Origin: Acholoe squamosa
Lineage: Eukaryota > Annelida > Polychaeta > Phyllodocida > Polynoidae
Direction: 5' to 3'
Assembly: GCA_949317995.1 (NCBI GenBank)
Contig: OX439036.1
Location: 92,851,920 to 92,915,919 of the forward strand
DNA length: 64,000 nt
Below the pieces are notes generated by a model. The model worked only from the letters and a program-made list of their open reading frames with translations. It was not told the DNA's origin and did not search any database. Positions 1-64,000 of the stretch are shown here, in pieces (position 1 is the stretch's first letter; every line of letters begins with the position of its first letter). A program made the position numbers and the translations under genes.

Positions 1-590
1 ATAGGCTACCCATATTATATCTACTCATGTTTCAATGCAGTTTGATACTATGAACCATATGTGTATTTCTCATGCTGGTTATGTACAAAATGTTGACAAA
101 CTCATCATTTCTAGCATCAATATTGATAGCAAGTTCCCATAGAAAACAATGCTGATTTATATGAGGCTTATATCGCACATAACCCAGTCTCTTGGCGATG
201 CCTGCTTAAAGTAGCAGCACTTCTTTGGGTTGTATCGTGAGTACCTGCGCGATACTACCCAATTTTACCCTAAAACATAGTATCTATTTTCAAAGGTTTG
301 GCAAGAGCTTTTTCATCATTTTACGACCGAATTGTAAACATTCACCAAGGGGAAAATAATAATTATCAAGTAGGCATACCTGAATGGAAGTTAGTTTTCG
401 TAATTCTATACATAGGATGTTTATGATGTACACACTATACAGGCCAAAGCAAAAATCTCCACTTTTTGTTGAGCATTGGCCAAATTAGTGATATTCAAGC
501 ACATTTTTTCTTTGGATTGCAGTACATGTAGATTGTAGATTGTAGAACCCCAGCTTATTTTGTTTCTCTATTTGGTGACTTACAATTCAT
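1..590. other. Non-coding stretch, nothing recognised
   Basis: AT-rich sequence with stops in all frames. I see no long reading frame, no RNA gene and no obvious repeat here. Confidence 0.5.
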
Positions 591-597
591 TGAGACG

Positions 598-958
598 AAA
601 AGTAGCGTTACCAAGGTGACGCTCCGACGTCCGTGCCGAGAGTGCTGGGGACAAAGTGGTGCTCTGCGCTCAGCGCTCCCTTTTACGTACCATAATAAAA
701 TTCTACACTGGAGCCCTGCCCATTGTTAAGATGCATATTACGGCCGTTATACTCCACCAATCTCTTATTTATAAATACAGTATCATCTTCTCTTCCATAA
801 AATTGTACTGGCGTAATGACAATAATTATGATGAGTCTCATGCATTTGGAGAATTTAGAAGTTGAATGGTCCGCGCAACAGCTAGGCATGCAAAGTTGTC
901 CCCCACACAATATGGCGTGGTCCGTGCGCACGTGACACGTTACCTTGGCGACTTACTA
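598..958. repeat. Possible inverted-repeat element with X-box-like ends
   Basis: A locally CpG-richer stretch. GTTACCAAGGTGAC (607-620) and GTTACCTTGGCGAC (939-952) are two imperfect palindromes near its two edges. Read on the opposite strand, the right side also shares CCGTGC-like and TGGGGGACAA-like blocks with the left side, in the same order, which suggests diverged terminal inverted repeats about 50-60 bp long. Both palindromes also fit the animal RFX X-box pattern (RYYNYY, spacer, RRNRAC), so a regulatory reading is possible. The short open frames between them show no family features and are probably chance. Confidence 0.3.
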
Positions 959-1149
959 CGACACATAGTTACCGTCCGTACGAATAATTCTAGCTTTTTA
1001 ATGCATTGGCTTTATAATCTCAACAATGATGTAATTTAATGATAATATGTACTCCTACCTTTTCCCTTTATGAGTGTACAATAGCACTTTGGCTGGTGTA
1101 TGCCTCCCCAGCCAGACTCCATAACCTAGTCGCCATGTAACTATGCAGC

Positions 1150-1925
1150 CGTAAACTCTTTAAGGCTCTCAAACTGCTATATTGCATTTTGTATCTTGGC
1201 TTCTTCATGCATCATGACGACCTATCGATATTAATAGTGTCGCAAAAGGACTATGCACTTATGGCATTGATGCATTGCTGTTCGCGATTTACTTGCCTGC
1301 ACCTAAGGAATTAAGAAAAATGAAAGTTAATTTTGCTGAATTATATTGGCCTAAAGTGTTTAAGAGACTCATTGTTGAGTCCTCTTGTAAATTTTTATTA
1401 TGTTCCTGTGCCATATACCCCTACTGAATATACGGTATTCATATAGTCACGTTCACGTTGTACCTTCCCTTGTCATTTCTCTGTTCTTTGAGACCACCCC
1501 TTGGAAATGATATTCATACATACTACTGTTCCATATAATGGACTGTGGGGATGGGGTAGGTAAGATATTATTACCAGCATGATACATGAATGAATCATGT
1601 CGAGTAACTCTCTGTACTGCATCGATGCATCATGCATACTATCATAACCAGATCAATGCACTGCTGGTGATTAAGTTGTAGACATTGCATTGTTGCACCC
1701 CCGGATGCATCATTAGATCCCCAAGCTTTGATGCCGACCCTGAGGGGCTAAACTTCTAATTGCCCCATGGGGTCCCTGGATTCATGTTCATTTGTCACCT
1801 TGATGCTCCAGCTACCACTGCATTAGTGCACCATACGGCACCGACCCTCCAGGAGTGCCTCAAGCCTGTTGGGTCAGGATGATACCTAAATCGGCCGGGG
1901 CTGGACCCACTAACACTAAATCCTT
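1150..1925. repeat. Degraded family 1 MITE fragments
   Basis: Several broken pieces of the palindromic family: CTCTTTAAGG near 1158, CATGCATCATGACGACC near 1208, CTGCATCGATGCATCATGC near 1618, and CAATGCACTGCTGGTGA near 1654 followed by GCATTGTTGCAC. The TTAA-flanked ends are not preserved, so the boundaries are approximate and more than one insertion is probably merged. Confidence 0.5.
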
Positions 1926-2191
1926 TCATCACAATTGCAAATGGGGGGGGGGGGCAAAATGCATTGAACCGCGTTATTGCCCTTCAAAAGTTAGCTATAG
2001 ACCAGTATCTAGGTTAGTAGGCTGCTTATGATTTAGTAGAACGTTTTCTCCATAAACATCCATCTTTTTGGAGGGCAATATACTCTCCGAGTCTCTAATT
2101 TACCTGGTACAGTTTAATAAAGATATCCATACATCTGTGGTGGCCCCTTGAGGTAACTGCTACTGGCACTGGCTACCTTCCAATCAAATAA

Positions 2192-2415
2192 GTCTTTAAG
2201 AGATGCATAGTGCATTAATGAATCCGACCTTGGTCATCTTAAAGCATCTATGGACCTCTGGTGGGTTTATCAACAAAGAAAGTATCGTCCATCCTCTACG
2301 TGAATACAGTGTCTGACAATAGCGATACAGGGCTGCATCCATGCATCATAATGATAATTGGGTTTGGGGTATCAAAAGGGGTCATAATCGATTAAAGCAC
2401 TATGTTTTCTATAAA
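2192..2415. repeat. Family 1 MITE, partial
   Basis: Begins near CTTTAAGAGATGCATAGTGC and contains CAGGGCTGCATCCATGCATCAT (about 2329-2350), the right half of the second palindrome. The left palindrome is eroded. Confidence 0.5.
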
Positions 2416-2419
2416 GGGT

Positions 2420-5400
2420 TAATAACATACTATCTAGGGGACAATTAGGTAATTACCTACAGTCCCCATGTCTGCACATTACGGCTGATTAATGTGGTCC
2501 ATTATAAGATCCGTTGTAGTCCAGTCTGGGGGATAGGGGTAATTACTGCAACATCATGTCTATTACCTGGATTAAACTCTGTGCCACACATTATGTTCCC
2601 CTGATGAGACCAATGAAAAAGGTGCTTCAGGTTAACTACACCCCGATCATTGCCTTGTTTCTGAAGGTGTTGTCAATGATGACATTGCCCCCCATTGGTT
2701 CATGTGCATTAACAGTTACTGATGCTCTTACTAATCTTTTCTTTCTTTAAATCCCCTAAAACTACCGCAGAATTATTTACAAACCATCAGCCTTGGGCTT
2801 AACCATACTATTGACATGAATATTGACATGATATGTGGGGCTTGTAAGTGAAACTGAATTGACAAATTATTGGATAGAATTCAGATCTGCCTTGTTTTGC
2901 GTGGTTGTGTGGGGGCTGGGAAGATAATGACTACATTTATGCTGTCATAGACATATGTGACAAAACGTGGTAAAACGTAACAATACCTGATTACAGGGAA
3001 TAGTGTTATTCATGGCCACCAGGTAGCCCCAAAGTGATGCACATGGTATAACATCATAGATTGTCAGAGAACTTTCCCCGACATCTCCTTGTCAGATTTT
3101 GATGATTCACATACCAAAATGATCCCTAAAACCTCTTAATTTCAATTGTAACAGATATGGTTTGATGAGTTTATTGGATATTATCTTTCTCAACTAATTA
3201 CTCAAACCTGATAGACATACCTGAACTGAGAATATTACTATATCTGTCAACTTGCACAGTTTTTGGAATGATGACATGCTCATTTGTGCTGTAAAAGAAC
3301 TATATGCCCATTATTCAGGGTCTGTGAGTGTCCAAATATGTAGGAAGACCTATAGAAAGTATTCTGATAGATTACAGCAAACTTGCCCTCTTTTTTTATT
3401 TGGTCGTGCCACCTAGTTGCAGGGAATAACACTAAATCTCCATAATGTTGCTTCACATATCTCATGACACAGGACAAAATGATTTTCCGGTAACATGGCC
3501 AAAAAGCTTAGGTCGGTAGGTGAGATTGCCTTTTATCCCTTTTTTTCTTATTTTTTTTTCTTTTTTAAGTATCCGAGACCTCATCATAGTCATACCGCAG
3601 GAAATATGACAAAATTTTGTAAAATCTGTGAAGGAGGCCTATAGATTTCGAATAAAAAAATTGAAAAAAAAGGGATTTAAAAAGTTGAAAATATTTGAAG
3701 AAAAAGAAATCAGCAAAAATTGAAGTAAAAGAAGAAAAACATTCTGGCATCAACCTTCTTTAGCTGAGATCAGTCGGGTGACCGAAAACTTTTTTTTGGC
3801 CTTATTACAAATACGGTATATCGTGTTGTTTTCGATATAAGATTTATTGATTATGAAGGACAAGATTCTTGCCTTTTTTTACTCAAATGCGCTTTTTCAG
3901 GTCTGCACGTGTGGATTCATATTAGAAAATGCATCAAACAAAAGTATGCAGCATAAATTTTAGTCTTTGTTTATTTCAGCGCAGTGAGGACACAGGTGTT
4001 CAACATAATGGATACACATTCAGGTCCAAACCCTTAGCAGCTACTGTGATTCACCGTAATGTTATTCCCTGTATACAACACTCGTCAACACCTGTGCATT
4101 AATTTTACTGATATATTGAGCTATTTACTTTACAGTCCATAGAGTCAGGTAACTAGAGAATAATCTCACGGTCTACTAGGTAGGGAATGGGGTGTGAAAT
4201 GCTGGCTCTACATAATCTAGGGCAGATCTAGACCTTTAAGATCAGGGATCTATTTCAGAACAATTAACGATTTGGCCCTTATTGAGACTTTGTCCAATCA
4301 CAACCGTAAGATTTGTAAAATCATAATCGTTGTTTTTAACCGCACAATACAAAATCATACAGATTCCTGGACAAGGCCACAGACAATAAAATAAGTAGTG
4401 CTGTCATAAATATTACAGGCGTATTTTACAACCACCTTGTATAATTTGATTTGTCCAAGATAGTTGCTGATCGTCTCGAAGGCCTATTTCCTACAAACAT
4501 ATGAAAGTGGTAGTCGTAGAGCCATTTTGGTGAACGTTAATCATTTTGAAACATACCTCAGACTTAGTTCATCTAGCAGCGACTCCTTGTCCTTGAAACA
4601 TAGTTTGTGTAGGAACAATACCGTTCGTCATTTAGGCTTAACCCATGAAGAGGCAGAGTGTTCCAAATCAAAAAGATTTATCCGTTCGTCGGCATGATGC
4701 CTAAATGCAGTCTAGGAAGACAAGACTGAAGAGTTTGGTTAAAAAGCACAATAAACGCCATTTTGAAAAAAAGAGGCAAACATTTCAAATGCCTGCATGT
4801 TAGAGATGGTTATTTGTTACAAAGAACCCATTTTCTTTGAAAAATATAAATATAAAATTCCCTTCAGTGGAGCACTACAAACATGGGTATATGCTGGAAA
4901 TCTAGAAGGGATTTGTTGCGTTTTGGAACCAAACTCCTCGAAATCTGTGCAGCATCCATGCATCATTTCAATGGTGTTGGTTGATGCAGTGTCAGATGTT
5001 TGGCATAATGTACTTAGAGTAGGTTAAACTTAAGACAACCGCACACCTTGAGACGTCCAGCCAATAAAATCACCATTAATATAAGATTTTCTGATGGATC
5101 AACATTGCCAGTTAATGGAACCGATGCTCATCAACGATTTAGCCTTGTGATTCAAGAAGCAAAGCCGTATGTTATATATCAGGCACTACAGTAATATCGT
5201 ACCAGACAGTGACTCAATCACTCTCTCCCTTCACCTACTTGTCCCTTTTTAAGTTGCTATTATGAACACCTGAGTTGTCAATTAATATGACTTTTCATAA
5301 GCATATCAATGACATCTTTCCTTTGTCAATATAACGAATAATTATTTAGGTCTTCAAGGAGTGCTGACAACCCATATGTGTCTGCATTAAATGGGGACTT

Positions 5401-5924
5401 TCAATTGGCAGTGTTTTTTTTTGTGATTGACATCATAACGGCCAAGGAACATGAAACTGCAGGAATTATTCTACCCTGAGAGACCCAACTACCTGCCGCT
5501 AGATTTATAAAATGCTCCAGTTAATTACCTGGCCATGTGTACATCCGTGTAGCAAGATATGTTAACTTAATGATATTTAACTCTTGGTAAATGATGATGA
5601 AGAACTTGTATTCAGTAGGCAAACACAAGTCTGCCCATAATTTTAAGTGTCTGATTCATAAAGGGCTCTTTGAGCAAGGCTGAAGAGATATCGCTGAAGC
5701 ATCATAAAGTATGTCTTAACAACTACTAGGACACCATACTAATGCCATATATTTCCCATCTCGTAGAGTGCTGAAATAGAAGAATTGTCAGTTCTATATT
5801 GGTGAACAATGAAGAAGGATGTGTTTAAAATTGGGGGGAAATAATTTTAATTTTCCATGTTTCTCTCTAGTGGTTGACCCAGAGGACAATCACGTTTCTA
5901 TATGTTCCTATACAGATGGCCTCT
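2420..5924. other. Non-coding stretch with an A/T homopolymer block
   Basis: No supported gene. At 3500-3790 long T runs and then A-rich sequence lie between a GGTCGGTAGG block (about 3511) and a CAGTCGGGTGACCG block (about 3771). Similar blocks and A runs recur at 22.6-22.95 kb in the other orientation, so this is probably an old dispersed repeat. Open frames of 60-77 codons here (for example 4464-4697 and 4797-5027) show no recognisable domains. Confidence 0.5.
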
Positions 5925-6577
5925 GTCTCCGTGGGTGCCTACACTTAGACTATTGACGGCCAATGCCTGAAGACCCTAGATCACGTAAGTAGTACACTGT
6001 ATCTTGCATTTTGTACGATGTGCTGACATGCCCCTTCCTCCCCACCTTTAAACCTGTTAAACCTTTGAGGGAGTGACAATCAATCAGGAATGTGAGGGTT
6101 CGACCCCCATCTCCCCCCTCCCACGTGCACGTGAACAGACAATTCCAGGAGACATCCAGGGGAGGGATGAAGTCGCAGTAGGTATTATATTCTTAATATT
6201 CAAAATTTCATGTTCAAAATAAATTAAAATTAACACATTTTTCATCATCTGCCAATATACCTATGACTATTCCCTAGGCCTGAGTGTATGCATGTCCAAC
6301 AGCACTTCCTCTGTGAGAGTCTCTTGTGGGAAGGTAGACAAACCTTAGACACCACTTACAGACCCTAAAGTCTCTTTACACCCAGGCGTGGGTGATAATA
6401 GACTACAGTTCAACTCAGTCTCCCTATAGCCTCTTGAGGGCTACATCCTGCTTTAATGCATCATGTCTGCCGTGATGCTCGACTGGACCCTTTAGGGCTG
6501 CATTCATGCATCATACTCACCCTTTAAAATAGGTAAAACCCAGAGCCTAGTGCAATGCATGATTGCAGCCCTGATTA
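5925..6577. repeat. 653-bp tandem duplication, copy 1
   Basis: First of two adjacent 653-bp copies. Reading through both, I find one clear difference (CCCAGGCGTGGG here, CCCAGGTGTGGG in copy 2). The junction has five bases of shared sequence, GTCTC, at the start of each copy and just after the second. The unit contains anonymous sequence plus part of a family 1 MITE near its right end (about 6450-6577). It encodes nothing recognisable. Confidence 0.93.
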
Positions 6578-7230
6578 GTCTCCGTGGGTGCCTACACTTA
6601 GACTATTGACGGCCAATGCCTGAAGACCCTAGATCACGTAAGTAGTACACTGTATCTTGCATTTTGTACGATGTGCTGACATGCCCCTTCCTCCCCACCT
6701 TTAAACCTGTTAAACCTTTGAGGGAGTGACAATCAATCAGGAATGTGAGGGTTCGACCCCCATCTCCCCCCTCCCACGTGCACGTGAACAGACAATTCCA
6801 GGAGACATCCAGGGGAGGGATGAAGTCGCAGTAGGTATTATATTCTTAATATTCAAAATTTCATGTTCAAAATAAATTAAAATTAACACATTTTTCATCA
6901 TCTGCCAATATACCTATGACTATTCCCTAGGCCTGAGTGTATGCATGTCCAACAGCACTTCCTCTGTGAGAGTCTCTTGTGGGAAGGTAGACAAACCTTA
7001 GACACCACTTACAGACCCTAAAGTCTCTTTACACCCAGGTGTGGGTGATAATAGACTACAGTTCAACTCAGTCTCCCTATAGCCTCTTGAGGGCTACATC
7101 CTGCTTTAATGCATCATGTCTGCCGTGATGCTCGACTGGACCCTTTAGGGCTGCATTCATGCATCATACTCACCCTTTAAAATAGGTAAAACCCAGAGCC
7201 TAGTGCAATGCATGATTGCAGCCCTGATTA
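6578..7230. repeat. 653-bp tandem duplication, copy 2
   Basis: Second copy, exactly 653 bp downstream of the first and almost identical. After its end the sequence runs on with GTCTCACAAGG, which completes the MITE palindrome cut by the duplication breakpoint. This copy therefore retains the original right flank. Confidence 0.93.
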
Positions 7231-7640
7231 GTCTCACAAGGTCTGGATGCATGCATCAAGGCGACAAAAATACATTTAAACATCAATCCTTGATACCTCC
7301 CTTTAAATAGTTGTATTAACAATCCCAGGCCCGTGGTTGAGTAGGTACAGCACAGACCCCCACATCCGGGCATTTTCCGAAAAGGAAGAGCCGTATTTAA
7401 AAGACAAACATCCGGGTACCCAGAAGACACTTGAACGCGGCACGAACGCAGCTCCTGCCCTGCTTCCAGGAACGCAGGGTACAGACACTGTCTTTGACGT
7501 AAGGCGTCACAATATGCAATACTCTCTGCTCCCTCCCTTCCCGGCATTAACCATTCACTTACTGCATGATACCTTAGTTTACTCAGCCCATTTGTCATTT
7601 TGATGCCTGAATGCAGCCCCGGTGTCCCACCAACGATTGC
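7190..7640. repeat. Family 1 MITE pieces right of the duplication
   Basis: CAATGCATGATTGCAGCCCTGA, then CTCACAAGGTCTGGATGCATGCATCAAGGCGAC, is a palindrome of family 1 (about 7205-7265). A second piece, TGATGCCTGAATGCAGCCCCGG (about 7601-7622) followed by ATTGCATGCATAATGGCC, lies just before the inverted-repeat segment. The sequence between them is anonymous. Confidence 0.55.
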
Positions 7641-7649
7641 ATGCATAAT

Positions 7650-9690
7650 GGCCTCTGTGAGTCTCAAAAAGCCCCTATCCCTCAAAATTTTGTGTGATAG
7701 GGGACATACGTTTGAGACTTAGGGTCCACCTAGAGCCCCTAGCCTACAACAAGTCCCTATCCTACAAAATTTTGAGATAAAGAGACTAAGTCCAAATGGC
7801 CTCTTTTCACAAATATTTGTTAGATAGGGGCCATTTATGGGTTAGGGACATGTCAGGCTCCTATGTTTCAAAAAGTCATTATCTCTCAAAACCCCTAACT
7901 TTCAAAATGATTTAACCAAAGTTAGGGTGTGCAGCTGGTATGGGGTTGCAAATTAGAGGTGCATACCCACTTCTGTGTCTAAAACAAAGACCCCCCCCCT
8001 TACCAAAGAAAGTTGAAAAAAAAAGAAAAAAATCATGTCATGCCCCCTCTGGGACTTTGATGTGACTCATAAAACTAACCATGGACCAGTAACAACAATA
8101 ACTGTTGGTATCCCTGCTATATATCAGACTGCTATACATATGGTTTGCAGGATCCTTAAATATGTAAGGCATTTCTCTTTCACATTTATGCTTTAAGTAG
8201 TAGTTGAGACTCAATTAAAGTACCTACATTTAGGCACGGATGTACTAAATGTCGTTATTTCAAAATATCATCAACTTTATGAAGGCTTGAATCACTTTTG
8301 CATATCAGGCAAACAGAAAACAATCTTATATATAACAGCTGTTTCTCCTGTTCTGCTAGAAAAGACATCTTTATGACTCTGGGCAATTCACCCAAAGATA
8401 ACCTTACCCCTGACTTTAGGGTTAGATTCCAGTTCCTTCTGTCGACCCCACCAACCTTTCCACACCCTGTTGGTCATGGTGGGAGGGGGTTTCTCTCGTA
8501 GTCACAGATACGGCTGGGTGATATCTGACCTTCAGAGAAATTTGAGCAGAAAAGCAGAGAGGGGACCCCATCCTCCCTCTCATCGACTACCATTTCATGT
8601 TGCCTACTCACACGTATCCATGATCAGAGTACTGGTGAGAGTACTGGTGAGCATCTAAAGCACTGTTGGATACTTACATGTATGTATGTGGACAGAGCAA
8701 CTTTACACACACATACACATGTACTTCAGGCCAGGATATGATATGGGAAGGTCATACAGGGAAATGGACCTGAGGGAATGACATAGACAGGTTGTAAAGT
8801 GCCTCACAGAGATCAGAGAATGACATGGAGAGGTTAAACAGACACATGTAGAGACCAGGGAATGGCATGGGGAGGTTATACCAGGAAATGACCAGCAAAT
8901 GACATGAGAAGGTCATACAGGGCTGAGAAAGACCAGGGAATAAGCAGGGAATTACATGGGGAGGCCATATAGGGGCTGATAGAGACCAGGGAATGACATG
9001 GGAAGGTCGTATAGGGCTGAGAAAGACCAGGGAATGACATGGGGAGGCTATAAAGGGCTTACAATGAATAGGGAATGACATGGGAAGGCTGTACAGTTGA
9101 TTAGAAAGACAAGGAATTACATGGGGAGGTCATGCAGGAGCTGAAAGAGACCAGTGATGACATGGTAGGGCCATACAGGGGCTGAGACAGACCAGGGAAT
9201 AACATGGGGAGGTCATACAGGGGCTTAGAGACATGGAGAGGTGAAACAGGGACATAATATAGAGACCAGGGAATGACATGGGGAGGTCATACAGGGAATG
9301 GCAGGGACCAGGGAATGACATGGGTTGGTCGTACAGGGACTGACAGGAGCCAGGGAATTACATCAAGCAATGTCACTAACAACCATTTTCTTACTGTCTG
9401 CATATTTTTTAGGGTATGGTTAGGGCACATACAATTCTTTTTTTTCTGAACACGGAAATTATCAATCATGTATGGTTTACTCTGCTTTCATCTTGAGAAT
9501 TATGAAATATTTGCAGTAATGTCATGCATTGATTGCTCACCATGACCATGGAGCCTTTACTATTTTACAAGCTGTCTGGCAGTGTGGACTCTATAGTTAA
9601 CAAATCACAATACTTGTTTCATTCATTTGAAATCTTTTATATCATTTATGACGATTTTGAGGGATAGGGTTTTTTTGAGACTTAGAGGCC
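7650..9690. mobile_element. Candidate 2.0-kb inverted-repeat element carrying a minisatellite
   Basis: GGCCTCTGTGAGTCTCAAAA at 7650, continuing to a CCCTATCCCTCAAAA block, recurs in inverted form at about 9653-9690. The match is about 36-40 bp with a 2-bp gap and a few mismatches. Just inside the left end, two more versions of the CCCTATCC..CAAAA motif occur (about 7752-7780 and 7868-7895), resembling subterminal repeats of DNA transposons. The interior holds anonymous sequence and the minisatellite at 8.73-9.36 kb, with no transposase frame, so any element would be non-autonomous. I found no clear target-site duplication, which keeps the call tentative. Confidence 0.5.
8732..9363. repeat. 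~41-bp minisatellite, about 15 units
   Basis: Diverged tandem repeats with a consensus like GACCAGGGAATGACATGGGG plus AGGTCATACAGGGGCTGAGA. Units vary in length and several carry internal gaps. The apparent minus-strand open frames (MSFPGL.-type repeats at 8752-9081, 9130-9321 and 9287-9469) are translations of this repeat and are not genes. Confidence 0.9.
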
Positions 9691-9714
9691 TCACAGCCTC
9701 CCCCTGGCGATGGT

Positions 9715-10090
9715 ACACACCCGGATGGTCTATGACTTGTGATATAAGACTAGTGCATGCTCAGGATCACCATGGCTGAATTGATGCATCATGACCAAAA
9801 TGGTGCCTAGACACAGGGGGTCCTATGTTCCTTGTCGATTTTAAGAATTGGATTTTTATCAGTGGTCGACATTACCGATGAGCATGAGCAATAAGGCCTT
9901 GACCATTTAAATGTCGATACTGCACCAATGCATTATACTCAGCGGTTAGGCATGATGCATCGATGCAGCCCCGGCACGTGGATCAACCCTTTTCGGACAG
10001 CAAAAATATGCTATGCCTTTCTTGCCATCATGCATTATTTCAAATCATTCATCAGTAGTGCACTAACTTATACATAGCATCACACCTCTA
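9715..10090. repeat. Family 1 MITE fragments
   Basis: Contains TTGATGCATCATGACCAAAA (about 9781), CACCAATGCATTATACTC (about 9923) and GGCATGATGCATCGATGCAG (about 9949). The palindromes are recognisable but the ends are not preserved, so two overlapping copies may be present. Confidence 0.5.
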
Positions 10091-10308
10091 TATAGGCAAC
10101 TGATAGATGCCCCTTCCACATGCACTAACACTCTTATGTTACGCCTGACCCTCGGACGCCTGACCCCCCCCCCTCCCCCACCATGCACCTCTTCCTGGCA
10201 TGTATCGCCCCCTCCTTCCAGGGGAAATACCTGAACGGCTTTTGTAGGCTTTACTAAGATGGACCTATTGTCTACCTTTATACACCACAAGGATCTTATG
10301 TCTTCATC

Positions 10309-10511
10309 TTAAACCTGCAAGGCTGTATGGTGGCAGGTCGATATGATGCACCAATGCAGTTCTGGTGATTCTATTCGCCAGTACTGTATTGGTGGATCGT
10401 ACCTATACTATCCTCTGTGAGTGTCTCGATGCGGTTAGACGGCGTTAAGACTCACCAGGGCTGCATTTGTGCATCATTAGGACCAATCCTCTAGTGCAAT
10501 ATATAAAGGGT
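10309..10511. repeat. Family 1 MITE, nearly full length
   Basis: Both palindromes can be read: ATGATGCACCAATGCAG..CTGGTGA with CGCCAGTACTGTATTGGTGG (about 10344-10396), then a TCTGTGAGTG spacer, then CTCACCAGGGCTGCATTTGTGCATCAT (about 10452-10478). The right end is ATAAAGGG followed by TTAA. The left end is not clear. Confidence 0.7.
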
Positions 10512-10642
10512 TAATGTAAAACAAGTGTATTTATAAGAGGATGTATTCTTCCCATTGCCTACCTACTCTCAATGGAATTCAAATCTAAATGGACTTTCTG
10601 ATACTTATCGTTTTACTCATTCCCCATCTAATGTGGGCTTCA

Positions 10643-10775
10643 ACCCTTTAAGCACGATAATACACTTTGCCCACCTGTAGTTATGATGCCTGCATGCATC
10701 TGCAAGAAGGTCAGTATGATGCATTAATGCAGCCCTAGCATCATGACGACAAATTGACACCATCGAAGCACCTTT
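10643..10775. repeat. Family 1 MITE, internally shortened
   Basis: Starts with the terminal CCCTTTAAG. It contains ATGATGCATTAATGCAGCCC directly followed by CATCATGACGAC, so the inner arms of one palindrome have been lost. Confidence 0.6.
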
Positions 10776-10909
10776 CAGGCCTGGCAGCGATTGTTTACCT
10801 CCGGCCATTATTTGTGTAATCCTCTTCCCAGAACTGTGTTCAAAGCATACTAAAGGTGGCTGAATATTTATCGTGCAAAATACGAAACCGTTCTAAGGAG
10901 ATGGTTTCA

Positions 10910-11680
10910 GCCCTCGTAGAGTGACCATGATTGTGTAAATGCAGCCCTGGTTACTGGGCCTTGCCATCATACAAATCTACAATGTTCTTGGAGTTTCACA
11001 ATTTCGCTATTTTCACAATAGCATATGTGACATGATCTGCGGAAATGGGGCTTAGTGCAGGGGGTTCTAAGACCCCTTCTCCCAGTACATGTCGCATATT
11101 TTGATAACCTTTATATCAAATAAAAAGATTCTGGCATGGTTATTGAGATATTCGCCCATATGGAGGAGACCAGCAGGTTTATCTGATGCATCTGACGATT
11201 GTCCAAATGTACCAGGTGCTGTATTGTCTAGGCATAGGGTTTACAAAAGTGTTGTTATACTGAAGTACTCACCATCATTATAGTCTACGAAACGTTTGTA
11301 AATCCGTTCAGAAGAAAGAGCATCTAAATGTATCTTATCAATGCCATCAAAGAACAATCGAGATGAACATTGTATTTTGCCCAATGGTGACGTCATCAGA
11401 TCCATCAGATATGTCTGCTGCTCTCCGCTATGATAATAGATATTTCACAAACTATACCTAAGCCTTTTTATTTAATATATAAATGCTATGAAAACAGGGT
11501 GTTGTTCCCCTTTACCATATTAGCCCCCCTCCCTTACTAGGGAAGAAAATAGGACAAAAAGATGGATGTGCAGCATTGTTTAACTTAAGGGGGAATTCTG
11601 TCTCTTATGTCTGATTTATAAATGACATGGCGGCACCTGACTGATGTGTCTAGCCCTGTAAAGGCAGACTAGTGAACCGA
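10910..11680. other. Mostly anonymous sequence
   Basis: A short family 1 remnant (TGTGTAAATGCAGCCCTGG at about 10931-10949) is the only recognisable item. The open frame 11089-11283 has no domain signal and a GTG/ATG choice that means little in this setting. Confidence 0.4.
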
Positions 11681-11682
11681 GG

Positions 11683-11910
11683 TCCATGGCCCTTTATGAC
11701 CGTGATGCACCAATGCACTGATACCTCTAGACTCAACCAGTGCGCCGTACCAGCTATATAGGGAGTGTATCAAGTGTATCAATCAACCAAATACGATTGT
11801 CATGATGTATGAATGCAGCACTGTCAAGTAACTCGTCAGGGCTGCATTCAAGCATCATGACGACCAATCGGCATTCTATGATAATACAATATGCAGTATT
11901 TAAAGTATTT
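11683..11910. repeat. Family 1 MITE, both palindromes visible
   Basis: GTGATGCACCAATGCACTG (about 11703) starts the first palindrome. The second is well kept: CATGATGTATGAATGCAGCACTG, AAGTAACTCGTCAGGGCTGC, then ATTCAAGCATCATGACGACC (about 11799-11865). The terminal CCCTTTA is present near 11689. The right end is eroded. Confidence 0.65.
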
Positions 11911-12642
11911 ATGGCCACCAGGCAAACACATGATCTGTAGGTAAGTGTATCCATGTCTCCCACGCGTGTACTCCTTGTCCTCAGGTAACCGAGTTAGGGT
12001 TCAGTAGAAGTGGTTAATCCTCACGAGGTTGGCCACAAAAATGTATCATTCTATGACACTATTTCATCTCTCTAAATAAAAGTCTCTATTTGAGGAAAAT
12101 ATCATAAATCGAGTAGTTAGTGTTCCTTTGGTCAGAGAATGTATATATGCACATATTAAAAAGATCAAAGTAATTCAGCCATCTCTAAACTTCATTTTTC
12201 TTGTCAAATTTTGGCAAAACTCCACACTATCGACTACTTTGAGAATGTGTTTGCATCCACCTATATCTTCACCTCTAATCAGCTGATCTATAGGTTTCTG
12301 GTTGAGTATGCAAAGGGTTCAAATCATTCACGAAGTAGATAATGGCAGTGACTATATATCGTCTAACCTTATAAGGTCTCAGAGACAACCAACGGAGGTT
12401 CAATGCATGCAGTAAGCTGTGATCATGCACCTTGCCGAGAAGAGGCCATCGTGCCTCCATTTTATAGTGCATATTAGGTGTTTGGGCAAGAAAACAAATG
12501 TTTACTTTCATGACAGCCAGCTAGGTTTTTGATATTTTCCTAATAGAAATTTCAAATCATATTTAGATAGCAATTTGAAAAGCACACTACTTCGATAAAG
12601 ACGCGCCCTATTTAGATTGTAGAAGTCAAAGTATACCCTTAA

Positions 12643-12870
12643 CCCTTTAAGGGTTATAGCGTGCATTAATTCACAAGGGACCATGGTTATCATTATACGT
12701 TGTGCAACTCAGGCGGGATACTCGCCAGGCGTTTGCTCATGTTCTGCTCATGCCAACTGTCCAGGGGCTTATCTTCCCCGTAGAGCCGACCCAGTGGTTA
12801 GATGTATTCTGAATGAGTTCCTCACTATATGGTTCTATTTCATGCATCAAGAGGACCAAAGAGTATATTG
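12643..12870. repeat. Family 1 MITE with TTAA-CCCTTTAAGGG left end
   Basis: TTAA (12639-12642) is followed by CCCTTTAAGGG, the family terminus. Inside, CAGGCGGGATACTCGCCAGGCG keeps the GAGT/ACTC hinge of the palindrome and a CATGCATCAAGAGGACC block ends it. Much of the interior has diverged. The open frame at 12683-12919 crosses this repeat and is not supported as a gene. Confidence 0.55.
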
Positions 12871-13087
12871 CCTAAATTTTGCTTTCGCCATAATGACACC
12901 GATGTGTGCTTTTAGTTGATTTACCTCCTTAGTTGTACTGACACATTGGTTGGTGTCTATGGGTGGTCAATAGTGCACATCCCGATAGCCTCAAGGGTGG
13001 CTGTGAACACCCAGGCACGACCACAACACTTGGGTCTCCTTCCCGAAACCCATACATTATCAATACCTGCCACAATTGCCAATACAT

Positions 13088-13589
13088 GTGTAGGGGTTTG
13101 TCCCCGTCGGGTGCACAGAGCCTTCAGAGGGACCTATTTGATTGTGTCACTCCCCCTATGTATACCATACCGATCCAGGGTAGTTGGAAGGTGGAAATGT
13201 CAGTGGGGCCGTGTTGGTGACAGGGTATGTCAGGCCAGGGGAAGTAGCTAAGGGTAGGGCTTCCGCTTCGAAGTTGGAGGGTCCCGGGTTCAAGTCCGGG
13301 TTTCTCCATGACATTTTCCGCTGACCACTACATTGGTGGAGAAACCGAGTGGTCCTGACTCGTGTGAGGGGGGGCTACGAGAGCTCAGTACCTGGGCCGG
13401 TATGGTATAGACAGGCTCTTCGACCTGCTAATGCTGAGGAACTTGGAAACAGGTGTCACACACAGCCGTTCCTGGGAACAGGAGCCTATATGGGTTGTGC
13501 GTGACTCAGTATGGGTATACATGTGGTACTGTTCAGACTGGACTGGAGGACCAGTTCTGGGCAGATATGGTCGAAGCTGGTTGGGACAA
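13088..13589 (+). repeat. ~502-bp unit with tRNA-like core, first copy
   Basis: The block GTGTAGGGGTTTGTCCCC to CCGCTGACCACTAC (13088-13331) recurs at 13590-13840 with small indels. The repeat period is about 502-509 bp, so this is a partial head-to-tail duplication. The part after 13332 (starting ATTGGTGGAGAAACCGAGTG) is present only in this copy. If the unit is a SINE-like retroposon, this extra part would be its body. A CGAGAGCTCAGTACC block follows at 13378. Confidence 0.75.
13238..13308 (+). ncRNA. tRNA-like sequence (SINE head or tRNA pseudogene), copy 1
   Basis: A 71-nt segment with the tRNA signposts GTAGCTAAGG (box A region) and GGTTCAAGTCC (box B). GGGGAAG at the start can pair with TTTCTCC before the final A, using G-U pairs. 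It carries the anticodon-loop sequence TTCGAAG. Compared with copy 2 the D and T arms are damaged (GCTA/GCTT; eight-base T loop), so this copy is probably not a working tRNA. Confidence 0.65.
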
Positions 13590-13840
13590 GTGTAGGGGTT
13601 CGTTCCCCCATTGGGTGCACAGAGCCTTCAGAGGGACTGTTCACTTGATTATGTCACTCCCCCTATGTATACCATACCGATCCAGGGTAGTTGGAAGGTG
13701 GAAATGTCAGTGGGGCCGTTTTGGTGACAGGGTATGTCAGGCCAGGGGAAGTAGCTCAGGAAAAGAGCTTCCGCTTCGAAGTTGGAGGGTCCCGGGTTTG
13801 AGTCCCGGTTTCTCCATGACATTTTCCGCTGACCACTACA
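13590..13840 (+). repeat. Truncated second copy of the tRNA-like unit
   Basis: Matches 13088-13331 almost throughout and ends at GACCACTACA, after which unrelated AT-rich sequence starts. The sequence ahead of the tRNA-like part is shared too, so the duplication covers more than a tRNA-derived head. Confidence 0.8.
13745..13816 (+). ncRNA. 72-nt tRNA-like cloverleaf, CGA in anticodon position
   Basis: The sequence folds on paper into a standard 72-nt tRNA. GGGGAAG pairs with TTTCTCC (with G-U pairs). The D arm is GCTC/GAGC. The anticodon stem TCCGC/TTGGA has one mismatch and one G-U, and its loop TTCGAAG places CGA at 34-36. A five-base variable region follows, then T arm CCGGG/CCCGG with loop TTTGAGT and discriminator A. 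Box A (TAGCTCAGG) and box B (GGTTTGAGTCC) are good matches for Pol III. CGA would read serine codons, but the short variable arm does not fit a eukaryotic tRNA-Ser. A tRNA-derived SINE or pseudogene is therefore more likely than a working gene. Confidence 0.7.
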
Positions 13841-14070
13841 CATGTATTACAGTATATATACATATTTTTAAAAGAAAGAAAGATGGGAACAGTAAAATAG
13901 ATCATCTTACAAAACTGAAACACCATATATAAAAAAGGTTTCTCACCTAGACCATTTTAGCTTCATCAATTAATAAAATCTTTTACTTCCGTGTCATATG
14001 AAAGGCGCGGCAGTCTTGTATGTCTGGTTTACAAAGACGTCCAGGACCTTAGCACACTAATAACCTAGTT

Positions 14071-14073
<3 letters not shown>

Positions 14074-14128
<55 letters not shown>
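14074..14128. repeat. (TA)n microsatellite
   Basis: An uninterrupted run of about 27 TA dinucleotides. Confidence 0.98.
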
Positions 14129-14129
<1 letters not shown>

Positions 14130-14132
<3 letters not shown>

Positions 14133-16108
14133 CCCACTTATAGGGTCTGAAGTTGCATCATTTTGGTGAGAGGGGGTCTGTAGTAACTAAAAACTACTTT
14201 CACTTTGTATGACTCAAATGTGTAAGAGTCAATATTGTTGACAACGGTGTCTCTTTATCATGGGCATGTGGATAGTCTCAGAAAAGCAATTCGTTTATAC
14301 CTGTTTCTGTTGTAAAGGGCATGAGCTCTGGAAGCAGTTTATGAAGGTGGCGCAGATGCAGATGAACATTTAAGTTCACAGGGAGGATGATGAATTTTCT
14401 ACCCCATATAAACCTAAATCCACACCTCAGAGCTCTATACCTGAGGTTTCTATAATATATTGGCTTGGGGCAACTGTTCATTGTCAATTCATGTTATATT
14501 TCCAAACACACGTGGACCTGGCAGGTATCACCATTCCCCTGATAAGTTAAGCCAATGTCATATTTTTGTATAATCATTATATTCACATTAACCATCTGCA
14601 TCCCATAATGTTATGTTATAAAGCCTTAAGTGGAGTTTTTGCAGGCCTTTCTGCAGAGTTTTTGAGATATTTACCCCTCCCCTTCTTTAAACACTTTTGT
14701 CAAGTTTAGGTGAAAGGTTGCCATTAAACATAGCTGGTGTTACATAAAGTCGCCTTCGGAGTGATGTACATCCATGCAGTAAATCAAGGTCTCGTCCAAA
14801 ATGCTTATAAATGTATAAGTTGCAACATTGTTGTGCATTGTTGGTATATTGTTGGACACTTACACAAATTCTATTACGATTTATTTGCTAGATCTATTAA
14901 ATCCCCAGTCCTCCCTAAAGTTCATTCGGGCCTTTTTTTGGGAAAAGGGGATACATAAAAACCCAAAATACCGACCTTTCCTTGCAAAAACACATTTTCT
15001 CTCTATGGTCTGTAACCCTGTTTGCCACCTTTGATAATGGCAGTCAGTTATCACTAGGGGTGGCTGCATATTACAGGTGTAAGGTGTTACCTGCAGAGAG
15101 CTTTCTTTGTGATCATTAAGACCCCTACTTGGAGGATGGGGCAAAGGGTCAGGCAGCTGACCAGCTCCACTCACGTATACAGGGGCTGGTAGTGATTGTC
15201 TAAGGTACAGTGCCAAACTTGAGACAAAGGAAAGGTAAGAACTTTGGATAAATAACCACTGTAGAAAGAGTTGCAGACAAGCCCCATAAAAAAAGAAAAC
15301 AGCATTCTTAAAATTATTCTCACATTACTAACATTTAATCAACAAACCCCATCGAAAACTGCCTAAGATTAGCAGCATTTTCTCCTGGTCCTGCAAATGA
15401 TAAAGTCCACTATGGGACACTGGGTCATGGCCAGTTTGATTATTCAATGGTCTTGTGGACAAGCCATTCAAGTGCAGTGTTCGTCCTCAAAGTCAGTTCC
15501 TCCCCTTTTATTCCTTTCTTGATCAGAAAAAAAAGAAAGGATCAGTTGTTCAGAAAATGAAACTGATCCTTATGTAATAGGTGGTCCATACCTTGCTATT
15601 TATACTTATCAATACCTGTAGACGTAATTGTTAGATAAAAGCGGGCCACTCAGTCCTACCCTACCTCATACAGACCCTCACCCTATATAGACCACATAAC
15701 GCTTTATTTCACTGTGCACTTTGACATTGTAAAGCACGAAGTGCAGTCATAGCTGATGGCTCACCATTGCTGCATGCATGCTTCATCATGCTTCTTCATG
15801 CTTACCCTGCATGTAATTCATTGTACCCAGGTTTAGCACGATGCAACAAGTAAATGTGGCGCGTTACTGACTGCAGGATTTGCTTTCGTACATCGGGATG
15901 AGACAAGATGTTAATGTCAAAGGGTTTGGGACACCTCTTCCCCAACCAACCCATATCTCCAGCAGTCAGTCCCCGTAGCACAATACATTTGAGTGATGGC
16001 TGTCACAATGGACATTGTGAGGCCACATTCTTGGCCAAACTTAACTGATAAACAAACGCCTTTGGCGCACCACGAAAGGGAGGATTTCACCGTGGGCCGA
16101 CAGCCTCA
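14130..16108. other. Non-coding stretch, little recognised
   Basis: No supported gene. A family 1 fragment may lie at 15750-15790 (CACCATTGCTGCATGCATGC). Open frames at 14278-14487, 14737-14958 and 14881-15216 have no family features and lie on opposing strands of the same DNA. Confidence 0.45.
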
Positions 16109-16112
16109 TTAA

Positions 16113-16314
16113 CCCTTTAGATGCTGCATGATACCTCCCGGCATCATGATGCACCAATGCATCGTTGGCTAGTCTACCTACCAGCACTGCATTGGTGCAT
16201 CATGCCGATACTACTAGGGTATACAAGGGACAGCATGAGTTGATTCGCCAGGGCTGCATTCCTGAATTAGGACAACCAATTGATATAGTAAAGTACTATG
16301 CGGCCATTAAAAGG
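16113..16314. repeat. Family 1 MITE, clean copy with TTAA on both sides
   Basis: This 202-bp copy defines the family. It is flanked by TTAA at 16109-16112 and 16315-16318 and starts CCCTTTAGATGCTGCATGAT. The first palindrome is ATGATGCACCAATGCA...TGCATTGGTGCATCAT (about 16146-16204). A CCGATACTACTAGGGTATAC spacer follows, then the right half of the second palindrome, CGCCAGGGCTGCATTCCTGA. It ends GCGGCCATTAAAAGG. TTAA target duplication together with a CCCTTT-type terminus is the pattern of piggyBac-type transposons. No transposase is present. Assignment to piggyBac is inference from these ends. Confidence 0.8.
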
Positions 16315-16420
16315 TTAAGTCCATCTTTAGTGGTTATTGTTTTTCTATATTTCCATCGGTCATAGTACTACGACGTACAATGGTATGGTAGAGGCCCTAG
16401 GGGGGCAATAGAGGGGCCTG

Positions 16421-16488
16421 TACACTGTATACCTATGGGTGTTCCATACCTCCACAATATTGTGGAACACCCATAGGTATACAGTGTA
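16421..16488. mobile_element. 68-bp palindromic mini-element with 9-bp flanking repeats
   Basis: Two perfect 26-bp inverted arms (16421-16446, beginning TACACTGTATACC, and 16463-16488, ending CAGTGTA) enclose a 16-base loop. The loop overlaps a second perfect palindrome, CCACAATATTGTGG (16452-16465). The element is flanked by the direct repeat AGGGGCCTG at 16412-16420 and 16489-16497. Perfect symmetry, perfect arms and a 9-bp duplication suggest a very small, young insertion. A 9-bp target duplication is typical of Mutator-like elements, and hAT elements usually make 8 bp. Confidence 0.8.
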
Positions 16489-16499
16489 AGGGGCCTGGG

Positions 16500-17389
16500 G
16501 AGGGAGGGACAACCTAGAGTGTCTTACTGAAAGCTACCGAAGGTTTGGGAACCAAGATAGCAATCGACTTTAATATTCAATTTTTGAATTGGACTTCAAT
16601 CATTATCTCCTATATTATTCCAAAATTACCAAATGTAAGGATGGGTTTGATTCACAGTATCACTTTCCAAATGAAAATCCTCCTTGACTTGATTCAGTAT
16701 TCGATACTATATACATCGTAATACAGATTAGATATTATAGCGAAGTGCTCAAGGATGTCTTTTTTTCTTTTACGTTGGATGTCGCTTTTGCACTGTCTCA
16801 AGGTTTTTATTTGACATACATGTGTCCTTGACCTTAGAACTTACGTCAGAAATATGAATGGGCACCCTTTGTAGTTTGTCAAAAGTTTAACTCATCACGC
16901 ACATCGAAGTAGATCGATACTCTGTCTTTATTTGCCAGCGAATGTCTGCTGTCATCAGGCATTTCTCCCTCAGGAAGGCATTTCTTAAGATTGTACGACT
17001 AGACACAACCAGTATGACTTAAAACCCTTAATATCAGAGTGGGTGATTGTAGGTAACACACTATGACTCCTCTGTATGATCAGCACTTAGGGCAGTAATA
17101 ACATAGGGTTTGGTAGGGCAGTCGTACCAGTGCAATTATTAGCGACCACTAGATATCGGATTAAAATGACAACACGGTGAGCAAATTAAAAATGTGGAAA
17201 CTTTATCCTGTGAAAGTTCAAACTTGTGATGTTCAAAGAGTTTTGAGTTTTAACAAGTTTATTGGCAAAAATCATACAGGTACGTTTTTCAGATCGGCCA
17301 AAACACGGCAACAGGAAAGAAATAGTGTAGCACTCAATCAGGTTGTACAGGGTTACATCAGGCAGGCATCATTTAGGGTGTAGATCATT
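16500..17389. other. Non-coding stretch
   Basis: AT-rich with no repeat that I recognise. The open frame 17177-17383 shows no family features. Confidence 0.45.
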
Positions 17390-18630
17390 ACAATATTACT
17401 AAAAACATAACTACAGCCTCTTTGGGGCTGTATGTATCACCATTGGTTTGCACAAGTCGATAATCCACAGGCAGCATGTATATTACATCTTTCAAATCCA
17501 ATTACGTAGTCTATCAAGCGACAGTTATACACCAAATACATTCAGATTTTGTTCCTGAATTCTTTCTTACTGCCTATCTGCTGAGTATTTGCATCCAATT
17601 TGTCCCAAAGGACACACCCCCTGTACAGTGGTGACTTATCACACGTCAAACACCTAGATCTGGATACCTTTAATTGTTTTTTAACATTACCGCACAAGTT
17701 CCTGGCAGGGAGTTTGACACAGTTTGGATCACAAGATACATCATACATCATAGATAGTAAATTCTTGTCACGCCTAACCTTTAGCATTTTCATGGAAGTT
17801 CTAACATGGAGATCGTATATAGATATATTCCGGGTATTAAAGATTCGAAGACATAACCGTAGGCAATGATTCTGCATAAGTTGTAAGCGGCCAGCACTGG
17901 ATTTAGGACCACTTTCATGTAGGAAACTTGCATGTTCCAGCACAGGTAGAACCATTTGTTTGTATAAGGTCAGACACAGCTTATTATCGACAAATTTCCT
18001 TAGCTATCTTAATTGATACATCTTGTGGCGGAAACTAGATATTATCTTTTCGTTGTTCCTCCGAAAGTTAAGACCACGATCAATGATAACACCAAGGTAA
18101 TTGAATTCATTAACCACTTCAAGGCGCTTACCATCCAGTTCAGCACTTACTATGCTTAAATTATGTCTGACATTAAGTAAGTCACTTGCACACCATAACA
18201 ACTTTGTTTTTTCATTATTGATAGTAAGCTTGAACAATTTACACCATTTACTGATACTATCCAGATCAGACTGTAATTTCCTTAATGCATGTTTGGGGTC
18301 TGTATCATTGACATAAATAGCGAGATCATCGGCGTACAAACAGAATTTGCAGGATTTTATAACCGACACTATACTATCAATATATATTATAAATAACAAT
18401 GGACCTAACACGGACCCTTGCGGGACACCACATGTTACAGCCTCTTCAGCAGATACACACCCATTGACAGTAACATATTGCTTTCTGTCCTTAAGATAGG
18501 AGTTAAACCAAGATACACACTGTGCAGATAAATGTAAATTCCTGAGCCTTCCTAGGAGGAGGGAGTGGTCAACCGTATCAAAAGCCTTTCTCAGATCTAG
18601 GAAGACTACAGCCGAGCACTCCCCCCTGTT
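17390..18630 (-). mobile_element. 5'-truncated LINE (non-LTR retrotransposon), CR1/L2/Jockey-like
   Basis: On the minus strand this carries the palm of a LINE reverse transcriptase, the thumb, the C-terminal tail and a 3' UTR. Homology starts abruptly near 18620, just before the FLDLRKAFDTVDH motif. The endonuclease and the first RT motifs are therefore missing, as expected from incomplete target-primed reverse transcription. The presumed 3' UTR (about 17390-17540) includes an ACAGCCCCAAAGAGGCTGT hairpin near 17415-17433. The exact 3' end and any target duplication could not be fixed. The clade is a judgement from motif style only. Confidence 0.85.
17542..18620 (-). pseudogene. LINE reverse transcriptase fragment with one in-frame stop
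   Basis: Reading down from about 18620, one frame runs through FLDLRKAFDTVDH (first catalytic Asp), CGVPQGSVLGPLLF, and YADD at 18325-18336 (the catalytic Asp pair). It then passes YLGVIID and the thumb region, and finishes with a C-terminal tail containing a PLYRGCVLW motif typical of the ends of CR1/L2/Jockey ORF2 proteins. The frame is broken only by a TAG at 18004-18006 and is otherwise continuous to 17542, with no frameshift. The short open frame on the opposite strand (17600-17869) is a shadow. This is a dead fragment, but a fairly young one. Confidence 0.92.
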
Positions 18631-18651
18631 AAATATTCGCCCCTGGTGGCG

Positions 18652-18671
18652 GTGTCGACAGTTGTCGACAC
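18652..18671. repeat. 20-bp palindrome at the LINE truncation point
   Basis: GTGTCGACA, two bases, TGTCGACAC: nine-base perfect arms about 30 bp upstream (in LINE orientation) of where the reverse transcriptase homology stops. Confidence 0.7.
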
Positions 18672-18779
18672 TGCTTTGCTGACTTTGTAATGATTGATCT
18701 TTTCAACCTTGTGGCGTGCAGGGAAAGATAGGCATGATGCAGAAATTGGCAGGCTGCCTTGATGTAGAAACACATTGTT

Positions 18780-18860
18780 GAAGAGGTATTAGGCGCCACT
18801 GCATTGATACGTTATGGCGCCTTGAGGTATCATGGCATCCTAAAAGGCTTAACATTTCAT
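18780..18860. repeat. Family 1 MITE remnant
   Basis: GGCGCCACTGCATTGATACGTTATGGCGCC (about 18792-18821) keeps the TGCATTGATGC-type arm. The rest is eroded. Confidence 0.4.
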
Positions 18861-19094
18861 TATAAGGTTCACTTTAAAAGGACTGCACACGTGCTTGTGC
18901 AAAATGGTTTATGCTGTTGCGGGACATAGTTTACGCTGTCAAAATAAAATAAGAATTATGACCACTACAAACAAGAAGTACATACCTCAATCATAATATA
19001 AACTGCAACAAAGAGGAAAAAATCTGAAGGGCCATTGTGATTGTGTGTTGGGAGGGAAGAAGTGATGTTTTACTGTTGACCTTTCATGGGCTGA

Positions 19095-19312
19095 ATAGCA
19101 CTTTCAGCATTATGCCCTTGGACATCATGATGCATAGATGCAGTCCCAGTTAGCAACTAGCCAGTCCTGCATTTATGCATCATGCTGGCCCTATTGGGTT
19201 GATACACTCCCAAAAGGGTCTGCATGATGCACAAATGCAGTACTGAGGATTGACATGCCAGCACTGCATTGATGCATTATGACAAGAGGAGAACATTCCC
19301 CTGAAGGCATCT
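19095..19312. repeat. Family 1 MITE with both palindromes
   Basis: Second-type palindrome first: CATGATGCATAGATGCAGTCC, then CTAGCCAGTCCTGCATTTATGCATCATG (about 19127-19180). Next comes the TTGATACACTCCCAAAAGGG spacer, and then CATGATGCACAAATGCAGTAC with GCCAGCACTGCATTGATGCATTATG (about 19221-19281). The order and the spacer agree with the copies at 20.9 and 57.5 kb, which supports a two-hairpin design. Confidence 0.75.
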
Positions 19313-19607
19313 CAAAGAGAAAAGGCTCTTTATTTGAGTAATGTGGTTGAACTCTGCCCCTGCTGTGGGTGATGGGGCAGATCTGTTTAGTTTGGATCCT
19401 CGTAAAATGCGTGGGCAGCTAGAGCACGCTGCTCGTTACACCAACTGCTGTCAGTGGTGGCTGTACCACCATCATTTTATTTTCTTTCAAGTCCTTTCAG
19501 AACTCTACCATTCCTTTTAAGTTTAACTCTGATTATTACCATGATGAAATCCTGGTGGGTATTCTCTCGCGCTGAATTGACCAGTACATTCCACAGAAAA
19601 GTTTTGA

Positions 19608-19730
19608 TAGCCTCAGTAAAGTAGGATGCGCATGATGCATGGATGTAACCTAAAAGAGTTGCTCGCCCTGGCTGGATATTAAACCCCAAACGGGCATAAG
19701 GCAGTAAAGTTCTATCCATCCCATAAAGGG
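19608..19730. repeat. Family 1 MITE, right part
   Basis: GCGCATGATGCATGGATGTAACC near 19626, and a right end CATAAAGGG followed by TTAA. Confidence 0.5.
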
Positions 19731-20532
19731 TTAAATCCCTTGATTTGTGGGTTAGAGGAGACATTTGGAGGAGTAAATAAAGACTTTTAATCCTGTTGGT
19801 GAGAAGAGGGCTCAGTAAGTGCCCACCACCTGTCAGTGCACTGTGTGTGGGGTGTCAGGGGGTGGTGGGGGGCTGCATGTTGAGGGGAGGCCAGTTTGAC
19901 AATTTACTACATAATAGCTATACTGCCGGCTTAAGACGCTGCTATTGCAGGCTGGGACGAGGGTAAAGGGAACAGGACACTCCTTTTGTATATACTCTCC
20001 TTACAGGAGCTGTAGACATGCTGGGAAATCTACAGTCTATATGCCACTACAAAAAAAAAAGTTGGCTGTCATCACTACCCTTGTCAGAAAAAAAGGTCCT
20101 TTCAGATTTCTTCTGATAAAAACGTACTATAAAATGATGAAAATGATTCTTCATGAATCTTATCAGCTATGGTTATGGATAGATGTATTAGCACTCTCGC
20201 TGTCAGCAAATATTGTATATTTGTGTCAAGTACCTGTTTTGGAGTGACAATATTTCTCTAAAAAAATAAATGTTTTGTTTTATAGTGAAATTTACAGAAA
20301 GTAAACATTCATTATCACCAATAAACACATAAAAAAAAGCTTCTTATCATATTAAAGCTTAGGGTCCCAGGAATGTAGCTGAATATCAATAATGAGCATT
20401 TTCACTTTTAAATACCTTGCAAGGCTTTAGTTGGTATTTGATGTTTGCAATTGGCAACTTGTGGCAGAGTCCAACGTGATGACAATGTTACAAACTTTAT
20501 GAGGAGAATGTTGCCAACTTCTGTCTATCTAA

Positions 20533-20735
20533 CCCTATAACACTTTGATGGCCGCATAATGCCTCGGTTTCATATCCTATGGCGCCATGGTGCACCAATG
20601 CAGTGCTGGTGAGTAAGTTAGCAAGGCATGCATCATGCCTATATGGTTGGCATGTTGCATGAATATAATATTCTTGGAGTACAAATGCCAGGGCTCCATT
20701 CTTGCTGCTCCATTCCTGCGGCAATTAAAAAGAAA
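20533..20735. repeat. Family 1 MITE, nearly full length
   Basis: Starts CCCTATAACACTTTGATGGC. The first palindrome reads GGTGCACCAATGCAGTGCTG..GTTAGCAAGGCATGCATCATG and the second GGCATGTTGCATGAATATAA..GCCAGGGCTCCATTC. The right terminus is lost in AT-rich sequence. Confidence 0.65.
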
Positions 20736-20944
20736 AGTGGTTTGAGCATTATACAACAAGGCGTGTTCCTTGCAAATTCTCCTGCATGTGTGGTGTAGAT
20801 CAAAGCTGGAGGTTCAGGAGGTGCTTGGCGATTTGAACACCTCTCATTACACACTGTCTCACCCCAGTACAGGCAGAGGTCAGGGCACACCAACAAATAA
20901 ATATACCACCCTGCTCTACCCTAGATCTTCAGACGGCTCCATAG

Positions 20945-21245
20945 TGTATAATACACTATGCCCTTAGGTCATCATGATGCATGAATGCAGCCATAATGAC
21001 TTTGGCGGGCTACACGTATTATGACCTTACAGGGTTGATGCGCTCCCAAAGGGATGACATGATACCCCCCTAAATATCAATGCAGTGCTGGCACTCAGAC
21101 TCATCAGCACTCCTTGATGCAACATGATGATGAAGGAACATAAAACTCATGAAACTCATGCATCATGAGCTCTGAATATGAAACTAATACAGCATGGACC
21201 CTTAACCCACAATATGAAACTGATGCATCATGAGCCCTTAAGGGG
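20945..21245. repeat. Family 1 MITE plus a local triplication
   Basis: Palindrome pieces CATCATGATGCATGAATGCAGCC (about 20968) and CAATGCAGTGCTGG (about 21080) flank the spacer GTTGATGCGCTCCCAAAGGG. Near the right end the motif ATATGAAACTGATGCATCAT with GAGCCCTTAA occurs three times with changes (about 21140-21245), a small tandem expansion of the MITE end. The tail is GCCCTTAAGGGG. Confidence 0.65.
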
Positions 21246-21689
21246 ACCTTTTCCTTTTGGGCATTTATGGGCATTATAGGACTTGAAGCATTTCCATGAG
21301 GCACCAGGCAGAGCTGAGAAAGCACTCACAGCCATTGCATTAGCTGCACCTCACTGACCCTTCATACAAAGCATCAGATCTAGCTTCATCATGAGTGGAA
21401 CACACTGTGCAGGTGTGTCTGCCAGGGTCACAACATGTTAATGACAGAGCATAGTGCATGAGAGCATTCTGCAGTCCATAAAGGGGTGATGTACAACCAA
21501 GCTTTTTTCTGATCACAAAACATTATGGCAATTACCACTGCTCTCCTTTGTGCTTTCACCCGGAAGCTGTGGCCATTCAAAAACTGGTATGTCACCATCA
21601 GATAGGGTAGATCCACCTTGTGTCACAGAATTCTTTAAATGAAATAATTATGTCTCTAGGTTCATGCTTCCTGATGGGCAAGGTATGCA

Positions 21690-21850
21690 CCAGTGAGTCT
21701 ATTCGAGATCCATTGGTGCATTATGCAGGACCTTTTGGTCCTGCATCCATGCATCATGATAAGTATGCTGAGCATAATGCATTAAAGCATGATACTGCCC
21801 CGAAAGATACCTATAGTAAAGATGGCGATCCACAAATGTCTGCCTTAAGG
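21690..21850. repeat. Family 1 MITE fragment
   Basis: CCATTGGTGCATTATGCAGGACC (about 21711) and GGTCCTGCATCCATGCATCATGA (about 21738) make one palindrome. The ends are missing. Confidence 0.55.
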
Positions 21851-22213
21851 GGGATAGTTGGGCAGGTGGAGGGGGTGAAAGCCCGGGGTGAATTAGGTAG
21901 GTACAGAAAGGTATAATATGATGAGGGTGAGTGGGAGCACTGAGGCGCATCTGAAGACTGTGTGGGCGAGGGAGCAATGTAATGCAGTTACCCCCTCTGT
22001 GCCTACTCCGACCAAACCACAATGGATATGCTCCCAGTTACATAGCAAGTCAAGGATGGATACAGGGGGCTTGGGTGATCCCTGACCTGTCCCTCTTCCA
22101 GGACATTGTGGGGGGCGGGGGAATAAATATTCCCACAATTAATGCTTGGTTTAGCCAAACTATGGCAGTGTGTCAAGGGACTCCTCATCTATATCCCAAG
22201 CAGGCGGTCATAT

Positions 22214-22440
22214 AACCCTTTTTACACTGCAAATTCTTATACATCACTTTATCCTTATGGTGCAGCAGCCCTGGTGTGTGCCTCGCCAAGGCTGCATTCA
22301 TTCCTCATCAAACCTACAGGGCTGATGCACTACCAGCGGGGTTGGCATGATGCACATATGCAGCACTGGTGAGCAGACTCACCAGTAATGCAATGTATTG
22401 GTGCACCATGACGACCAAAGAACATGAAGATATCATGCGA
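22214..22440. repeat. Family 1 MITE, nearly full length
   Basis: TAACCCTTTTTACACTGC starts it. CTCGCCAAGGCTGCATTCATTCCTCAT (about 22281), GGCTGATGCACTACCAGCGGGG, GGCATGATGCACATATGCAGCACTGG (about 22343) and GTATTGGTGCACCATGACGACC (about 22396-22417) follow in the family order. Confidence 0.65.
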
Positions 22441-22589
22441 CCCTGGGGAGCTGATGTACATGGCTCTACACGTATACACTTGATATAAGATGTTCACAGG
22501 GTAATATATAAAGTTGCCAACACGCATTGTATACATAGTCAGGTCTTTTATTATATGCACAATCGCGATTTCTTAATGGAAATGTTCTG

Positions 22590-22960
22590 CCAAGGCCTAA
22601 ACGCAAAAATATAAAAAAAAGGTTTTTTCCAGTTACCCGACCGACCCTAGCAAAACAGGGATGATCCTAGAAATTTTGTTGTTGTTGTGAAGTACTAACA
22701 TTTTTTGGCAATTTTTAGGCATTTTTCCCATGATTTTCATATCTTTTTGATCAGTTTTTCATGGAGCTTATCTAGGTCTTTATCTATTGGTATACAGTTC
22801 ATAACATTCATTCATATTTTTACATGAGCTTCACATTCCTTGTGTTTTCATAACTCTACTGTAAAATCATAGAATCCAACATGTCTGCCCATACATTTCT
22901 ATACAAAAAAAAAGATAAAAAAAAAAAGAAAGAAAATCCGACCTACTGATCCTAGATATT
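22590..22960. repeat. A/T homopolymer-rich old repeat
   Basis: TTACCCGACCGACCCTAG near 22634 and ATCCGACCTACTGATCCTAG near 22937 bracket sequence with long A and T runs. Related blocks occur in reverse orientation at 3.5-3.8 kb and a CCGACCCTCCCGACCC block near 34165. It is probably an old dispersed element. The class is not determinable by eye. Confidence 0.4.
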
Positions 22961-23840
22961 TGAGGCATATAACTGGATACACAACTTTATATTTTTTTGG
23001 CCCAATTGACTTTGAAATATGAACTGCGGTCTGTGAAACCAAAGAACGTTCATAGTTCATTCTATTTTCTTTTGTAAAAGCAAAGGACCTTCCACACAAT
23101 TGCCCTTTGCAACAGGTTGCAGACCCATGTGATGAATATGATGGTGTTGTTAATTGAATACATGAGTTGAAGAAGGCATGAAGGTATTAAAGAAAAAATC
23201 ACCCCTATTATTTTGCCTGGAGGCATAGCGGTTGCAATTATTGGTGAGAAGAGGCGGGAGGGAGCAATTAGACTCACAGACTGCATCCACACCATTTGAT
23301 GTTAACACTGTGTAGGTTTAACGAGAGAAGAATGTGTACACTTTATATGCTATACACATTTTCCCTACAAAGAAACACCTTTGCACTTTTGAAGCTAACA
23401 ATATCTAAAGAAAATTGCTACTTGTAAAGCCTGCAGCTGTCTTCATTGAATTCCTCTGATAAAAAGAGATGATAAAGCGTTCTCCCAGCATGTGCTCATT
23501 CTTCCATCCGTCGACTTGGACACCTCTCTTCTAGGACCTTCACAGGTTGCAGAGTGCTCTTAGGTATCTTGTCCTTTCTCGGAATTATTTAGTGCATTCA
23601 TGCACTGTAAAGATACCTGTTGAATCGACCAGTGATCCTTGTAGAACTGACCAGTGAACCACTGTTATTGTACAACTGGGTGCTAGTGTAGTTTTTACAA
23701 GAAGTCCCAGGTGGCATTGCGGTGGTACAAGTAATCTCTGTTAAAATAACATTTCTGTGAAAAAAAGACGGATCTCTGGCAACTTTGGGATGACATTTCT
23801 TTTACAGTGTGTATCCTGTCAAATCTTGGGGGCTGATTCC
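22960..23840. other. Non-coding stretch
   Basis: No supported gene. The minus-strand frames 22899-23099 and 23062-23295 run into the A-rich block and show no domains. Confidence 0.4.
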
Positions 23841-23842
23841 TC

Positions 23843-23975
23843 CTTGATGAATGGCATGATGCACCAATTCTAATTGTGTCAGTGAGTTACTCGCCTGTAC
23901 TTCATTAGTGCATCTTGATATCATATTGGGAATGGTGCCGTCTTCTAACAGGAAGACCATGCGATCCTTAAAGGG
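23843..23975. repeat. Family 1 MITE, right part
   Basis: GGCATGATGCACCAATTCTA, TGAGTTACTCGCC and TTAGTGCATCTTGATATC form a worn palindrome. The end CCTTAAAGGG is followed by TTAG. Confidence 0.6.
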
Positions 23976-24162
23976 TTAGATGCAGATTTGAAGGGATATT
24001 TACTTTACGTATTTGTACATGTCCTTGGGGTATGTGGGGAAATTATGAAGGACATTTTCTCAAAGGCATAACAGGAGTCGGGAGAACATCTTGACAGACA
24101 AGTGGTAGTTTGGGTTGATGCCAGAGACATCACCCTCCCAAAGCCCAAGCCATAACCATTAA

Positions 24163-24224
24163 GCCCTTTAGATGCCACCAGGTTCCTGCTCCATTGCAGT
24201 GATCGAGATTAGGCTCACCAGCAC

Positions 24225-24272
<48 letters not shown>

Positions 24273-24411
24273 AGCCAACTCTTTACAGTGTGTCACCTCA
24301 TAGATTGGGCAGCACTCTTCATGACAGAATTGATAGATGTGTGGACTCACCAGGGCTGCATTCATGCATCAGTAATGTACTGATAAATTTCATCATACGG
24401 GCCTTAAATGG
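24163..24411. repeat. Family 1 MITE with TTAA flanks and an internal (AT)n
   Basis: TTAA at 24159-24162 and 24412-24415 flank a copy starting GCCCTTTAGATGCC and ending GGGCCTTAAATGG. The first palindrome reads CCATTGCAGTGATCGAG, then GGCTCACCAGCACTGCATAT, where the (AT)n tract begins. CTCACCAGGGCTGCATTCATGCATCA (about 24346) is the second palindrome's right arm. Confidence 0.75.
24228..24270. repeat. (AT)n microsatellite inside a MITE
   Basis: About 21 AT repeats starting in the GCATAT of the MITE's palindrome arm. Confidence 0.97.
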
Positions 24412-24994
24412 TTAAATGAATGGGTATACATGTGAAAGCTACCGTATATTGCTATTTCCCCTATTGAAGTAACACAGGTAGACCTGTCAAATCATATACA
24501 TGTACATCAATAACACATTATTCTATCACTTGAATGATCCTACCACATGCCGCTCTTTGATTCTACGTATGATCAAAACGCCCCTGAATCTTTACATGGA
24601 GTGAAGTGATGTTACTAAGAATTAAAAGCTATTACCGGTACCATAGGTATGTCAGGTTTAACGATAGTTGGAAGGAGTTGTATGACAGCGCCTACAGGAC
24701 GTTTAACCGTATAATGCAGACAAGTTCATGAATCCACTTGGGCTTGAGTAAACATGTTGCATGAATGCAGCTTGGAGAATTTTTCATCATCATCGCTGTA
24801 TGGCTTACATATTCCCAAGTGCTATTTCCTAGAGCTACATTGGAACGTCAGGGTGACATGCATATCATGCATCCCTTAAATATATGCATTATTATTTTGA
24901 TTGATATACATAAATTTCCTTAGTATACTACATTGTCCCTTTCTCAGAACTGAACTGGTTCTACTCTACTACTGTACTATTATGTCATAACTAT

Positions 24995-25356
24995 TGTAGC
25001 GGTCAAGGCCGCGGAGGTCTTAGGCCACCGGCACGAGCTACGGAGGTAGCTCTGCGTCAGTACGGACTCGGGTAGTAATAGTTCGGAGAGAGCCAGCAGG
25101 CGCCTTAGGAGGGTGCTGGCATTCGATGGGGATTCTATATAAGATGGAGTTGTGCCTATGAGAGTCAGTCTGGTCCAAAGGCTCAGAACGGCAGCACAAC
25201 CCCGGCTTAGCAGCTAGCTAAAGATTAATAACAGAGTAACCAGGCATCGACACAAGGACTTAGATGGTGTGGCCTGTCCTGGTGGCTAGGCAATAAAACT
25301 TCACTTTATTTGTACTTCTGCTGTTACGTCTTCTTCCTCCGGAGCTAAGCATTACA
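24995..25356 (+). mobile_element. Solo LTR (362 bp) with 4-bp target duplication
   Basis: Begins TGTAGCGG and ends CATTACA, so it has the TG...CA ends of an LTR. It is flanked on both sides by CTAT (24991-24994 and 25357-25360). TATATAAG at 25136-25143 is a good TATA box. AATAAA at 25292-25297 lies about 60 bp before the end, followed by T-rich sequence, so U3-R-U5 order is plausible with transcription on the plus strand. No primer-binding site, polypurine tract or coding region lies next to it, which points to a solo LTR left by LTR-LTR recombination. A 4-bp duplication is seen in some Ty3/gypsy-type elements. The superfamily is not proven. Confidence 0.82.
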
Positions 25357-25934
25357 CTATATTGCTTTATTCATGCTATAATACTAATTTATCTATAGAT
25401 TTTTACCTGCCCAACACATGCTATTCGCCTGTATTATTGATAATACATAAGAGGCCCTCTGTAGCCAGGAGTATATGGGATCTTCATCAACCCGACCTAT
25501 AGCCCCAGATTAAATTTTACATTAAAAAAAGGTAAATGGGTTACACTGGAGGACATGGCCTCCAGGGTATTGAAGAAGTCGGCTATATAGGTAAGATTTC
25601 CTCTAGGGTCCTGAAGGCCTTAATAAAAAAGGGCACATAGTGCATTTATTCTTTCATGTTCGTGACAAAAAAGAAATACACCGGCCTACAATGTAAACTT
25701 AAAACCCTATAATATCGCTCCAACCAGGAACCTATGAATAGTATATATAACTGGCGCATCATGTTGACATCTTGACTAGCCTTAAACCGTTCAATGTGGG
25801 GGTTAGACTATATCAAGATCTGTATCCATTATAGTACTGTCTCGCCAAAAGAGAATTACTGGTTTCTTTAAAACTGCATGTGCATAACTAGTAACCCTCC
25901 ACTGACTGCATACTGGTAAAATGGACCTTTCCCA

Positions 25935-26124
25935 TTCATGTTCATGGTGCATGAATGTAGCCTTGGCGAGTAACTCGCCCACAGCACATCTATGCTGAAC
26001 CTACAGATTTAAAAGGTTTCAGTGTTACACCCTGATGCAATCCTGGCGATTTACTCGCACTAGTGCATTATGACGATATATCAAGGAGCATAAACTTGGC
26101 GGTACAATGTAACTAATAAAGGGT
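25935..26124. repeat. Family 1 MITE, nearly full length
   Basis: TGGTGCATGAATGTAGCC, TTGGCGAGTAACTCGCCCAC (perfect hinge), then ACCCTGATGCAATCCTGGCG and CGCACTAGTGCATTATGACG. The right end is AATAAAGGG with TTAA after it. Confidence 0.7.
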
Positions 26125-26879
26125 TAACTTCAATATTGCCACACCTGTGATAAAAGTGTAGGTTAACCACATTAGCATTTACTAGAGCTCCATATTTTAT
26201 TTGCTGTACCCAGACGCACCGCTACCCATCATAAGTGAACATGGAATCTGGTGAAGTCTAAATATTGCTTTTGGAGCCAACAGATGAAAATATTATTATT
26301 TAAACTTAATCCTTTACCCCAGAGGGGATGAGGCTTTGGGAACTGTGCACTCGCTTTTCGGGGAACTGGACCATTGAAGAGTCTACGTCTCTCTGGGTGT
26401 TAAATATTTGATTAGTTTGAGGTGCAGGCCTCTTAAATGAAAATTCAGATTTCTTTAAGCATTGTTATGTAATTATATAGATAACATTCCAATGCCATAG
26501 CTCATACGCATCGATATGGTTACATAATAGCAAACAGCTGGACACTGCATACCTCTTACACAATCATGTATGCCTATATAATGTACATGCTACCACTATA
26601 TCTTGTAAGATGAAATAAAACTACTAATAACTGGTACTTTATGCTCGCTTGTCACCTGGTCAAAAAGTGTTAATAGGTTATCTTGCGATAAGGACTACCA
26701 TTACATTGTATTTACATCTGATGGGAACTATCCATCATCGTGGACCTCTAAATGTCTTCATTATCGTTTTATTTCGCTTTCGTTAACCTTAAGGGCCCAC
26801 ATGCTGCTTTCACGTGTATGACCTTAGTTGTCACGAAATAGTGTCACTAGCACCAGAATATTACCTGCATTGTGTCAGA

Positions 26880-27310
26880 GGTTTATGAGCCCAATAGGGT
26901 TGACATGACGTAGGAATTCTTCGGCAAGGTACTCGCCAATGCTACAATCATGCATCATGAGGGCAAGTGGTGATACATCATTCATGCATTATGAACCCCA
27001 GATGTAAAGGACCAAGTCCATTACTTTATAATTAGTGAGATGTGTAGATTACAGAGTTCTGTGTTTAAAAAGGTAATTACGACAGGTTAACCCTGTAAGT
27101 GTTTCATGATGCCGCTGTAGGATCATGTTCAATAAAATGCAAATTAGTACTGCATCAGTGCTGCATTAGTGGATCATGCTGACCCTATCAAACTTGGATG
27201 TTTAACATGAGACAGCACTACTGCAGCAGTAGAAAGTAGGCTCACTAGCTCTGCAGCCATGCATCGGGATGACAAGTGGGCATTCATAATGATGCACTAA
27301 GTGGTCTTTA
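26880..27310. repeat. Two or three family 1 MITE fragments
   Basis: AAGGTACTCGCCAATGCTACAATCATGCATCATGA (about 26926-26960), CATTCATGCATTATGAACC (about 26978), TTAACCCTGTAAGTGTTTCATGATGCC (about 27087) and CTCACTAGCTCTGCAGCCATGCATC (about 27241). Overlapping insertions blur the boundaries. Confidence 0.55.
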
Positions 27311-27539
27311 AGGAGTTCGGCTTTATTATTTGGATTTATAGAGCAATCAATTCATCAACACCACACGCTATCCGCACATAGACATAACGTTCGGTCTCCT
27401 CACCCTTCCCCGTCTACTTAGAACTGAGTAATGCAATAAGCCCTGTTGCACTTAGCAAACCCTCTAAGAACAGCAATAATAGTTCAATGTCCTATGTAAT
27501 CGTGGTGTAACATTAAATGTACTGTTGTTAATTACCCCA

Positions 27540-27650
27540 TCATTGGTGCATCATGCTGCCATATTTCTAAAGGTTTGGTATGATGCAGCTCCATGCTGTG
27601 GGGTACTCGCCAGTGTTGCATATATGCATCACGATAAAATATGGAAAGGT
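27540..27650. repeat. Family 1 MITE fragment
   Basis: CATTGGTGCATCATGCTGCC, then GGTATGATGCAGCTCCATGC, GGGTACTCGCCAGTG and TTGCATATATGCATCACGAT: both palindromes in short form. Confidence 0.6.
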
Positions 27651-27764
27651 ATATGAAGGCATACCCCTAAACTATGCAGATCAGGAATCAAGCATATTGT
27701 AATGGAAGTTTGGATGAGTGGAAGCAGAACTCAAGGCAGGACTGTGGTAATTAACCCAGATAGC

Positions 27765-28224
27765 CCTACTGTCCTACATGTAGGACGCCTAAGTGACATC
27801 ATGGGAAGAGGTCTATATCCACAAGTAAACTAAACAGAAATGGAAGTAAAATGTTGCATCCTATAGTTCTAGACCCAAGGCTTCCAAAAATGCTCCATAC
27901 TGGGTATTCTTAGGTACTTTTATGGAATTACACACATGTCCCAAAATACCTATTACTTAGAAAATTACCCTCTGGTAAAGATTTGGACCTTTTCAGAGGA
28001 GACAGACGCCCAAAGTCCTACTGTTCTACATGTAGGACAGTGCTAATCTCTGGATACGCTATAGCTAAAGCATTGAAATTTCTTGTTTGGCATAAATGGC
28101 CATATATAAGCTTATTTGTCAGTTTCCAGCACTCTCGTACAGGAATTATGGTTTTCATGGCAACCAAAAGAACACAAATTTCAAAAGACAGTAGTCTTAA
28201 GTCCCACTGTTCTACATGTAGGAC
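27765..28224. repeat. Three copies of a 22-bp motif around ACATGT
   Basis: CCTACTGTCCTACATGTAGG (27765-27784), CCTACTGTTCTACATGTAGG (28017-28036) and CCCACTGTTCTACATGTAGG (28203-28222), each continuing with AC. In the first, GTCCTACATGTAGGAC (27771-27786) is a perfect 16-bp palindrome. The second and third are each followed at varying distance by ATCTCTGGA, so a longer diverged repeat is probably present. The 93-codon open frames on both strands (27983-28264 and 28018-28299) repeat CSTC-type residues because of this motif and are not supported as genes. Confidence 0.65.
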
Positions 28225-28521
28225 GTTGAGCAAACCCTCATATCTCTGGACATGGTGCAGATAAAGGTCCGAAATTTTGAACAGGGCATATTTAGTCATA
28301 TATTAGTCTACTTATCGATTTTTATCACTCTATGACAAAATTTCTCTATTGGCTTCTTCTTCTTATACACAGACACAGCGGCGGAGCATCAGTTATAATC
28401 GTCAACATCTATCAGCAAGCGTCATTCCCATAGCCTAGTGTCAGACCTACCTGTGCATAGCAGCCAGCACAGGGTAGTTCTGACACCTAGCTCAGCTTGG
28501 ACTAGACTGGCCACTGCGCAG

Positions 28522-28545
28522 CACGCACCATCTTATATACAATGT
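28522..28545 (-). promoter_or_regulatory. TATA-like core promoter candidate
   Basis: On the minus strand, TTGTATATAAGATGGTGCG contains TATATAAG, the same octamer plus ATGG seen in the solo LTR at 25.1 kb. The surrounding 28.38-28.64 kb is richer in G+C than its neighbours. Whether this is an LTR relic or a host promoter is unknown. Confidence 0.25.
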
Positions 28546-28571
28546 GCCGCCTGTAGTGCCACCTACAGGAT

Positions 28572-28595
28572 GCACAGCACACTACAGTGCTGTGC
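28572..28595. repeat. 9-bp-arm hairpin
   Basis: GCACAGCAC, six bases, GTGCTGTGC: perfect inverted arms in the G+C-richer stretch. Confidence 0.6.
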
Positions 28596-28653
28596 CACCC
28601 ATGCTGCCCGTCCGCCCACCACTACAAAATCAATCCAAATTTACTCTGGGTAA

Positions 28654-28941
28654 CAGATAGACTCCACTGCTGCATTTTGTCACATGATTGGCCAGCTCAG
28701 CTCAGCATACCAACAGCCAAGAGAATTTCATAGTTGCATCGAGCCTGCTGGCTCTAGTGAGGAAGTTGCAACAGATATATCAGGTAGCCACAGAGGAACA
28801 AGTTCCATTCATAAGCACATTGATCAATTGATGCATCAATCAGTGAGGCCACTTCTTTATGACAAAATGATACAGGATCCAGGATCATTTGTAAGAAGGC
28901 ATTGCAGTGTGTTGATAAGGAATGGTCCAGTCCAACTCTAG
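28654..28941 (+). CDS. Uncharacterised open frame, possible exon
   Basis: A 95-codon open frame after a stop at 28651-28653, with an internal ATG at 28684. Its composition looks more protein-like than other frames here, with a mix of charged and polar residues such as SSEEVATDISGSHRG and few rare residues. It ends with a TAG at 28939-28941. No domain is recognised, and a convincing splice acceptor is not visible; a weak TAACAG lies at the start. It may be a terminal exon, a transposon fragment or chance. Confidence 0.2.
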   Translation, partial: QIDSTAAFCHMIGQLSSAYQQPREFHSCIEPAGSSEEVATDISGSHRGTSSIHKHIDQLMHQSVRPLLYDKMIQDPGSFVRRHCSVLIRNGPVQL

Positions 28942-28989
28942 GGACTGGATGATCGAGGGTCAGTGGTGGCAGCTGTGGACAGTATTTCC

Positions 28990-30070
28990 TGTACATTCTA
29001 ATAATCCTTCTAGCTGTTTAAAATACCCCTCCTAAAGCCATCCAGCCGCCTCCAAAATCGCCCAATAGAGTTATGTGTTATCATAAAATCTTCAATTACT
29101 AAGAGTAATATTCTCCTTGACAGACATAATGGTGGAAGTTTTTGGTTGGATTCAAATAAATTAGCTGAGGAAACTTATTGCATTTTGATTGCCTTGTACA
29201 TATCGGTAATCTTGGCAATGGTAATTTGGGTCCTGAAAATGAGGCCAGAGGATTCTTCGTGTGAGAGTTTTGTGCTCCAAAATACTCAACCATCATTAAA
29301 ATAGTTATGGATACAAAATTTAAGCTAATCATTTAAAATAACAATAGAGTTAATTTGTTTAACTCTTGGACGATAACATGAGCCAACAAAGACCAAGAAC
29401 AGTAAAGCTAAATCCAATAAAGGATGCTTCCATTCACTGTAGGTAGGTAAGATGTTTTCAAAGTCCTTTTTTCTTGGAATATAGGGCTGAAAATATACCC
29501 GGTACCCAAAAATCAGCTCTTGAGCTGTTCCATGACCCACAACCCCCTGTGGTGATCAACTAAAAGTCTGTAGAGACTGAGAGGGTTATGAATTGTTTCA
29601 GTTACATTTATGGGCTTTCGCCAGGACCGTTTGTCGAGACAGTTTGATTCTGATTCCAGAAGACTCTGCACCTACCGGTACTCATACTATGATGTACACA
29701 CACCCCATACCATAACTGACTGCTACACATACGTTACCGGTACAGATTATACAGCCTCAATTATCGCTACTAGGCCGGAGATGGCTGGGGGCCTGGTGGG
29801 GGAAGCTGTGGGGGAGGTAAGGGGAGACTCTCTCCTCATTCTCCCCAACCAACAGCCACATCCACCTTACCTAATACATCTGTCCTTACACAGCTTCGCC
29901 ATGGTATATAATACCACTGGCAAATGGTTTAAGTGTAAGTGTAAGGGCAGCGTATGCTTAACCCTTGTAAGAAGAAAACAAATATCCAACAAGCATTAAC
30001 TGTTATTTTCGATTCACCTGACAAGATGCTATATGTCTATACTATATGTCTACCAGGATCAGAAGCTATT
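28990..30070. other. Mostly anonymous sequence, one possible exon
   Basis: The open frame 29610-29999 (129 codons) contains ATGG at 29779 in good initiation context, then a glycine-rich stretch (MAGGLVGEAVGE), then GAG|GTAAGG, a good 5' splice-site match, near 29817. This is compatible with a first coding exon but nothing else supports it. The rest of the stretch shows no repeats that I recognise. Confidence 0.2.
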
Positions 30071-30079
30071 CTTTCTAAC

Positions 30080-30480
30080 GCCCGTCAGTCTATGCTCACT
30101 AGATTATCTCCATCATTTTCTAATACCTGACAGGTATCTCTATTCAGTCTCGTATCCACTAGATTCCCTCACGTTCTAACCCCCATCAGATTTTCAGACT
30201 ATGTTTGCTAGATTCTAACCTTCGTCAGATTTTTATTCTATACCTGTTAAACTGTTCATGCCTTTTCAACTGTTGAAGGAATTTTATGCCCTCTAGCTTG
30301 TAACCTCCATCAGATTTTCATTATACAAGACAAAACCTGTCCAACGGGCAACAGAATCTGGAATCTGGCATCATGAGACAAAACCTGTCTGATTGGCAAC
30401 ATATACGACTGGGCATAGAAGCATATAGCAGGTCATGAAATCTGACGGTCATGAGACAAAACCTGCCTGACAGACACTGT
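30080..30480. repeat. Degenerate short repeats
   Basis: CATCAGATTTTCA-like motifs occur about three times (near 30186, 30227 and 30308), next to CTAGATT and CTAACC blocks. GACAAAACCTGTC-like motifs follow three times (near 30329, 30374 and 30456). They form a loose tandem cluster without a clean unit. Confidence 0.45.
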
Positions 30481-30639
30481 TCCTGGGGGCCAAATTTCCT
30501 GGGTCAGGAGGCCGTTTTCAGCTAAAGACATATATACAGCCCATATACATACATATGAAACATATATAGCGTCACTACTCCGCCTTGCTATCTTCTGTGC
30601 ATAATTATCTACCATAGTAAATCAAAGTACTGATGATTA

Positions 30640-31956
30640 AGGTATGTCACCCGGTATGTCACCCACTATACCTTGTGTTTCTGCATTGTGAGTTACTAGT
30701 GCCTTACTCAATGCCTGAGAACACCAGCGTACAGATACTGGGGTGGCCTGCAGCTCCTGTCGGGATCTCCTCCCAGCAGAGCGGAACGCCTGCAGAAGAC
30801 CACAGCAGCAGTGGTTCCCAATCTTGCCACCAGGCTGAGATTGGCGTTCTGGTAGGGTGGAGGACTGGAGATCGTGGCTGTGTTGGTGTGCTGAGAGCTG
30901 CCCCAGCTGTCTGGCGGTGGACCCAGCAGTGAGCGGACTGTATGTATGGTGCAGTTGGTGTATGTCGTTACCGTGGTGTCCTCTCTCATTATTCCACCTC
31001 CTCTGTTTACTGATACCTTCTGTGACTACTGCTACTGGATACAGAAGACAGACTCTGTCTGCCTACAGGAACACTGCCTTCCTACCAATATCCTTACCCC
31101 TACAGCACAGGAGTCTTCACTTGTACCAACTCTAAGGGTAAACTACTAGAGGCAGAGGCAGCCTTACCTGCAACAAGCCGGTAACTTTCTCAGCCACAGC
31201 ACCTGGAGGCATCTTCTACTATTGCTGCAGTGACTACAACCTGTAATGCCTCACGGTGCAGGATAATACAATTAAACCAACTTACCACTCACCATTACTA
31301 CTGATAGTAGTATCAGAGCACAGGACTACCACTTCCTTCAGGATTTACCGTGAGAGAAGATCTTTGATCTATCTGTATACCAGACAGTGCCATACTACAC
31401 ACCTGGATTAGATTATCAACCCGTAGCCTTCTCATCATAATCTTTCCTTGACCACACCTGTATATCTATGCAACACCTAGGGATACTGATATTACCAATC
31501 ACCTGCTATCTCTGAGGACCTCAGGATATCAGGCACAGCCTCACCTGTAGGGTATTACCCTGTATACCCTATTGGAGCATGGTTTTACATAAGTGAAGTG
31601 AGATTTGATCATAAATTCTGAATTCCTCAGTCCCCAGAGCTTACAGGTGGGCCTGACTACCCAGGGAGTCTTAGCCTACCTGTCACCCTACAGTCGTGGC
31701 AGCACTCTCAGCCAGTAGTGGCCTTTAGATTGGCGTCTAGACATAGTAGATCCTGAGTTGTTGTTGCCCCACCGTTACCTATGTCCCCCACAACGGCCTA
31801 GCCCTGGATTTCATTACGGATTTGTTGGAGTTCGTGGGCAGTGGGTCCGATCGGGAAGAGTCTGATATGTCAAACTTGCCAGGGTTCGACGTCCTCCCCA
31901 AGGAGCTGAGGTGAGTCTAGAAACTTCATTTAGATAAGGTCTTGAAGCACATTGAC
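30640..31956 (+). other. MITE-free island with one splice-donor-bounded frame
   Basis: About 1.3 kb without family 1 repeats and with higher G+C in its first third. At its right edge a frame without stops runs from about 31745 to 31910 and ends CTGAG|GTGAGT, a near-perfect 5' splice site (GT at 31911). An in-frame ATG in acceptable context (GATATGT) near 31866 gives MSNLPGFDVLPKEL up to the donor, so this could be a first coding exon with upstream untranslated sequence. The open frames at 30633-30932, 30708-30989 and 30857-31135 conflict with each other and carry no domains. Function unknown. Confidence 0.25.
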
Positions 31957-31960
31957 TTAA

Positions 31961-32227
31961 CCCTTAAAGGGCCGCGTGATACCTTGTTCTCACGATACAG
32001 GAACAGTGCTGATGGGTCTATTCGCCAGCACTACATCAAGACATCGTGCCAAATCGTCGGGAGTTACTGTTATTGATAATTTTATTGGTTTCTATCTAGT
32101 GCATCGACCCCTTAGGGTCAGCATAAATGATGCATAAATGCCGTGAGGTTCTCAGCAGGGCTGAATGTGTGCATCATGAAGGCCAATGACCATAATTAAT
32201 TAAAGGCATTATGTAGTCCTTAAAGGG
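31961..32227. repeat. Family 1 MITE, full length (267 bp)
   Basis: TTAA (31957-31960) then CCCTTAAAGGGCCGCGTGAT at the left, and AGTCCTTAAAGGG then TTGA (32228-32231) at the right. Two palindromes occupy the interior: CAGGAACAGTGCTGATGGG..CGCCAGCACTACATCAAGAC (about 31999-32042), then ATGATGCATAAATGCCGTGA..CAGCAGGGCTGAATGTGTGC (about 32127-32173), joined by CGACCCCTTAGGGTCAGC. It lies 50 bp after the candidate splice donor. Confidence 0.8.
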
Positions 32228-32231
32228 TTGA

Positions 32232-33219
32232 GGTTCAGGTGAATAATACACCTCAGGTTGGAGGTTTACCTGCGCTCAACAGGTAGGTATTGGGACTACT
32301 GGTCGTGGAGGGTCTCTCACCAGGTAGTGCCCTATCACCCACACTGATCAAACGCCCACCTAGCACACCTATGCACCCCTAGGGTCAAAGTACCTGGCCT
32401 TACAGAGCACCAAATGGGAGATACTTACAGATGTTGAGTTTAGGAAATCCAGGGACTCACTTAGCTAAAGGCAGACTCACTAATTCAGATGACAAGAGAT
32501 GAATTTATATCTCCGCTGAAAGCGCTCTGTAATATTGTCTATTGTAAAGAGGCATGAGATATGTTAGGAAACAATCTTCAAGTAACTATAATCATGTTTA
32601 TTCACAATACAAATGTTCCTAAGTTATGTTAGATATTGTACAGAAAAGTCACGGACGAGTATTTCATGATATAGGGGTATAGAAAAGGGGTAGCCAGCTT
32701 AAGCGGTGCAGGTTATGAAATAAGGCAGCTTTGACAAGGGAAAGGCAACCACGATGGTAATTAGGTTATGTTTGCCCCGAGTGCAGACCCCAATTATGCA
32801 AATAATCGTTTGCATGTATCAAACGCTATAATCTATAGTTACCATGTGTACAGATTAAATTTTAATGGGGGGCCGCGGGCAAACCATTCCACACTCTAAT
32901 GATCAGCTATGTATCTGGTATATAGCCCTGTACTATGGATCCCAGGTCGGTGGGGGGTGAGCCCCTGTAAGCCGGTACTCGGCCCCTTAATTGCTGCAAG
33001 GTATTACCTATAGGGCTGAGCTGAGGCTTACCCACCTGGATCCCAGCCCACCTGCCATGATGCCTACCCCTCTGAGAAAATGGGAGATCAGAGGAGTCCT
33101 ACCATTGATGTGTGGACCACAATGCCTCTACCTGGTAATTGTGTGTGGTTATGTAGAAAAGAGGTAATGGAAGAACAGAGACTAAGGAATGGATGTAGTG
33201 GACATCGTCACAAAGAGGG

Positions 33220-33222
<3 letters not shown>
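32232..33222. other. Non-coding stretch
   Basis: No gene or repeat recognised. A GGGGGGCCGCGGGC run lies near 32867. Confidence 0.4.
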
Positions 33223-33280
<58 letters not shown>

Positions 33281-33378
33281 AGGGAAAGAGAGATGGCACC
33301 CAAACTATTATTATGATGACTGCGGATCTCATGGAAGAATGGCATAGGAGAAAAATAGATGGATTGAATGAATGAAGG

Positions 33379-33439
<61 letters not shown>
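33223..33439. repeat. Two (GA)n microsatellites
   Basis: GA runs at 33223-33274 and 33382-33432, the second followed by a run of nine Gs. The open frames over them (RERERE on the plus strand, SLSLSL on the minus strand) are by-products. Confidence 0.97.
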
Positions 33440-34560
33440 AGAGGGCGGACAGAAGAGAGGGGAGATAGATAAGAGACAGATGTTATAAGGATCTAGACAG
33501 ACAGAGACGGGCACAGACCTATGAGCAAAAGCAAGTAGAGACAGGGCATAAGAATTGCTGTCATATATATACAGCCAAGAGCCCCTGTTTGGTCATTCCG
33601 TACCGTCATTGCCTAACAGTTGCAGCCCAATTTAGGATGTTTGTGACTGGGAGATCACGTGTAGCGAGGGTGGACTGCAAGCAATGTGAGTGAGTAGTAT
33701 ACTGGGTTAGGTGAGCATACTCACAGGCCACGGCAAGCAAAGAATGCCCCCCTCTTTGATAACCATGGATCAGCATGCGGCTCTTTAAGGTTTAAACACA
33801 ACTTACTAGCCGTTTGTAGCACTGTGTAATCAGTAAAACAGCCCAATGTAATTGTAAGGCAATGCTCAAAACTGCCAAATAGAGAAAGTATATTGTTCTA
33901 GACGTGCAAAATTTCGATTCTGCAGACTTAAAGTGTCCTTTCTTGCTGCTTCCATGCTCTAGAGTCCCTAATACCCCTGTCTCATTCGCCATTTCTTTTT
34001 ATATATAGGGGTTTGTATGGCTTTACTATTCCCTGGAAAATTGAAATGGGGAAATCCAGGATCCTCCATATAGAGACGTACAGAGGCCTGTAAATTATTT
34101 AGTTATACATGTGCCTGAAAAAGGTCAAGGATCGAGATTCAAGACACTTTTTAATTGGCTCTAGCCGACCCTCCCGACCCATTTTACGATTCCTTTAAGA
34201 CAAAATCATGCACTTAAACATGTTTATTATGGCAATAACATGTAGTTATATTGCGCTTCTTGTCAGTATACAGCATAATAATGCAATTATACACTCATAT
34301 CTCAAAATGATAAGAATCATAACCTGAAACTCAGTAATTTGTGTATTTTTTTTCCTAAAAGGGGATTCTACCTTTGAATTTAATATATAACATGGAGGTC
34401 CATTATATACAACTGCGGGCGGTTAGAATTCACCCGTCCATTTTCCTGGGAAGTAATTGGAGAGAAGCAGAGCATTATGGAAAGTAGGGTGAATTATGAA
34501 ATACCATCCTTGTTGGAACCTTACGCCAACCAAGCCATGGATGGGCACTGCTATACCTCT
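33440..34560. other. Non-coding stretch
   Basis: No supported gene. A CCGACCCTCCCGACCC block near 34165 resembles the end of the A/T-rich repeat at 22.6 kb. Confidence 0.4.
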
Positions 34561-34564
34561 AAGA

Positions 34565-34792
34565 ATCGCAGAGTGACTTAATGTATTATAACTCTTGGTT
34601 GAATGCAGCCCTGGTGAGCAATGTGCCACAGTTCCCACAATTGAATATCAGTGTGGTGTATGATGCATGCTTTGTAATTGTATGCTGTTCCACTACAGTG
34701 CTGGTGAGCAGACTCTAGCCAGCGCTATTAGGACACCAAGACGACAAGGAGAACAGGTATAAACCTGGAGGAACTGTGTGGCCCTTAAAGGG
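34565..34792. repeat. Family 1 MITE, nearly full length
   Basis: GGTTGAATGCAGCCCTGGTGAG (about 34599), GTATGATGCATGCTTTG, then CTACAGTGCTGGTGAGCAGACTC (about 34693) and AGCCAGCGCTATTAGGACACC. The right end is GCCCTTAAAGGG, without TTAA after it. Confidence 0.65.
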
Positions 34793-34989
34793 TAAAACAG
34801 AACCACTAGTCAATAGAAAGACACCTATCCCCTCAGAATAATGGTATGTTAGCTTTTGGGATTTGGATGTACGTTGCCACATAAATATGATCTGTCCATA
34901 TACATCAGACATCAGCATAACCCCAATAATGGGATGAGACGTGCTCTTCACTATAGATCTCCACACTCAAACACCCTGGCTGACAATAG

Positions 34990-36270
34990 TGGTGTATGGG
35001 GTGCTACTCACTGACATTTTGAACGTTGCATCAGGTGTTCTCTACCCTCTTCATTATCAGTGCCATGTAACCCGACCTGACCAACTAAAGACCCATGTAG
35101 CTGTTTTTAAATAGGTCATATAATTCAAAAAGGCCTACAGAATGGCCCAGACTCTATGGCCCAGACTTATTACAGTCTCTGGTGGCGGGAAAGGGAATTG
35201 ACAGATTGAGGTTGTGAGATCCAACATCATGTCTACCCCCAGCTCTCCTTTGTGTGTGTTTTGTATGGTACATCCACCTGTCTGACATCAGCCTTAATCT
35301 AAGACATCCACATGATGATCCCTATCTCCCACTATACTTAGGAGGTAGGGTCACCCTATCTCCTATTGTAGAAGGCAGGGTGTAGGTCCTATAAAGGTAT
35401 TTGAATCAAGGCCTGTCAATCATATAAATTGGCCTTTGGCATTGCCATGTACCTGGATGAACCAATATAATATGTAGGCCTAGGAGGCAAGGAAAAGGGA
35501 AATGGGTGGGTCTAGGTTGACTACCAACTGGACAATTGATTTTGCTTTTGAAAGTTTTATCACAATGCGATATAATGTAATGAAAGCCAGACGACCCAAT
35601 AACGGATCCTGGGGGTGGGCGTGATGAGGTGCACCCGACCAACCGGTGCCCTGATAATCGGCCTTTTTCCTTCTTAACTATTGAAAAGTTCCTTCTATGT
35701 ATCCCTCTCCCATACTTTTACTATCAGCATGGCTGCATGAAAGAGCTGGGGCCTCTCTACAGTCAGTATATATCTGTTGAAGATCGCCTCATTAGCGCGG
35801 CGACTCTAAGTCCAACTAGTGAGACTTGTAGACTAGTCAATGATTCAGGGTTGCCATAGTGTAAGGGATAGGAGACCCCTGATTTCTATTTTTGTTCACT
35901 GTTCTTCACCTGTGGACTATTTTGGCACAACATTGAGGCATTGTTATCAGCATATGTAGGTACTACTGGTGGATGACTTGTTTTGGGGATATTTGTTTTA
36001 GTTTGGGTTGTATGATTGGATTAGACATTTCAGCTCTTGGAGCCCTATGGAAGATTAGCATTAGACAAAATTAAGATCCACCAATACATCCCTGTAGGCT
36101 TTATCTAAGAATTCTGTGGTCTGAAATAGCTGTATATATGTACTACAGGTTTCATCTCAGGGGGTTATGGGACATTTGGATCATATTTTCTGTATTTGAA
36201 CAGGATATTCACTGTTAAAAATCTCTATAAATCTCTATGGAGAGATCACTGCTAAAGTTTGTGTATGTTG
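34990..36270. other. Non-coding stretch with a small palindrome
   Basis: GGAGGTAGGGTCACCCTATCTCC at 35341-35363 is an 11-bp-arm palindrome with one mismatch. No gene is supported; 35629-35859 is open for 76 codons without features. Confidence 0.4.
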
Positions 36271-36283
36271 TCTACAGAGGGGA

Positions 36284-36462
36284 CAGGCTTCCCTAGCCTA
36301 CTTAAAAGGGTCTATTTCTTCTCTTTCCTTTCCACTCGGATGTGTTTGGTGCACATATGCGCGGGCACTGAAACATTCCTCTGTTAAATTGTGTAATGTC
36401 GTTCTAGCCATGAATATGACCTTAGCTGTCGAAATGGCAGTAAACAGCTATTACTCACTCAC
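36284..36462 (+). mobile_element. Short retroposon (SINE-like), 179 bp, 13-bp target duplication
   Basis: Begins CAGGCTTCCCTAGCC and ends with a TTACTCACTCAC tail. The direct repeat TCTACAGAGGGGA flanks it exactly (36271-36283 and 36463-36475). A long, variable target duplication plus a short simple-repeat tail is the signature of LINE-driven target-primed insertion. The second copy at 49.9 kb starts at the same point, so this looks like a complete short family and not a random truncation. The 3' part (ATGAATATGACCTTAGCTGT to GTAAAC) may be shared with a partner LINE. No Pol III boxes are obvious. Confidence 0.85.
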
Positions 36463-36470
36463 TCTACAGA

Positions 36471-36506
36471 GGGGAGGGGGTTACTGGTTTAGGGGGTAGG
36501 GGGTTG
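36471..36506 (+). other. Candidate G-quadruplex
   Basis: Four G runs of 4-5 bases (GGGGAGGGGG, an 11-base loop, GGGGGTAGGGGG) fit a potential quadruplex on the plus strand. Confidence 0.5.
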
Positions 36507-36664
36507 TGCAATGTACCAGTTCATAGCTGCCCCCTTCCCCCTCCCTACCACCAGCCACAAACAACCCACTAGGCATTTGTCAAAACAATCACCAACAATT
36601 ATGTACTGCCTCCACTGGTCATTCTAGGGTGCTTTTGGTGCATGGTCATGGGTCATTGACCACC

Positions 36665-36830
36665 ATAGACTCTTTAAAGGCTGGATAGTGCTATGTGTCA
36701 TCATGAAACATGAGTACAGCCCTGGGTGTGCTGACTACTAAAGTATACGGCAAGTGATTAACTCTTTTAAGGGTTGCATAGTGCTACATGTCATCATGAT
36801 GTATGAGTAGTGCCATGGATGTGCCCAATG
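36665..36830. repeat. Two family 1 left ends in tandem
   Basis: CTCTTTAAAGGCTGGATAGTGC..GTCATCATGAAACATGAGTACAG (about 36671) and CTCTTTTAAGGGTTGCATAGTGC..GTCATCATGATGTATGAGTAG (about 36762) are two successive copies about 105-110 bp apart. Confidence 0.55.
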
Positions 36831-37618
36831 ACTCTTTGATTACCTTTGTAATTTTCACATATTTTCTATTATTCTATCACTAAGTAATACTAGACACAAG
36901 ATTACAAGTCGCTGCACCATGTCTTACAGGAATATTCTCTACTATTCTATTAAAATCTACAAAACTATGGTTTTATTTCTGACCATATTGGCCCTCACTC
37001 CCTGTCCAGGTTATAGGGGAGGGGATAATGATAGTACTAATGATGTATAGAGGGCAAACTGCCCCCAACCACCAGCATCCCTTGTGTATGTAGATTTATA
37101 TATAGAGACCATTTGTCACAGGCCACTAACTGCAGACTAGTATAGGGTGTTGGTCATCCACATAGGGAAGCCCACCAGACAGCCCAGGAACTAACCTTTG
37201 TTGTAAAAGACTATATGATAGCGAACACACCCTTGTATTTTGATGGTGTTTTTTTGTCAGTTCAGGCAATGTGCGCTTATTTTCAAATCTAGATAATCTA
37301 TACCATAATTAGTGCAGGCCAGTGACCTAGGTTCCTTCTTGATCCATTGAAGACCAGCATATAGTATAGAATTCCTTAGTAACCACCGAAACAAAAACAC
37401 AAAAGTAAAGTTGATCTTCAACTCTGAAAACATTTTGGTGGTCTTTAGACAGCTGTTCGTTTGATAGCTTTCAACAAGTATAATCTCTGCTGCTAACTTA
37501 GAACAACAAAGCAATCCTCCCTAGATATCCTTATGTTTTTCAGAGTATACCCTTTCTCAGCACATATTTAGTGCATCTCTGACAAACACTACATCCCCTA
37601 TGGCAGGTTTCTGAACAG

Positions 37619-37724
37619 AAATCACGTGCCTTTAGCTAGCGGCACTGATCCCATTGGGGCCGTTACGCTATGGGAGTAAGATCACTGGTAGTGGATCAGG
37701 CTGCTGCTAGAGGCACATGATCTC
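37619..37724. repeat. Foldback element, copy 1 (~106 bp)
   Basis: ATCACGTGCCTTTAGC... is inverted against ...GCTAGAGGCACATGAT, with the loop ATTGGGGCCGTTACGCTATG. The arms are about 30 bp with several mismatches. It shares arms and loop with the copy 360 bp downstream. Confidence 0.75.
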
Positions 37725-37977
37725 TGCGAGCCTAGTTTTGAGTCCCAAGTAGGTCAAGAGGTCATGACATCACATGCAGTGATGGTGGCCAGCTGGTGGC
37801 TGGAGTCGGCCGCCAGTGTGCAGTGATAGTGGAATTATAACGAATTGGGATGAATAGTGAACTCAATAATCATACTCCAAGCTCTAATAGAACTAGAAAC
37901 AATTTAAGTGCTAATGCTACTGTCCCTATACCATCCATCAGTTGGCCATGAATTGGCATTTTTTGGTGTTGACATCC

Positions 37978-38068
37978 CTGAGATCATGTGCCTCTAGCAA
38001 GGTGACACTGATCTCATTGGGGCCGTAATGCTATGGGAAACGGGATCAGTGTCGCCTTGCTAGAGGCG
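37978..38068. repeat. Foldback element, copy 2 (~90 bp)
   Basis: GCCTCTAGCAAGG..GACACTGATC (37990-38015) pairs with GATCAGTGTCGCC..TTGCTAGAGGC (38042-38067). The arms are 26 bp with two differences, both of which would be G-U pairs in RNA. The loop ATTGGGGCCGTAATGCTATG matches copy 1. Confidence 0.8.
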
Positions 38069-38079
38069 GGTTACACTCT

Positions 38080-38815
38080 GTTCAGAGGGGACCCTATGGT
38101 TATCTAGCACCATTATGACTCTATACAGGGAAGGGTCTGGTTAGCTTGAGACAATAAATGCTACTATATGCAGTCCACATAATACCTGATGATTGCCCCC
38201 TTTGTCTGACCTGCTGCACTCCTACCAGACGCACCCTATGGCATAGGGACTGACCCCTGCAGACATAGCAGTAGTATAAAAAGGGGGATGTGTTTTATGG
38301 CTTCCCACCTTTGTAGTCCAACACCTTATACTTAAAGTATGGGCAATAGACAGGGCATGGTGAAAGGTCGGTGTTCTATCAAACCCATTGACCCCACACT
38401 GATCCCCAACCTAGACTACTCATAGGATCTAGACCTTAGGTTGCTCAAGGCATTAATGCACTGTCCTTCAAGGTTTCCTCTGTCAATCATATGCAATTTT
38501 GGCCTCTCTTACTCTCATCTCGCCTCATCGATTCAGATGTTTTATAATGTGTAAATTAATCGATACAATCACATCCAACCAACTACCGCATAGAGCAATA
38601 ACCCATACCTGAAGTCCAAAGAACATTATACTTCATGATCTCCTGGGTTCTAGTATAGAAGGCCCTTCCAGACAGTGCCCAGACGATGGTCATTACTACC
38701 ACCATTACTAAGGTCAGTCTACCTCCTCTAGGCCTGGCCCCTAGGCTTCCCCTCCCCGCTACCCTCCTTATCCCCGGCTACAATCCTTAGGGACACAATG
38801 GGTAATGGTCCTTTA
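38080..38815. other. Non-coding stretch
   Basis: No gene or recognised repeat. Confidence 0.4.
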
Positions 38816-38817
38816 CT

Positions 38818-39056
38818 CCTAAAAGGGCCACACAGTACTCAAATGCACAATGGCATTTGGTCAACATGATTCCATGGAAGGGGCCAGGGTTGCATTCATG
38901 CATCATTCCGACTGCTCGAACGTGTATGAACTCCAGGGTCTGTTCAGTGCATCAATTCAGCTCTGGACAGTGACCAGCTGTCTCAATGCATCATGGTGAC
39001 AAAAGTATAAGATACATTGAAGCATTAGGTTGTGTGTGAAGGGTTATCTGAGGCCA
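38818..39056. repeat. Family 1 MITE, nearly full length
   Basis: CTAAAAGGGCCACACAGTAC at the left. GCCAGGGTTGCATTCATGCATCATTCCGAC (about 38882), then GTGCATCAATTCAGCTCTGG and TCAATGCATCATGGTGAC (about 38983). The right end is GTGAAGGG followed by TTAT. Confidence 0.65.
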
Positions 39057-39219
39057 TGTTTGCCCTATCAGGAGCCCTCTGGCCATTCACGAGACGACTA
39101 CAACTAGAAGTTGTATTAACCGTGCTGGTTGTAGTGTGCTTTACCTGTATTATTATGATGTTATTGGACGGCCTCCGGCCATGTAGATTTTTGATTATTG
39201 GAGAGAAACATTGAGACCT

Positions 39220-39310
39220 TTAATGATCAGCAGCTGTTTGCGCTAATGCATAATGCTGCATCAATGCATCATGCCGTCATATGCACGAATGCAGCGTTGG
39301 CTACAAGTCG
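39220..39310. repeat. Family 1 MITE fragment
   Basis: TGCATAATGCTGCATCAATGCATCATGCCG then ATGCACGAATGCAGCGTTGG. Confidence 0.5.
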
Positions 39311-41165
39311 ACTTGTCAGAAGCAAGAATTCACAAAATCAAGCAAGATGAATTAAAATACCTTAATAAAAATTCCAAAAACATTATATGCACAGAGAAAT
39401 AGCCCCCCCCCCCTTTCAGGGGTGTTTTTTTTTTTTTGTGATAGCAATGCTCTGTAATGACCTTATCAGGTGCCCACTGTTGGGATTCAATGAAAGGAAC
39501 CATATGGATTATACCCTTAATGTTGCTTTGGTAGCATTCCACTCTGAACATATAGACATAATGAAATTGAATAAAGTACTGCACAGAAACACATCCAGTA
39601 CATTTCAGTGGCATGGGGCTGTGAACGAATTATATTGATTAGGGCCTTCAGTAATCATTTCTTTCAAAATTAGCTTTTGATTGATGCTATAATATAGTAA
39701 TCGATGACATCTACACTTTCAGTGCTTAGATCTAGGCCATCATTATAATTGTTCCAGGGTATAATTAAAGTAATTCTAGTAGTGTTAGTGAGGCTCCAGG
39801 TGGAAACCGTGATAGACTTTACCAGCACGGAGCTATAGACACATGCAGCAAGAGAGAGCAAGGTTTTGTTCAAGTTGATCTTTGCGAATCTCTCATGATG
39901 GTCTATATCTATTACATTCCTATGTGCAGTACATTATGGGACTCACAAGTCAATTAGGTGAACCCATTGGCACTAAAAAAGTGCATTCTATTTAATTTAA
40001 ACATGCCAGAGCCACATATCTGCTAAGCCTTGGAAATCGGAAAAAAGGTTTACCAGAAATCCCTTTGTAAAGTCACCCTTTTCGCGGCATAAAGAGTAGT
40101 GAGTGGTGTCCTTTTCGTAATTTATTGCTCGTAACAGCTGAAATAAAAAGTGCATCGAGAATTATCATGATCATTACCTGCCACGCCTAATGCAATTAGA
40201 TAGAAGTATTTCAAGGACTTCAAAGACATCCATACATGTAAACTGTCAGGACACATGGAGTTATGCAGATCACTACAAAGTTTGTAAACAAAACAAGGAA
40301 TGTGATATCTCTGTATTTACTTGGGTTTATGAGCTGAAAATCTGTGTGATGGAAGGTATAGGCATACATGAAATTATGAGCACATTACCAGGGGCTGTAG
40401 TGGTCTAGAGAGGCAGTAATCAATGGACAAAATATCCAGATGACTACCCTAACTCAGTGTGTATATAATGGTAAGGACTATACTAACTGCAAAGCTAGGA
40501 CTATACTAACTCTGTTTTTGCTCAAGAGCAGAATTTAGATATTAGTTTAAAAAAGACATTTAGAGTGCTTTCCTGATGTACATTTATGATGCTGATGTAC
40601 GTTGTACAGTGTAGGGTCTATAGAGTATCATGGCAACACCCCTTGAAGTACAAAAGTAAAAAAGTATTCCATAACAGAGGTCATGTGGTTGGGACTAAAC
40701 TAACTAACATGAGTAGGGTAACTACTAAATCTTGAGTCTATAGGAATTCAACTGATGGAAATGTCTAGGAAATTGATCCTGGTCAGGAAGGCGTTGTGCT
40801 GGTGGAGTTAGTATAGTCACCAAATCATTCTTCAGGCTGATTTCTCTCTAATTCCATTGATTTAGAAAGGCCAGTAGCTTTCTATATGAGGACACACACC
40901 TTAACTATAATTGTGCCACTTCTCATGTCTGTCCATCAAGTATTTAGATGACGAAATAGAAGAATACATTTAAACATGATATACCTATCATCCGCCATCA
41001 TTGATCGACTAACTGCAGTTAACGTAGTCAGTGTCCTGACAGTGATGTAGAGCGTCACATTTTAAACATGCAACTGAAGCTTCTCTAGTCCTTCACACAT
41101 ACACGTAGATGTCCAGCACTTGGTTTTAACCGAGTAAATACAGCTAACAAAGCAGCCCCCCAATG
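39311..41165. other. Non-coding stretch
   Basis: No supported gene. Homopolymer C and T runs lie near 39404-39437, and a short AGGACTATACTAACT direct repeat at about 40476 and 40497. The open frames at 39387-39638 and 40190-40408 show no domains. Confidence 0.4.
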
Positions 41166-41169
41166 AGCA

Positions 41170-41310
41170 CGTTAGGCCATTTATGAATCCTCTATTGCAT
41201 CAAGTTGATTGCATTACTGCCTATTGGTCACCAAGATGAAAGATGCAGTCCTGGCGATTCTACTTGCAAGCATTACAAATTGGCATTTGTGCATTTTGAG
41301 AAGAGAATGG
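41170..41310. repeat. Family 1 MITE remnant
   Basis: AAGATGCAGTCCTGGCGATTC, then ACTTGCAAGCATTACAAATTGGCATTTGTGCATTTTGAG: worn arms of one palindrome. Confidence 0.4.
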
Positions 41311-41507
41311 GGTGCCATGGAAAATCTGAAGTTGCTTCAGGAGGAGGGTATCAATTTATGCATCCATTAGGAGTGTCAATGTATGCATACAAGTAGGCCA
41401 TACTACTAAACTTTATTTCAGACGCGATAATCAGTGTTGCCTAAATTTTCAGCTCCTGAACCTATGTGCGAATCAGGTGGGGGGAAGGGGAGTGTTCCTG
41501 GTCATAT

Positions 41508-41796
41508 ACCCATAGTCCACTAGGCCTCTATCGCCAGATTTTATATTGGGTCTGAGCGGGACTGGAGCTGATTTCTGGTGACATGCACTGATAAGAGCTG
41601 ATACGATGGAATGAACCAACTTGTCCCTGGACGTGGTTGTTTTCCAGGGACAAGGTAGCCATCATGCCATGTTTCATTGTGTCAATTTTTGAAACACCAG
41701 CAAAATTCAATATGGTGGATCCACTGGGGGTGGGTCTAGAATCCTCTAGGATTTGTATGGCTCAATCGGCTGACATAGGCCTAGTGGACTATAGTT
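41508..41796 (-). repeat. CATAGTCCAC family B MITE split by an insertion
   Basis: CCCATAGTCCACTAGGCCTC at 41509 and CATAGGCCTAGTGGACTATAG (about 41775-41795) are the two ends of a family B element, which is normally ~90-100 bp. Between CGCCAGATTTTATATTGGG and GGATTTGTATGGCTCAATCG there are about 190 extra bases. These contain CTTGTCCCTGG..CCAGGGACAAG (11-bp perfect arms, about 41620-41654). TGGGTCT occurs at both edges of the extra segment. Confidence 0.65.
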
Positions 41797-42500
41797 TTAA
41801 GTTTATTCGGTGGTGCCAATGGATGAGTGAATGATCAGACATGGAGAAGTCTAGTGTGCATGTATATCTCTATAATAGATTAGGGCTAACATGTTACACC
41901 AGCCATGGCGACCCAATTATCGTTGCTCCTACTCACCCCTTGATAACTAGGGGCATAGATGGGACTTAACTACCATGACCTTCACTAAGTGCTTAATGAT
42001 TAAGAGTGGCTAGTCTTTCTCTCCTTAGATCTGAGCATAATTAGCATTAAGGTCAGAAGAGCGTGAGTTATCATATGGGTGTCTATAATACCGGGTGTAC
42101 TGTGGCCTTTATGCACTTTTCAGACATATTCATTATCATTATCCTGCTAAAATGTACAGGCTGTCTGCTATTTTTTACTAAATCCAAGAAATTCCCAACC
42201 TTTTATGCATCCACCCTAACACCTGTTTTGGTGATGATTGATAAAGCAAATTTGGGACAATGACACAAATATGGGCCAACTGTCAGCAATAAAAAGTCAT
42301 CAGTACAAGGTTTAGCTCCACCATTGCCTTTATGCAAACAAAAGACATAGGACAGCTGGCTGATTCAGCTTTGTCACATCTACCTTTGTGGTGTGTAACA
42401 CTTTAAGGTATAATGTTACCTCATGGCTTTGATGCCTTTCTCCATGTGTTCAATGACCTCTGTATAGGATTAGACATTGTTGGGTGATTGCTATCATCTA

Positions 42501-42600
42501 ATCCTTTAAGGGTTGTAATTAATAGTTGTTAAGATGCATGATTGCAGTACTGGCAAGAAGCTGCTGTGCTCTGCATTCTTGCATCATGACTCAAGTAGGC
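42501..42600. repeat. Family 1 MITE, left part
   Basis: Starts TCCTTTAAGGGTTG. GATGCATGATTGCAGTACTGG and GTGCTCTGCATTCTTGCATCATGAC form the palindrome. Confidence 0.6.
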
Positions 42601-42777
42601 TGATACACAAACAATTTACATGTACAAATACATCACTTAGAATCTATTCCCTGACACCAACGAGCCAGTACTTATAAATCAGTAAATCAGTGCATCCTGA
42701 ACACCAGGTCTTAAGGCATACCATTCAAGTCTTATCCATCATAATATTATAACCATCGCCCTCACAACGTCATTTAG

Positions 42778-42897
42778 AGAATAGACAACGATCTTCTTCA
42801 CATCAAGACTGTCTGTTTTCCTATAATGCACGAATGCATCTGAGTGCATTATAGGACAACAGACAGTCGGGATGTGAAGAAGAAGTTGTCTATTGTC
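42778..42897. repeat. Long hairpin, arms of about 52 bp
   Basis: AATAGACAAC..TCTTCTTCACATC..GACTGTCTGTT..CCTATAATGCAC on the left pairs with the reverse complement on the right across a 12-base loop (GAATGCATCTGA), with about five mismatches. A transcript from either strand would fold into a near-continuous stem. It could be a foldback transposon or a small-RNA precursor. Confidence 0.75.
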
Positions 42898-42929
42898 TTT
42901 ATAAAACAATGTACATTTCATTCCAATCA

Positions 42930-43797
42930 CTTAAGTACCCAGTTAAGGTATGTCTAGACCAATTAATGGCCCTTGACTTATTTAGACCTATGGTGACCTT
43001 GCTCAGGTGTGCACTACACTGCTACAATGCACTCAAGGTCACTTCTATCATGCAGCAGAGCACTGCCAGCTGTTTTATAAAAAGATTTAGCGGTTCAAAG
43101 CTAGAATGTTGCTTGGTCATCTGCGAGGTCTCTGTCCTCGCTTTGGATCATCATAAATAAAAAGAAAATCTTTGCTCGTTTAAATATATCAGCAAGAGGA
43201 AGGGGATGTCCAGGAATATATCAATGACCTAGCTTTAAACCACTCCTCCACATCCTTTAAATGGTTTGAAAGAATTTTGAGGCTACCCCACCGTCCTAAG
43301 AAGAGAAACTTTAATTCTGTTTCTAATCCCTGCCCAATCTACCCAGATAAAGCCACCCCTACATCCTACAATACCCTCCCAGCAGGGCATGGCATGTTTT
43401 AAAACCTCCTTGGCCCCTACATTGGACGATTAGCTACAGCCTTACCTAACTCAAGGCAACTGCTAGGCTTCCCTCCTTTTTGGTGCAGATAAGGGTACCA
43501 TAATAGCCCGTGTAAGCACCCAGTACAAATAGTTTTCAATACCACTCTATCCCCAGCACATATACAAGACCAGTGCTTATTGGAGATTTTTAGTACTTAT
43601 TTCAATATCCCTTATCAGGTGCTTATCTAAGGGCAGTGTTTTTCCTGAATATCTAGTACGTTGGGGGGGGAGCTGTAATGGGCAGTAGGAGGGTCAATAG
43701 GGCTAGAAGCACTCACAGGCCATCACCACGAATAGTTGTGTATTGTGGGGCGTACACACAAATGGCCTCCAATATATATGTGTGGTCAGGTAACAGC
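42930..43797. other. Non-coding stretch left of the minisatellite
   Basis: No supported gene. A GGGGGGGG run lies at about 43663. Confidence 0.4.
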
Positions 43798-46196
43798 GAT
43801 CAGGTCTCCAACCCTCACTGTTATACTGTATTGGCCTGTATAAGCCATTAGGTCTCGACCCTCACTGTTATACCGTATTGGCCTGTATAAGCCATCAGGT
43901 CTCCACCCTCACTGTTATACCGTATTGGCCTGTATAAGCCATTAGGTCTCCACCCTCACTGTTATACCATATTGGCCTGTATAAGCCATTAGGTCTCCAC
44001 CCTCACTGTTATACCATATTGGCCTGTATAAGCCATCAGGTCTCCACCCTTCACTGTAATACCATATTGGCCTGTATAAGCCATCAAATCTCCACCCTTC
44101 ATTGTAATACTGTATTGGCCTGTATAAGCCATCAAATCTCCACCCTTCATTGTAATACCGTATTGGCCTGTATAAGCCATTAGGTCTCGACCCTCACTGT
44201 TATACCGTATTGGCCTGTATAAGCCATCAGGTCTCCACCCTCATTGTAATACCGTATTGGCCTGTATAAGCCATCAAATCTCCACCCTTCATTGTAATAC
44301 CGTATTGGCCTGTATAAGCCATCAAATCTCCACCCTTCACTGTAATACCATATTGGCCTGTATAAGCCATCAGGTCTCCACCCTTCACTGTTATACCGTA
44401 TTGGCCTGTATAAGCCATCAAATCTCCACCCTTCATTGTAATACCGTATTGGCCTGTATAAGCCATCAAATCTCCACCCTTCACTGTAATACCATATTGG
44501 CTTGTATAAGCCATCAGGTCTCCACCCTTCACTGTTATACCGTATTGGCCTGTATAAAGCATCAGGTCTCCTCCCTCACTGTTATACCATATTGGCCTGT
44601 ATAAGCCATTAGGTCTCCACCCTCACTGTTATACCATATTGGCCTGTATAAGCCATCAGGTCTCCACCCTTCACTGTAATACCATATTGGCCTGTATAAG
44701 CCATCAGGTGTCCAGCCTCACTGTTATACCGTATTGGCCTGTATAAGCCATCAGGTGTCCACCCTCACTGTTTTACCGTATTGGCCTGTATAAGCCATCA
44801 GGTCTCCACCCTCACTTTTATACCGTATTGGCCTGTATAAGCCATCAGGTCTCCACCCTCACTGTTATACCATATTGGCCTGTATAAGCCATCAGGTCTC
44901 GTCCCTCACTGTTATACCGTATTGGCCTGTATAAGCCATCAGGTCTCCACCCTCACTGTAATACCATATTGGTCTGTATAAGCCATCAGGTCTCCTCCCT
45001 CACTGTTATACCGTATTGGCCTGTATAAGCCATCAGGTCTCCACCCTCACTGTTATACCATATTGGCCTGTATAAGCCATCAGGTCTCCACCCTCACTTT
45101 TATACCGTATTGGCCTGTATAAGCCATCGGGTCTCCACCCTCACTGTAATACCGTATTGGCCTGTATAAGCCATCAGGTCTCCACCCTCACTGTAATACC
45201 GCATTGGCCTGTATAAGCCATCAGGTCTCCACCCTCACTGTTATACCATATTGGTCTGTATAAGCCATCAGGTCTCCTCCCTCACTGTAATACCGTATTG
45301 GCCTGTATAAGCCATTAGGTCTCGACCCTCACTGTTATACCGTATTGGCCTGTATAAGCCATCAGGTCTCCTCCCTCACTGTTATACCGTATTGGCCTGT
45401 ATAATTGGCCTGTATAAGCCATTAGGTCTCCACCCTCACTGTAATACCATATTGGTCTGTATAAGCCATCAAATCTCCACCCTTCACTGTAATACCATAT
45501 TGGTCTGTATAAGCCATTAGGTCTCCTCCCTCACTGTAATATTGTATTGGCCTGTATAAGCCATTAGGTCTCCTCCCTCACTGTAATACCGTATTGGCCT
45601 GTATAAACCATCAAGTCTCCACCCTCACTGTTATACCGTATTGGCCTGTATAAGCCATTAGGTCTCCACCCTCACTGTTATACCGTATTGGCCTGTATAA
45701 GCCATTAGGTCTCCACCCTCACTGTTATACCATATTGGCCTGTATAAGCCATTAGGTCTCCACCCTCACTGTTATACCGTATTGGCCTGTATAATTGGCC
45801 TGTATAAGCCATTAGGTCTCCACCCTCACTGTAATACCATATTGGTCTGTATAAGCCATCAAATCTCCACCCTTCACTGTAATACCATATTGGTCTGTAT
45901 AAGCAATTAGGTCTCCAACCCTCACTGTTATACTGTATTGGCCTGTATAAGCCATTAGGTCTCCTCCCTCACTGTAATACCGTATTGGCCTGTATAAACC
46001 ATCAGGTCTCCACCCTCACTGTTATACCGTATTGGTCTGTATAAGCAATTAGGTCTCCAACCCTCACTGTAATATCGTATTGGCCTGTATAAGCCATCAG
46101 GTCTCCACCCTCACTGTTATACCGTATTGGCCTGTATAAACCATTAGGTCTCCTCCCTCACTGTAATACCGTATGGTCTGTATAAGCATCCTCAAA
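43798..46196. repeat. 47/48-bp minisatellite, about 50 units
   Basis: Tandem array of TATTGGCCTGTATAAGCCAT, CAGGTCTCCACCCTCACTGT, TATACCG (47 bp). Variants carry CCCTTCACTG (48 bp), CATCAAATCTCC, CATTAGGTCTCC, GTAATACC and CATATTGG. GGCCTGTATAAGCC inside each unit is an imperfect palindrome. Two units carry the same 14-16-base partial duplication (GTATAATTGGCCTGTATAAG at about 45399 and 45789), about 390 bp apart, with matching neighbours. Multi-unit blocks have therefore been copied within the array. Runs of the 48-bp variant (44.04-44.56 kb) stay open in frame on both strands as 16-residue repeats (MAYTGQYGITMKGGDL on the minus strand). I treat these as by-products of length 48. Confidence 0.97.
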
Positions 46197-46960
46197 CTTA
46201 TCAATGAGAAATAGGCATTCTCCTTGGTGCATAATCAAGACTAATTCCCATGTTTGACCAGCTTTTAGTGTATCAATTAATACTTTTTGTCACCTCTATA
46301 TATACCCATTCAAGACCGGTGCTCATTCAAAACTTGCCCCTTAAACAGGTGATCGTGATATGCTGTCCTGTATGTTTATGAATAAGGATCAGCATTTAGA
46401 GATTCAGAGGATTACCCTAGGACACGCATTATATTCAAGGCGGGAAAGCACCATTCAGAACATCTGAAAAGGAAAGGAATGAGTATCTTCTGATCAGATA
46501 TCACACAATTCCATGAGGTGCATGTGCGGCGGGACATTAAATCAATCAACTGTTCAGCATTTATGCTATTATACCACATAGGCTCCGACACTAGACTCGG
46601 CACTATTCAAACACAAATTCCTAGCGTTCTTTTCTATTTTATTATCACTACAGGCCCTACCCTCAATTTATTGAGGTGTTCATTCAAAGACCCGGGTCTT
46701 ACGAAACCCTATTCAGACACCCAATCTTGGGGCAGTTGTAAAGTTGTCTAGTGGCAAAAACTGACTAGTCAAAGGGACCCCATCAAATCTGTACTTGATG
46801 TAAAAGATTTTTATGGTTTAATTTCCTCTTCTGTTCACCTGATTTAGTTGATGTGATGTACAGCAAATGCAACCCAAATGAATCTGCTTACAAGAGCCAT
46901 ATTTCTCCATAATGCCTACCATTTTAAAATGCAATATCTACAACAGCTTTGCATGTTCCA
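46197..46960. other. Non-coding stretch right of the minisatellite
   Basis: No gene or recognised repeat. Confidence 0.4.
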
Positions 46961-46964
46961 TACA

Positions 46965-47064
46965 AATGATTTAATGCAGCCTTAGCGACTGTACTTGCAC
47001 CATGCATCATAACAGAAAAGACCTACCATAATGGTTACATTTATAAAGAAGCCCTTAAAGGGCT
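46965..47064. repeat. Family 1 MITE, right part
   Basis: GATTTAATGCAGCCTTAGCGACTGTACTTGCACCATGCATCATAAC, ending GCCCTTAAAGGGC. Confidence 0.55.
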
Positions 47065-47069
47065 GACCC

Positions 47070-49908
47070 ATCCAGGGGTCCTCCAGGTGGAGGACATGAA
47101 AAGTGCACTCACTGCTAGACATTTCTTTACCTAGTAATAAATCTTCATGGCAACGATTTGGGTTCAATCCAACAATATATCAATCCTCCCTTGCAATAAA
47201 ATCACAATTAACCAGTTGTAAGCCATCTGTAAAGTGTTTCCAGTCTGATTCTGAAAGCTTGCAGCATAGGGGTTTGTCCCCTTTTCAGGAAAACTAGGTG
47301 GAGTGATTACGGACCAGCTTTGCTGTCTTGTTCATGGGGGCAGCGCCCTCCAATCTTTACACACTCCATCTTTACCTTTGAAAAGACCCAGTCCGCGCAT
47401 ATTTGACCAACATTCAGGTCTCGATGCTCCGGCAAAACTTGGTTGTGAATCATCTGGTTAAGTAAATCAGGTTCACTGTAGAATTGTATGGTTGTAATCA
47501 AGTGTAAATGAGCCGATCGATGTAGCTGTAAATGAGTCAATCGATGTGTTAAAGATAGATCAATATTTGACAGTATATGCTCTTTGGTTGTTAATGTGCC
47601 TTTATGAATGCAGCCCGAAGAGACTACCCGTCAAGGCTACATTCCTACAAATCCTGATCCTACAGATGTGATGATACCAATAAGCTGCGACTTGACATTA
47701 ATCTTGGAAACGAGTGGACACTTAGCACAGAGTTTTTTGCATGATTGACAGCATTCCCTCAGATATGTGCGTATTGCCTATTTAATCTGACCAGCCACTG
47801 AGTGCTTCCCAAATGACTGATTAGCACGCTTGCTAACCACTTTGGCTGGCGACCTGCCTCTATGTTGGGGACATCATAGGGGCAGGCCATGTCTAATAAG
47901 TTACCAGTCAATAATCCCCTGTTTTAACCCTTACTCACAAGAGGGCACCCTAACAGACCGATGGTCTACCTGTCTCTCCTATACAGATGTTTGGATATAG
48001 TCTGTGATTGGAGAATAGTAATGCTCCCATCTAGTGAAGTTCATGAGTACTTCTCCCCATGATCTGGGAAGAATGTCACCAGACATGGCCAGCTGGTATC
48101 ATGCTCTCAAATACCTGCAGGGTTCAGTGTAGCTAACCACTGAGGCAACTACTAGTAAGTGCTGGCGTTGTATGTGGTTGCCCTGTGTAGCTCTCAAAGG
48201 GTTAGAACCAACGTTTGCCCTGCAGTGATACTCCATGCAGGGCACTCTATCAGAATCAGACCTATTAAATGTACATAATGGTGACATAATAGGTCAGAGA
48301 TTTACATACCAATGCTCATGGTGTTGCAGGTATATGTATTTTAGTGGTAGATCTATCATCCTATACAGAACGACCATAATACTGTTTTGGATTTGGAAAA
48401 GGTAACTTCGCTTGAACCGTCCACAGAGATATTTTGTTCTATTTGCGATCGCACATCCAACTGTAGATCCAGTGGCCCAGCGGTGCTTAAAGATAAAAAA
48501 GATAGTAAAGTACAGAAAAAAAAGATGGACTGTGTTAACTATATCTTTCTATCTATCTTACTTAGAAAGCAAGCCACAACCAGAAAATGTCTCCTGACGT
48601 AAACATTTCAAAACTGACCCATCATGGATCACTACAAATGGTTATACTAGCCTCCTTGATATTCGCTACTCGTAACCTAATCTCAGACCTTTAGACTGGT
48701 GATGGACATTTTGGGCACTTTTGAATTTGAAATTAAACTGCAAGGAGCTTTTTTTTCGGATGGGAAGATGGTCCTGTTTTGGCAGTAATTTATGACAATG
48801 TTGCGAATGGATGTCAATATCTTGGTTCCAACCAGCGAAGTGCAATGCATTCTGGACTAGGTGGGACACCCAAACTCATAATATAATAGGTATTATATGA
48901 GCCAAAATGGGCAGAGGAAAGGCTCGTAAACGTTTGGCTAGAAGTTTGAATGGCCAGCCATTAAATGTGCAAGTTTTTATATTTAACTACACCGTCTCCA
49001 TAGGACATGGCCTGCAGAAGTCAGACAATTGCTTGCCCAACGAAACATACATATATTCCATTTCAGTTGATAGGGTGAATTACAGCTGCTGATTGGTTCT
49101 ATTTATAGGTATCGGTGGGCAAACAGACCAGTGCACTGAATTGACCTCTTGCTACATTTATGGTACAAGGACTATGCCTCATTCAGCGACATAGTATACA
49201 CATAATATATTACTTCCTTACAAATAACATGTAGAATTTAAAGGTGCCTTGTAGGTATCTATTTAACAAATGTTATTTGATGAAGTTATATGTTATAGAG
49301 ACTCCTACGTTTGGTGCATACCTGGCCATTTGAAGGCAATGTTTTCCCACAGCTAACCACCCCGTGAAGTGCAATAGCGTCCATTTAAGAGAGGGATGTG
49401 AATTGTTTACCAGTTCCTTGTGGTTTATACTGGCGCCATGGCAAGAAGACCATTGATTGTATAATTGACCCAATTGAAGGCAAAACAAGCAGACAGAGAA
49501 ATTTATATCGCCTGCTCCAGTCACCAGATACTCACGTCTGCTGCTGTCTGTCGGATATGTTGGGGCCATTCGACTGGAACTTAGTGTGAGTATTGATCTT
49601 CCTGATGCACTAACTCTGGCATGGCTCTATTGGTGTATTATGACAAATTAATATAATAGGAAAAAACTTGGGGGATCATTCAGGACAAAGGATACAAATT
49701 GATAAGTCATTTGAGGCCATTTTGATTGTGAGATTTAGAAGAAAATAATTTAGATGAAAATGAAGTGTAGCAGCGTTCGAGCCCTCGCCGAACGGTCCCA
49801 CTTCCCTTCAGACTCACTGATATTAAGGGGGTTCAAGGGCACCTTGGTTGGTTTGTTTCCTCACAAGAGACCATTGTTATAGTGTATAGTGCACCCCATC
49901 ACCTGTGT
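47070..49908. other. Non-coding stretch
   Basis: Weak family 1 traces occur at 47600-47660 (GAATGCAGCCC..GTCAAGGCTACATTC). CGTTCGAGCCCTCGCCGAACG at about 49771 is a small hairpin. No supported gene. Open frames of 60-98 codons (48387-48602, 48907-49092 and 49273-49569) have no recognisable domains. Confidence 0.4.
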
Positions 49909-49921
49909 ACCTCAACCCTGT

Positions 49922-50105
49922 CGGGCTTCCCTAGCCCACTTAAAAGGGTCTATTTCTCCTCTTTCCTATCTCCTCTGGATGTGTGTGGTGCACATATATG
50001 CGCGGACACTGACACATTCCCCTGTGAAATTCTGTAATGTAGTTCTCGCCATGAATATGACCTTAGTTGTCGAAATGGCATTAAACATCTATCACTCACT
50101 GACTC
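49922..50105 (+). mobile_element. Short retroposon (SINE-like), 184 bp, second copy
   Basis: Same family as 36284-36462. It starts CGGGCTTCCCTAGCCCACTT and ends ATCACTCACTGACTC. It is flanked by ACCTCAACCCTGT (49909-49921) and ACCTCCACCCTGT (50106-50118), a 13-bp target duplication with one change. The two copies differ at roughly one base in seven. Confidence 0.85.
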
Positions 50106-50118
50106 ACCTCCACCCTGT

Positions 50119-50300
50119 AAGGACCCCATGATGCCTTCAGGTTCCCATGTTGTCATGATGCACCAATCCCGACGCTTTGCGGTTGAGTCCATTCTGTGGT
50201 TTTAGCCCTTTGGTGGATGCAGCACTGGAAACTAGAATCACCAGGGCTGTATTCATGCATCATGATAACAAATGGACACAGTATGAAATAGTATGTTAAA
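50119..50300. repeat. Family 1 MITE, internally damaged
   Basis: GACCCCATGATGCCTTCAGG, GTCATGATGCACCAATCC, GGATGCAGCACTGG and CACCAGGGCTGTATTCATGCATCATGATAAC follow in the family order. The start overlaps the retroposon's right flank. Confidence 0.6.
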
Positions 50301-50319
50301 GCTTCATGTGGTCCCCTTT

Positions 50320-50592
50320 TACCCATAGTCCACAGGGCCATTGTCGGCCGATCCTAGGGCAGATAATGCATAATCGGCAGAAAAAGAGGGAAGAATATGC
50401 TGTGGACTTTGAAATGTGATGGAAGCTAACAGATAATTCTGACTAACTAAATAATGCAAGGAGAATTAATATCAAATTATTTAATATTTTCAGATGTAAA
50501 CTGCCAGACAATAATTAAGAATCTCCCGACAAAACATGTCTGACTTTGATTATCTTCCTCCTATGTCGGCCTCCCTCTGTGGACTATGGCTA
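50320..50592 (+). repeat. CATAGTCCAC family A MITE, copy 1
   Basis: Terminal inverted repeats TACCCATAGTCCACAG / CTCTGTGGACTATGGCTA, about 273 bp. The interior contains a near-perfect ATATCAAATTATTTAATAT palindrome and AAACTGCC..GACAATAATTAAGAATC. The right flank TTA (50593-50595) is shared with the next copy. Confidence 0.85.
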
Positions 50593-50595
50593 TTA

Positions 50596-50893
50596 TACCC
50601 ATAGTCCACAGGGCCATTGTCGCCGATCCTAGGGCAGATAATGTAGGATCGGCAGAAAAAAAAGGGCGAAAATATCCTGTGGACTTTGAAATGTGACAGC
50701 TGTTTACAGATAATGAATATCTGACTAAAAAAATCCGACACAAAAATGGCCGATAATGCAAAGAGAATTAATATCAAATTATTTGATATTTTCAGATGTA
50801 AACTGCCTGACAATAATTAAGAATCTACCGACAAAACATCCCCAACTTTGTTTATCTCCTCCCTTTGTCGGCCTGTCTCTGTGGAGTATGGGT
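50596..50893 (+). repeat. CATAGTCCAC family A MITE, copy 2
   Basis: Directly abuts copy 1. TACCCATAGTCCACAG starts it and GTGGAGTATGGGTA ends it, with TTA on both sides (50593-50595 and just after 50893). A 3-bp TTA target duplication with such inverted ends is the habit of PIF/Harbinger (Tourist-like) MITEs. Contains ATATCAAATTATTTGATAT, a palindrome with eight-base arms. No coding potential. Confidence 0.88.
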
Positions 50894-50907
50894 ATTATAT
50901 GTCTTAA

Positions 50908-51006
50908 ACCCATAGTCCACTTGGCCTCTGTCGTGCGATTGAGCCATATATTTCCTATATAAATTTCTGTGACAGTCGCGCGACAGGGGCCAAGTGGACT
51001 ATGGGT
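50908..51006 (+). repeat. CATAGTCCAC family B MITE, copy 1 (~99 bp)
   Basis: ACCCATAGTCCACTTGGCCT...AGGGGCCAAGTGGACTATGG, ending GGT. The ends match family A but the interior differs (TCTGTCGTGCGATTGAGCCA, then ATTTCTGTGACAGTCGCGCG). The left flank is TTA and the right flank TGA. Confidence 0.85.
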
Positions 51007-51014
51007 TTGACATT

Positions 51015-51098
51015 GTTAGTCCACTTGGCCTCTGTCGCACGATTGAGCCATAGATTTCCTATATCAATTCCTGTGATAGAGGCCAAGTGGACTATCTA
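51015..51098 (+). repeat. CATAGTCCAC family B MITE, copy 2
   Basis: TTAGTCCACTTGGCCTCTGT...GATAGAGGCCAAGTGGACTA. Slightly shorter, lacking the outer CCCA. Confidence 0.8.
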
Positions 51099-51174
51099 TG
51101 TAATGTCCCTTTCTTCATCCGACCAGTGTACAGATGGCCGATCACGACATGCCAGGCACTATAGTCTGACATCA

Positions 51175-51465
51175 TACCCATAGTCCACAGAGCTTCTATC
51201 GCCCTATCATAGGGCAGATAATGAATGATCTGCAGACAAAGGGGGTAGAAGATATACTGTGGACTTTGAGGTGTGACAGTTGCTTGCAGATAATGATTAT
51301 CTCACTAAAAAAATCCAACAAAAATGGCCGATAATTCAAGGAGAGATAATATCAAATTATTTGATATTTTCAGATGCCTAACAATAAGTAAGAAATTCCC
51401 AACAAAACATCCCCGATTTCAATTATCTTCCCCCCTTGTCGGCCTCCTTCTGTGGAATATGGCTA
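51175..51465 (+). repeat. CATAGTCCAC family A MITE, copy 3
   Basis: TACCCATAGTCCACAGAGCT at the left and CTGTGGAATATGGCTA then TTA at the right. The interior agrees with copies 1, 2 and 4. Confidence 0.85.
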
Positions 51466-51469
51466 TTAT

Positions 51470-52313
51470 TGGGTTAATTGGCTGAAATAATTTTTATTGT
51501 GGTTCTACAGTAACACAACTCAATGAGCTGCCATACTATGGGACTCAGCTAGTATAGTAAATGTTAATAGTGAAAATATGGATGGTTGTCTGACTATAAA
51601 ACAATGCTGCAAGGAGAGACAATTTTTCAGAATAAAGTGTCGACACTTGTTTAGCACTGTCTCAGCATGTTTACACAGTAAATTGCACATTTCTAACGAC
51701 CTTTTAGCATTCTTGTCAATCAGCCCTAAAATAGTAATGAAAAATAGAATAAAAAAGGTCCCTTTCAACAACTTCGCCATTCCTTGCTGCTTAAATCTTT
51801 TATAGCAGTTGGTAGTCGTAACTAGTGGAAAGTGACAATAGTGAGGGGGCGTGGGAGGGGTGGAGACATTGGATAAGACGTCACAAGGGAGTAATCTTGT
51901 AATGGTGTGTCAGCATTGACACCCCAGTGTAGGCCTGTGCCGTGAATAGGCCTATCTACAACGTTTAAAAAGGGAGTTGAAAACTGCTTATTACTTCACT
52001 AGTATAGAGGAAATTGTCAGTTCTAAACTATCCAAATGAACTTCTGTATTTATGTCATGTTATTATTGCCAAGAATGTGCTCATGACACGTCTGCAAAGG
52101 CAATCACCATAGATGTATATTATGTGCATTTTGCTCGCTTGCATATACTGTAAAATGCGGGGGAGGGTCATTTCGTGGGGCGTGTGTATGTGTAGAGTAG
52201 TGGGTGAATGAAAGGGGTGCACGAAATAAATGTGTTCTGGTCTTCTGCTTTTCTGGTTTATGGCCATTTCGCACCCACACTATTCCCATTGCTGTAGGCG
52301 TAGAGTGTGCTCC
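51470..52313. other. Non-coding stretch
   Basis: No supported gene. The frames at 51520-51780 (minus) and 51578-51805 (plus) overlap on opposite strands and have no domains. Confidence 0.4.
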
Positions 52314-52317
52314 TTAA

Positions 52318-52545
52318 CCCAAGGTGTCATGTCCCTTGGTCGGCATGAGGGCCCAATGCAGACTGGGCGTTTAATAATCGCCAGTTCTGCAGTTTTGCAT
52401 CATTCCGCTCCGTCCAGGGCGTCAGAACCCCTTATATATGGTGGCCCTAAATGCAGTACTGACGATGCACTTGTCAGGCCTGCATCCATGCATCGTGTCG
52501 ACCAAAAGGCATTTATAATAATCGCACTATTTGGCCCCCAAAGGG
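52318..52545. repeat. Family 1 MITE, near full length with TTAA left flank
   Basis: TTAA at 52314-52317, then CCCAAGGTGTCATGTCCC. First palindrome GGGCCCAATGCAGACTGGGCG..ATCGCCAGTTCTGCAGTTTTGCATCATT. Second palindrome AAATGCAGTACTGACGATGC..CTTGTCAGGCCTGCATCCATGCATC. The right end is GCCCCCAAAGGGATAAA. Confidence 0.7.
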
Positions 52546-53209
52546 ATAAAGGGGTGTGAGGTGAGCTTGTGTGGCAGTGGAGCAGGAGAAAATAGAGGGT
52601 GGTGGCCCCCGCACAGTCACAGCATGTATTGTTGTGGGTGCTATACTGATACATTCTGGGGGTGTTTTGTACATGACTTTAGTGCATGACCTTGGTTGGA
52701 TTTATTCATGGAAGTGCCTGATTCACATAGTAGATTCACACGGTTTTATAGCATGAGAAGCATTGTTACATGTGCATAGGATATAGCCTATCCATATCGC
52801 TACTTGGGATGCCAATCCGCCAGAAATAGCTGCAATGGTGTGTTTTATTTTGTTTGTTTGTTTATATGTGTGTGTGTTGTTGTAGTCATTGTTGTTGCTT
52901 ACATCTTTAAATGCTAGGTTAATCAGTTTTTGCTGCGACCATCACGGTCCCCTTCTTCTAAAAATAGGCCTACATTGAATGATCTTGCATTCTGTGTCAG
53001 ATTGTACTAGCATCCCCCCGGGCCTGGGCCACTTAGATTTAAAATACGACGTTTTCTTCTCTCTCTCACTGTTGTGGACGTTAAACCACAGCACTTCAAT
53101 CGTGACGACCTCTCCCCTCCCCCAGACATACCGATGTGATTTAACACTTTCTACATTGTCATGATTTCTTTTGATGATTTATTTGTGCTAGTCTGCATGG
53201 GTGGCTTAT

Positions 53210-53491
53210 AGCCATAGTCCACAGAGGGAAGCCGACAAGGGGGGTAGATAATCAAAATCGGGGATGTTTTGTCGGGGATTTCTTAATTATTGTCAGGCAG
53301 TTTACATCTGAAAATATCAAATAATTTGATATTATCTCTCCTTGAATTATCAGCCATTTTTGTCAGATAATCATTATCTTCAAGCAACTGTCACATTTCA
53401 AAGTCCACAGGATAGTTTCTACGCTCTTTGTCTGCCGATCATGCATTATCTGCCTTATCACCGGTCAATAGAAGCTCTGTGGACTATGGGT
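53210..53491 (-). repeat. CATAGTCCAC family A MITE, copy 4, reversed
   Basis: Inverted relative to the 50-51 kb copies. TTA is followed by TAGCCATAGTCCACAGAGGG at the left. At the right the end is AAGCTCTGTGGACTATGGGTA, followed by TTA. Both TTA flanks are intact. Confidence 0.88.
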
Positions 53492-53579
53492 ATTACCAGC
53501 AAGCCACGGCCTCCATAAACTAAATTCTAGAAGGTGCAATTAGGTAGACGGAACACATTAAATCATCAAAATGAGTCAG

Positions 53580-53662
<83 letters not shown>

Positions 53663-53666
53663 TATA
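53580..53666. repeat. (TA)n microsatellite
   Basis: About 87 bp of TA repeats with one TAAATA and one TACATA interruption. The IYIYIY open frame across it is a by-product. Confidence 0.97.
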
Positions 53667-54111
53667 GCAACCTTTGTCATATCATTCAGTATCATACTGT
53701 TTTTCTGTCCATATAATTATGTTAAAACGTTCTAAAGTTCATTATAAAATTCTGTTCAGAATTGACCAATAGGTAATAGGCTGATATCTTTAATACGCCC
53801 CTACCCATGACCCTATTGGTCTAAGTCAAACTTGTTATATGTACTACAGCACTGTCAAGACTATGAATCTGATTTTATATCGTGTATTCAATGTGCTCAC
53901 TTGGGTAATTGCTCGAATCTGTGTTGTAATACCGTATATGTCTATATCATCTTTGCTTGTAAACTCATATGTTCTAAGACCAATAAAATTCAATTTGTTC
54001 TAAAAATAGTCTTATTTCATGCTATCCTTAAATTGAAAGGCTTGCATTGATCTACAAACTACCTAGAGGTAAATCCTAAATGTTTATCATACCGTGTATG
54101 TCTATCTAGTT

Positions 54112-54136
54112 GGCCGAGAGACCTTCTCTCTCGGCC
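54112..54136. repeat. 10-bp perfect hairpin
   Basis: GGCCGAGAGA, CCTTC loop, TCTCTCGGCC. Confidence 0.7.
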
Positions 54137-54234
54137 ATTAATACATCATGTCAGAAGGGGACAGCACGTCATATCAAAAACAGCCAGAATCCGGTACTAT
54201 AGATCAGCTAAGGAAATCACTCACTGTGATGAAT

Positions 54235-54650
54235 GTGCAGTATGTCTATGATGTTTATAACACCTCTATTATGTATAATGACTCCAGCAGCGCCTAATGC
54301 GGACACACTGAAATCTTGCTCTCCTTACCTGAAGTACCTACAGCCTCTAGTACTAACAATGTCACCTATAATTATCCCAGCAAAGCCTAACAAGGCTGCA
54401 CTGATTGTCCTGCCCTGACCTGATGTACCTACAACCTCTAGTACTAATAATATCACCTAGATAATGACCCTATAGCAGTGCATAAGACATACACACTGAT
54501 TACTCTCTTCTCACCTGACGTACCTACAGCCTCTAGTACTAGATACTATCATGACAAACCCAACTATGCCTAACAAGGCTGCACTGATTGCCCTCCCCTC
54601 ACCAGACCTACCAATAACCTTTAGTACTAATGATATCAACTGCAATCATT
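54235..54650. repeat. ~91-bp tandem repeat, about 4.5 copies
   Basis: The landmark TACCTACAGCCTCTAGTACT (or a close variant) recurs at about 54335, 54426, 54520 and 54607, a spacing of 87-94 bp. CCTAACAAGGCTGCACTGAT sits between the landmarks. On the minus strand several units read as a short hydrophobic stretch followed by CAGGT(A/G)A. The period is not a multiple of three and frames shift between units, so I do not call exons. Confidence 0.8.
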
Positions 54651-54879
54651 AACCATCACAATACAATTCATCTCAGCTATGCTGAGCTTAACTCAAAATA
54701 TATATTTCCTTAATATATCAAATGTATACACTCCTCCTTGTAGGTGATACTTTATCCTCTCACCTCTTACAAACAAGAGTATTAGCCAGAGATGCAGCCC
54801 TAAGCATCTAGTGTCATCAACTGGGTCTTCCTAAAGTACTATACTATTCACTGAGGGTATTTTAATAGTGTGCATCTAC

Positions 54880-55000
54880 TTCACATGACTGCACATATAC
54901 ATCATGCTGACACTGTGGGCATGATTCATTAATGTAGTGATTCAATGACTGGCATGATGCACTCTATTACAATCGATCGGCCATAACATCTGTGATGTAC
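54880..55000. repeat. Family 1 MITE remnant
   Basis: CACATATACATCATGCTGAC and GACTGGCATGATGCACTCTA are worn arms. Confidence 0.35.
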
Positions 55001-55985
55001 AATTCACTCATAATATATGTCCTCAACCAACCGTTTCCTTGTTATAGTTACCATGATGTTTAGATCTTGAAAAGCATGAACTTGATCCTAATAATTTCAT
55101 TATCAACCATTAACTATTAAAAAAACTACCAATTTCCAAAAATATGGAAATTAGTATTCACAAGTTGGCCAGCACCTTGAACATTTCCCTGGCCAAAAAT
55201 ACACCTTACCAAGCATTCTCTCAGAACAAATAAGCCCAATGCTTCACTCTTTGGCTCAAAGCTCCTGTACAGTTTTAATCCTGCTCCAACCTTCAAAGGC
55301 CCTCATTCACACCTCCCAGTAAGCAGTCCCTCATGATTGGTATTCGGTCAACACGTTACCGTAGACCATGCCTTCTTGGTTTGTCAACAATTTCCCCAAT
55401 CAAAACATTCCCCACTGCCCACCGTTCAGTCCCATAATGGTGCCAAGAGGCCCCTATGTACGGCCATATACAGCAGAGTGGGGGATTGCCTTGGTTCTGT
55501 CTGCAAATAGTGGGGCGTGTAAACACATTACAGTTACTCAGTAGACGCATGTGGAACGAGGGACGCACGCAGGGCACATGTAGATTATTTCACAAGTTTC
55601 TGTGACGAAGCCCTCAAAGTGTACCACCATCTACCATCATGATTTGGAAGACTTCTAGGCCGTGGGCATATTTTGAAATGTAACCCTATGACAAATGTCA
55701 CTGCGATGAAAAAAAAAAAAAAACACTACCACAGCTATGTGTTCCTGGGACCGTTACGGAACAAGATTCTAATGTCGTATAAATATAAAATTTGATAGAA
55801 TTCTCGTAGCAGTGCGACCAATAATACAGGTCTGTGACAGGATAAGCTTATAAGTGACCCTCGTGAGATTTTGAAGAGAGCAGCTGCGTCGTAGCATCTT
55901 TGGGAATTTGCTCCAAAAACTAAGAGTTTTAGGGAAGCTGTTATACAGAGCAGTCGTAGGTCAGACCTACGATCTAACAGTCACT
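55000..55985. other. Non-coding stretch
   Basis: A 15-base A run at 55709-55723. No supported gene. Confidence 0.4.
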
Positions 55986-55987
55986 TA

Positions 55988-56171
55988 GACCCATAGTCCA
56001 CTTGGCTTTTCGCCGGCGAATGAGCCATACATTTCCTATGTAAATTGCTGCAATAGAGGCCAAGTGGACTCTCGATGTATCACCCATGGTCCACTAAGCC
56101 TCCATCGCCAGATTTTATATAAGATTTGTATGGCACAATCGTGCGACAGAGGTTAAATGGACTAAGGGTTT
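55988..56171. repeat. Two family B MITEs side by side
   Basis: ACCCATAGTCCACTTGGC...GGCCAAGTGGACTCTCG (about 55988-56075), then CACCCATGGTCCACTAAGCC...GAGGTTAAATGGACTAAGGG (about 56081-56168). Their interiors lie in opposite orientations (AATGAGCCATACATTTCC versus ATTTGTATGGCACAATCG). Confidence 0.78.
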
Positions 56172-56174
56172 TAC

Positions 56175-57065
56175 AACTAAAACAGCCTGTATAGGTCGCA
56201 GCGACTGTGAGCTGTTGTTATATCCCAACTTGGGAAATGCCCTCCTGGCCTGGTACACACGCGCTGTTTTATGTAGGGACATGAGAATTGCTGCATTCAC
56301 AAGCGGGTTTCGACCAGACAGTGTTTTCTTTGAGTACCCGGAAGGGTTGTTTGCTGCCCCATATCTCAATATAAATCAGGGCATTAGACCGATATTGGTT
56401 TGGATCTGGGTCTGGTGGGGCTTTCAAATTCAAGGGAGTGGATGTAATACGATATGTGTGATCTTGCCGTTCTGACCTATACACCATGACCTTGGCTTAA
56501 TTTTAGAGTCCATGCATGCCCCAATGAAGATGTCAATACATTCATTGGTTTCTCGGACATTTTGGGTTGTACAATAGGGGTTCTTGGCATAACGGCTACG
56601 GGCGTTTCATTGGTGCAAAGAATCGAACCTAGTACCCTTGGATTCTAACAAGTGCATTCTACACCTGTCCTACCCCACCCCCAATAATGAGGGGGTTTAA
56701 TGTTTAGGAAATAGAAAATTCTATGCCTTCCATGCACCAAACAAAACTCCCCTATCGCTCAGCAAATAAAACGACGACATGTACAGACAATGATAGAGCC
56801 CCCCCCCCCTCCTTCCCTTCTAATGTCAGATCAAGCTTTACCTGGCTTTCCTCTGCGTGAATTAAGTGAATTAATAACAGCCTCAAAATGATAAAAACCC
56901 GTGCACTGTGAAAGCAGATTTAAGGCATGAAAAATATGAAGTGGCACAGAGTGTAGAGAGTGGATAGAAACAGTGGCAACCATAGAAGTGTAAAGCAATC
57001 TAATAAGACAGGCAGCTCGTGGAGCGAACAGGCAATGACAGATGATGGGGCGTAAAGAGTGCAAA
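56175..57065. other. Non-coding stretch
   Basis: The opposite-strand frames 56115-56369 and 56215-56475 have no domains. On the minus strand near 56640, GGTTCGATTCT resembles a Pol III box B, but a full cloverleaf cannot be drawn. Confidence 0.35.
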
Positions 57066-57069
57066 GGGA

Positions 57070-57660
57070 TGAAATATAGCCCTTAGCACGCCATGAAAGC
57101 TCAAAGCCATGTTTCACTATGATACACCAATGCAGCAATGGTGGCTGGAATTGCATAAATTGAAATTTATGAAATTTAGGCTAAGCATTTATGACTTTAT
57201 CAACAGAACAGGGTCGGCATGATGCATGAATGTAGCCTATGATACATATCTCAAATAAGAAAAGAACATCGTGTATGAAGTACGGTGTGGTCTATGAAAG
57301 GCTAAGACATGGGAAGTGGGGCAGGGTGAATTCTCACATGGCTCCAGTAGTGGGTATGATGGGTGCATGGTGCTCCATGGCACGCACAGGTGTGTATCTA
57401 GATCTCTAAGTGTTGCACAAGGCAATATAGCCTCGAGTCGTCATGATGCATGAATGCAGCCCTGATGAGCAACTCACCAGCGCTGTATTCATGTATAATA
57501 AACTCCCAGTGCTGAGTGCATACACTATACCATCCCAACAGGACTGGCATACTCCCACAGGGGTGGCATGATACTACGCTGTGCTGATGAGTATATTAGG
57601 CTGCGTTGCATTGGCGCATCATGTAAACCATGGAGTATGAACCTGGAGGCAAGGGTTAGC
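57070..57660. repeat. Two family 1 MITEs in series
   Basis: First: CACTATGATACACCAATGCAGCAATGG (about 57115) and GGCATGATGCATGAATGTAGCC (about 57216). Second: CATGATGCATGAATGCAGCC, CTGATGAGCAACTCACCAGC, GCTGTATTCATGTATAA (about 57442-57500), a spacer with GGCATACTCCCACAGGGGTG, and a second hairpin ending TGCATTGGCGCATCATG (about 57607-57623). Confidence 0.65.
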
Positions 57661-57664
57661 AGAT

Positions 57665-58490
57665 GTGTAACTTGCCTGACGTGAGGCAGGTGAGTAAGAG
57701 AAGGGTGGGTCACCTGAGGATCTGTAATAATTGTCATTACATACAAGCATGACAAGGCCTCTTTTTGCTATGTATGGTGCAGTCATTGTTAACAACCTGG
57801 GAGTGGAAGTGGGCGGGGAGTCTAGGGCTTATTGCCTAGAGGTTTCTCTCACAAAATTCTCATTCAAAATGTGTTCCACGGAACACATTAACTTGCCTTG
57901 TAGCCAATGGCTTAAACCTGGCGTTATGAGGTGAAGGAGGGTGTGATGATGGGTTTTTATGCAAGCATGCCAATATTTTTTTTCTGTCGCAAAAATATCC
58001 AATGCCCCCTCCCTTTGAGAAGGGTAAAACTTTGTTTATAGACAGCAGTATAGAATGACCCAGTCCCCACCTGCCAAAAAGAATGACCACTCCGTAGGTA
58101 CCGCATGCACATGGGCGTATTTGGACAGAGAGGGGTGGGTGTCGTGAGGGTGCCGTGCACTCAGGGCCATCCCTCACTCCTGGCACGGCATCACTCCATG
58201 AAGAACATGTATAGACAGACCCCACCCTCAGACAGACCAAACCTTAGACTCCTTTAAATAATAGATGCTTGTCCTGAAGGTAGTAAAATGCAAGTCAATC
58301 ATTCAGACCTCTCCCAAGAGTACTTGCAAGAGTGTGAATATTTCAGCAGTGGATCAACAGAACATTGCTCATGTCATACCCAGGATAACGTATTGCAGTG
58401 ATGCTTTGCTTATTTTGGTAATTTACCCCACAACTCAACCTTGCCAGAGTATCCAAATTTTAACAAGGTTAATCTCAAACCTATTTAATA
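57665..58490. other. Non-coding stretch
   Basis: No supported gene. The minus-strand frames 57860-58240 and 57957-58160 lie in different registers of the same DNA and lack domains. Confidence 0.35.
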
Positions 58491-58497
58491 GACAAGA

Positions 58498-59545
58498 TCA
58501 TAAACACCAATCCCTTGTTGGTATTCTGCTGTACATAGCAGTAGCAAAAGTGATGGGTGAAAAACTAATCCCCTTGTACCTTTCCCCACCTCTGTTAAAA
58601 TTATGGGAAGGGAACAAAAAACGAATAGACTGTATGATTGGGCGAAGGACATAAAAAGTTAGGTTTTGGCGGTATGAGGAGGCCTTGACACTGTTTGTGG
58701 TTAGGTGCAAATAGTGCATTAAAACATCGTCTGACTTTTTTTTTTGTTTGAATTTATGTTGAGCATATTGGAGGGGATCCAAAAATTTATCATAGGTAGT
58801 CATAAAACAGATATCGGCATATTCCATATATGGTAGGATAGTTAATTTATAAATTTGTATTGCTAGTTTGATATCAAGATATCTTCTCAGTTAACATAAT
58901 TTATAGGTCTTATATGCTAAAGTTTTAACTTGATTGCTTAAATGTAAATTATAGTGTAGGAGAGGATCCAGTGTTACGCCTAGGTATTTGTAACTGGGCC
59001 CCAGTTGGAGGAGATGTTCATTTAGCCTAATATTAGCTGTGAGGGTATTTAGTCTCCTTGTAATTGAGGAGAAGAGCATAATTTTTGTTTTAGAAGCATT
59101 AATGGAAAGTTTATTTTAAAATACACCATGTTTCATATGCCTCTAGATCACTCTGAAGATATGTTTTAGTATTTTCAAAACAGTTTTGGGATGAATAAAT
59201 AACCGTATCATCAGCATATAGTCTTACATTACAATTTTTCACACATTTAATAACATCATTGACATAGATTAGGAAAATTAGAGGACCCAATACTGAGCCC
59301 TGTGGCACACCACAGACTACTTTTTCTTTACCAGAAAGTATGTCATTGGCAAAGGTGGTTTGATATCTATTTTCTAGGAAATTTTTAAACCAATGATAGG
59401 TGTTAGAACGGATGCCATAGTGATGAATTTTGGTTCGTAGAACAGAATGATCTACAGTATCAAAGCCTTTTCTTAGATCGATAAAGGCAGCTATTGTTGA
59501 ATTGCCCACATTTAGATTTGTAAATTTAGCTAAAGCCGTCAAGAA
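58498..59545 (-). mobile_element. Second LINE fragment, 5'-truncated
   Basis: A reverse transcriptase fragment of a different LINE lineage from the one at 18 kb, with lower G+C and different residues at many palm positions. Homology begins at about 59545, just before the first catalytic Asp motif, so truncation is at nearly the same place in the protein as in the other fragment. The 3' portion below 58700 is open but no longer recognisable as LINE C-terminus. Confidence 0.85.
58498..59545 (-). pseudogene. LINE reverse transcriptase, frameshifted and stopped
   Basis: The minus strand carries FIDLRKGFDTVDH, GVPQGSVLGPLIF and YADD (59207-59218, the catalytic Asp pair). Near 59116 the frame is lost after TWCIL, apparently through one extra A in a run of As, and resumes with the KLSINASKTK-type motif. 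YLGVTLD follows. A TAA at 58891-58893 interrupts the same frame, which then stays open to 58498 through a YMEYADICF thumb segment. Confidence 0.88.
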
Positions 59546-59582
59546 TTATGGATATGGCCTTGGTAACTACTACCCATTAAAG

Positions 59583-59710
59583 GCATAAATAACAAATAGA
59601 GGTTCACGAGTTGATTCTAGGGGGAGATAAGAAGCACGAGGCCGTAGGCCGAGTGTCTTCTTATCTAGCCCCCTAGAATCAACGAGTGAACCTCTATTCG
59701 TTATGTATGG
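59583..59710. repeat. ~128-bp foldback with GAGGCCGTAGGCCGAG centre
   Basis: CATAAATAACAAATAGAGGT at the left pairs with ACCTCTATTCGTTATGTATG at the right. Inner arms TTGATTCTAGGGGG..AGATAAGAAG and CTTCTTATCT..CCCCCTAGAATCAA continue the stem to a short GGCCGTAGGCC centre. The arms are about 60 bp at roughly 88% by eye. It starts about 40 bp beyond the LINE's truncated end. Confidence 0.82.
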
Positions 59711-60289
59711 CTTTTATACCAGGGTTTCCTCCATTTTCTTAAGTAATTACCTTATAAAATGAAGAAATATACATCCAAGCGATACGTCTTGTTCAAAGTC
59801 CTCCGCCATCTTGGTTTCTCGGTGAGACGACAGGACTGCCAGGATGCAAAGTGTTAGGTCGGCGTGTGTCCTACAGACATTGTCATAGAGCTACCGCTGG
59901 TAAGGAGTGCACGCGACGGCCAGAATACCCACAGAGCATATGCCAACGTGACAACTTGTGTCTCGCCACGGTAAATAATCCGTGCACTATGCAGTCAACA
60001 TGACGGAGAAATTTCGCTCGATTCGATTTTTATATCTTTAATCCTGTATCATATACAGTTCAAATCATGCCAAATTAAAGGTAGGTGCTAGAGTATAATG
60101 TCTACTTTCATCCTCTATACGGATTAAGGTGTTATTGCTATAGTTTTTTTAATATCGAATTAAATCTATCATGTCAACTTGCTGTCATCTCGTTTCAATC
60201 CAAGTGTCAATATCCGTTCACTTAGCGCGTACTATTCGAACGTCATTATCCGCTCCAGGCATCGTAAAATCATTCAAGAATGTGATAAC

Positions 60290-60382
60290 CATGGTATAAA
60301 GTCTACTAGCCCTCTATCAGCAGATTTCATATAGGCTTTGTATGGCTCATTCGCGCGATAGATGCTAAGTGGAATATGGCCT
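60290..60382 (-). repeat. Family B MITE, worn copy
   Basis: ATGGTATAAAGTCTACTAGCCCTC...GCGCGATAGATGCTAAGTGGAATATGG keeps the family layout with mutated ends. The interior TTTGTATGGCTCATTCGCGC matches the reversed copies at 41.7 and 56.1 kb. Confidence 0.65.
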
Positions 60383-60399
60383 TAAATCCATATACCATG

Positions 60400-60490
60400 C
60401 TGGCCCTATGTAGTTGATTAATACACAACCAAAGGTGAAATGGTACATTGTAACGATAATTGAACTTTGAAGCATCATGACATTCATGAA
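60400..60490. repeat. Family 1 MITE remnant
   Basis: CCATGCTGGCCCTATGTAGTTGATTAATACAC and AAGCATCATGACATTCATGAAG: spacer and arm traces only. Confidence 0.35.
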
Positions 60491-60707
60491 GTCTTACAAA
60501 GGGGCATATGATGGTTTTGTGGATGTGGGAGGCGCCATTACAAGTATGTGGCCAGAGCGTGCTCAAAGGGGAGAACATAGAAAGAAGAGAAGAGAAAAGT
60601 GTCATAATGTCAGAGTGTAAAGTGTCCAAATGCTCTTGGTGAACCCTAGCTGGATCTATTTCCAAAGATTTAGTACCTGAGGAGTGGAGGAGGTGCACAG
60701 TATGCTA

Positions 60708-60933
60708 ACCCTTTAAGGATTACATAGTGCAACAATGGATCATATCCAAATTCCTTTTTATCTGAATGCATAATTATTATGCTACCCCGGCGAGTAACTC
60801 TTGCCACGTACCGACCCCACAGAATTGATACATACCTGCACTGTCAGCATACTACCCTATGCAGTTGCATTTCCGTGTGGAATTGATACACTATGATACA
60901 GACCTAGAAGGAATCATTTGGCCCTTAAAGGGT
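60708..60933. repeat. Family 1 MITE with both termini
   Basis: ACCCTTTAAGGATTACATAGTGC at the left and CATTTGGCCCTTAAAGGGT at the right give clear inverted termini, 226 bp apart. The palindromes have decayed (CCCCGGCGAGTAACTCTTGCC remains). The flanks no longer match. Confidence 0.7.
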
Positions 60934-60939
60934 AGTTTT

Positions 60940-63410
60940 GACACAGTGGTTGTGTGAAGTGAGAGGACACAGGGCAATCTGGCAGTATGGGGATTTAGAG
61001 GAGGAACTAGTCCATCCTTATGAAGTGCTAAGCAGTGCATGCTGACGTTTTGGGACTGTTGATTGTCATTAGAATCTTATAGCCGTTGTTTTACTCCTGA
61101 AACGGTTAGTGACTTTAAATGTTACCAAATCCCCATCCTCATACTAGGATTAGAGAAGAGATACAAAACAAATGAAGAACAGATTCAACTTATTCGCTGA
61201 GAATGTTAGCCTTTTGACCCCCCCCCCCTTCCGTGCATACCCCCTAGTTGTAGACTAAGACACCCATCCCCATAAATCAGTCCCCAATGAGGGTACAAGG
61301 CCCACAGAAGCACCCTGAGGTGTGCCCTGGGGGTGAGGAGGTGGGGATCATTGTTACAGGTGAAAAGGGGTGTGTGGCCAGTCTGGATCAACAGAGGGTG
61401 TCAAGCCCTGTCTACCTGTATAGTGGATTAATACCAGTCTGATGCCCCATAGGGCTTACGTTGGAATCATATAAACATTCAGTTCTCAGTGAAGCAGACA
61501 TCTCAAGCTTCCCAATTCTTGAGATTTGGAATCTAAGGAGTTGTTACTTTCTAAGTACATATTTGGGTTTATATAACCCTGAACTTCAAATGTATGTCTA
61601 CTTTCTGCCCCCAGGATCTTAGTTCTAATAAATGCTTAGACTTCCTGAATTGTTCTACTCTTTAGATAGTTCTACTCTTTATGTAGTTCTTTTAAATAGG
61701 GAATGGCTTTATTCTACATACTGCAACAGTTAGCAATATTGTTAGTAATAAGTGAACCCTATTCTTATTTCAAATGCAGTTTTTATTATCTGTGATCACA
61801 GCAGGCTCCTACCCTGACCTAAGTCAACAGGTGGTAACTCCTTTCCTTGCCACAATAAAAGTACAAGTGTACATGTGGATCTTAACCCACAAAATAAAAT
61901 GGGATCCAAAGAAAGGATGTCATCGAAACATTTACCCCCTGGCTATAAGCCCTCAGGGCATCCGGCCCAAGGCCACACTCTAAATATAAACTTCCCCTGG
62001 GGACGTCGCCGATCAACATATTATATGCTGGTTTGCCATTAAATAGATTTTATAGCACAGAGAGCAAATGATTACCAGTGGATATTTTTCAAAGGGAACC
62101 ATTGCTTTGGGGGATCATTAAGAGTCGTAGATAAGTACCTTTCTGCATGCAGAGAAAGATTAATGCTTCCATAAGAAGGAGAATGACAGTGAGGGATGAA
62201 GAGACCGATCTAGTGATCACATATGGTTTACTATATGTAATCCAAAGTGGGAAAAGACTTAATTTGGCACCTAATAGCAGACACATGTACCTAATAGCGG
62301 AGTCTATTGGCTTAATGGATACCATGCTAGAAATACATCATTATGCATTGATTCATTAACATTATTAACCCTTAGGTGCCCAAGTGCGCATTTAAGCGCA
62401 GTTTTGGGCTTAAATGCATGTATATTGAAAGAAATTTCCATCCAGATACTTCTATTGGTCCAATCTGCAAAGTTAGACCCTCTTTGGAATGCTTATGACC
62501 CCCAATTACGATACAACTATTCATTTGGCTTCATCTCCATTATAGCAGGCACAGTGAGTCAAAACCTGAAAATGAGCATTCATTTTATGTCATTCATTAA
62601 GGGGACAACCCTCCAAGAAGCTAAAATCTGACAGGTACCAAAATCATAATGGTTCACACACACACTTTCCCATACTCCAATCATATTTTACAATAACTGT
62701 TCATATCCACAAAGATAAGCCATGTATGTTACTATTATAACATATAATGTTTCCTGTGTAACAGAACAGATGTAGACAGAATCAGGTTTGAAAGTTATGT
62801 AAGGTCTTAGGATTGCAGGGAATATGGGTGTATATAGCACAAGAGAGACCACATACCAATAAATGACAATAAATGGAATGTTTTGGTAACTATGGTTACC
62901 ATATCTGACCAGGAATGCCATGTCCTTAACTGAAAGTCTTTTTTGTGAATAGTGTATAGGTCTTAGGGTAACTGCACATAAGTTAAATATGAAAACCGTT
63001 GCTATGGAAATGCCCAGAACCTATCTACCTGGAAACAATGTCCTCCCGAGTGACCATTTGGGGTATTTTTCCTTTATTGATTCAAAATGACCTATGATAT
63101 GCTTCTGGTCCACTGTTATTATGTTTTTGCTTGTAGTACTGGGTCTAATGGTTGGGTTTGGAGTATTGTAGTCAGATGTAATGGGTTTTTTTGCCTTGCC
63201 CTAAGGTCATTTTCCTATAGGGCCTAGCCTGGAATTCAAGTAAATCTCAGATTATAAGATATTAATTTCTTTCTGTTCTACATAAAAGCTGAACAGACTA
63301 TGGTAGGAACTATTGATTATATGGAATACAATGCCCACGGCATGTACTTTCAGGTGGTATATAGTTTTGATGGGGAAAAAATCTGTAATTTCTGTTCAAA
63401 ATACCTTGTA
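60940..63410. other. Non-coding stretch
   Basis: No supported gene. Near 62364, TTAACCCTTAGGTGCCC with AAGTGCGC..GCGCAGTT is a short imperfect hairpin with a family-1-like edge. The open frame 62147-62359 has no domain. Confidence 0.4.
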
Positions 63411-63414
63411 GTTC

Positions 63415-64000
63415 ATCACTCGCCTGGACATTATGTACAGAATTGTGATCAAAATCCATTAAACGTAGGCTCATTTTATGATAGCAAGGATTCAGCTGAC
63501 ATAGATAACAATGTAAATTCCATCATCTACTGCTCAAGATGGTCCAGATCTGCGATTTCCAATGAGATAAAATGATTATTTCTGTAGGAAACCAAACCCT
63601 CAAAATGGCATGTTACTCAATGGTCACTCGCCCGGACACAATTTCACCTGAACTAAAAAGCACTTCCCATCCCTGATACTGCAAAGGTTTAGCAGCAATC
63701 AATTATCCCATACATTGAGTACTAAGGTATATGTAGGGGGTAAATAACTGGCATAGTTATGATATTAGAATATCCATATTGTCAGAGGAGGGGCAGGAAT
63801 ATTGAAATTTGTGTGAGGACAAGAAATGTAGGCAGAATCATGATAAAAACTGTTAAAAGTATTCTCATTTTATGATAATAAGGTCACATCTGACATAAAG
63901 AAACATGTTATTTTCATGGTATACAGGTCAAAATGGTCTAGATCTGAGATTGTCATGGTGATATGACAATTGTTTCTGTAGAAAATCAAGCCCTCAACAT
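63415..64000. repeat. Diverged direct repeats at the right edge
   Basis: CTCATTTTATGATAGCAAGG... to ...AGGAAACCAAACCCTCA (63470-63600) aligns with CTCATTTTATGATAATAAGG... to ...AGAAAATCAAGCCCTCA (about 63864-63996) along its length, at about 70% by eye and 395 bp apart. TCACTCGCC(T/C)GGACA recurs at 63417 and 63623. The array probably continues past the window. The open frame 63300-63575 crosses the first copy, but the second copy has stops in that frame, so coding is unlikely. Confidence 0.65.

What the first reader, a model, noticed from the sequence alone, without database searches (positions are those of the whole stretch)
1150..60933. One palindromic TTAA-flanked MITE family dominates the window
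About 35 whole or partial copies share CCCTTTAA/TTAAAGGG ends. The clearest copies (16113-16314 and 24163-24411) have TTAA on both sides, and several others have it on one side. TTAA plus a CCC-starting terminus is the piggyBac habit. I do not recognise this family, and its density here (about one per 2 kb) is exceptional for a single MITE.
Basis: partly seen in the sequence, partly recalled or inferred. Interest (0 to 1): 0.75.

Follow-up and report, generated by a model that had tools for sequence, protein, structure and literature searches.

The report
Dense old palindromic piggyBac-type MITE family
The window is packed with decayed copies of one small, non-coding jumping element built almost wholly of mirror-image DNA; its ends and target site are those of the piggyBac class, and some of its mirror sequences sit where piggyBac enzymes are known to grip their DNA.

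Summary
Confirmed and extended. The window (1.48-Gb genome, 18 large contigs) holds 48 loci of one palindromic repeat, 13.9% of its bases; 0 hits in 10 dinucleotide shuffles. Thirty better copies elsewhere give a 258-bp consensus: TTAA, CCCTTTAAGGGC..., ~60-bp inverted ends, two internal hairpins and a central one. With TTAA outside the model, ends abut exact TTAA at 33/80 left and 33/73 right, background 0.0057: a TTAA-targeting, CCCTTT-ended MITE, i.e. piggyBac type; Kolobok ends do not fit. No coding parent with these ends was found, but the genome has piggyBac transposase frames inside TTAACCC-ended elements. New points: (1) both ends carry TGATGCA-4-TGCATCA at bp 16-33, centre 24.5, where published piggyBac (bp 17-33) and piggyBat (bp 19-30) ends bind the transposase's cysteine-rich domain; 3 of 8 of the genome's own piggyBac ends tested share that centre, 5 do not. 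(2) Density is regional: 38 of the 40 scored copies lie in the outer fifths of chromosomes. (3) Window copies average 33% divergence. A new family of a known kind, as far as tested, with an unusual all-palindrome design.

The parts
16109..16318 (.). most complete copy in the window, TTAA on both sides, hairpin P1 recognisable, P2 decayed
   Evidence: fold z -5.24
24159..24415 (.). copy with TTAA on both sides (one extra base before CCC); (AT)n stretch inside
31957..32231 (.). full-ended copy, TTAA left, TTGA right
25891..26127 (.). full-ended copy, GTAA left, TTAA right
34551..34796 (.). full-ended decayed copy
12639..12877 (.). copy with left TTAACCCTTTAAGGG
27087..27317 (.). copy with left TTAACCCTGTAAG
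60705..60936 (.). copy with CTAACCCTTTAAGG ... CCCTTAAAGGGTAG
19079..19310 (.). best-scoring window copy with the window-trained model, both hairpins recognisable
22213..22444 (.). near-full copy, both hairpins
11651..11905 (.). near-full copy
57404..57651 (.). near-full copy
38816..39046 (.). near-full copy
20935..21175 (.). near-full copy
52317..52548 (.). near-full copy
7080..7306 (.). copy inside a local tandem duplication
6427..6591 (.). duplicate of the copy at 7080
10315..10513 (.). copy with right end AAAGGGTTAA
10642..10782 (.). partial copy
50112..50314 (.). copy
20538..20705 (.). partial copy
2190..2421 (.). copy, right end AAAGGGTTAA
1571..1993 (.). two adjoining decayed copies
19493..19733 (.). 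copy, right end AAAGGGTTAA
15679..15924 (.). copy
27458..27662 (.). copy
57077..57304 (.). copy
23809..23978 (.). partial copy, right end AAAGGGTTA
26787..26998 (.). copy
46844..47064 (.). copy
21264..21487 (.). copy
21626..21806 (.). partial copy
7548..7675 (.). partial copy
42494..42637 (.). partial copy
41177..41294 (.). partial copy
9897..9983 (.). fragment
9690..9828 (.). fragment
24705..24880 (.). fragment
47571..47684 (.). fragment
18724..18847 (.). fragment
54872..54962 (.). fragment
36669..36745 (.). fragment
36764..36818 (.). fragment
39240..39320 (.). fragment
4653..4716 (.). fragment
4945..5013 (.). fragment
10898..10953 (.). fragment
1204..1302 (.). fragment (lowest score of the 48)

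Best explanation
A non-autonomous DNA transposon (MITE) of piggyBac type, about 250 bp between TTAA target sites, that was cut and pasted into TTAA by piggyBac transposases supplied in trans and is now decaying. Shown: TTAA flanks, CCCTTTAAGGGC tips, ~60-bp inverted ends, dispersed copies with differing flanks, a genome with piggyBac transposase genes. Inferred: that a piggyBac enzyme moved it, and that it never coded for protein (it is too short to hold a transposase). The tip-proximal palindrome (TGATGCA-4-TGCATCA, bp 16-33, centre 24.5, at both ends) is most likely the binding site of the dimeric cysteine-rich domain (CRD) of the transposase, and the internal palindromes, which repeat the same TGATGCA half-site (8 in all), are extra or expanded copies of that site that would raise transposase loading. 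My likelihoods: piggyBac-type MITE 0.93; tip palindrome is the CRD site 0.6; internal palindromes act as extra CRD sites 0.35.
For: Boundary: with TTAA outside the model, the four flanking positions are 71-82% (left) and 73-86% (right) TTAA, and composition is close to background from -5 and +5 outward, with a slight T/C bias at -5 and -6; exact TTAA at 33/80 left and 33/73 right against 0.0057. Consensus folds as an inverted-end stem plus three hairpins; one genome copy z -17.5, one window copy z -5.24. PF13843 finds 90 matches in the genome, best 1e-88; L009 has a 470-codon frame matching piggyBat (9c0f, E 2.9e-59, aligned through the cysteine-rich C-terminus) and T. ni piggyBac (6x67, E 2.6e-28), inside a TTAACCC-ended element. 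Palindrome position: MITE right end 9/10 pairs and left end 7/10 pairs at centre 24.5; L013 R 9/10, L011 7/10, L009 L 7/10 at the same centre (each P about 0.01 or less against shuffles). Published: a CRD dimer binds a palindrome at LE bp 17-33 of piggyBac, and an added CRD site about doubled integration (PMC7351741, passages); piggyBat palindrome bp 19-30, three such palindromes on its left end (PMC11707139, passages). TGATGCA half-site columns are better conserved than other non-CpG columns (0.874 versus 0.811, P 7e-5, 96 copies).
Against: No autonomous element with the MITE's own ends was found (0 of 30 PF13843 loci, 1.5-kb flanks, for most of which no TTAACCC end pair was seen). Five of 8 piggyBac ends of this genome lack a palindrome at 24.5: L009 R, L010 L, L010 R, L013 L, L012; L013 and L011 are one element family, so the three that fit are two families. 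L009 has nested TTAACCC at both ends; the fit uses the outer one, and the inner one would put its palindrome 9 bp nearer the tip. Both MITE ends are of one type, whereas T. ni piggyBac with two left ends is inactive in cells with the native enzyme, though weakly active with hyPBase (PMC7351741). The innermost palindrome site restricts, not helps, piggyBat (PMC11707139). The MITE is so rich in palindromes that one near bp 25 is not very improbable, and I read the papers after seeing it. Much of the hairpin arms, not only the half-sites, is well conserved. No empty site was found.
Confidence: 0.85

Rival explanations
1. A MITE of another TTAA-targeting superfamily (Kolobok, or Sola3, the latter recalled).
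For: The TTAA target is shared (PMC6004289, passages). This genome was not searched for Kolobok or Sola3 transposases.
Against: Kolobok ends in AGGRR; here the first bases inside TTAA are CCCTTT, the piggyBac hallmark (PMC10813416; PMC2872659). The AAGGG further in lies inside the conserved block, not at its edge.
Confidence: 0.05
2. The palindromes are kept for DNA or RNA structure (cruciform, hairpin small RNAs), not as protein sites.
For: Strong fold; pair counts exceed shuffles a little: two-sided changes in 57 cells versus 41.6 mean (1 of 500 shuffles as high), covariation score 0.121 versus 0.107 (0 of 500), though pairs with a two-sided change, 28, do not stand out (124 of 500).
Against: One-sided changes far outnumber two-sided changes that keep a Watson-Crick pair (727 versus 55 of 3,876 cells), as expected of neutral decay; relatedness and subfamilies inflate such counts, and arm-to-arm conversion can mimic them.
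Confidence: 0.2
3. The palindromes are only a relic of how the element arose (inverted duplication and template switching) and have no role.
For: The element is an inverted duplicate of one half (85% identical to its own reverse complement).
Against: The first palindrome lies at the piggyBac CRD-site distance at both ends, as in 3 of 8 tested ends of the genome's own piggyBac elements; half-site columns are better conserved.
Confidence: 0.3
4. Local tandem or segmental amplification, not transposition, explains the density here.
For: One local tandem duplication in the window; MITE-derived satellites exist elsewhere.
Against: Neighbouring window loci are spaced as at random (gap CV 1.04, 48 loci) and only 4 of 108 neighbouring pairs in all held DNA lie within 30 bp; the flanks of the 30 aligned genome copies differ.
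Confidence: 0.04

Closest known systems
CMITE families of Acropora corals (Wang et al. 2010, PMC2872659; parts 1 and 3 of 4 of the text, and passages)
   Same: TTAA target, CCCTTT ends in several families (family II CCCTTTAAGCCCTA), conserved internal region, tandem arrays, piggyBac elements in the host
   Different: about 100 bp against about 250; the 60-bp CMITE core has no similarity to this consensus (score 14 versus shuffle mean 14.2); the word palindrome does not occur in that paper
piggyBac of Trichoplusia ni and piggyBat of Myotis (PMC7351741, PMC11707139; passages read)
   Same: TTAA target, palindromic CRD site centred 24.5-25 bp from the tip of the left end
   Different: they encode the transposase and have asymmetric ends; the MITE has the palindrome at the same place at both ends and repeats its half-site inside
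T2-MITEs of Xenopus (Kolobok; PMC6004289, passages and abstract start read)
   Same: TTAA target, very long-lived MITE families
   Different: AGGRR ends, another superfamily

Membership tests
piggyBac superfamily (non-autonomous) | TTAA target site duplicated on both sides | tested here: met
   33/80 left and 33/73 right ends exact, 0.0057 background; both sides exact in 11 of 41 full-ended copies (there the model holds part of TTAA)
piggyBac superfamily (non-autonomous) | termini starting CCC, commonly CCCTT | tested here: met
   positions 1-5: C 76, C 89, C 89, T 86, T 85 percent of 80 left ends
piggyBac superfamily (non-autonomous) | palindromic CRD-binding repeat near bp 17-33 of at least one end (known for two elements from the papers read) | tested here: met
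   centre 24.5 at both MITE ends; binding itself not tested
piggyBac superfamily (non-autonomous) | autonomous element with the same ends encoding PF13843 | tested here: inconclusive
   0 of 30 loci share the ends, flanks too short for many
piggyBac superfamily (non-autonomous) | seamless excision to a single TTAA | tested here: inconclusive
   joined flanks of 41 copies against the held DNA gave no clean empty site; excision itself is not testable here
MITE | short, inverted ends, many dispersed copies | tested here: met
   258-bp consensus, ~60-bp inverted ends; the 40 scored copies (of 3,512 first-look candidates) lie on 16 contigs
Kolobok | AGGRR / RR terminus inside TTAA | tested here: not met
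CMITE | conserved 60-bp internal core | tested here: not met

The most novel reading that the evidence does not exclude
The element is a natural transposase magnet: a MITE whose whole length is arrayed piggyBac CRD-site palindromes (eight TGATGCA half-sites), which let two like ends do what T. ni piggyBac does only with unlike ends, and drove a long-lived amplification now concentrated in chromosome arms; its end unit was further copied into head-to-tail satellites of TTAA-tipped, end-like repeats near piggyBac genes.
Probability: 0.2. Interest if true: 0.75.

Novelty: new variant of a known kind. Interest (0 to 1): 0.5.

Why it matters
It gives a simple, testable idea of what makes a piggyBac MITE successful: like ends with the CRD palindrome at the fixed distance, plus repeats of the half-site. 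piggyBac is a widely used gene-delivery tool whose need for asymmetric ends is called enigmatic in print (PMC7351741, passage), so a family that spread with like ends is a natural experiment. The bias of one old family to chromosome arms, not seen for the genome's PF13843 loci, may mark chromosome-scale compartments.

Tried and rejected
BLASTN self-comparison of the window hardly showed the family; profile models did. Rfam (gathering thresholds) and tRNA searches found only two tRNA-like repeats. Kolobok origin rejected by the terminus. Homology to coral CMITE rejected. An empty-site test with joined flanks gave three hits, each in the locus itself beside other MITE sequence, and no clean empty site. 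Naming the host failed: the search for a sperm-lysin family did not complete; 'gastropod such as abalone or top shell', from chromosome number and size, is recall and guess. A genome-wide count by pattern did not complete, and the distal-arm sampling planned to test the positional bias did not run. Literature: ten searches of the held library, of which I saw the listed rows only (lists were cut, e.g. 20 of 44 and 10 of 46) and passages or parts of five papers; nothing listed describes this element. Four of its motifs were sought as letters: one occurs, in one unrelated bacterial paper. Repbase and Dfam are not available here, so 'unnamed' is not shown.
Full report
What is there. The window lies at G000:C2:92851920-92915919 of a 1.48-Gb genome in 63 contigs, 18 of which hold 99.8% of the bases. 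It has two reverse-transcriptase reading frames (PF00078; non-LTR type is my inference), a 47-bp minisatellite at 43795-46190 and two tRNA-Ser-like repeats. BLASTN of the window against itself hardly shows the reported family, because copies are very diverged. A 30-bp module, consensus TCACCAGGGCTGCATTCATGCATCATGACG, gave 57 hits at E<0.01 against 0 in the reversed sequence. Seeding a full-length model and iterating gave 93 both-strand hits at E<0.001; the reversed control had one hit at E 6.2 in the first round and none at E<10 later. The union of three models is 48 merged loci, 8,885 bp, 13.9% of the window, with 0 hits in 10 dinucleotide shuffles with two of the models. Hits come on both strands because the element is itself nearly palindromic.

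Consensus. A genome search with a window-derived consensus scored 40 of 3,512 first-look candidates; the best is 84% identical over 240 bases. Thirty were fetched and aligned. CTCGCCAGCACTTCATTGGTGCATCATG CCGACCCTC...CCCTATAGGGTCGG CATGATGCATGAATGCAGCCCTGGTGAGTTACTCACCAGGGCTGCATTCATGCATCATG ACGACCAATGGG CATGATGCATTAATGCATCA GCGG CCCTTAAAGGG TTAA (258 bp). Its two halves are inverted copies (85% identity between the sequence and its own reverse complement), its outer 60 bp pair fully, and the predicted fold is a stem with three hairpins. The majority consensus of 34 copies chosen as full-ended, also 258 bp, differs mainly in the spacer of the left tip palindrome (GGAG for TTAA), which leaves two bases on each side of the end stem unpaired. 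A real copy, L052:1501-1762, folds at z -17.5; the window copy 16109-16318 at z -5.24.

Ends. With the TTAA kept out of the model, 80 left and 73 right ends in all held DNA (window plus L001-L090) abut exact TTAA in 33 and 33 cases; the background frequency of TTAA is 0.0057. The four positions are 71-82% TTAA on the left and 73-86% on the right; beyond them composition is close to background, with a slight T/C bias at -5 and -6. In the window that model reaches only 14 left and 11 right tips, with exact TTAA at 2 and 2; by direct reading at least 5 left and 6 right window ends have TTAA. With the model that contains part of TTAA, 41 full-ended copies have TTAA on the left in 22, on the right in 19, on both in 11, on either in 30. 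For copies this diverged, that fits an ancestral TTAA at every insertion (inference).

Superfamily. CCCTT is the most conserved terminal motif, and TTAA the usual target, in a survey of piggyBac elements in small animal genomes (PMC10813416, passages); CC[C/T]T is named as the piggyBac hallmark in the coral MITE paper (PMC2872659). Kolobok, which also targets TTAA, ends in AGGRR (PMC6004289, passages). The genome has 90 PF13843 matches, which I grouped by hand into 38 loci. L009 holds a 470-codon frame, lacking the first 23 profile positions, that matches piggyBat (E 2.9e-59, aligned through its cysteine-rich C-terminus) and T. ni piggyBac (E 2.6e-28). L009, L010 and L013 have TTAACCC...GGGTTAA end pairs. 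None of 30 loci has the MITE's ends, but for most of them no end pair was seen within the 1.5-kb flanks, so the parent question is open. I did not search for transposases of other TTAA superfamilies.

Why palindromes. In T. [quoted passage not shown] adding a further CRD site about doubled integration (PMC7351741, passages). In piggyBat the palindrome is at bp 19-30 and occurs three times on the left end, the innermost site restricting activity (PMC11707139, passages). In the MITE the first palindrome, TGATGCA-4-TGCATCA, occupies bp 16-33 at both ends, centre 24.5. Of eight ends of this genome's own piggyBac elements, L013 R, L011 and L009 L also have a palindrome centred at 24.5 (7-9 of 10 pairs, each P about 0.01 or less against shuffles); L009 R, L010 L, L010 R, L013 L and L012 do not; L010 L has one at 54.0. 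L011 and L013 are one family, so the agreement in this genome is two element families; and L009 has nested TTAACCC at both ends, of which I used the outer. I looked at the papers after seeing the palindrome, so this is a fit, not a blind prediction. The half-site TGATGCA occurs eight times; its columns are better conserved than other non-CpG columns across 96 copies (0.874 against 0.811; P 7e-5; neighbouring columns are not independent), but much of the hairpin arms is also well conserved, and the tips stand at 0.869. Pair counting on 34 copies shows a small excess of two-sided changes (57 cells, shuffles 41.6, 1 of 500 as high; pairs with such a change do not stand out, 124 of 500), while one-sided changes dominate (727 against 55 two-sided Watson-Crick changes). 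I read this as decay after insertion, with constraint mainly on the source elements (inference).

Age and place. Mean divergence from consensus is 13% in the 34 full-ended copies, 23% in copies of the other held loci and 33% in window copies (alignments of 120 columns or more, both strands counted). The consensus was built from the best copies, which overstates the age of older subfamilies. Density is regional: 0.64 per kb in the window and 0.61 in flanks of 30 other MITE loci, but 0.05 in 20 systematic 2-kb samples and 0.08 around 30 piggyBac loci. Of the 40 scored copies, 38 lie in the outer 20% at either chromosome end and 1 in the central 40%; for 39 places (window itself left out) 25 and 2; for 38 PF13843 loci 10 and 14. 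In loci not chosen for the MITE (28 piggyBac loci after dropping overlapping L025 and L036, plus 20 samples) there are 4 in 23.8 kb of distal and 3 in 114.6 kb of central DNA (P 0.02). L011 and L012 were counted as zero there because their matches are tandem arrays; counting them makes 5 central and P 0.053; a 0.7-kb overlap of L016 and L024 was not removed. The positional lists hold best-scoring copies only and may be biased to young ones, and the planned distal sampling did not run, so the arm bias is well indicated, not mapped. From these 7 hits in 138 kb, a rough genome total is tens of thousands of copies and fragments (inference, wide error). Within the window the spacing is as at random (CV 1.04) and close neighbours are rare (4 of 108 gaps at 30 bp or less), so repeated independent insertion is the better account.

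Satellites. Within about 1.3 kb of two piggyBac transposase genes (L069, L070) lie arrays of a 38-bp unit (about 29 and 10 copies), TTAACCCTTTATGGATGGCATGATGCATTGATGCACA, and in L070 a 99-bp unit (3 copies); both match the MITE far above shuffles (45 against a 95% point of 18, 62 against 20). The 38-bp unit is in effect a row of MITE-like ends, each with its TTAA; which came first is not known.

Verdict. None of the rows listed by ten searches of the held papers describes it (listed under Tried and rejected), but Dfam and Repbase were not available.

Noticed in passing
L069:3-1082 and L070:4884-5274: Tandem arrays of a 38-bp unit made of TTAACCCTTTA plus a TGATGCA palindrome, i.e. head-to-tail MITE-like ends, near two piggyBac transposase genes of different end type.
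   Followed up: partly
L070:5331-5635: 99-bp tandem repeat containing the MITE hairpin P1: a second MITE-derived satellite.
   Followed up: partly
L069:1091-2222, L070:161-1347, L070:6752-7027: A 42-bp satellite (TGTCAGTAATTACTCACTATT half-units) lies near both piggyBac loci; no clear relation to the MITE (P 0.14).
   Followed up: no
window 43795-46190: Minisatellite of 47-bp units with 60-bp variants, C-rich on the + strand; no similarity to the MITE.
   Followed up: no
window 13238-13308 and 13745-13816: Two tRNA-Ser(CGA)-like sequences in similar ~250-bp repeats, perhaps a tRNA-derived SINE.
   Followed up: no
window 18004-18702 and 59111-59545: Reverse-transcriptase reading frames (PF00078); non-LTR type is inferred.
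   Followed up: no
window 50317-51102: A local cluster of repeats with inverted arms around CCCATAGTCCAC, not part of the MITE.
   Followed up: no
window 8880-9363: 41-52-bp tandem repeat with CAGGGAATGACATGGGGAGGTCATACAGGG.
   Followed up: no
L009:1417-2829 and L010:1528-2790: piggyBac transposase frames of 470 and 420 aa, cysteine-rich tail by eye; the L009 protein matches piggyBat better than T. ni piggyBac.
   Followed up: partly
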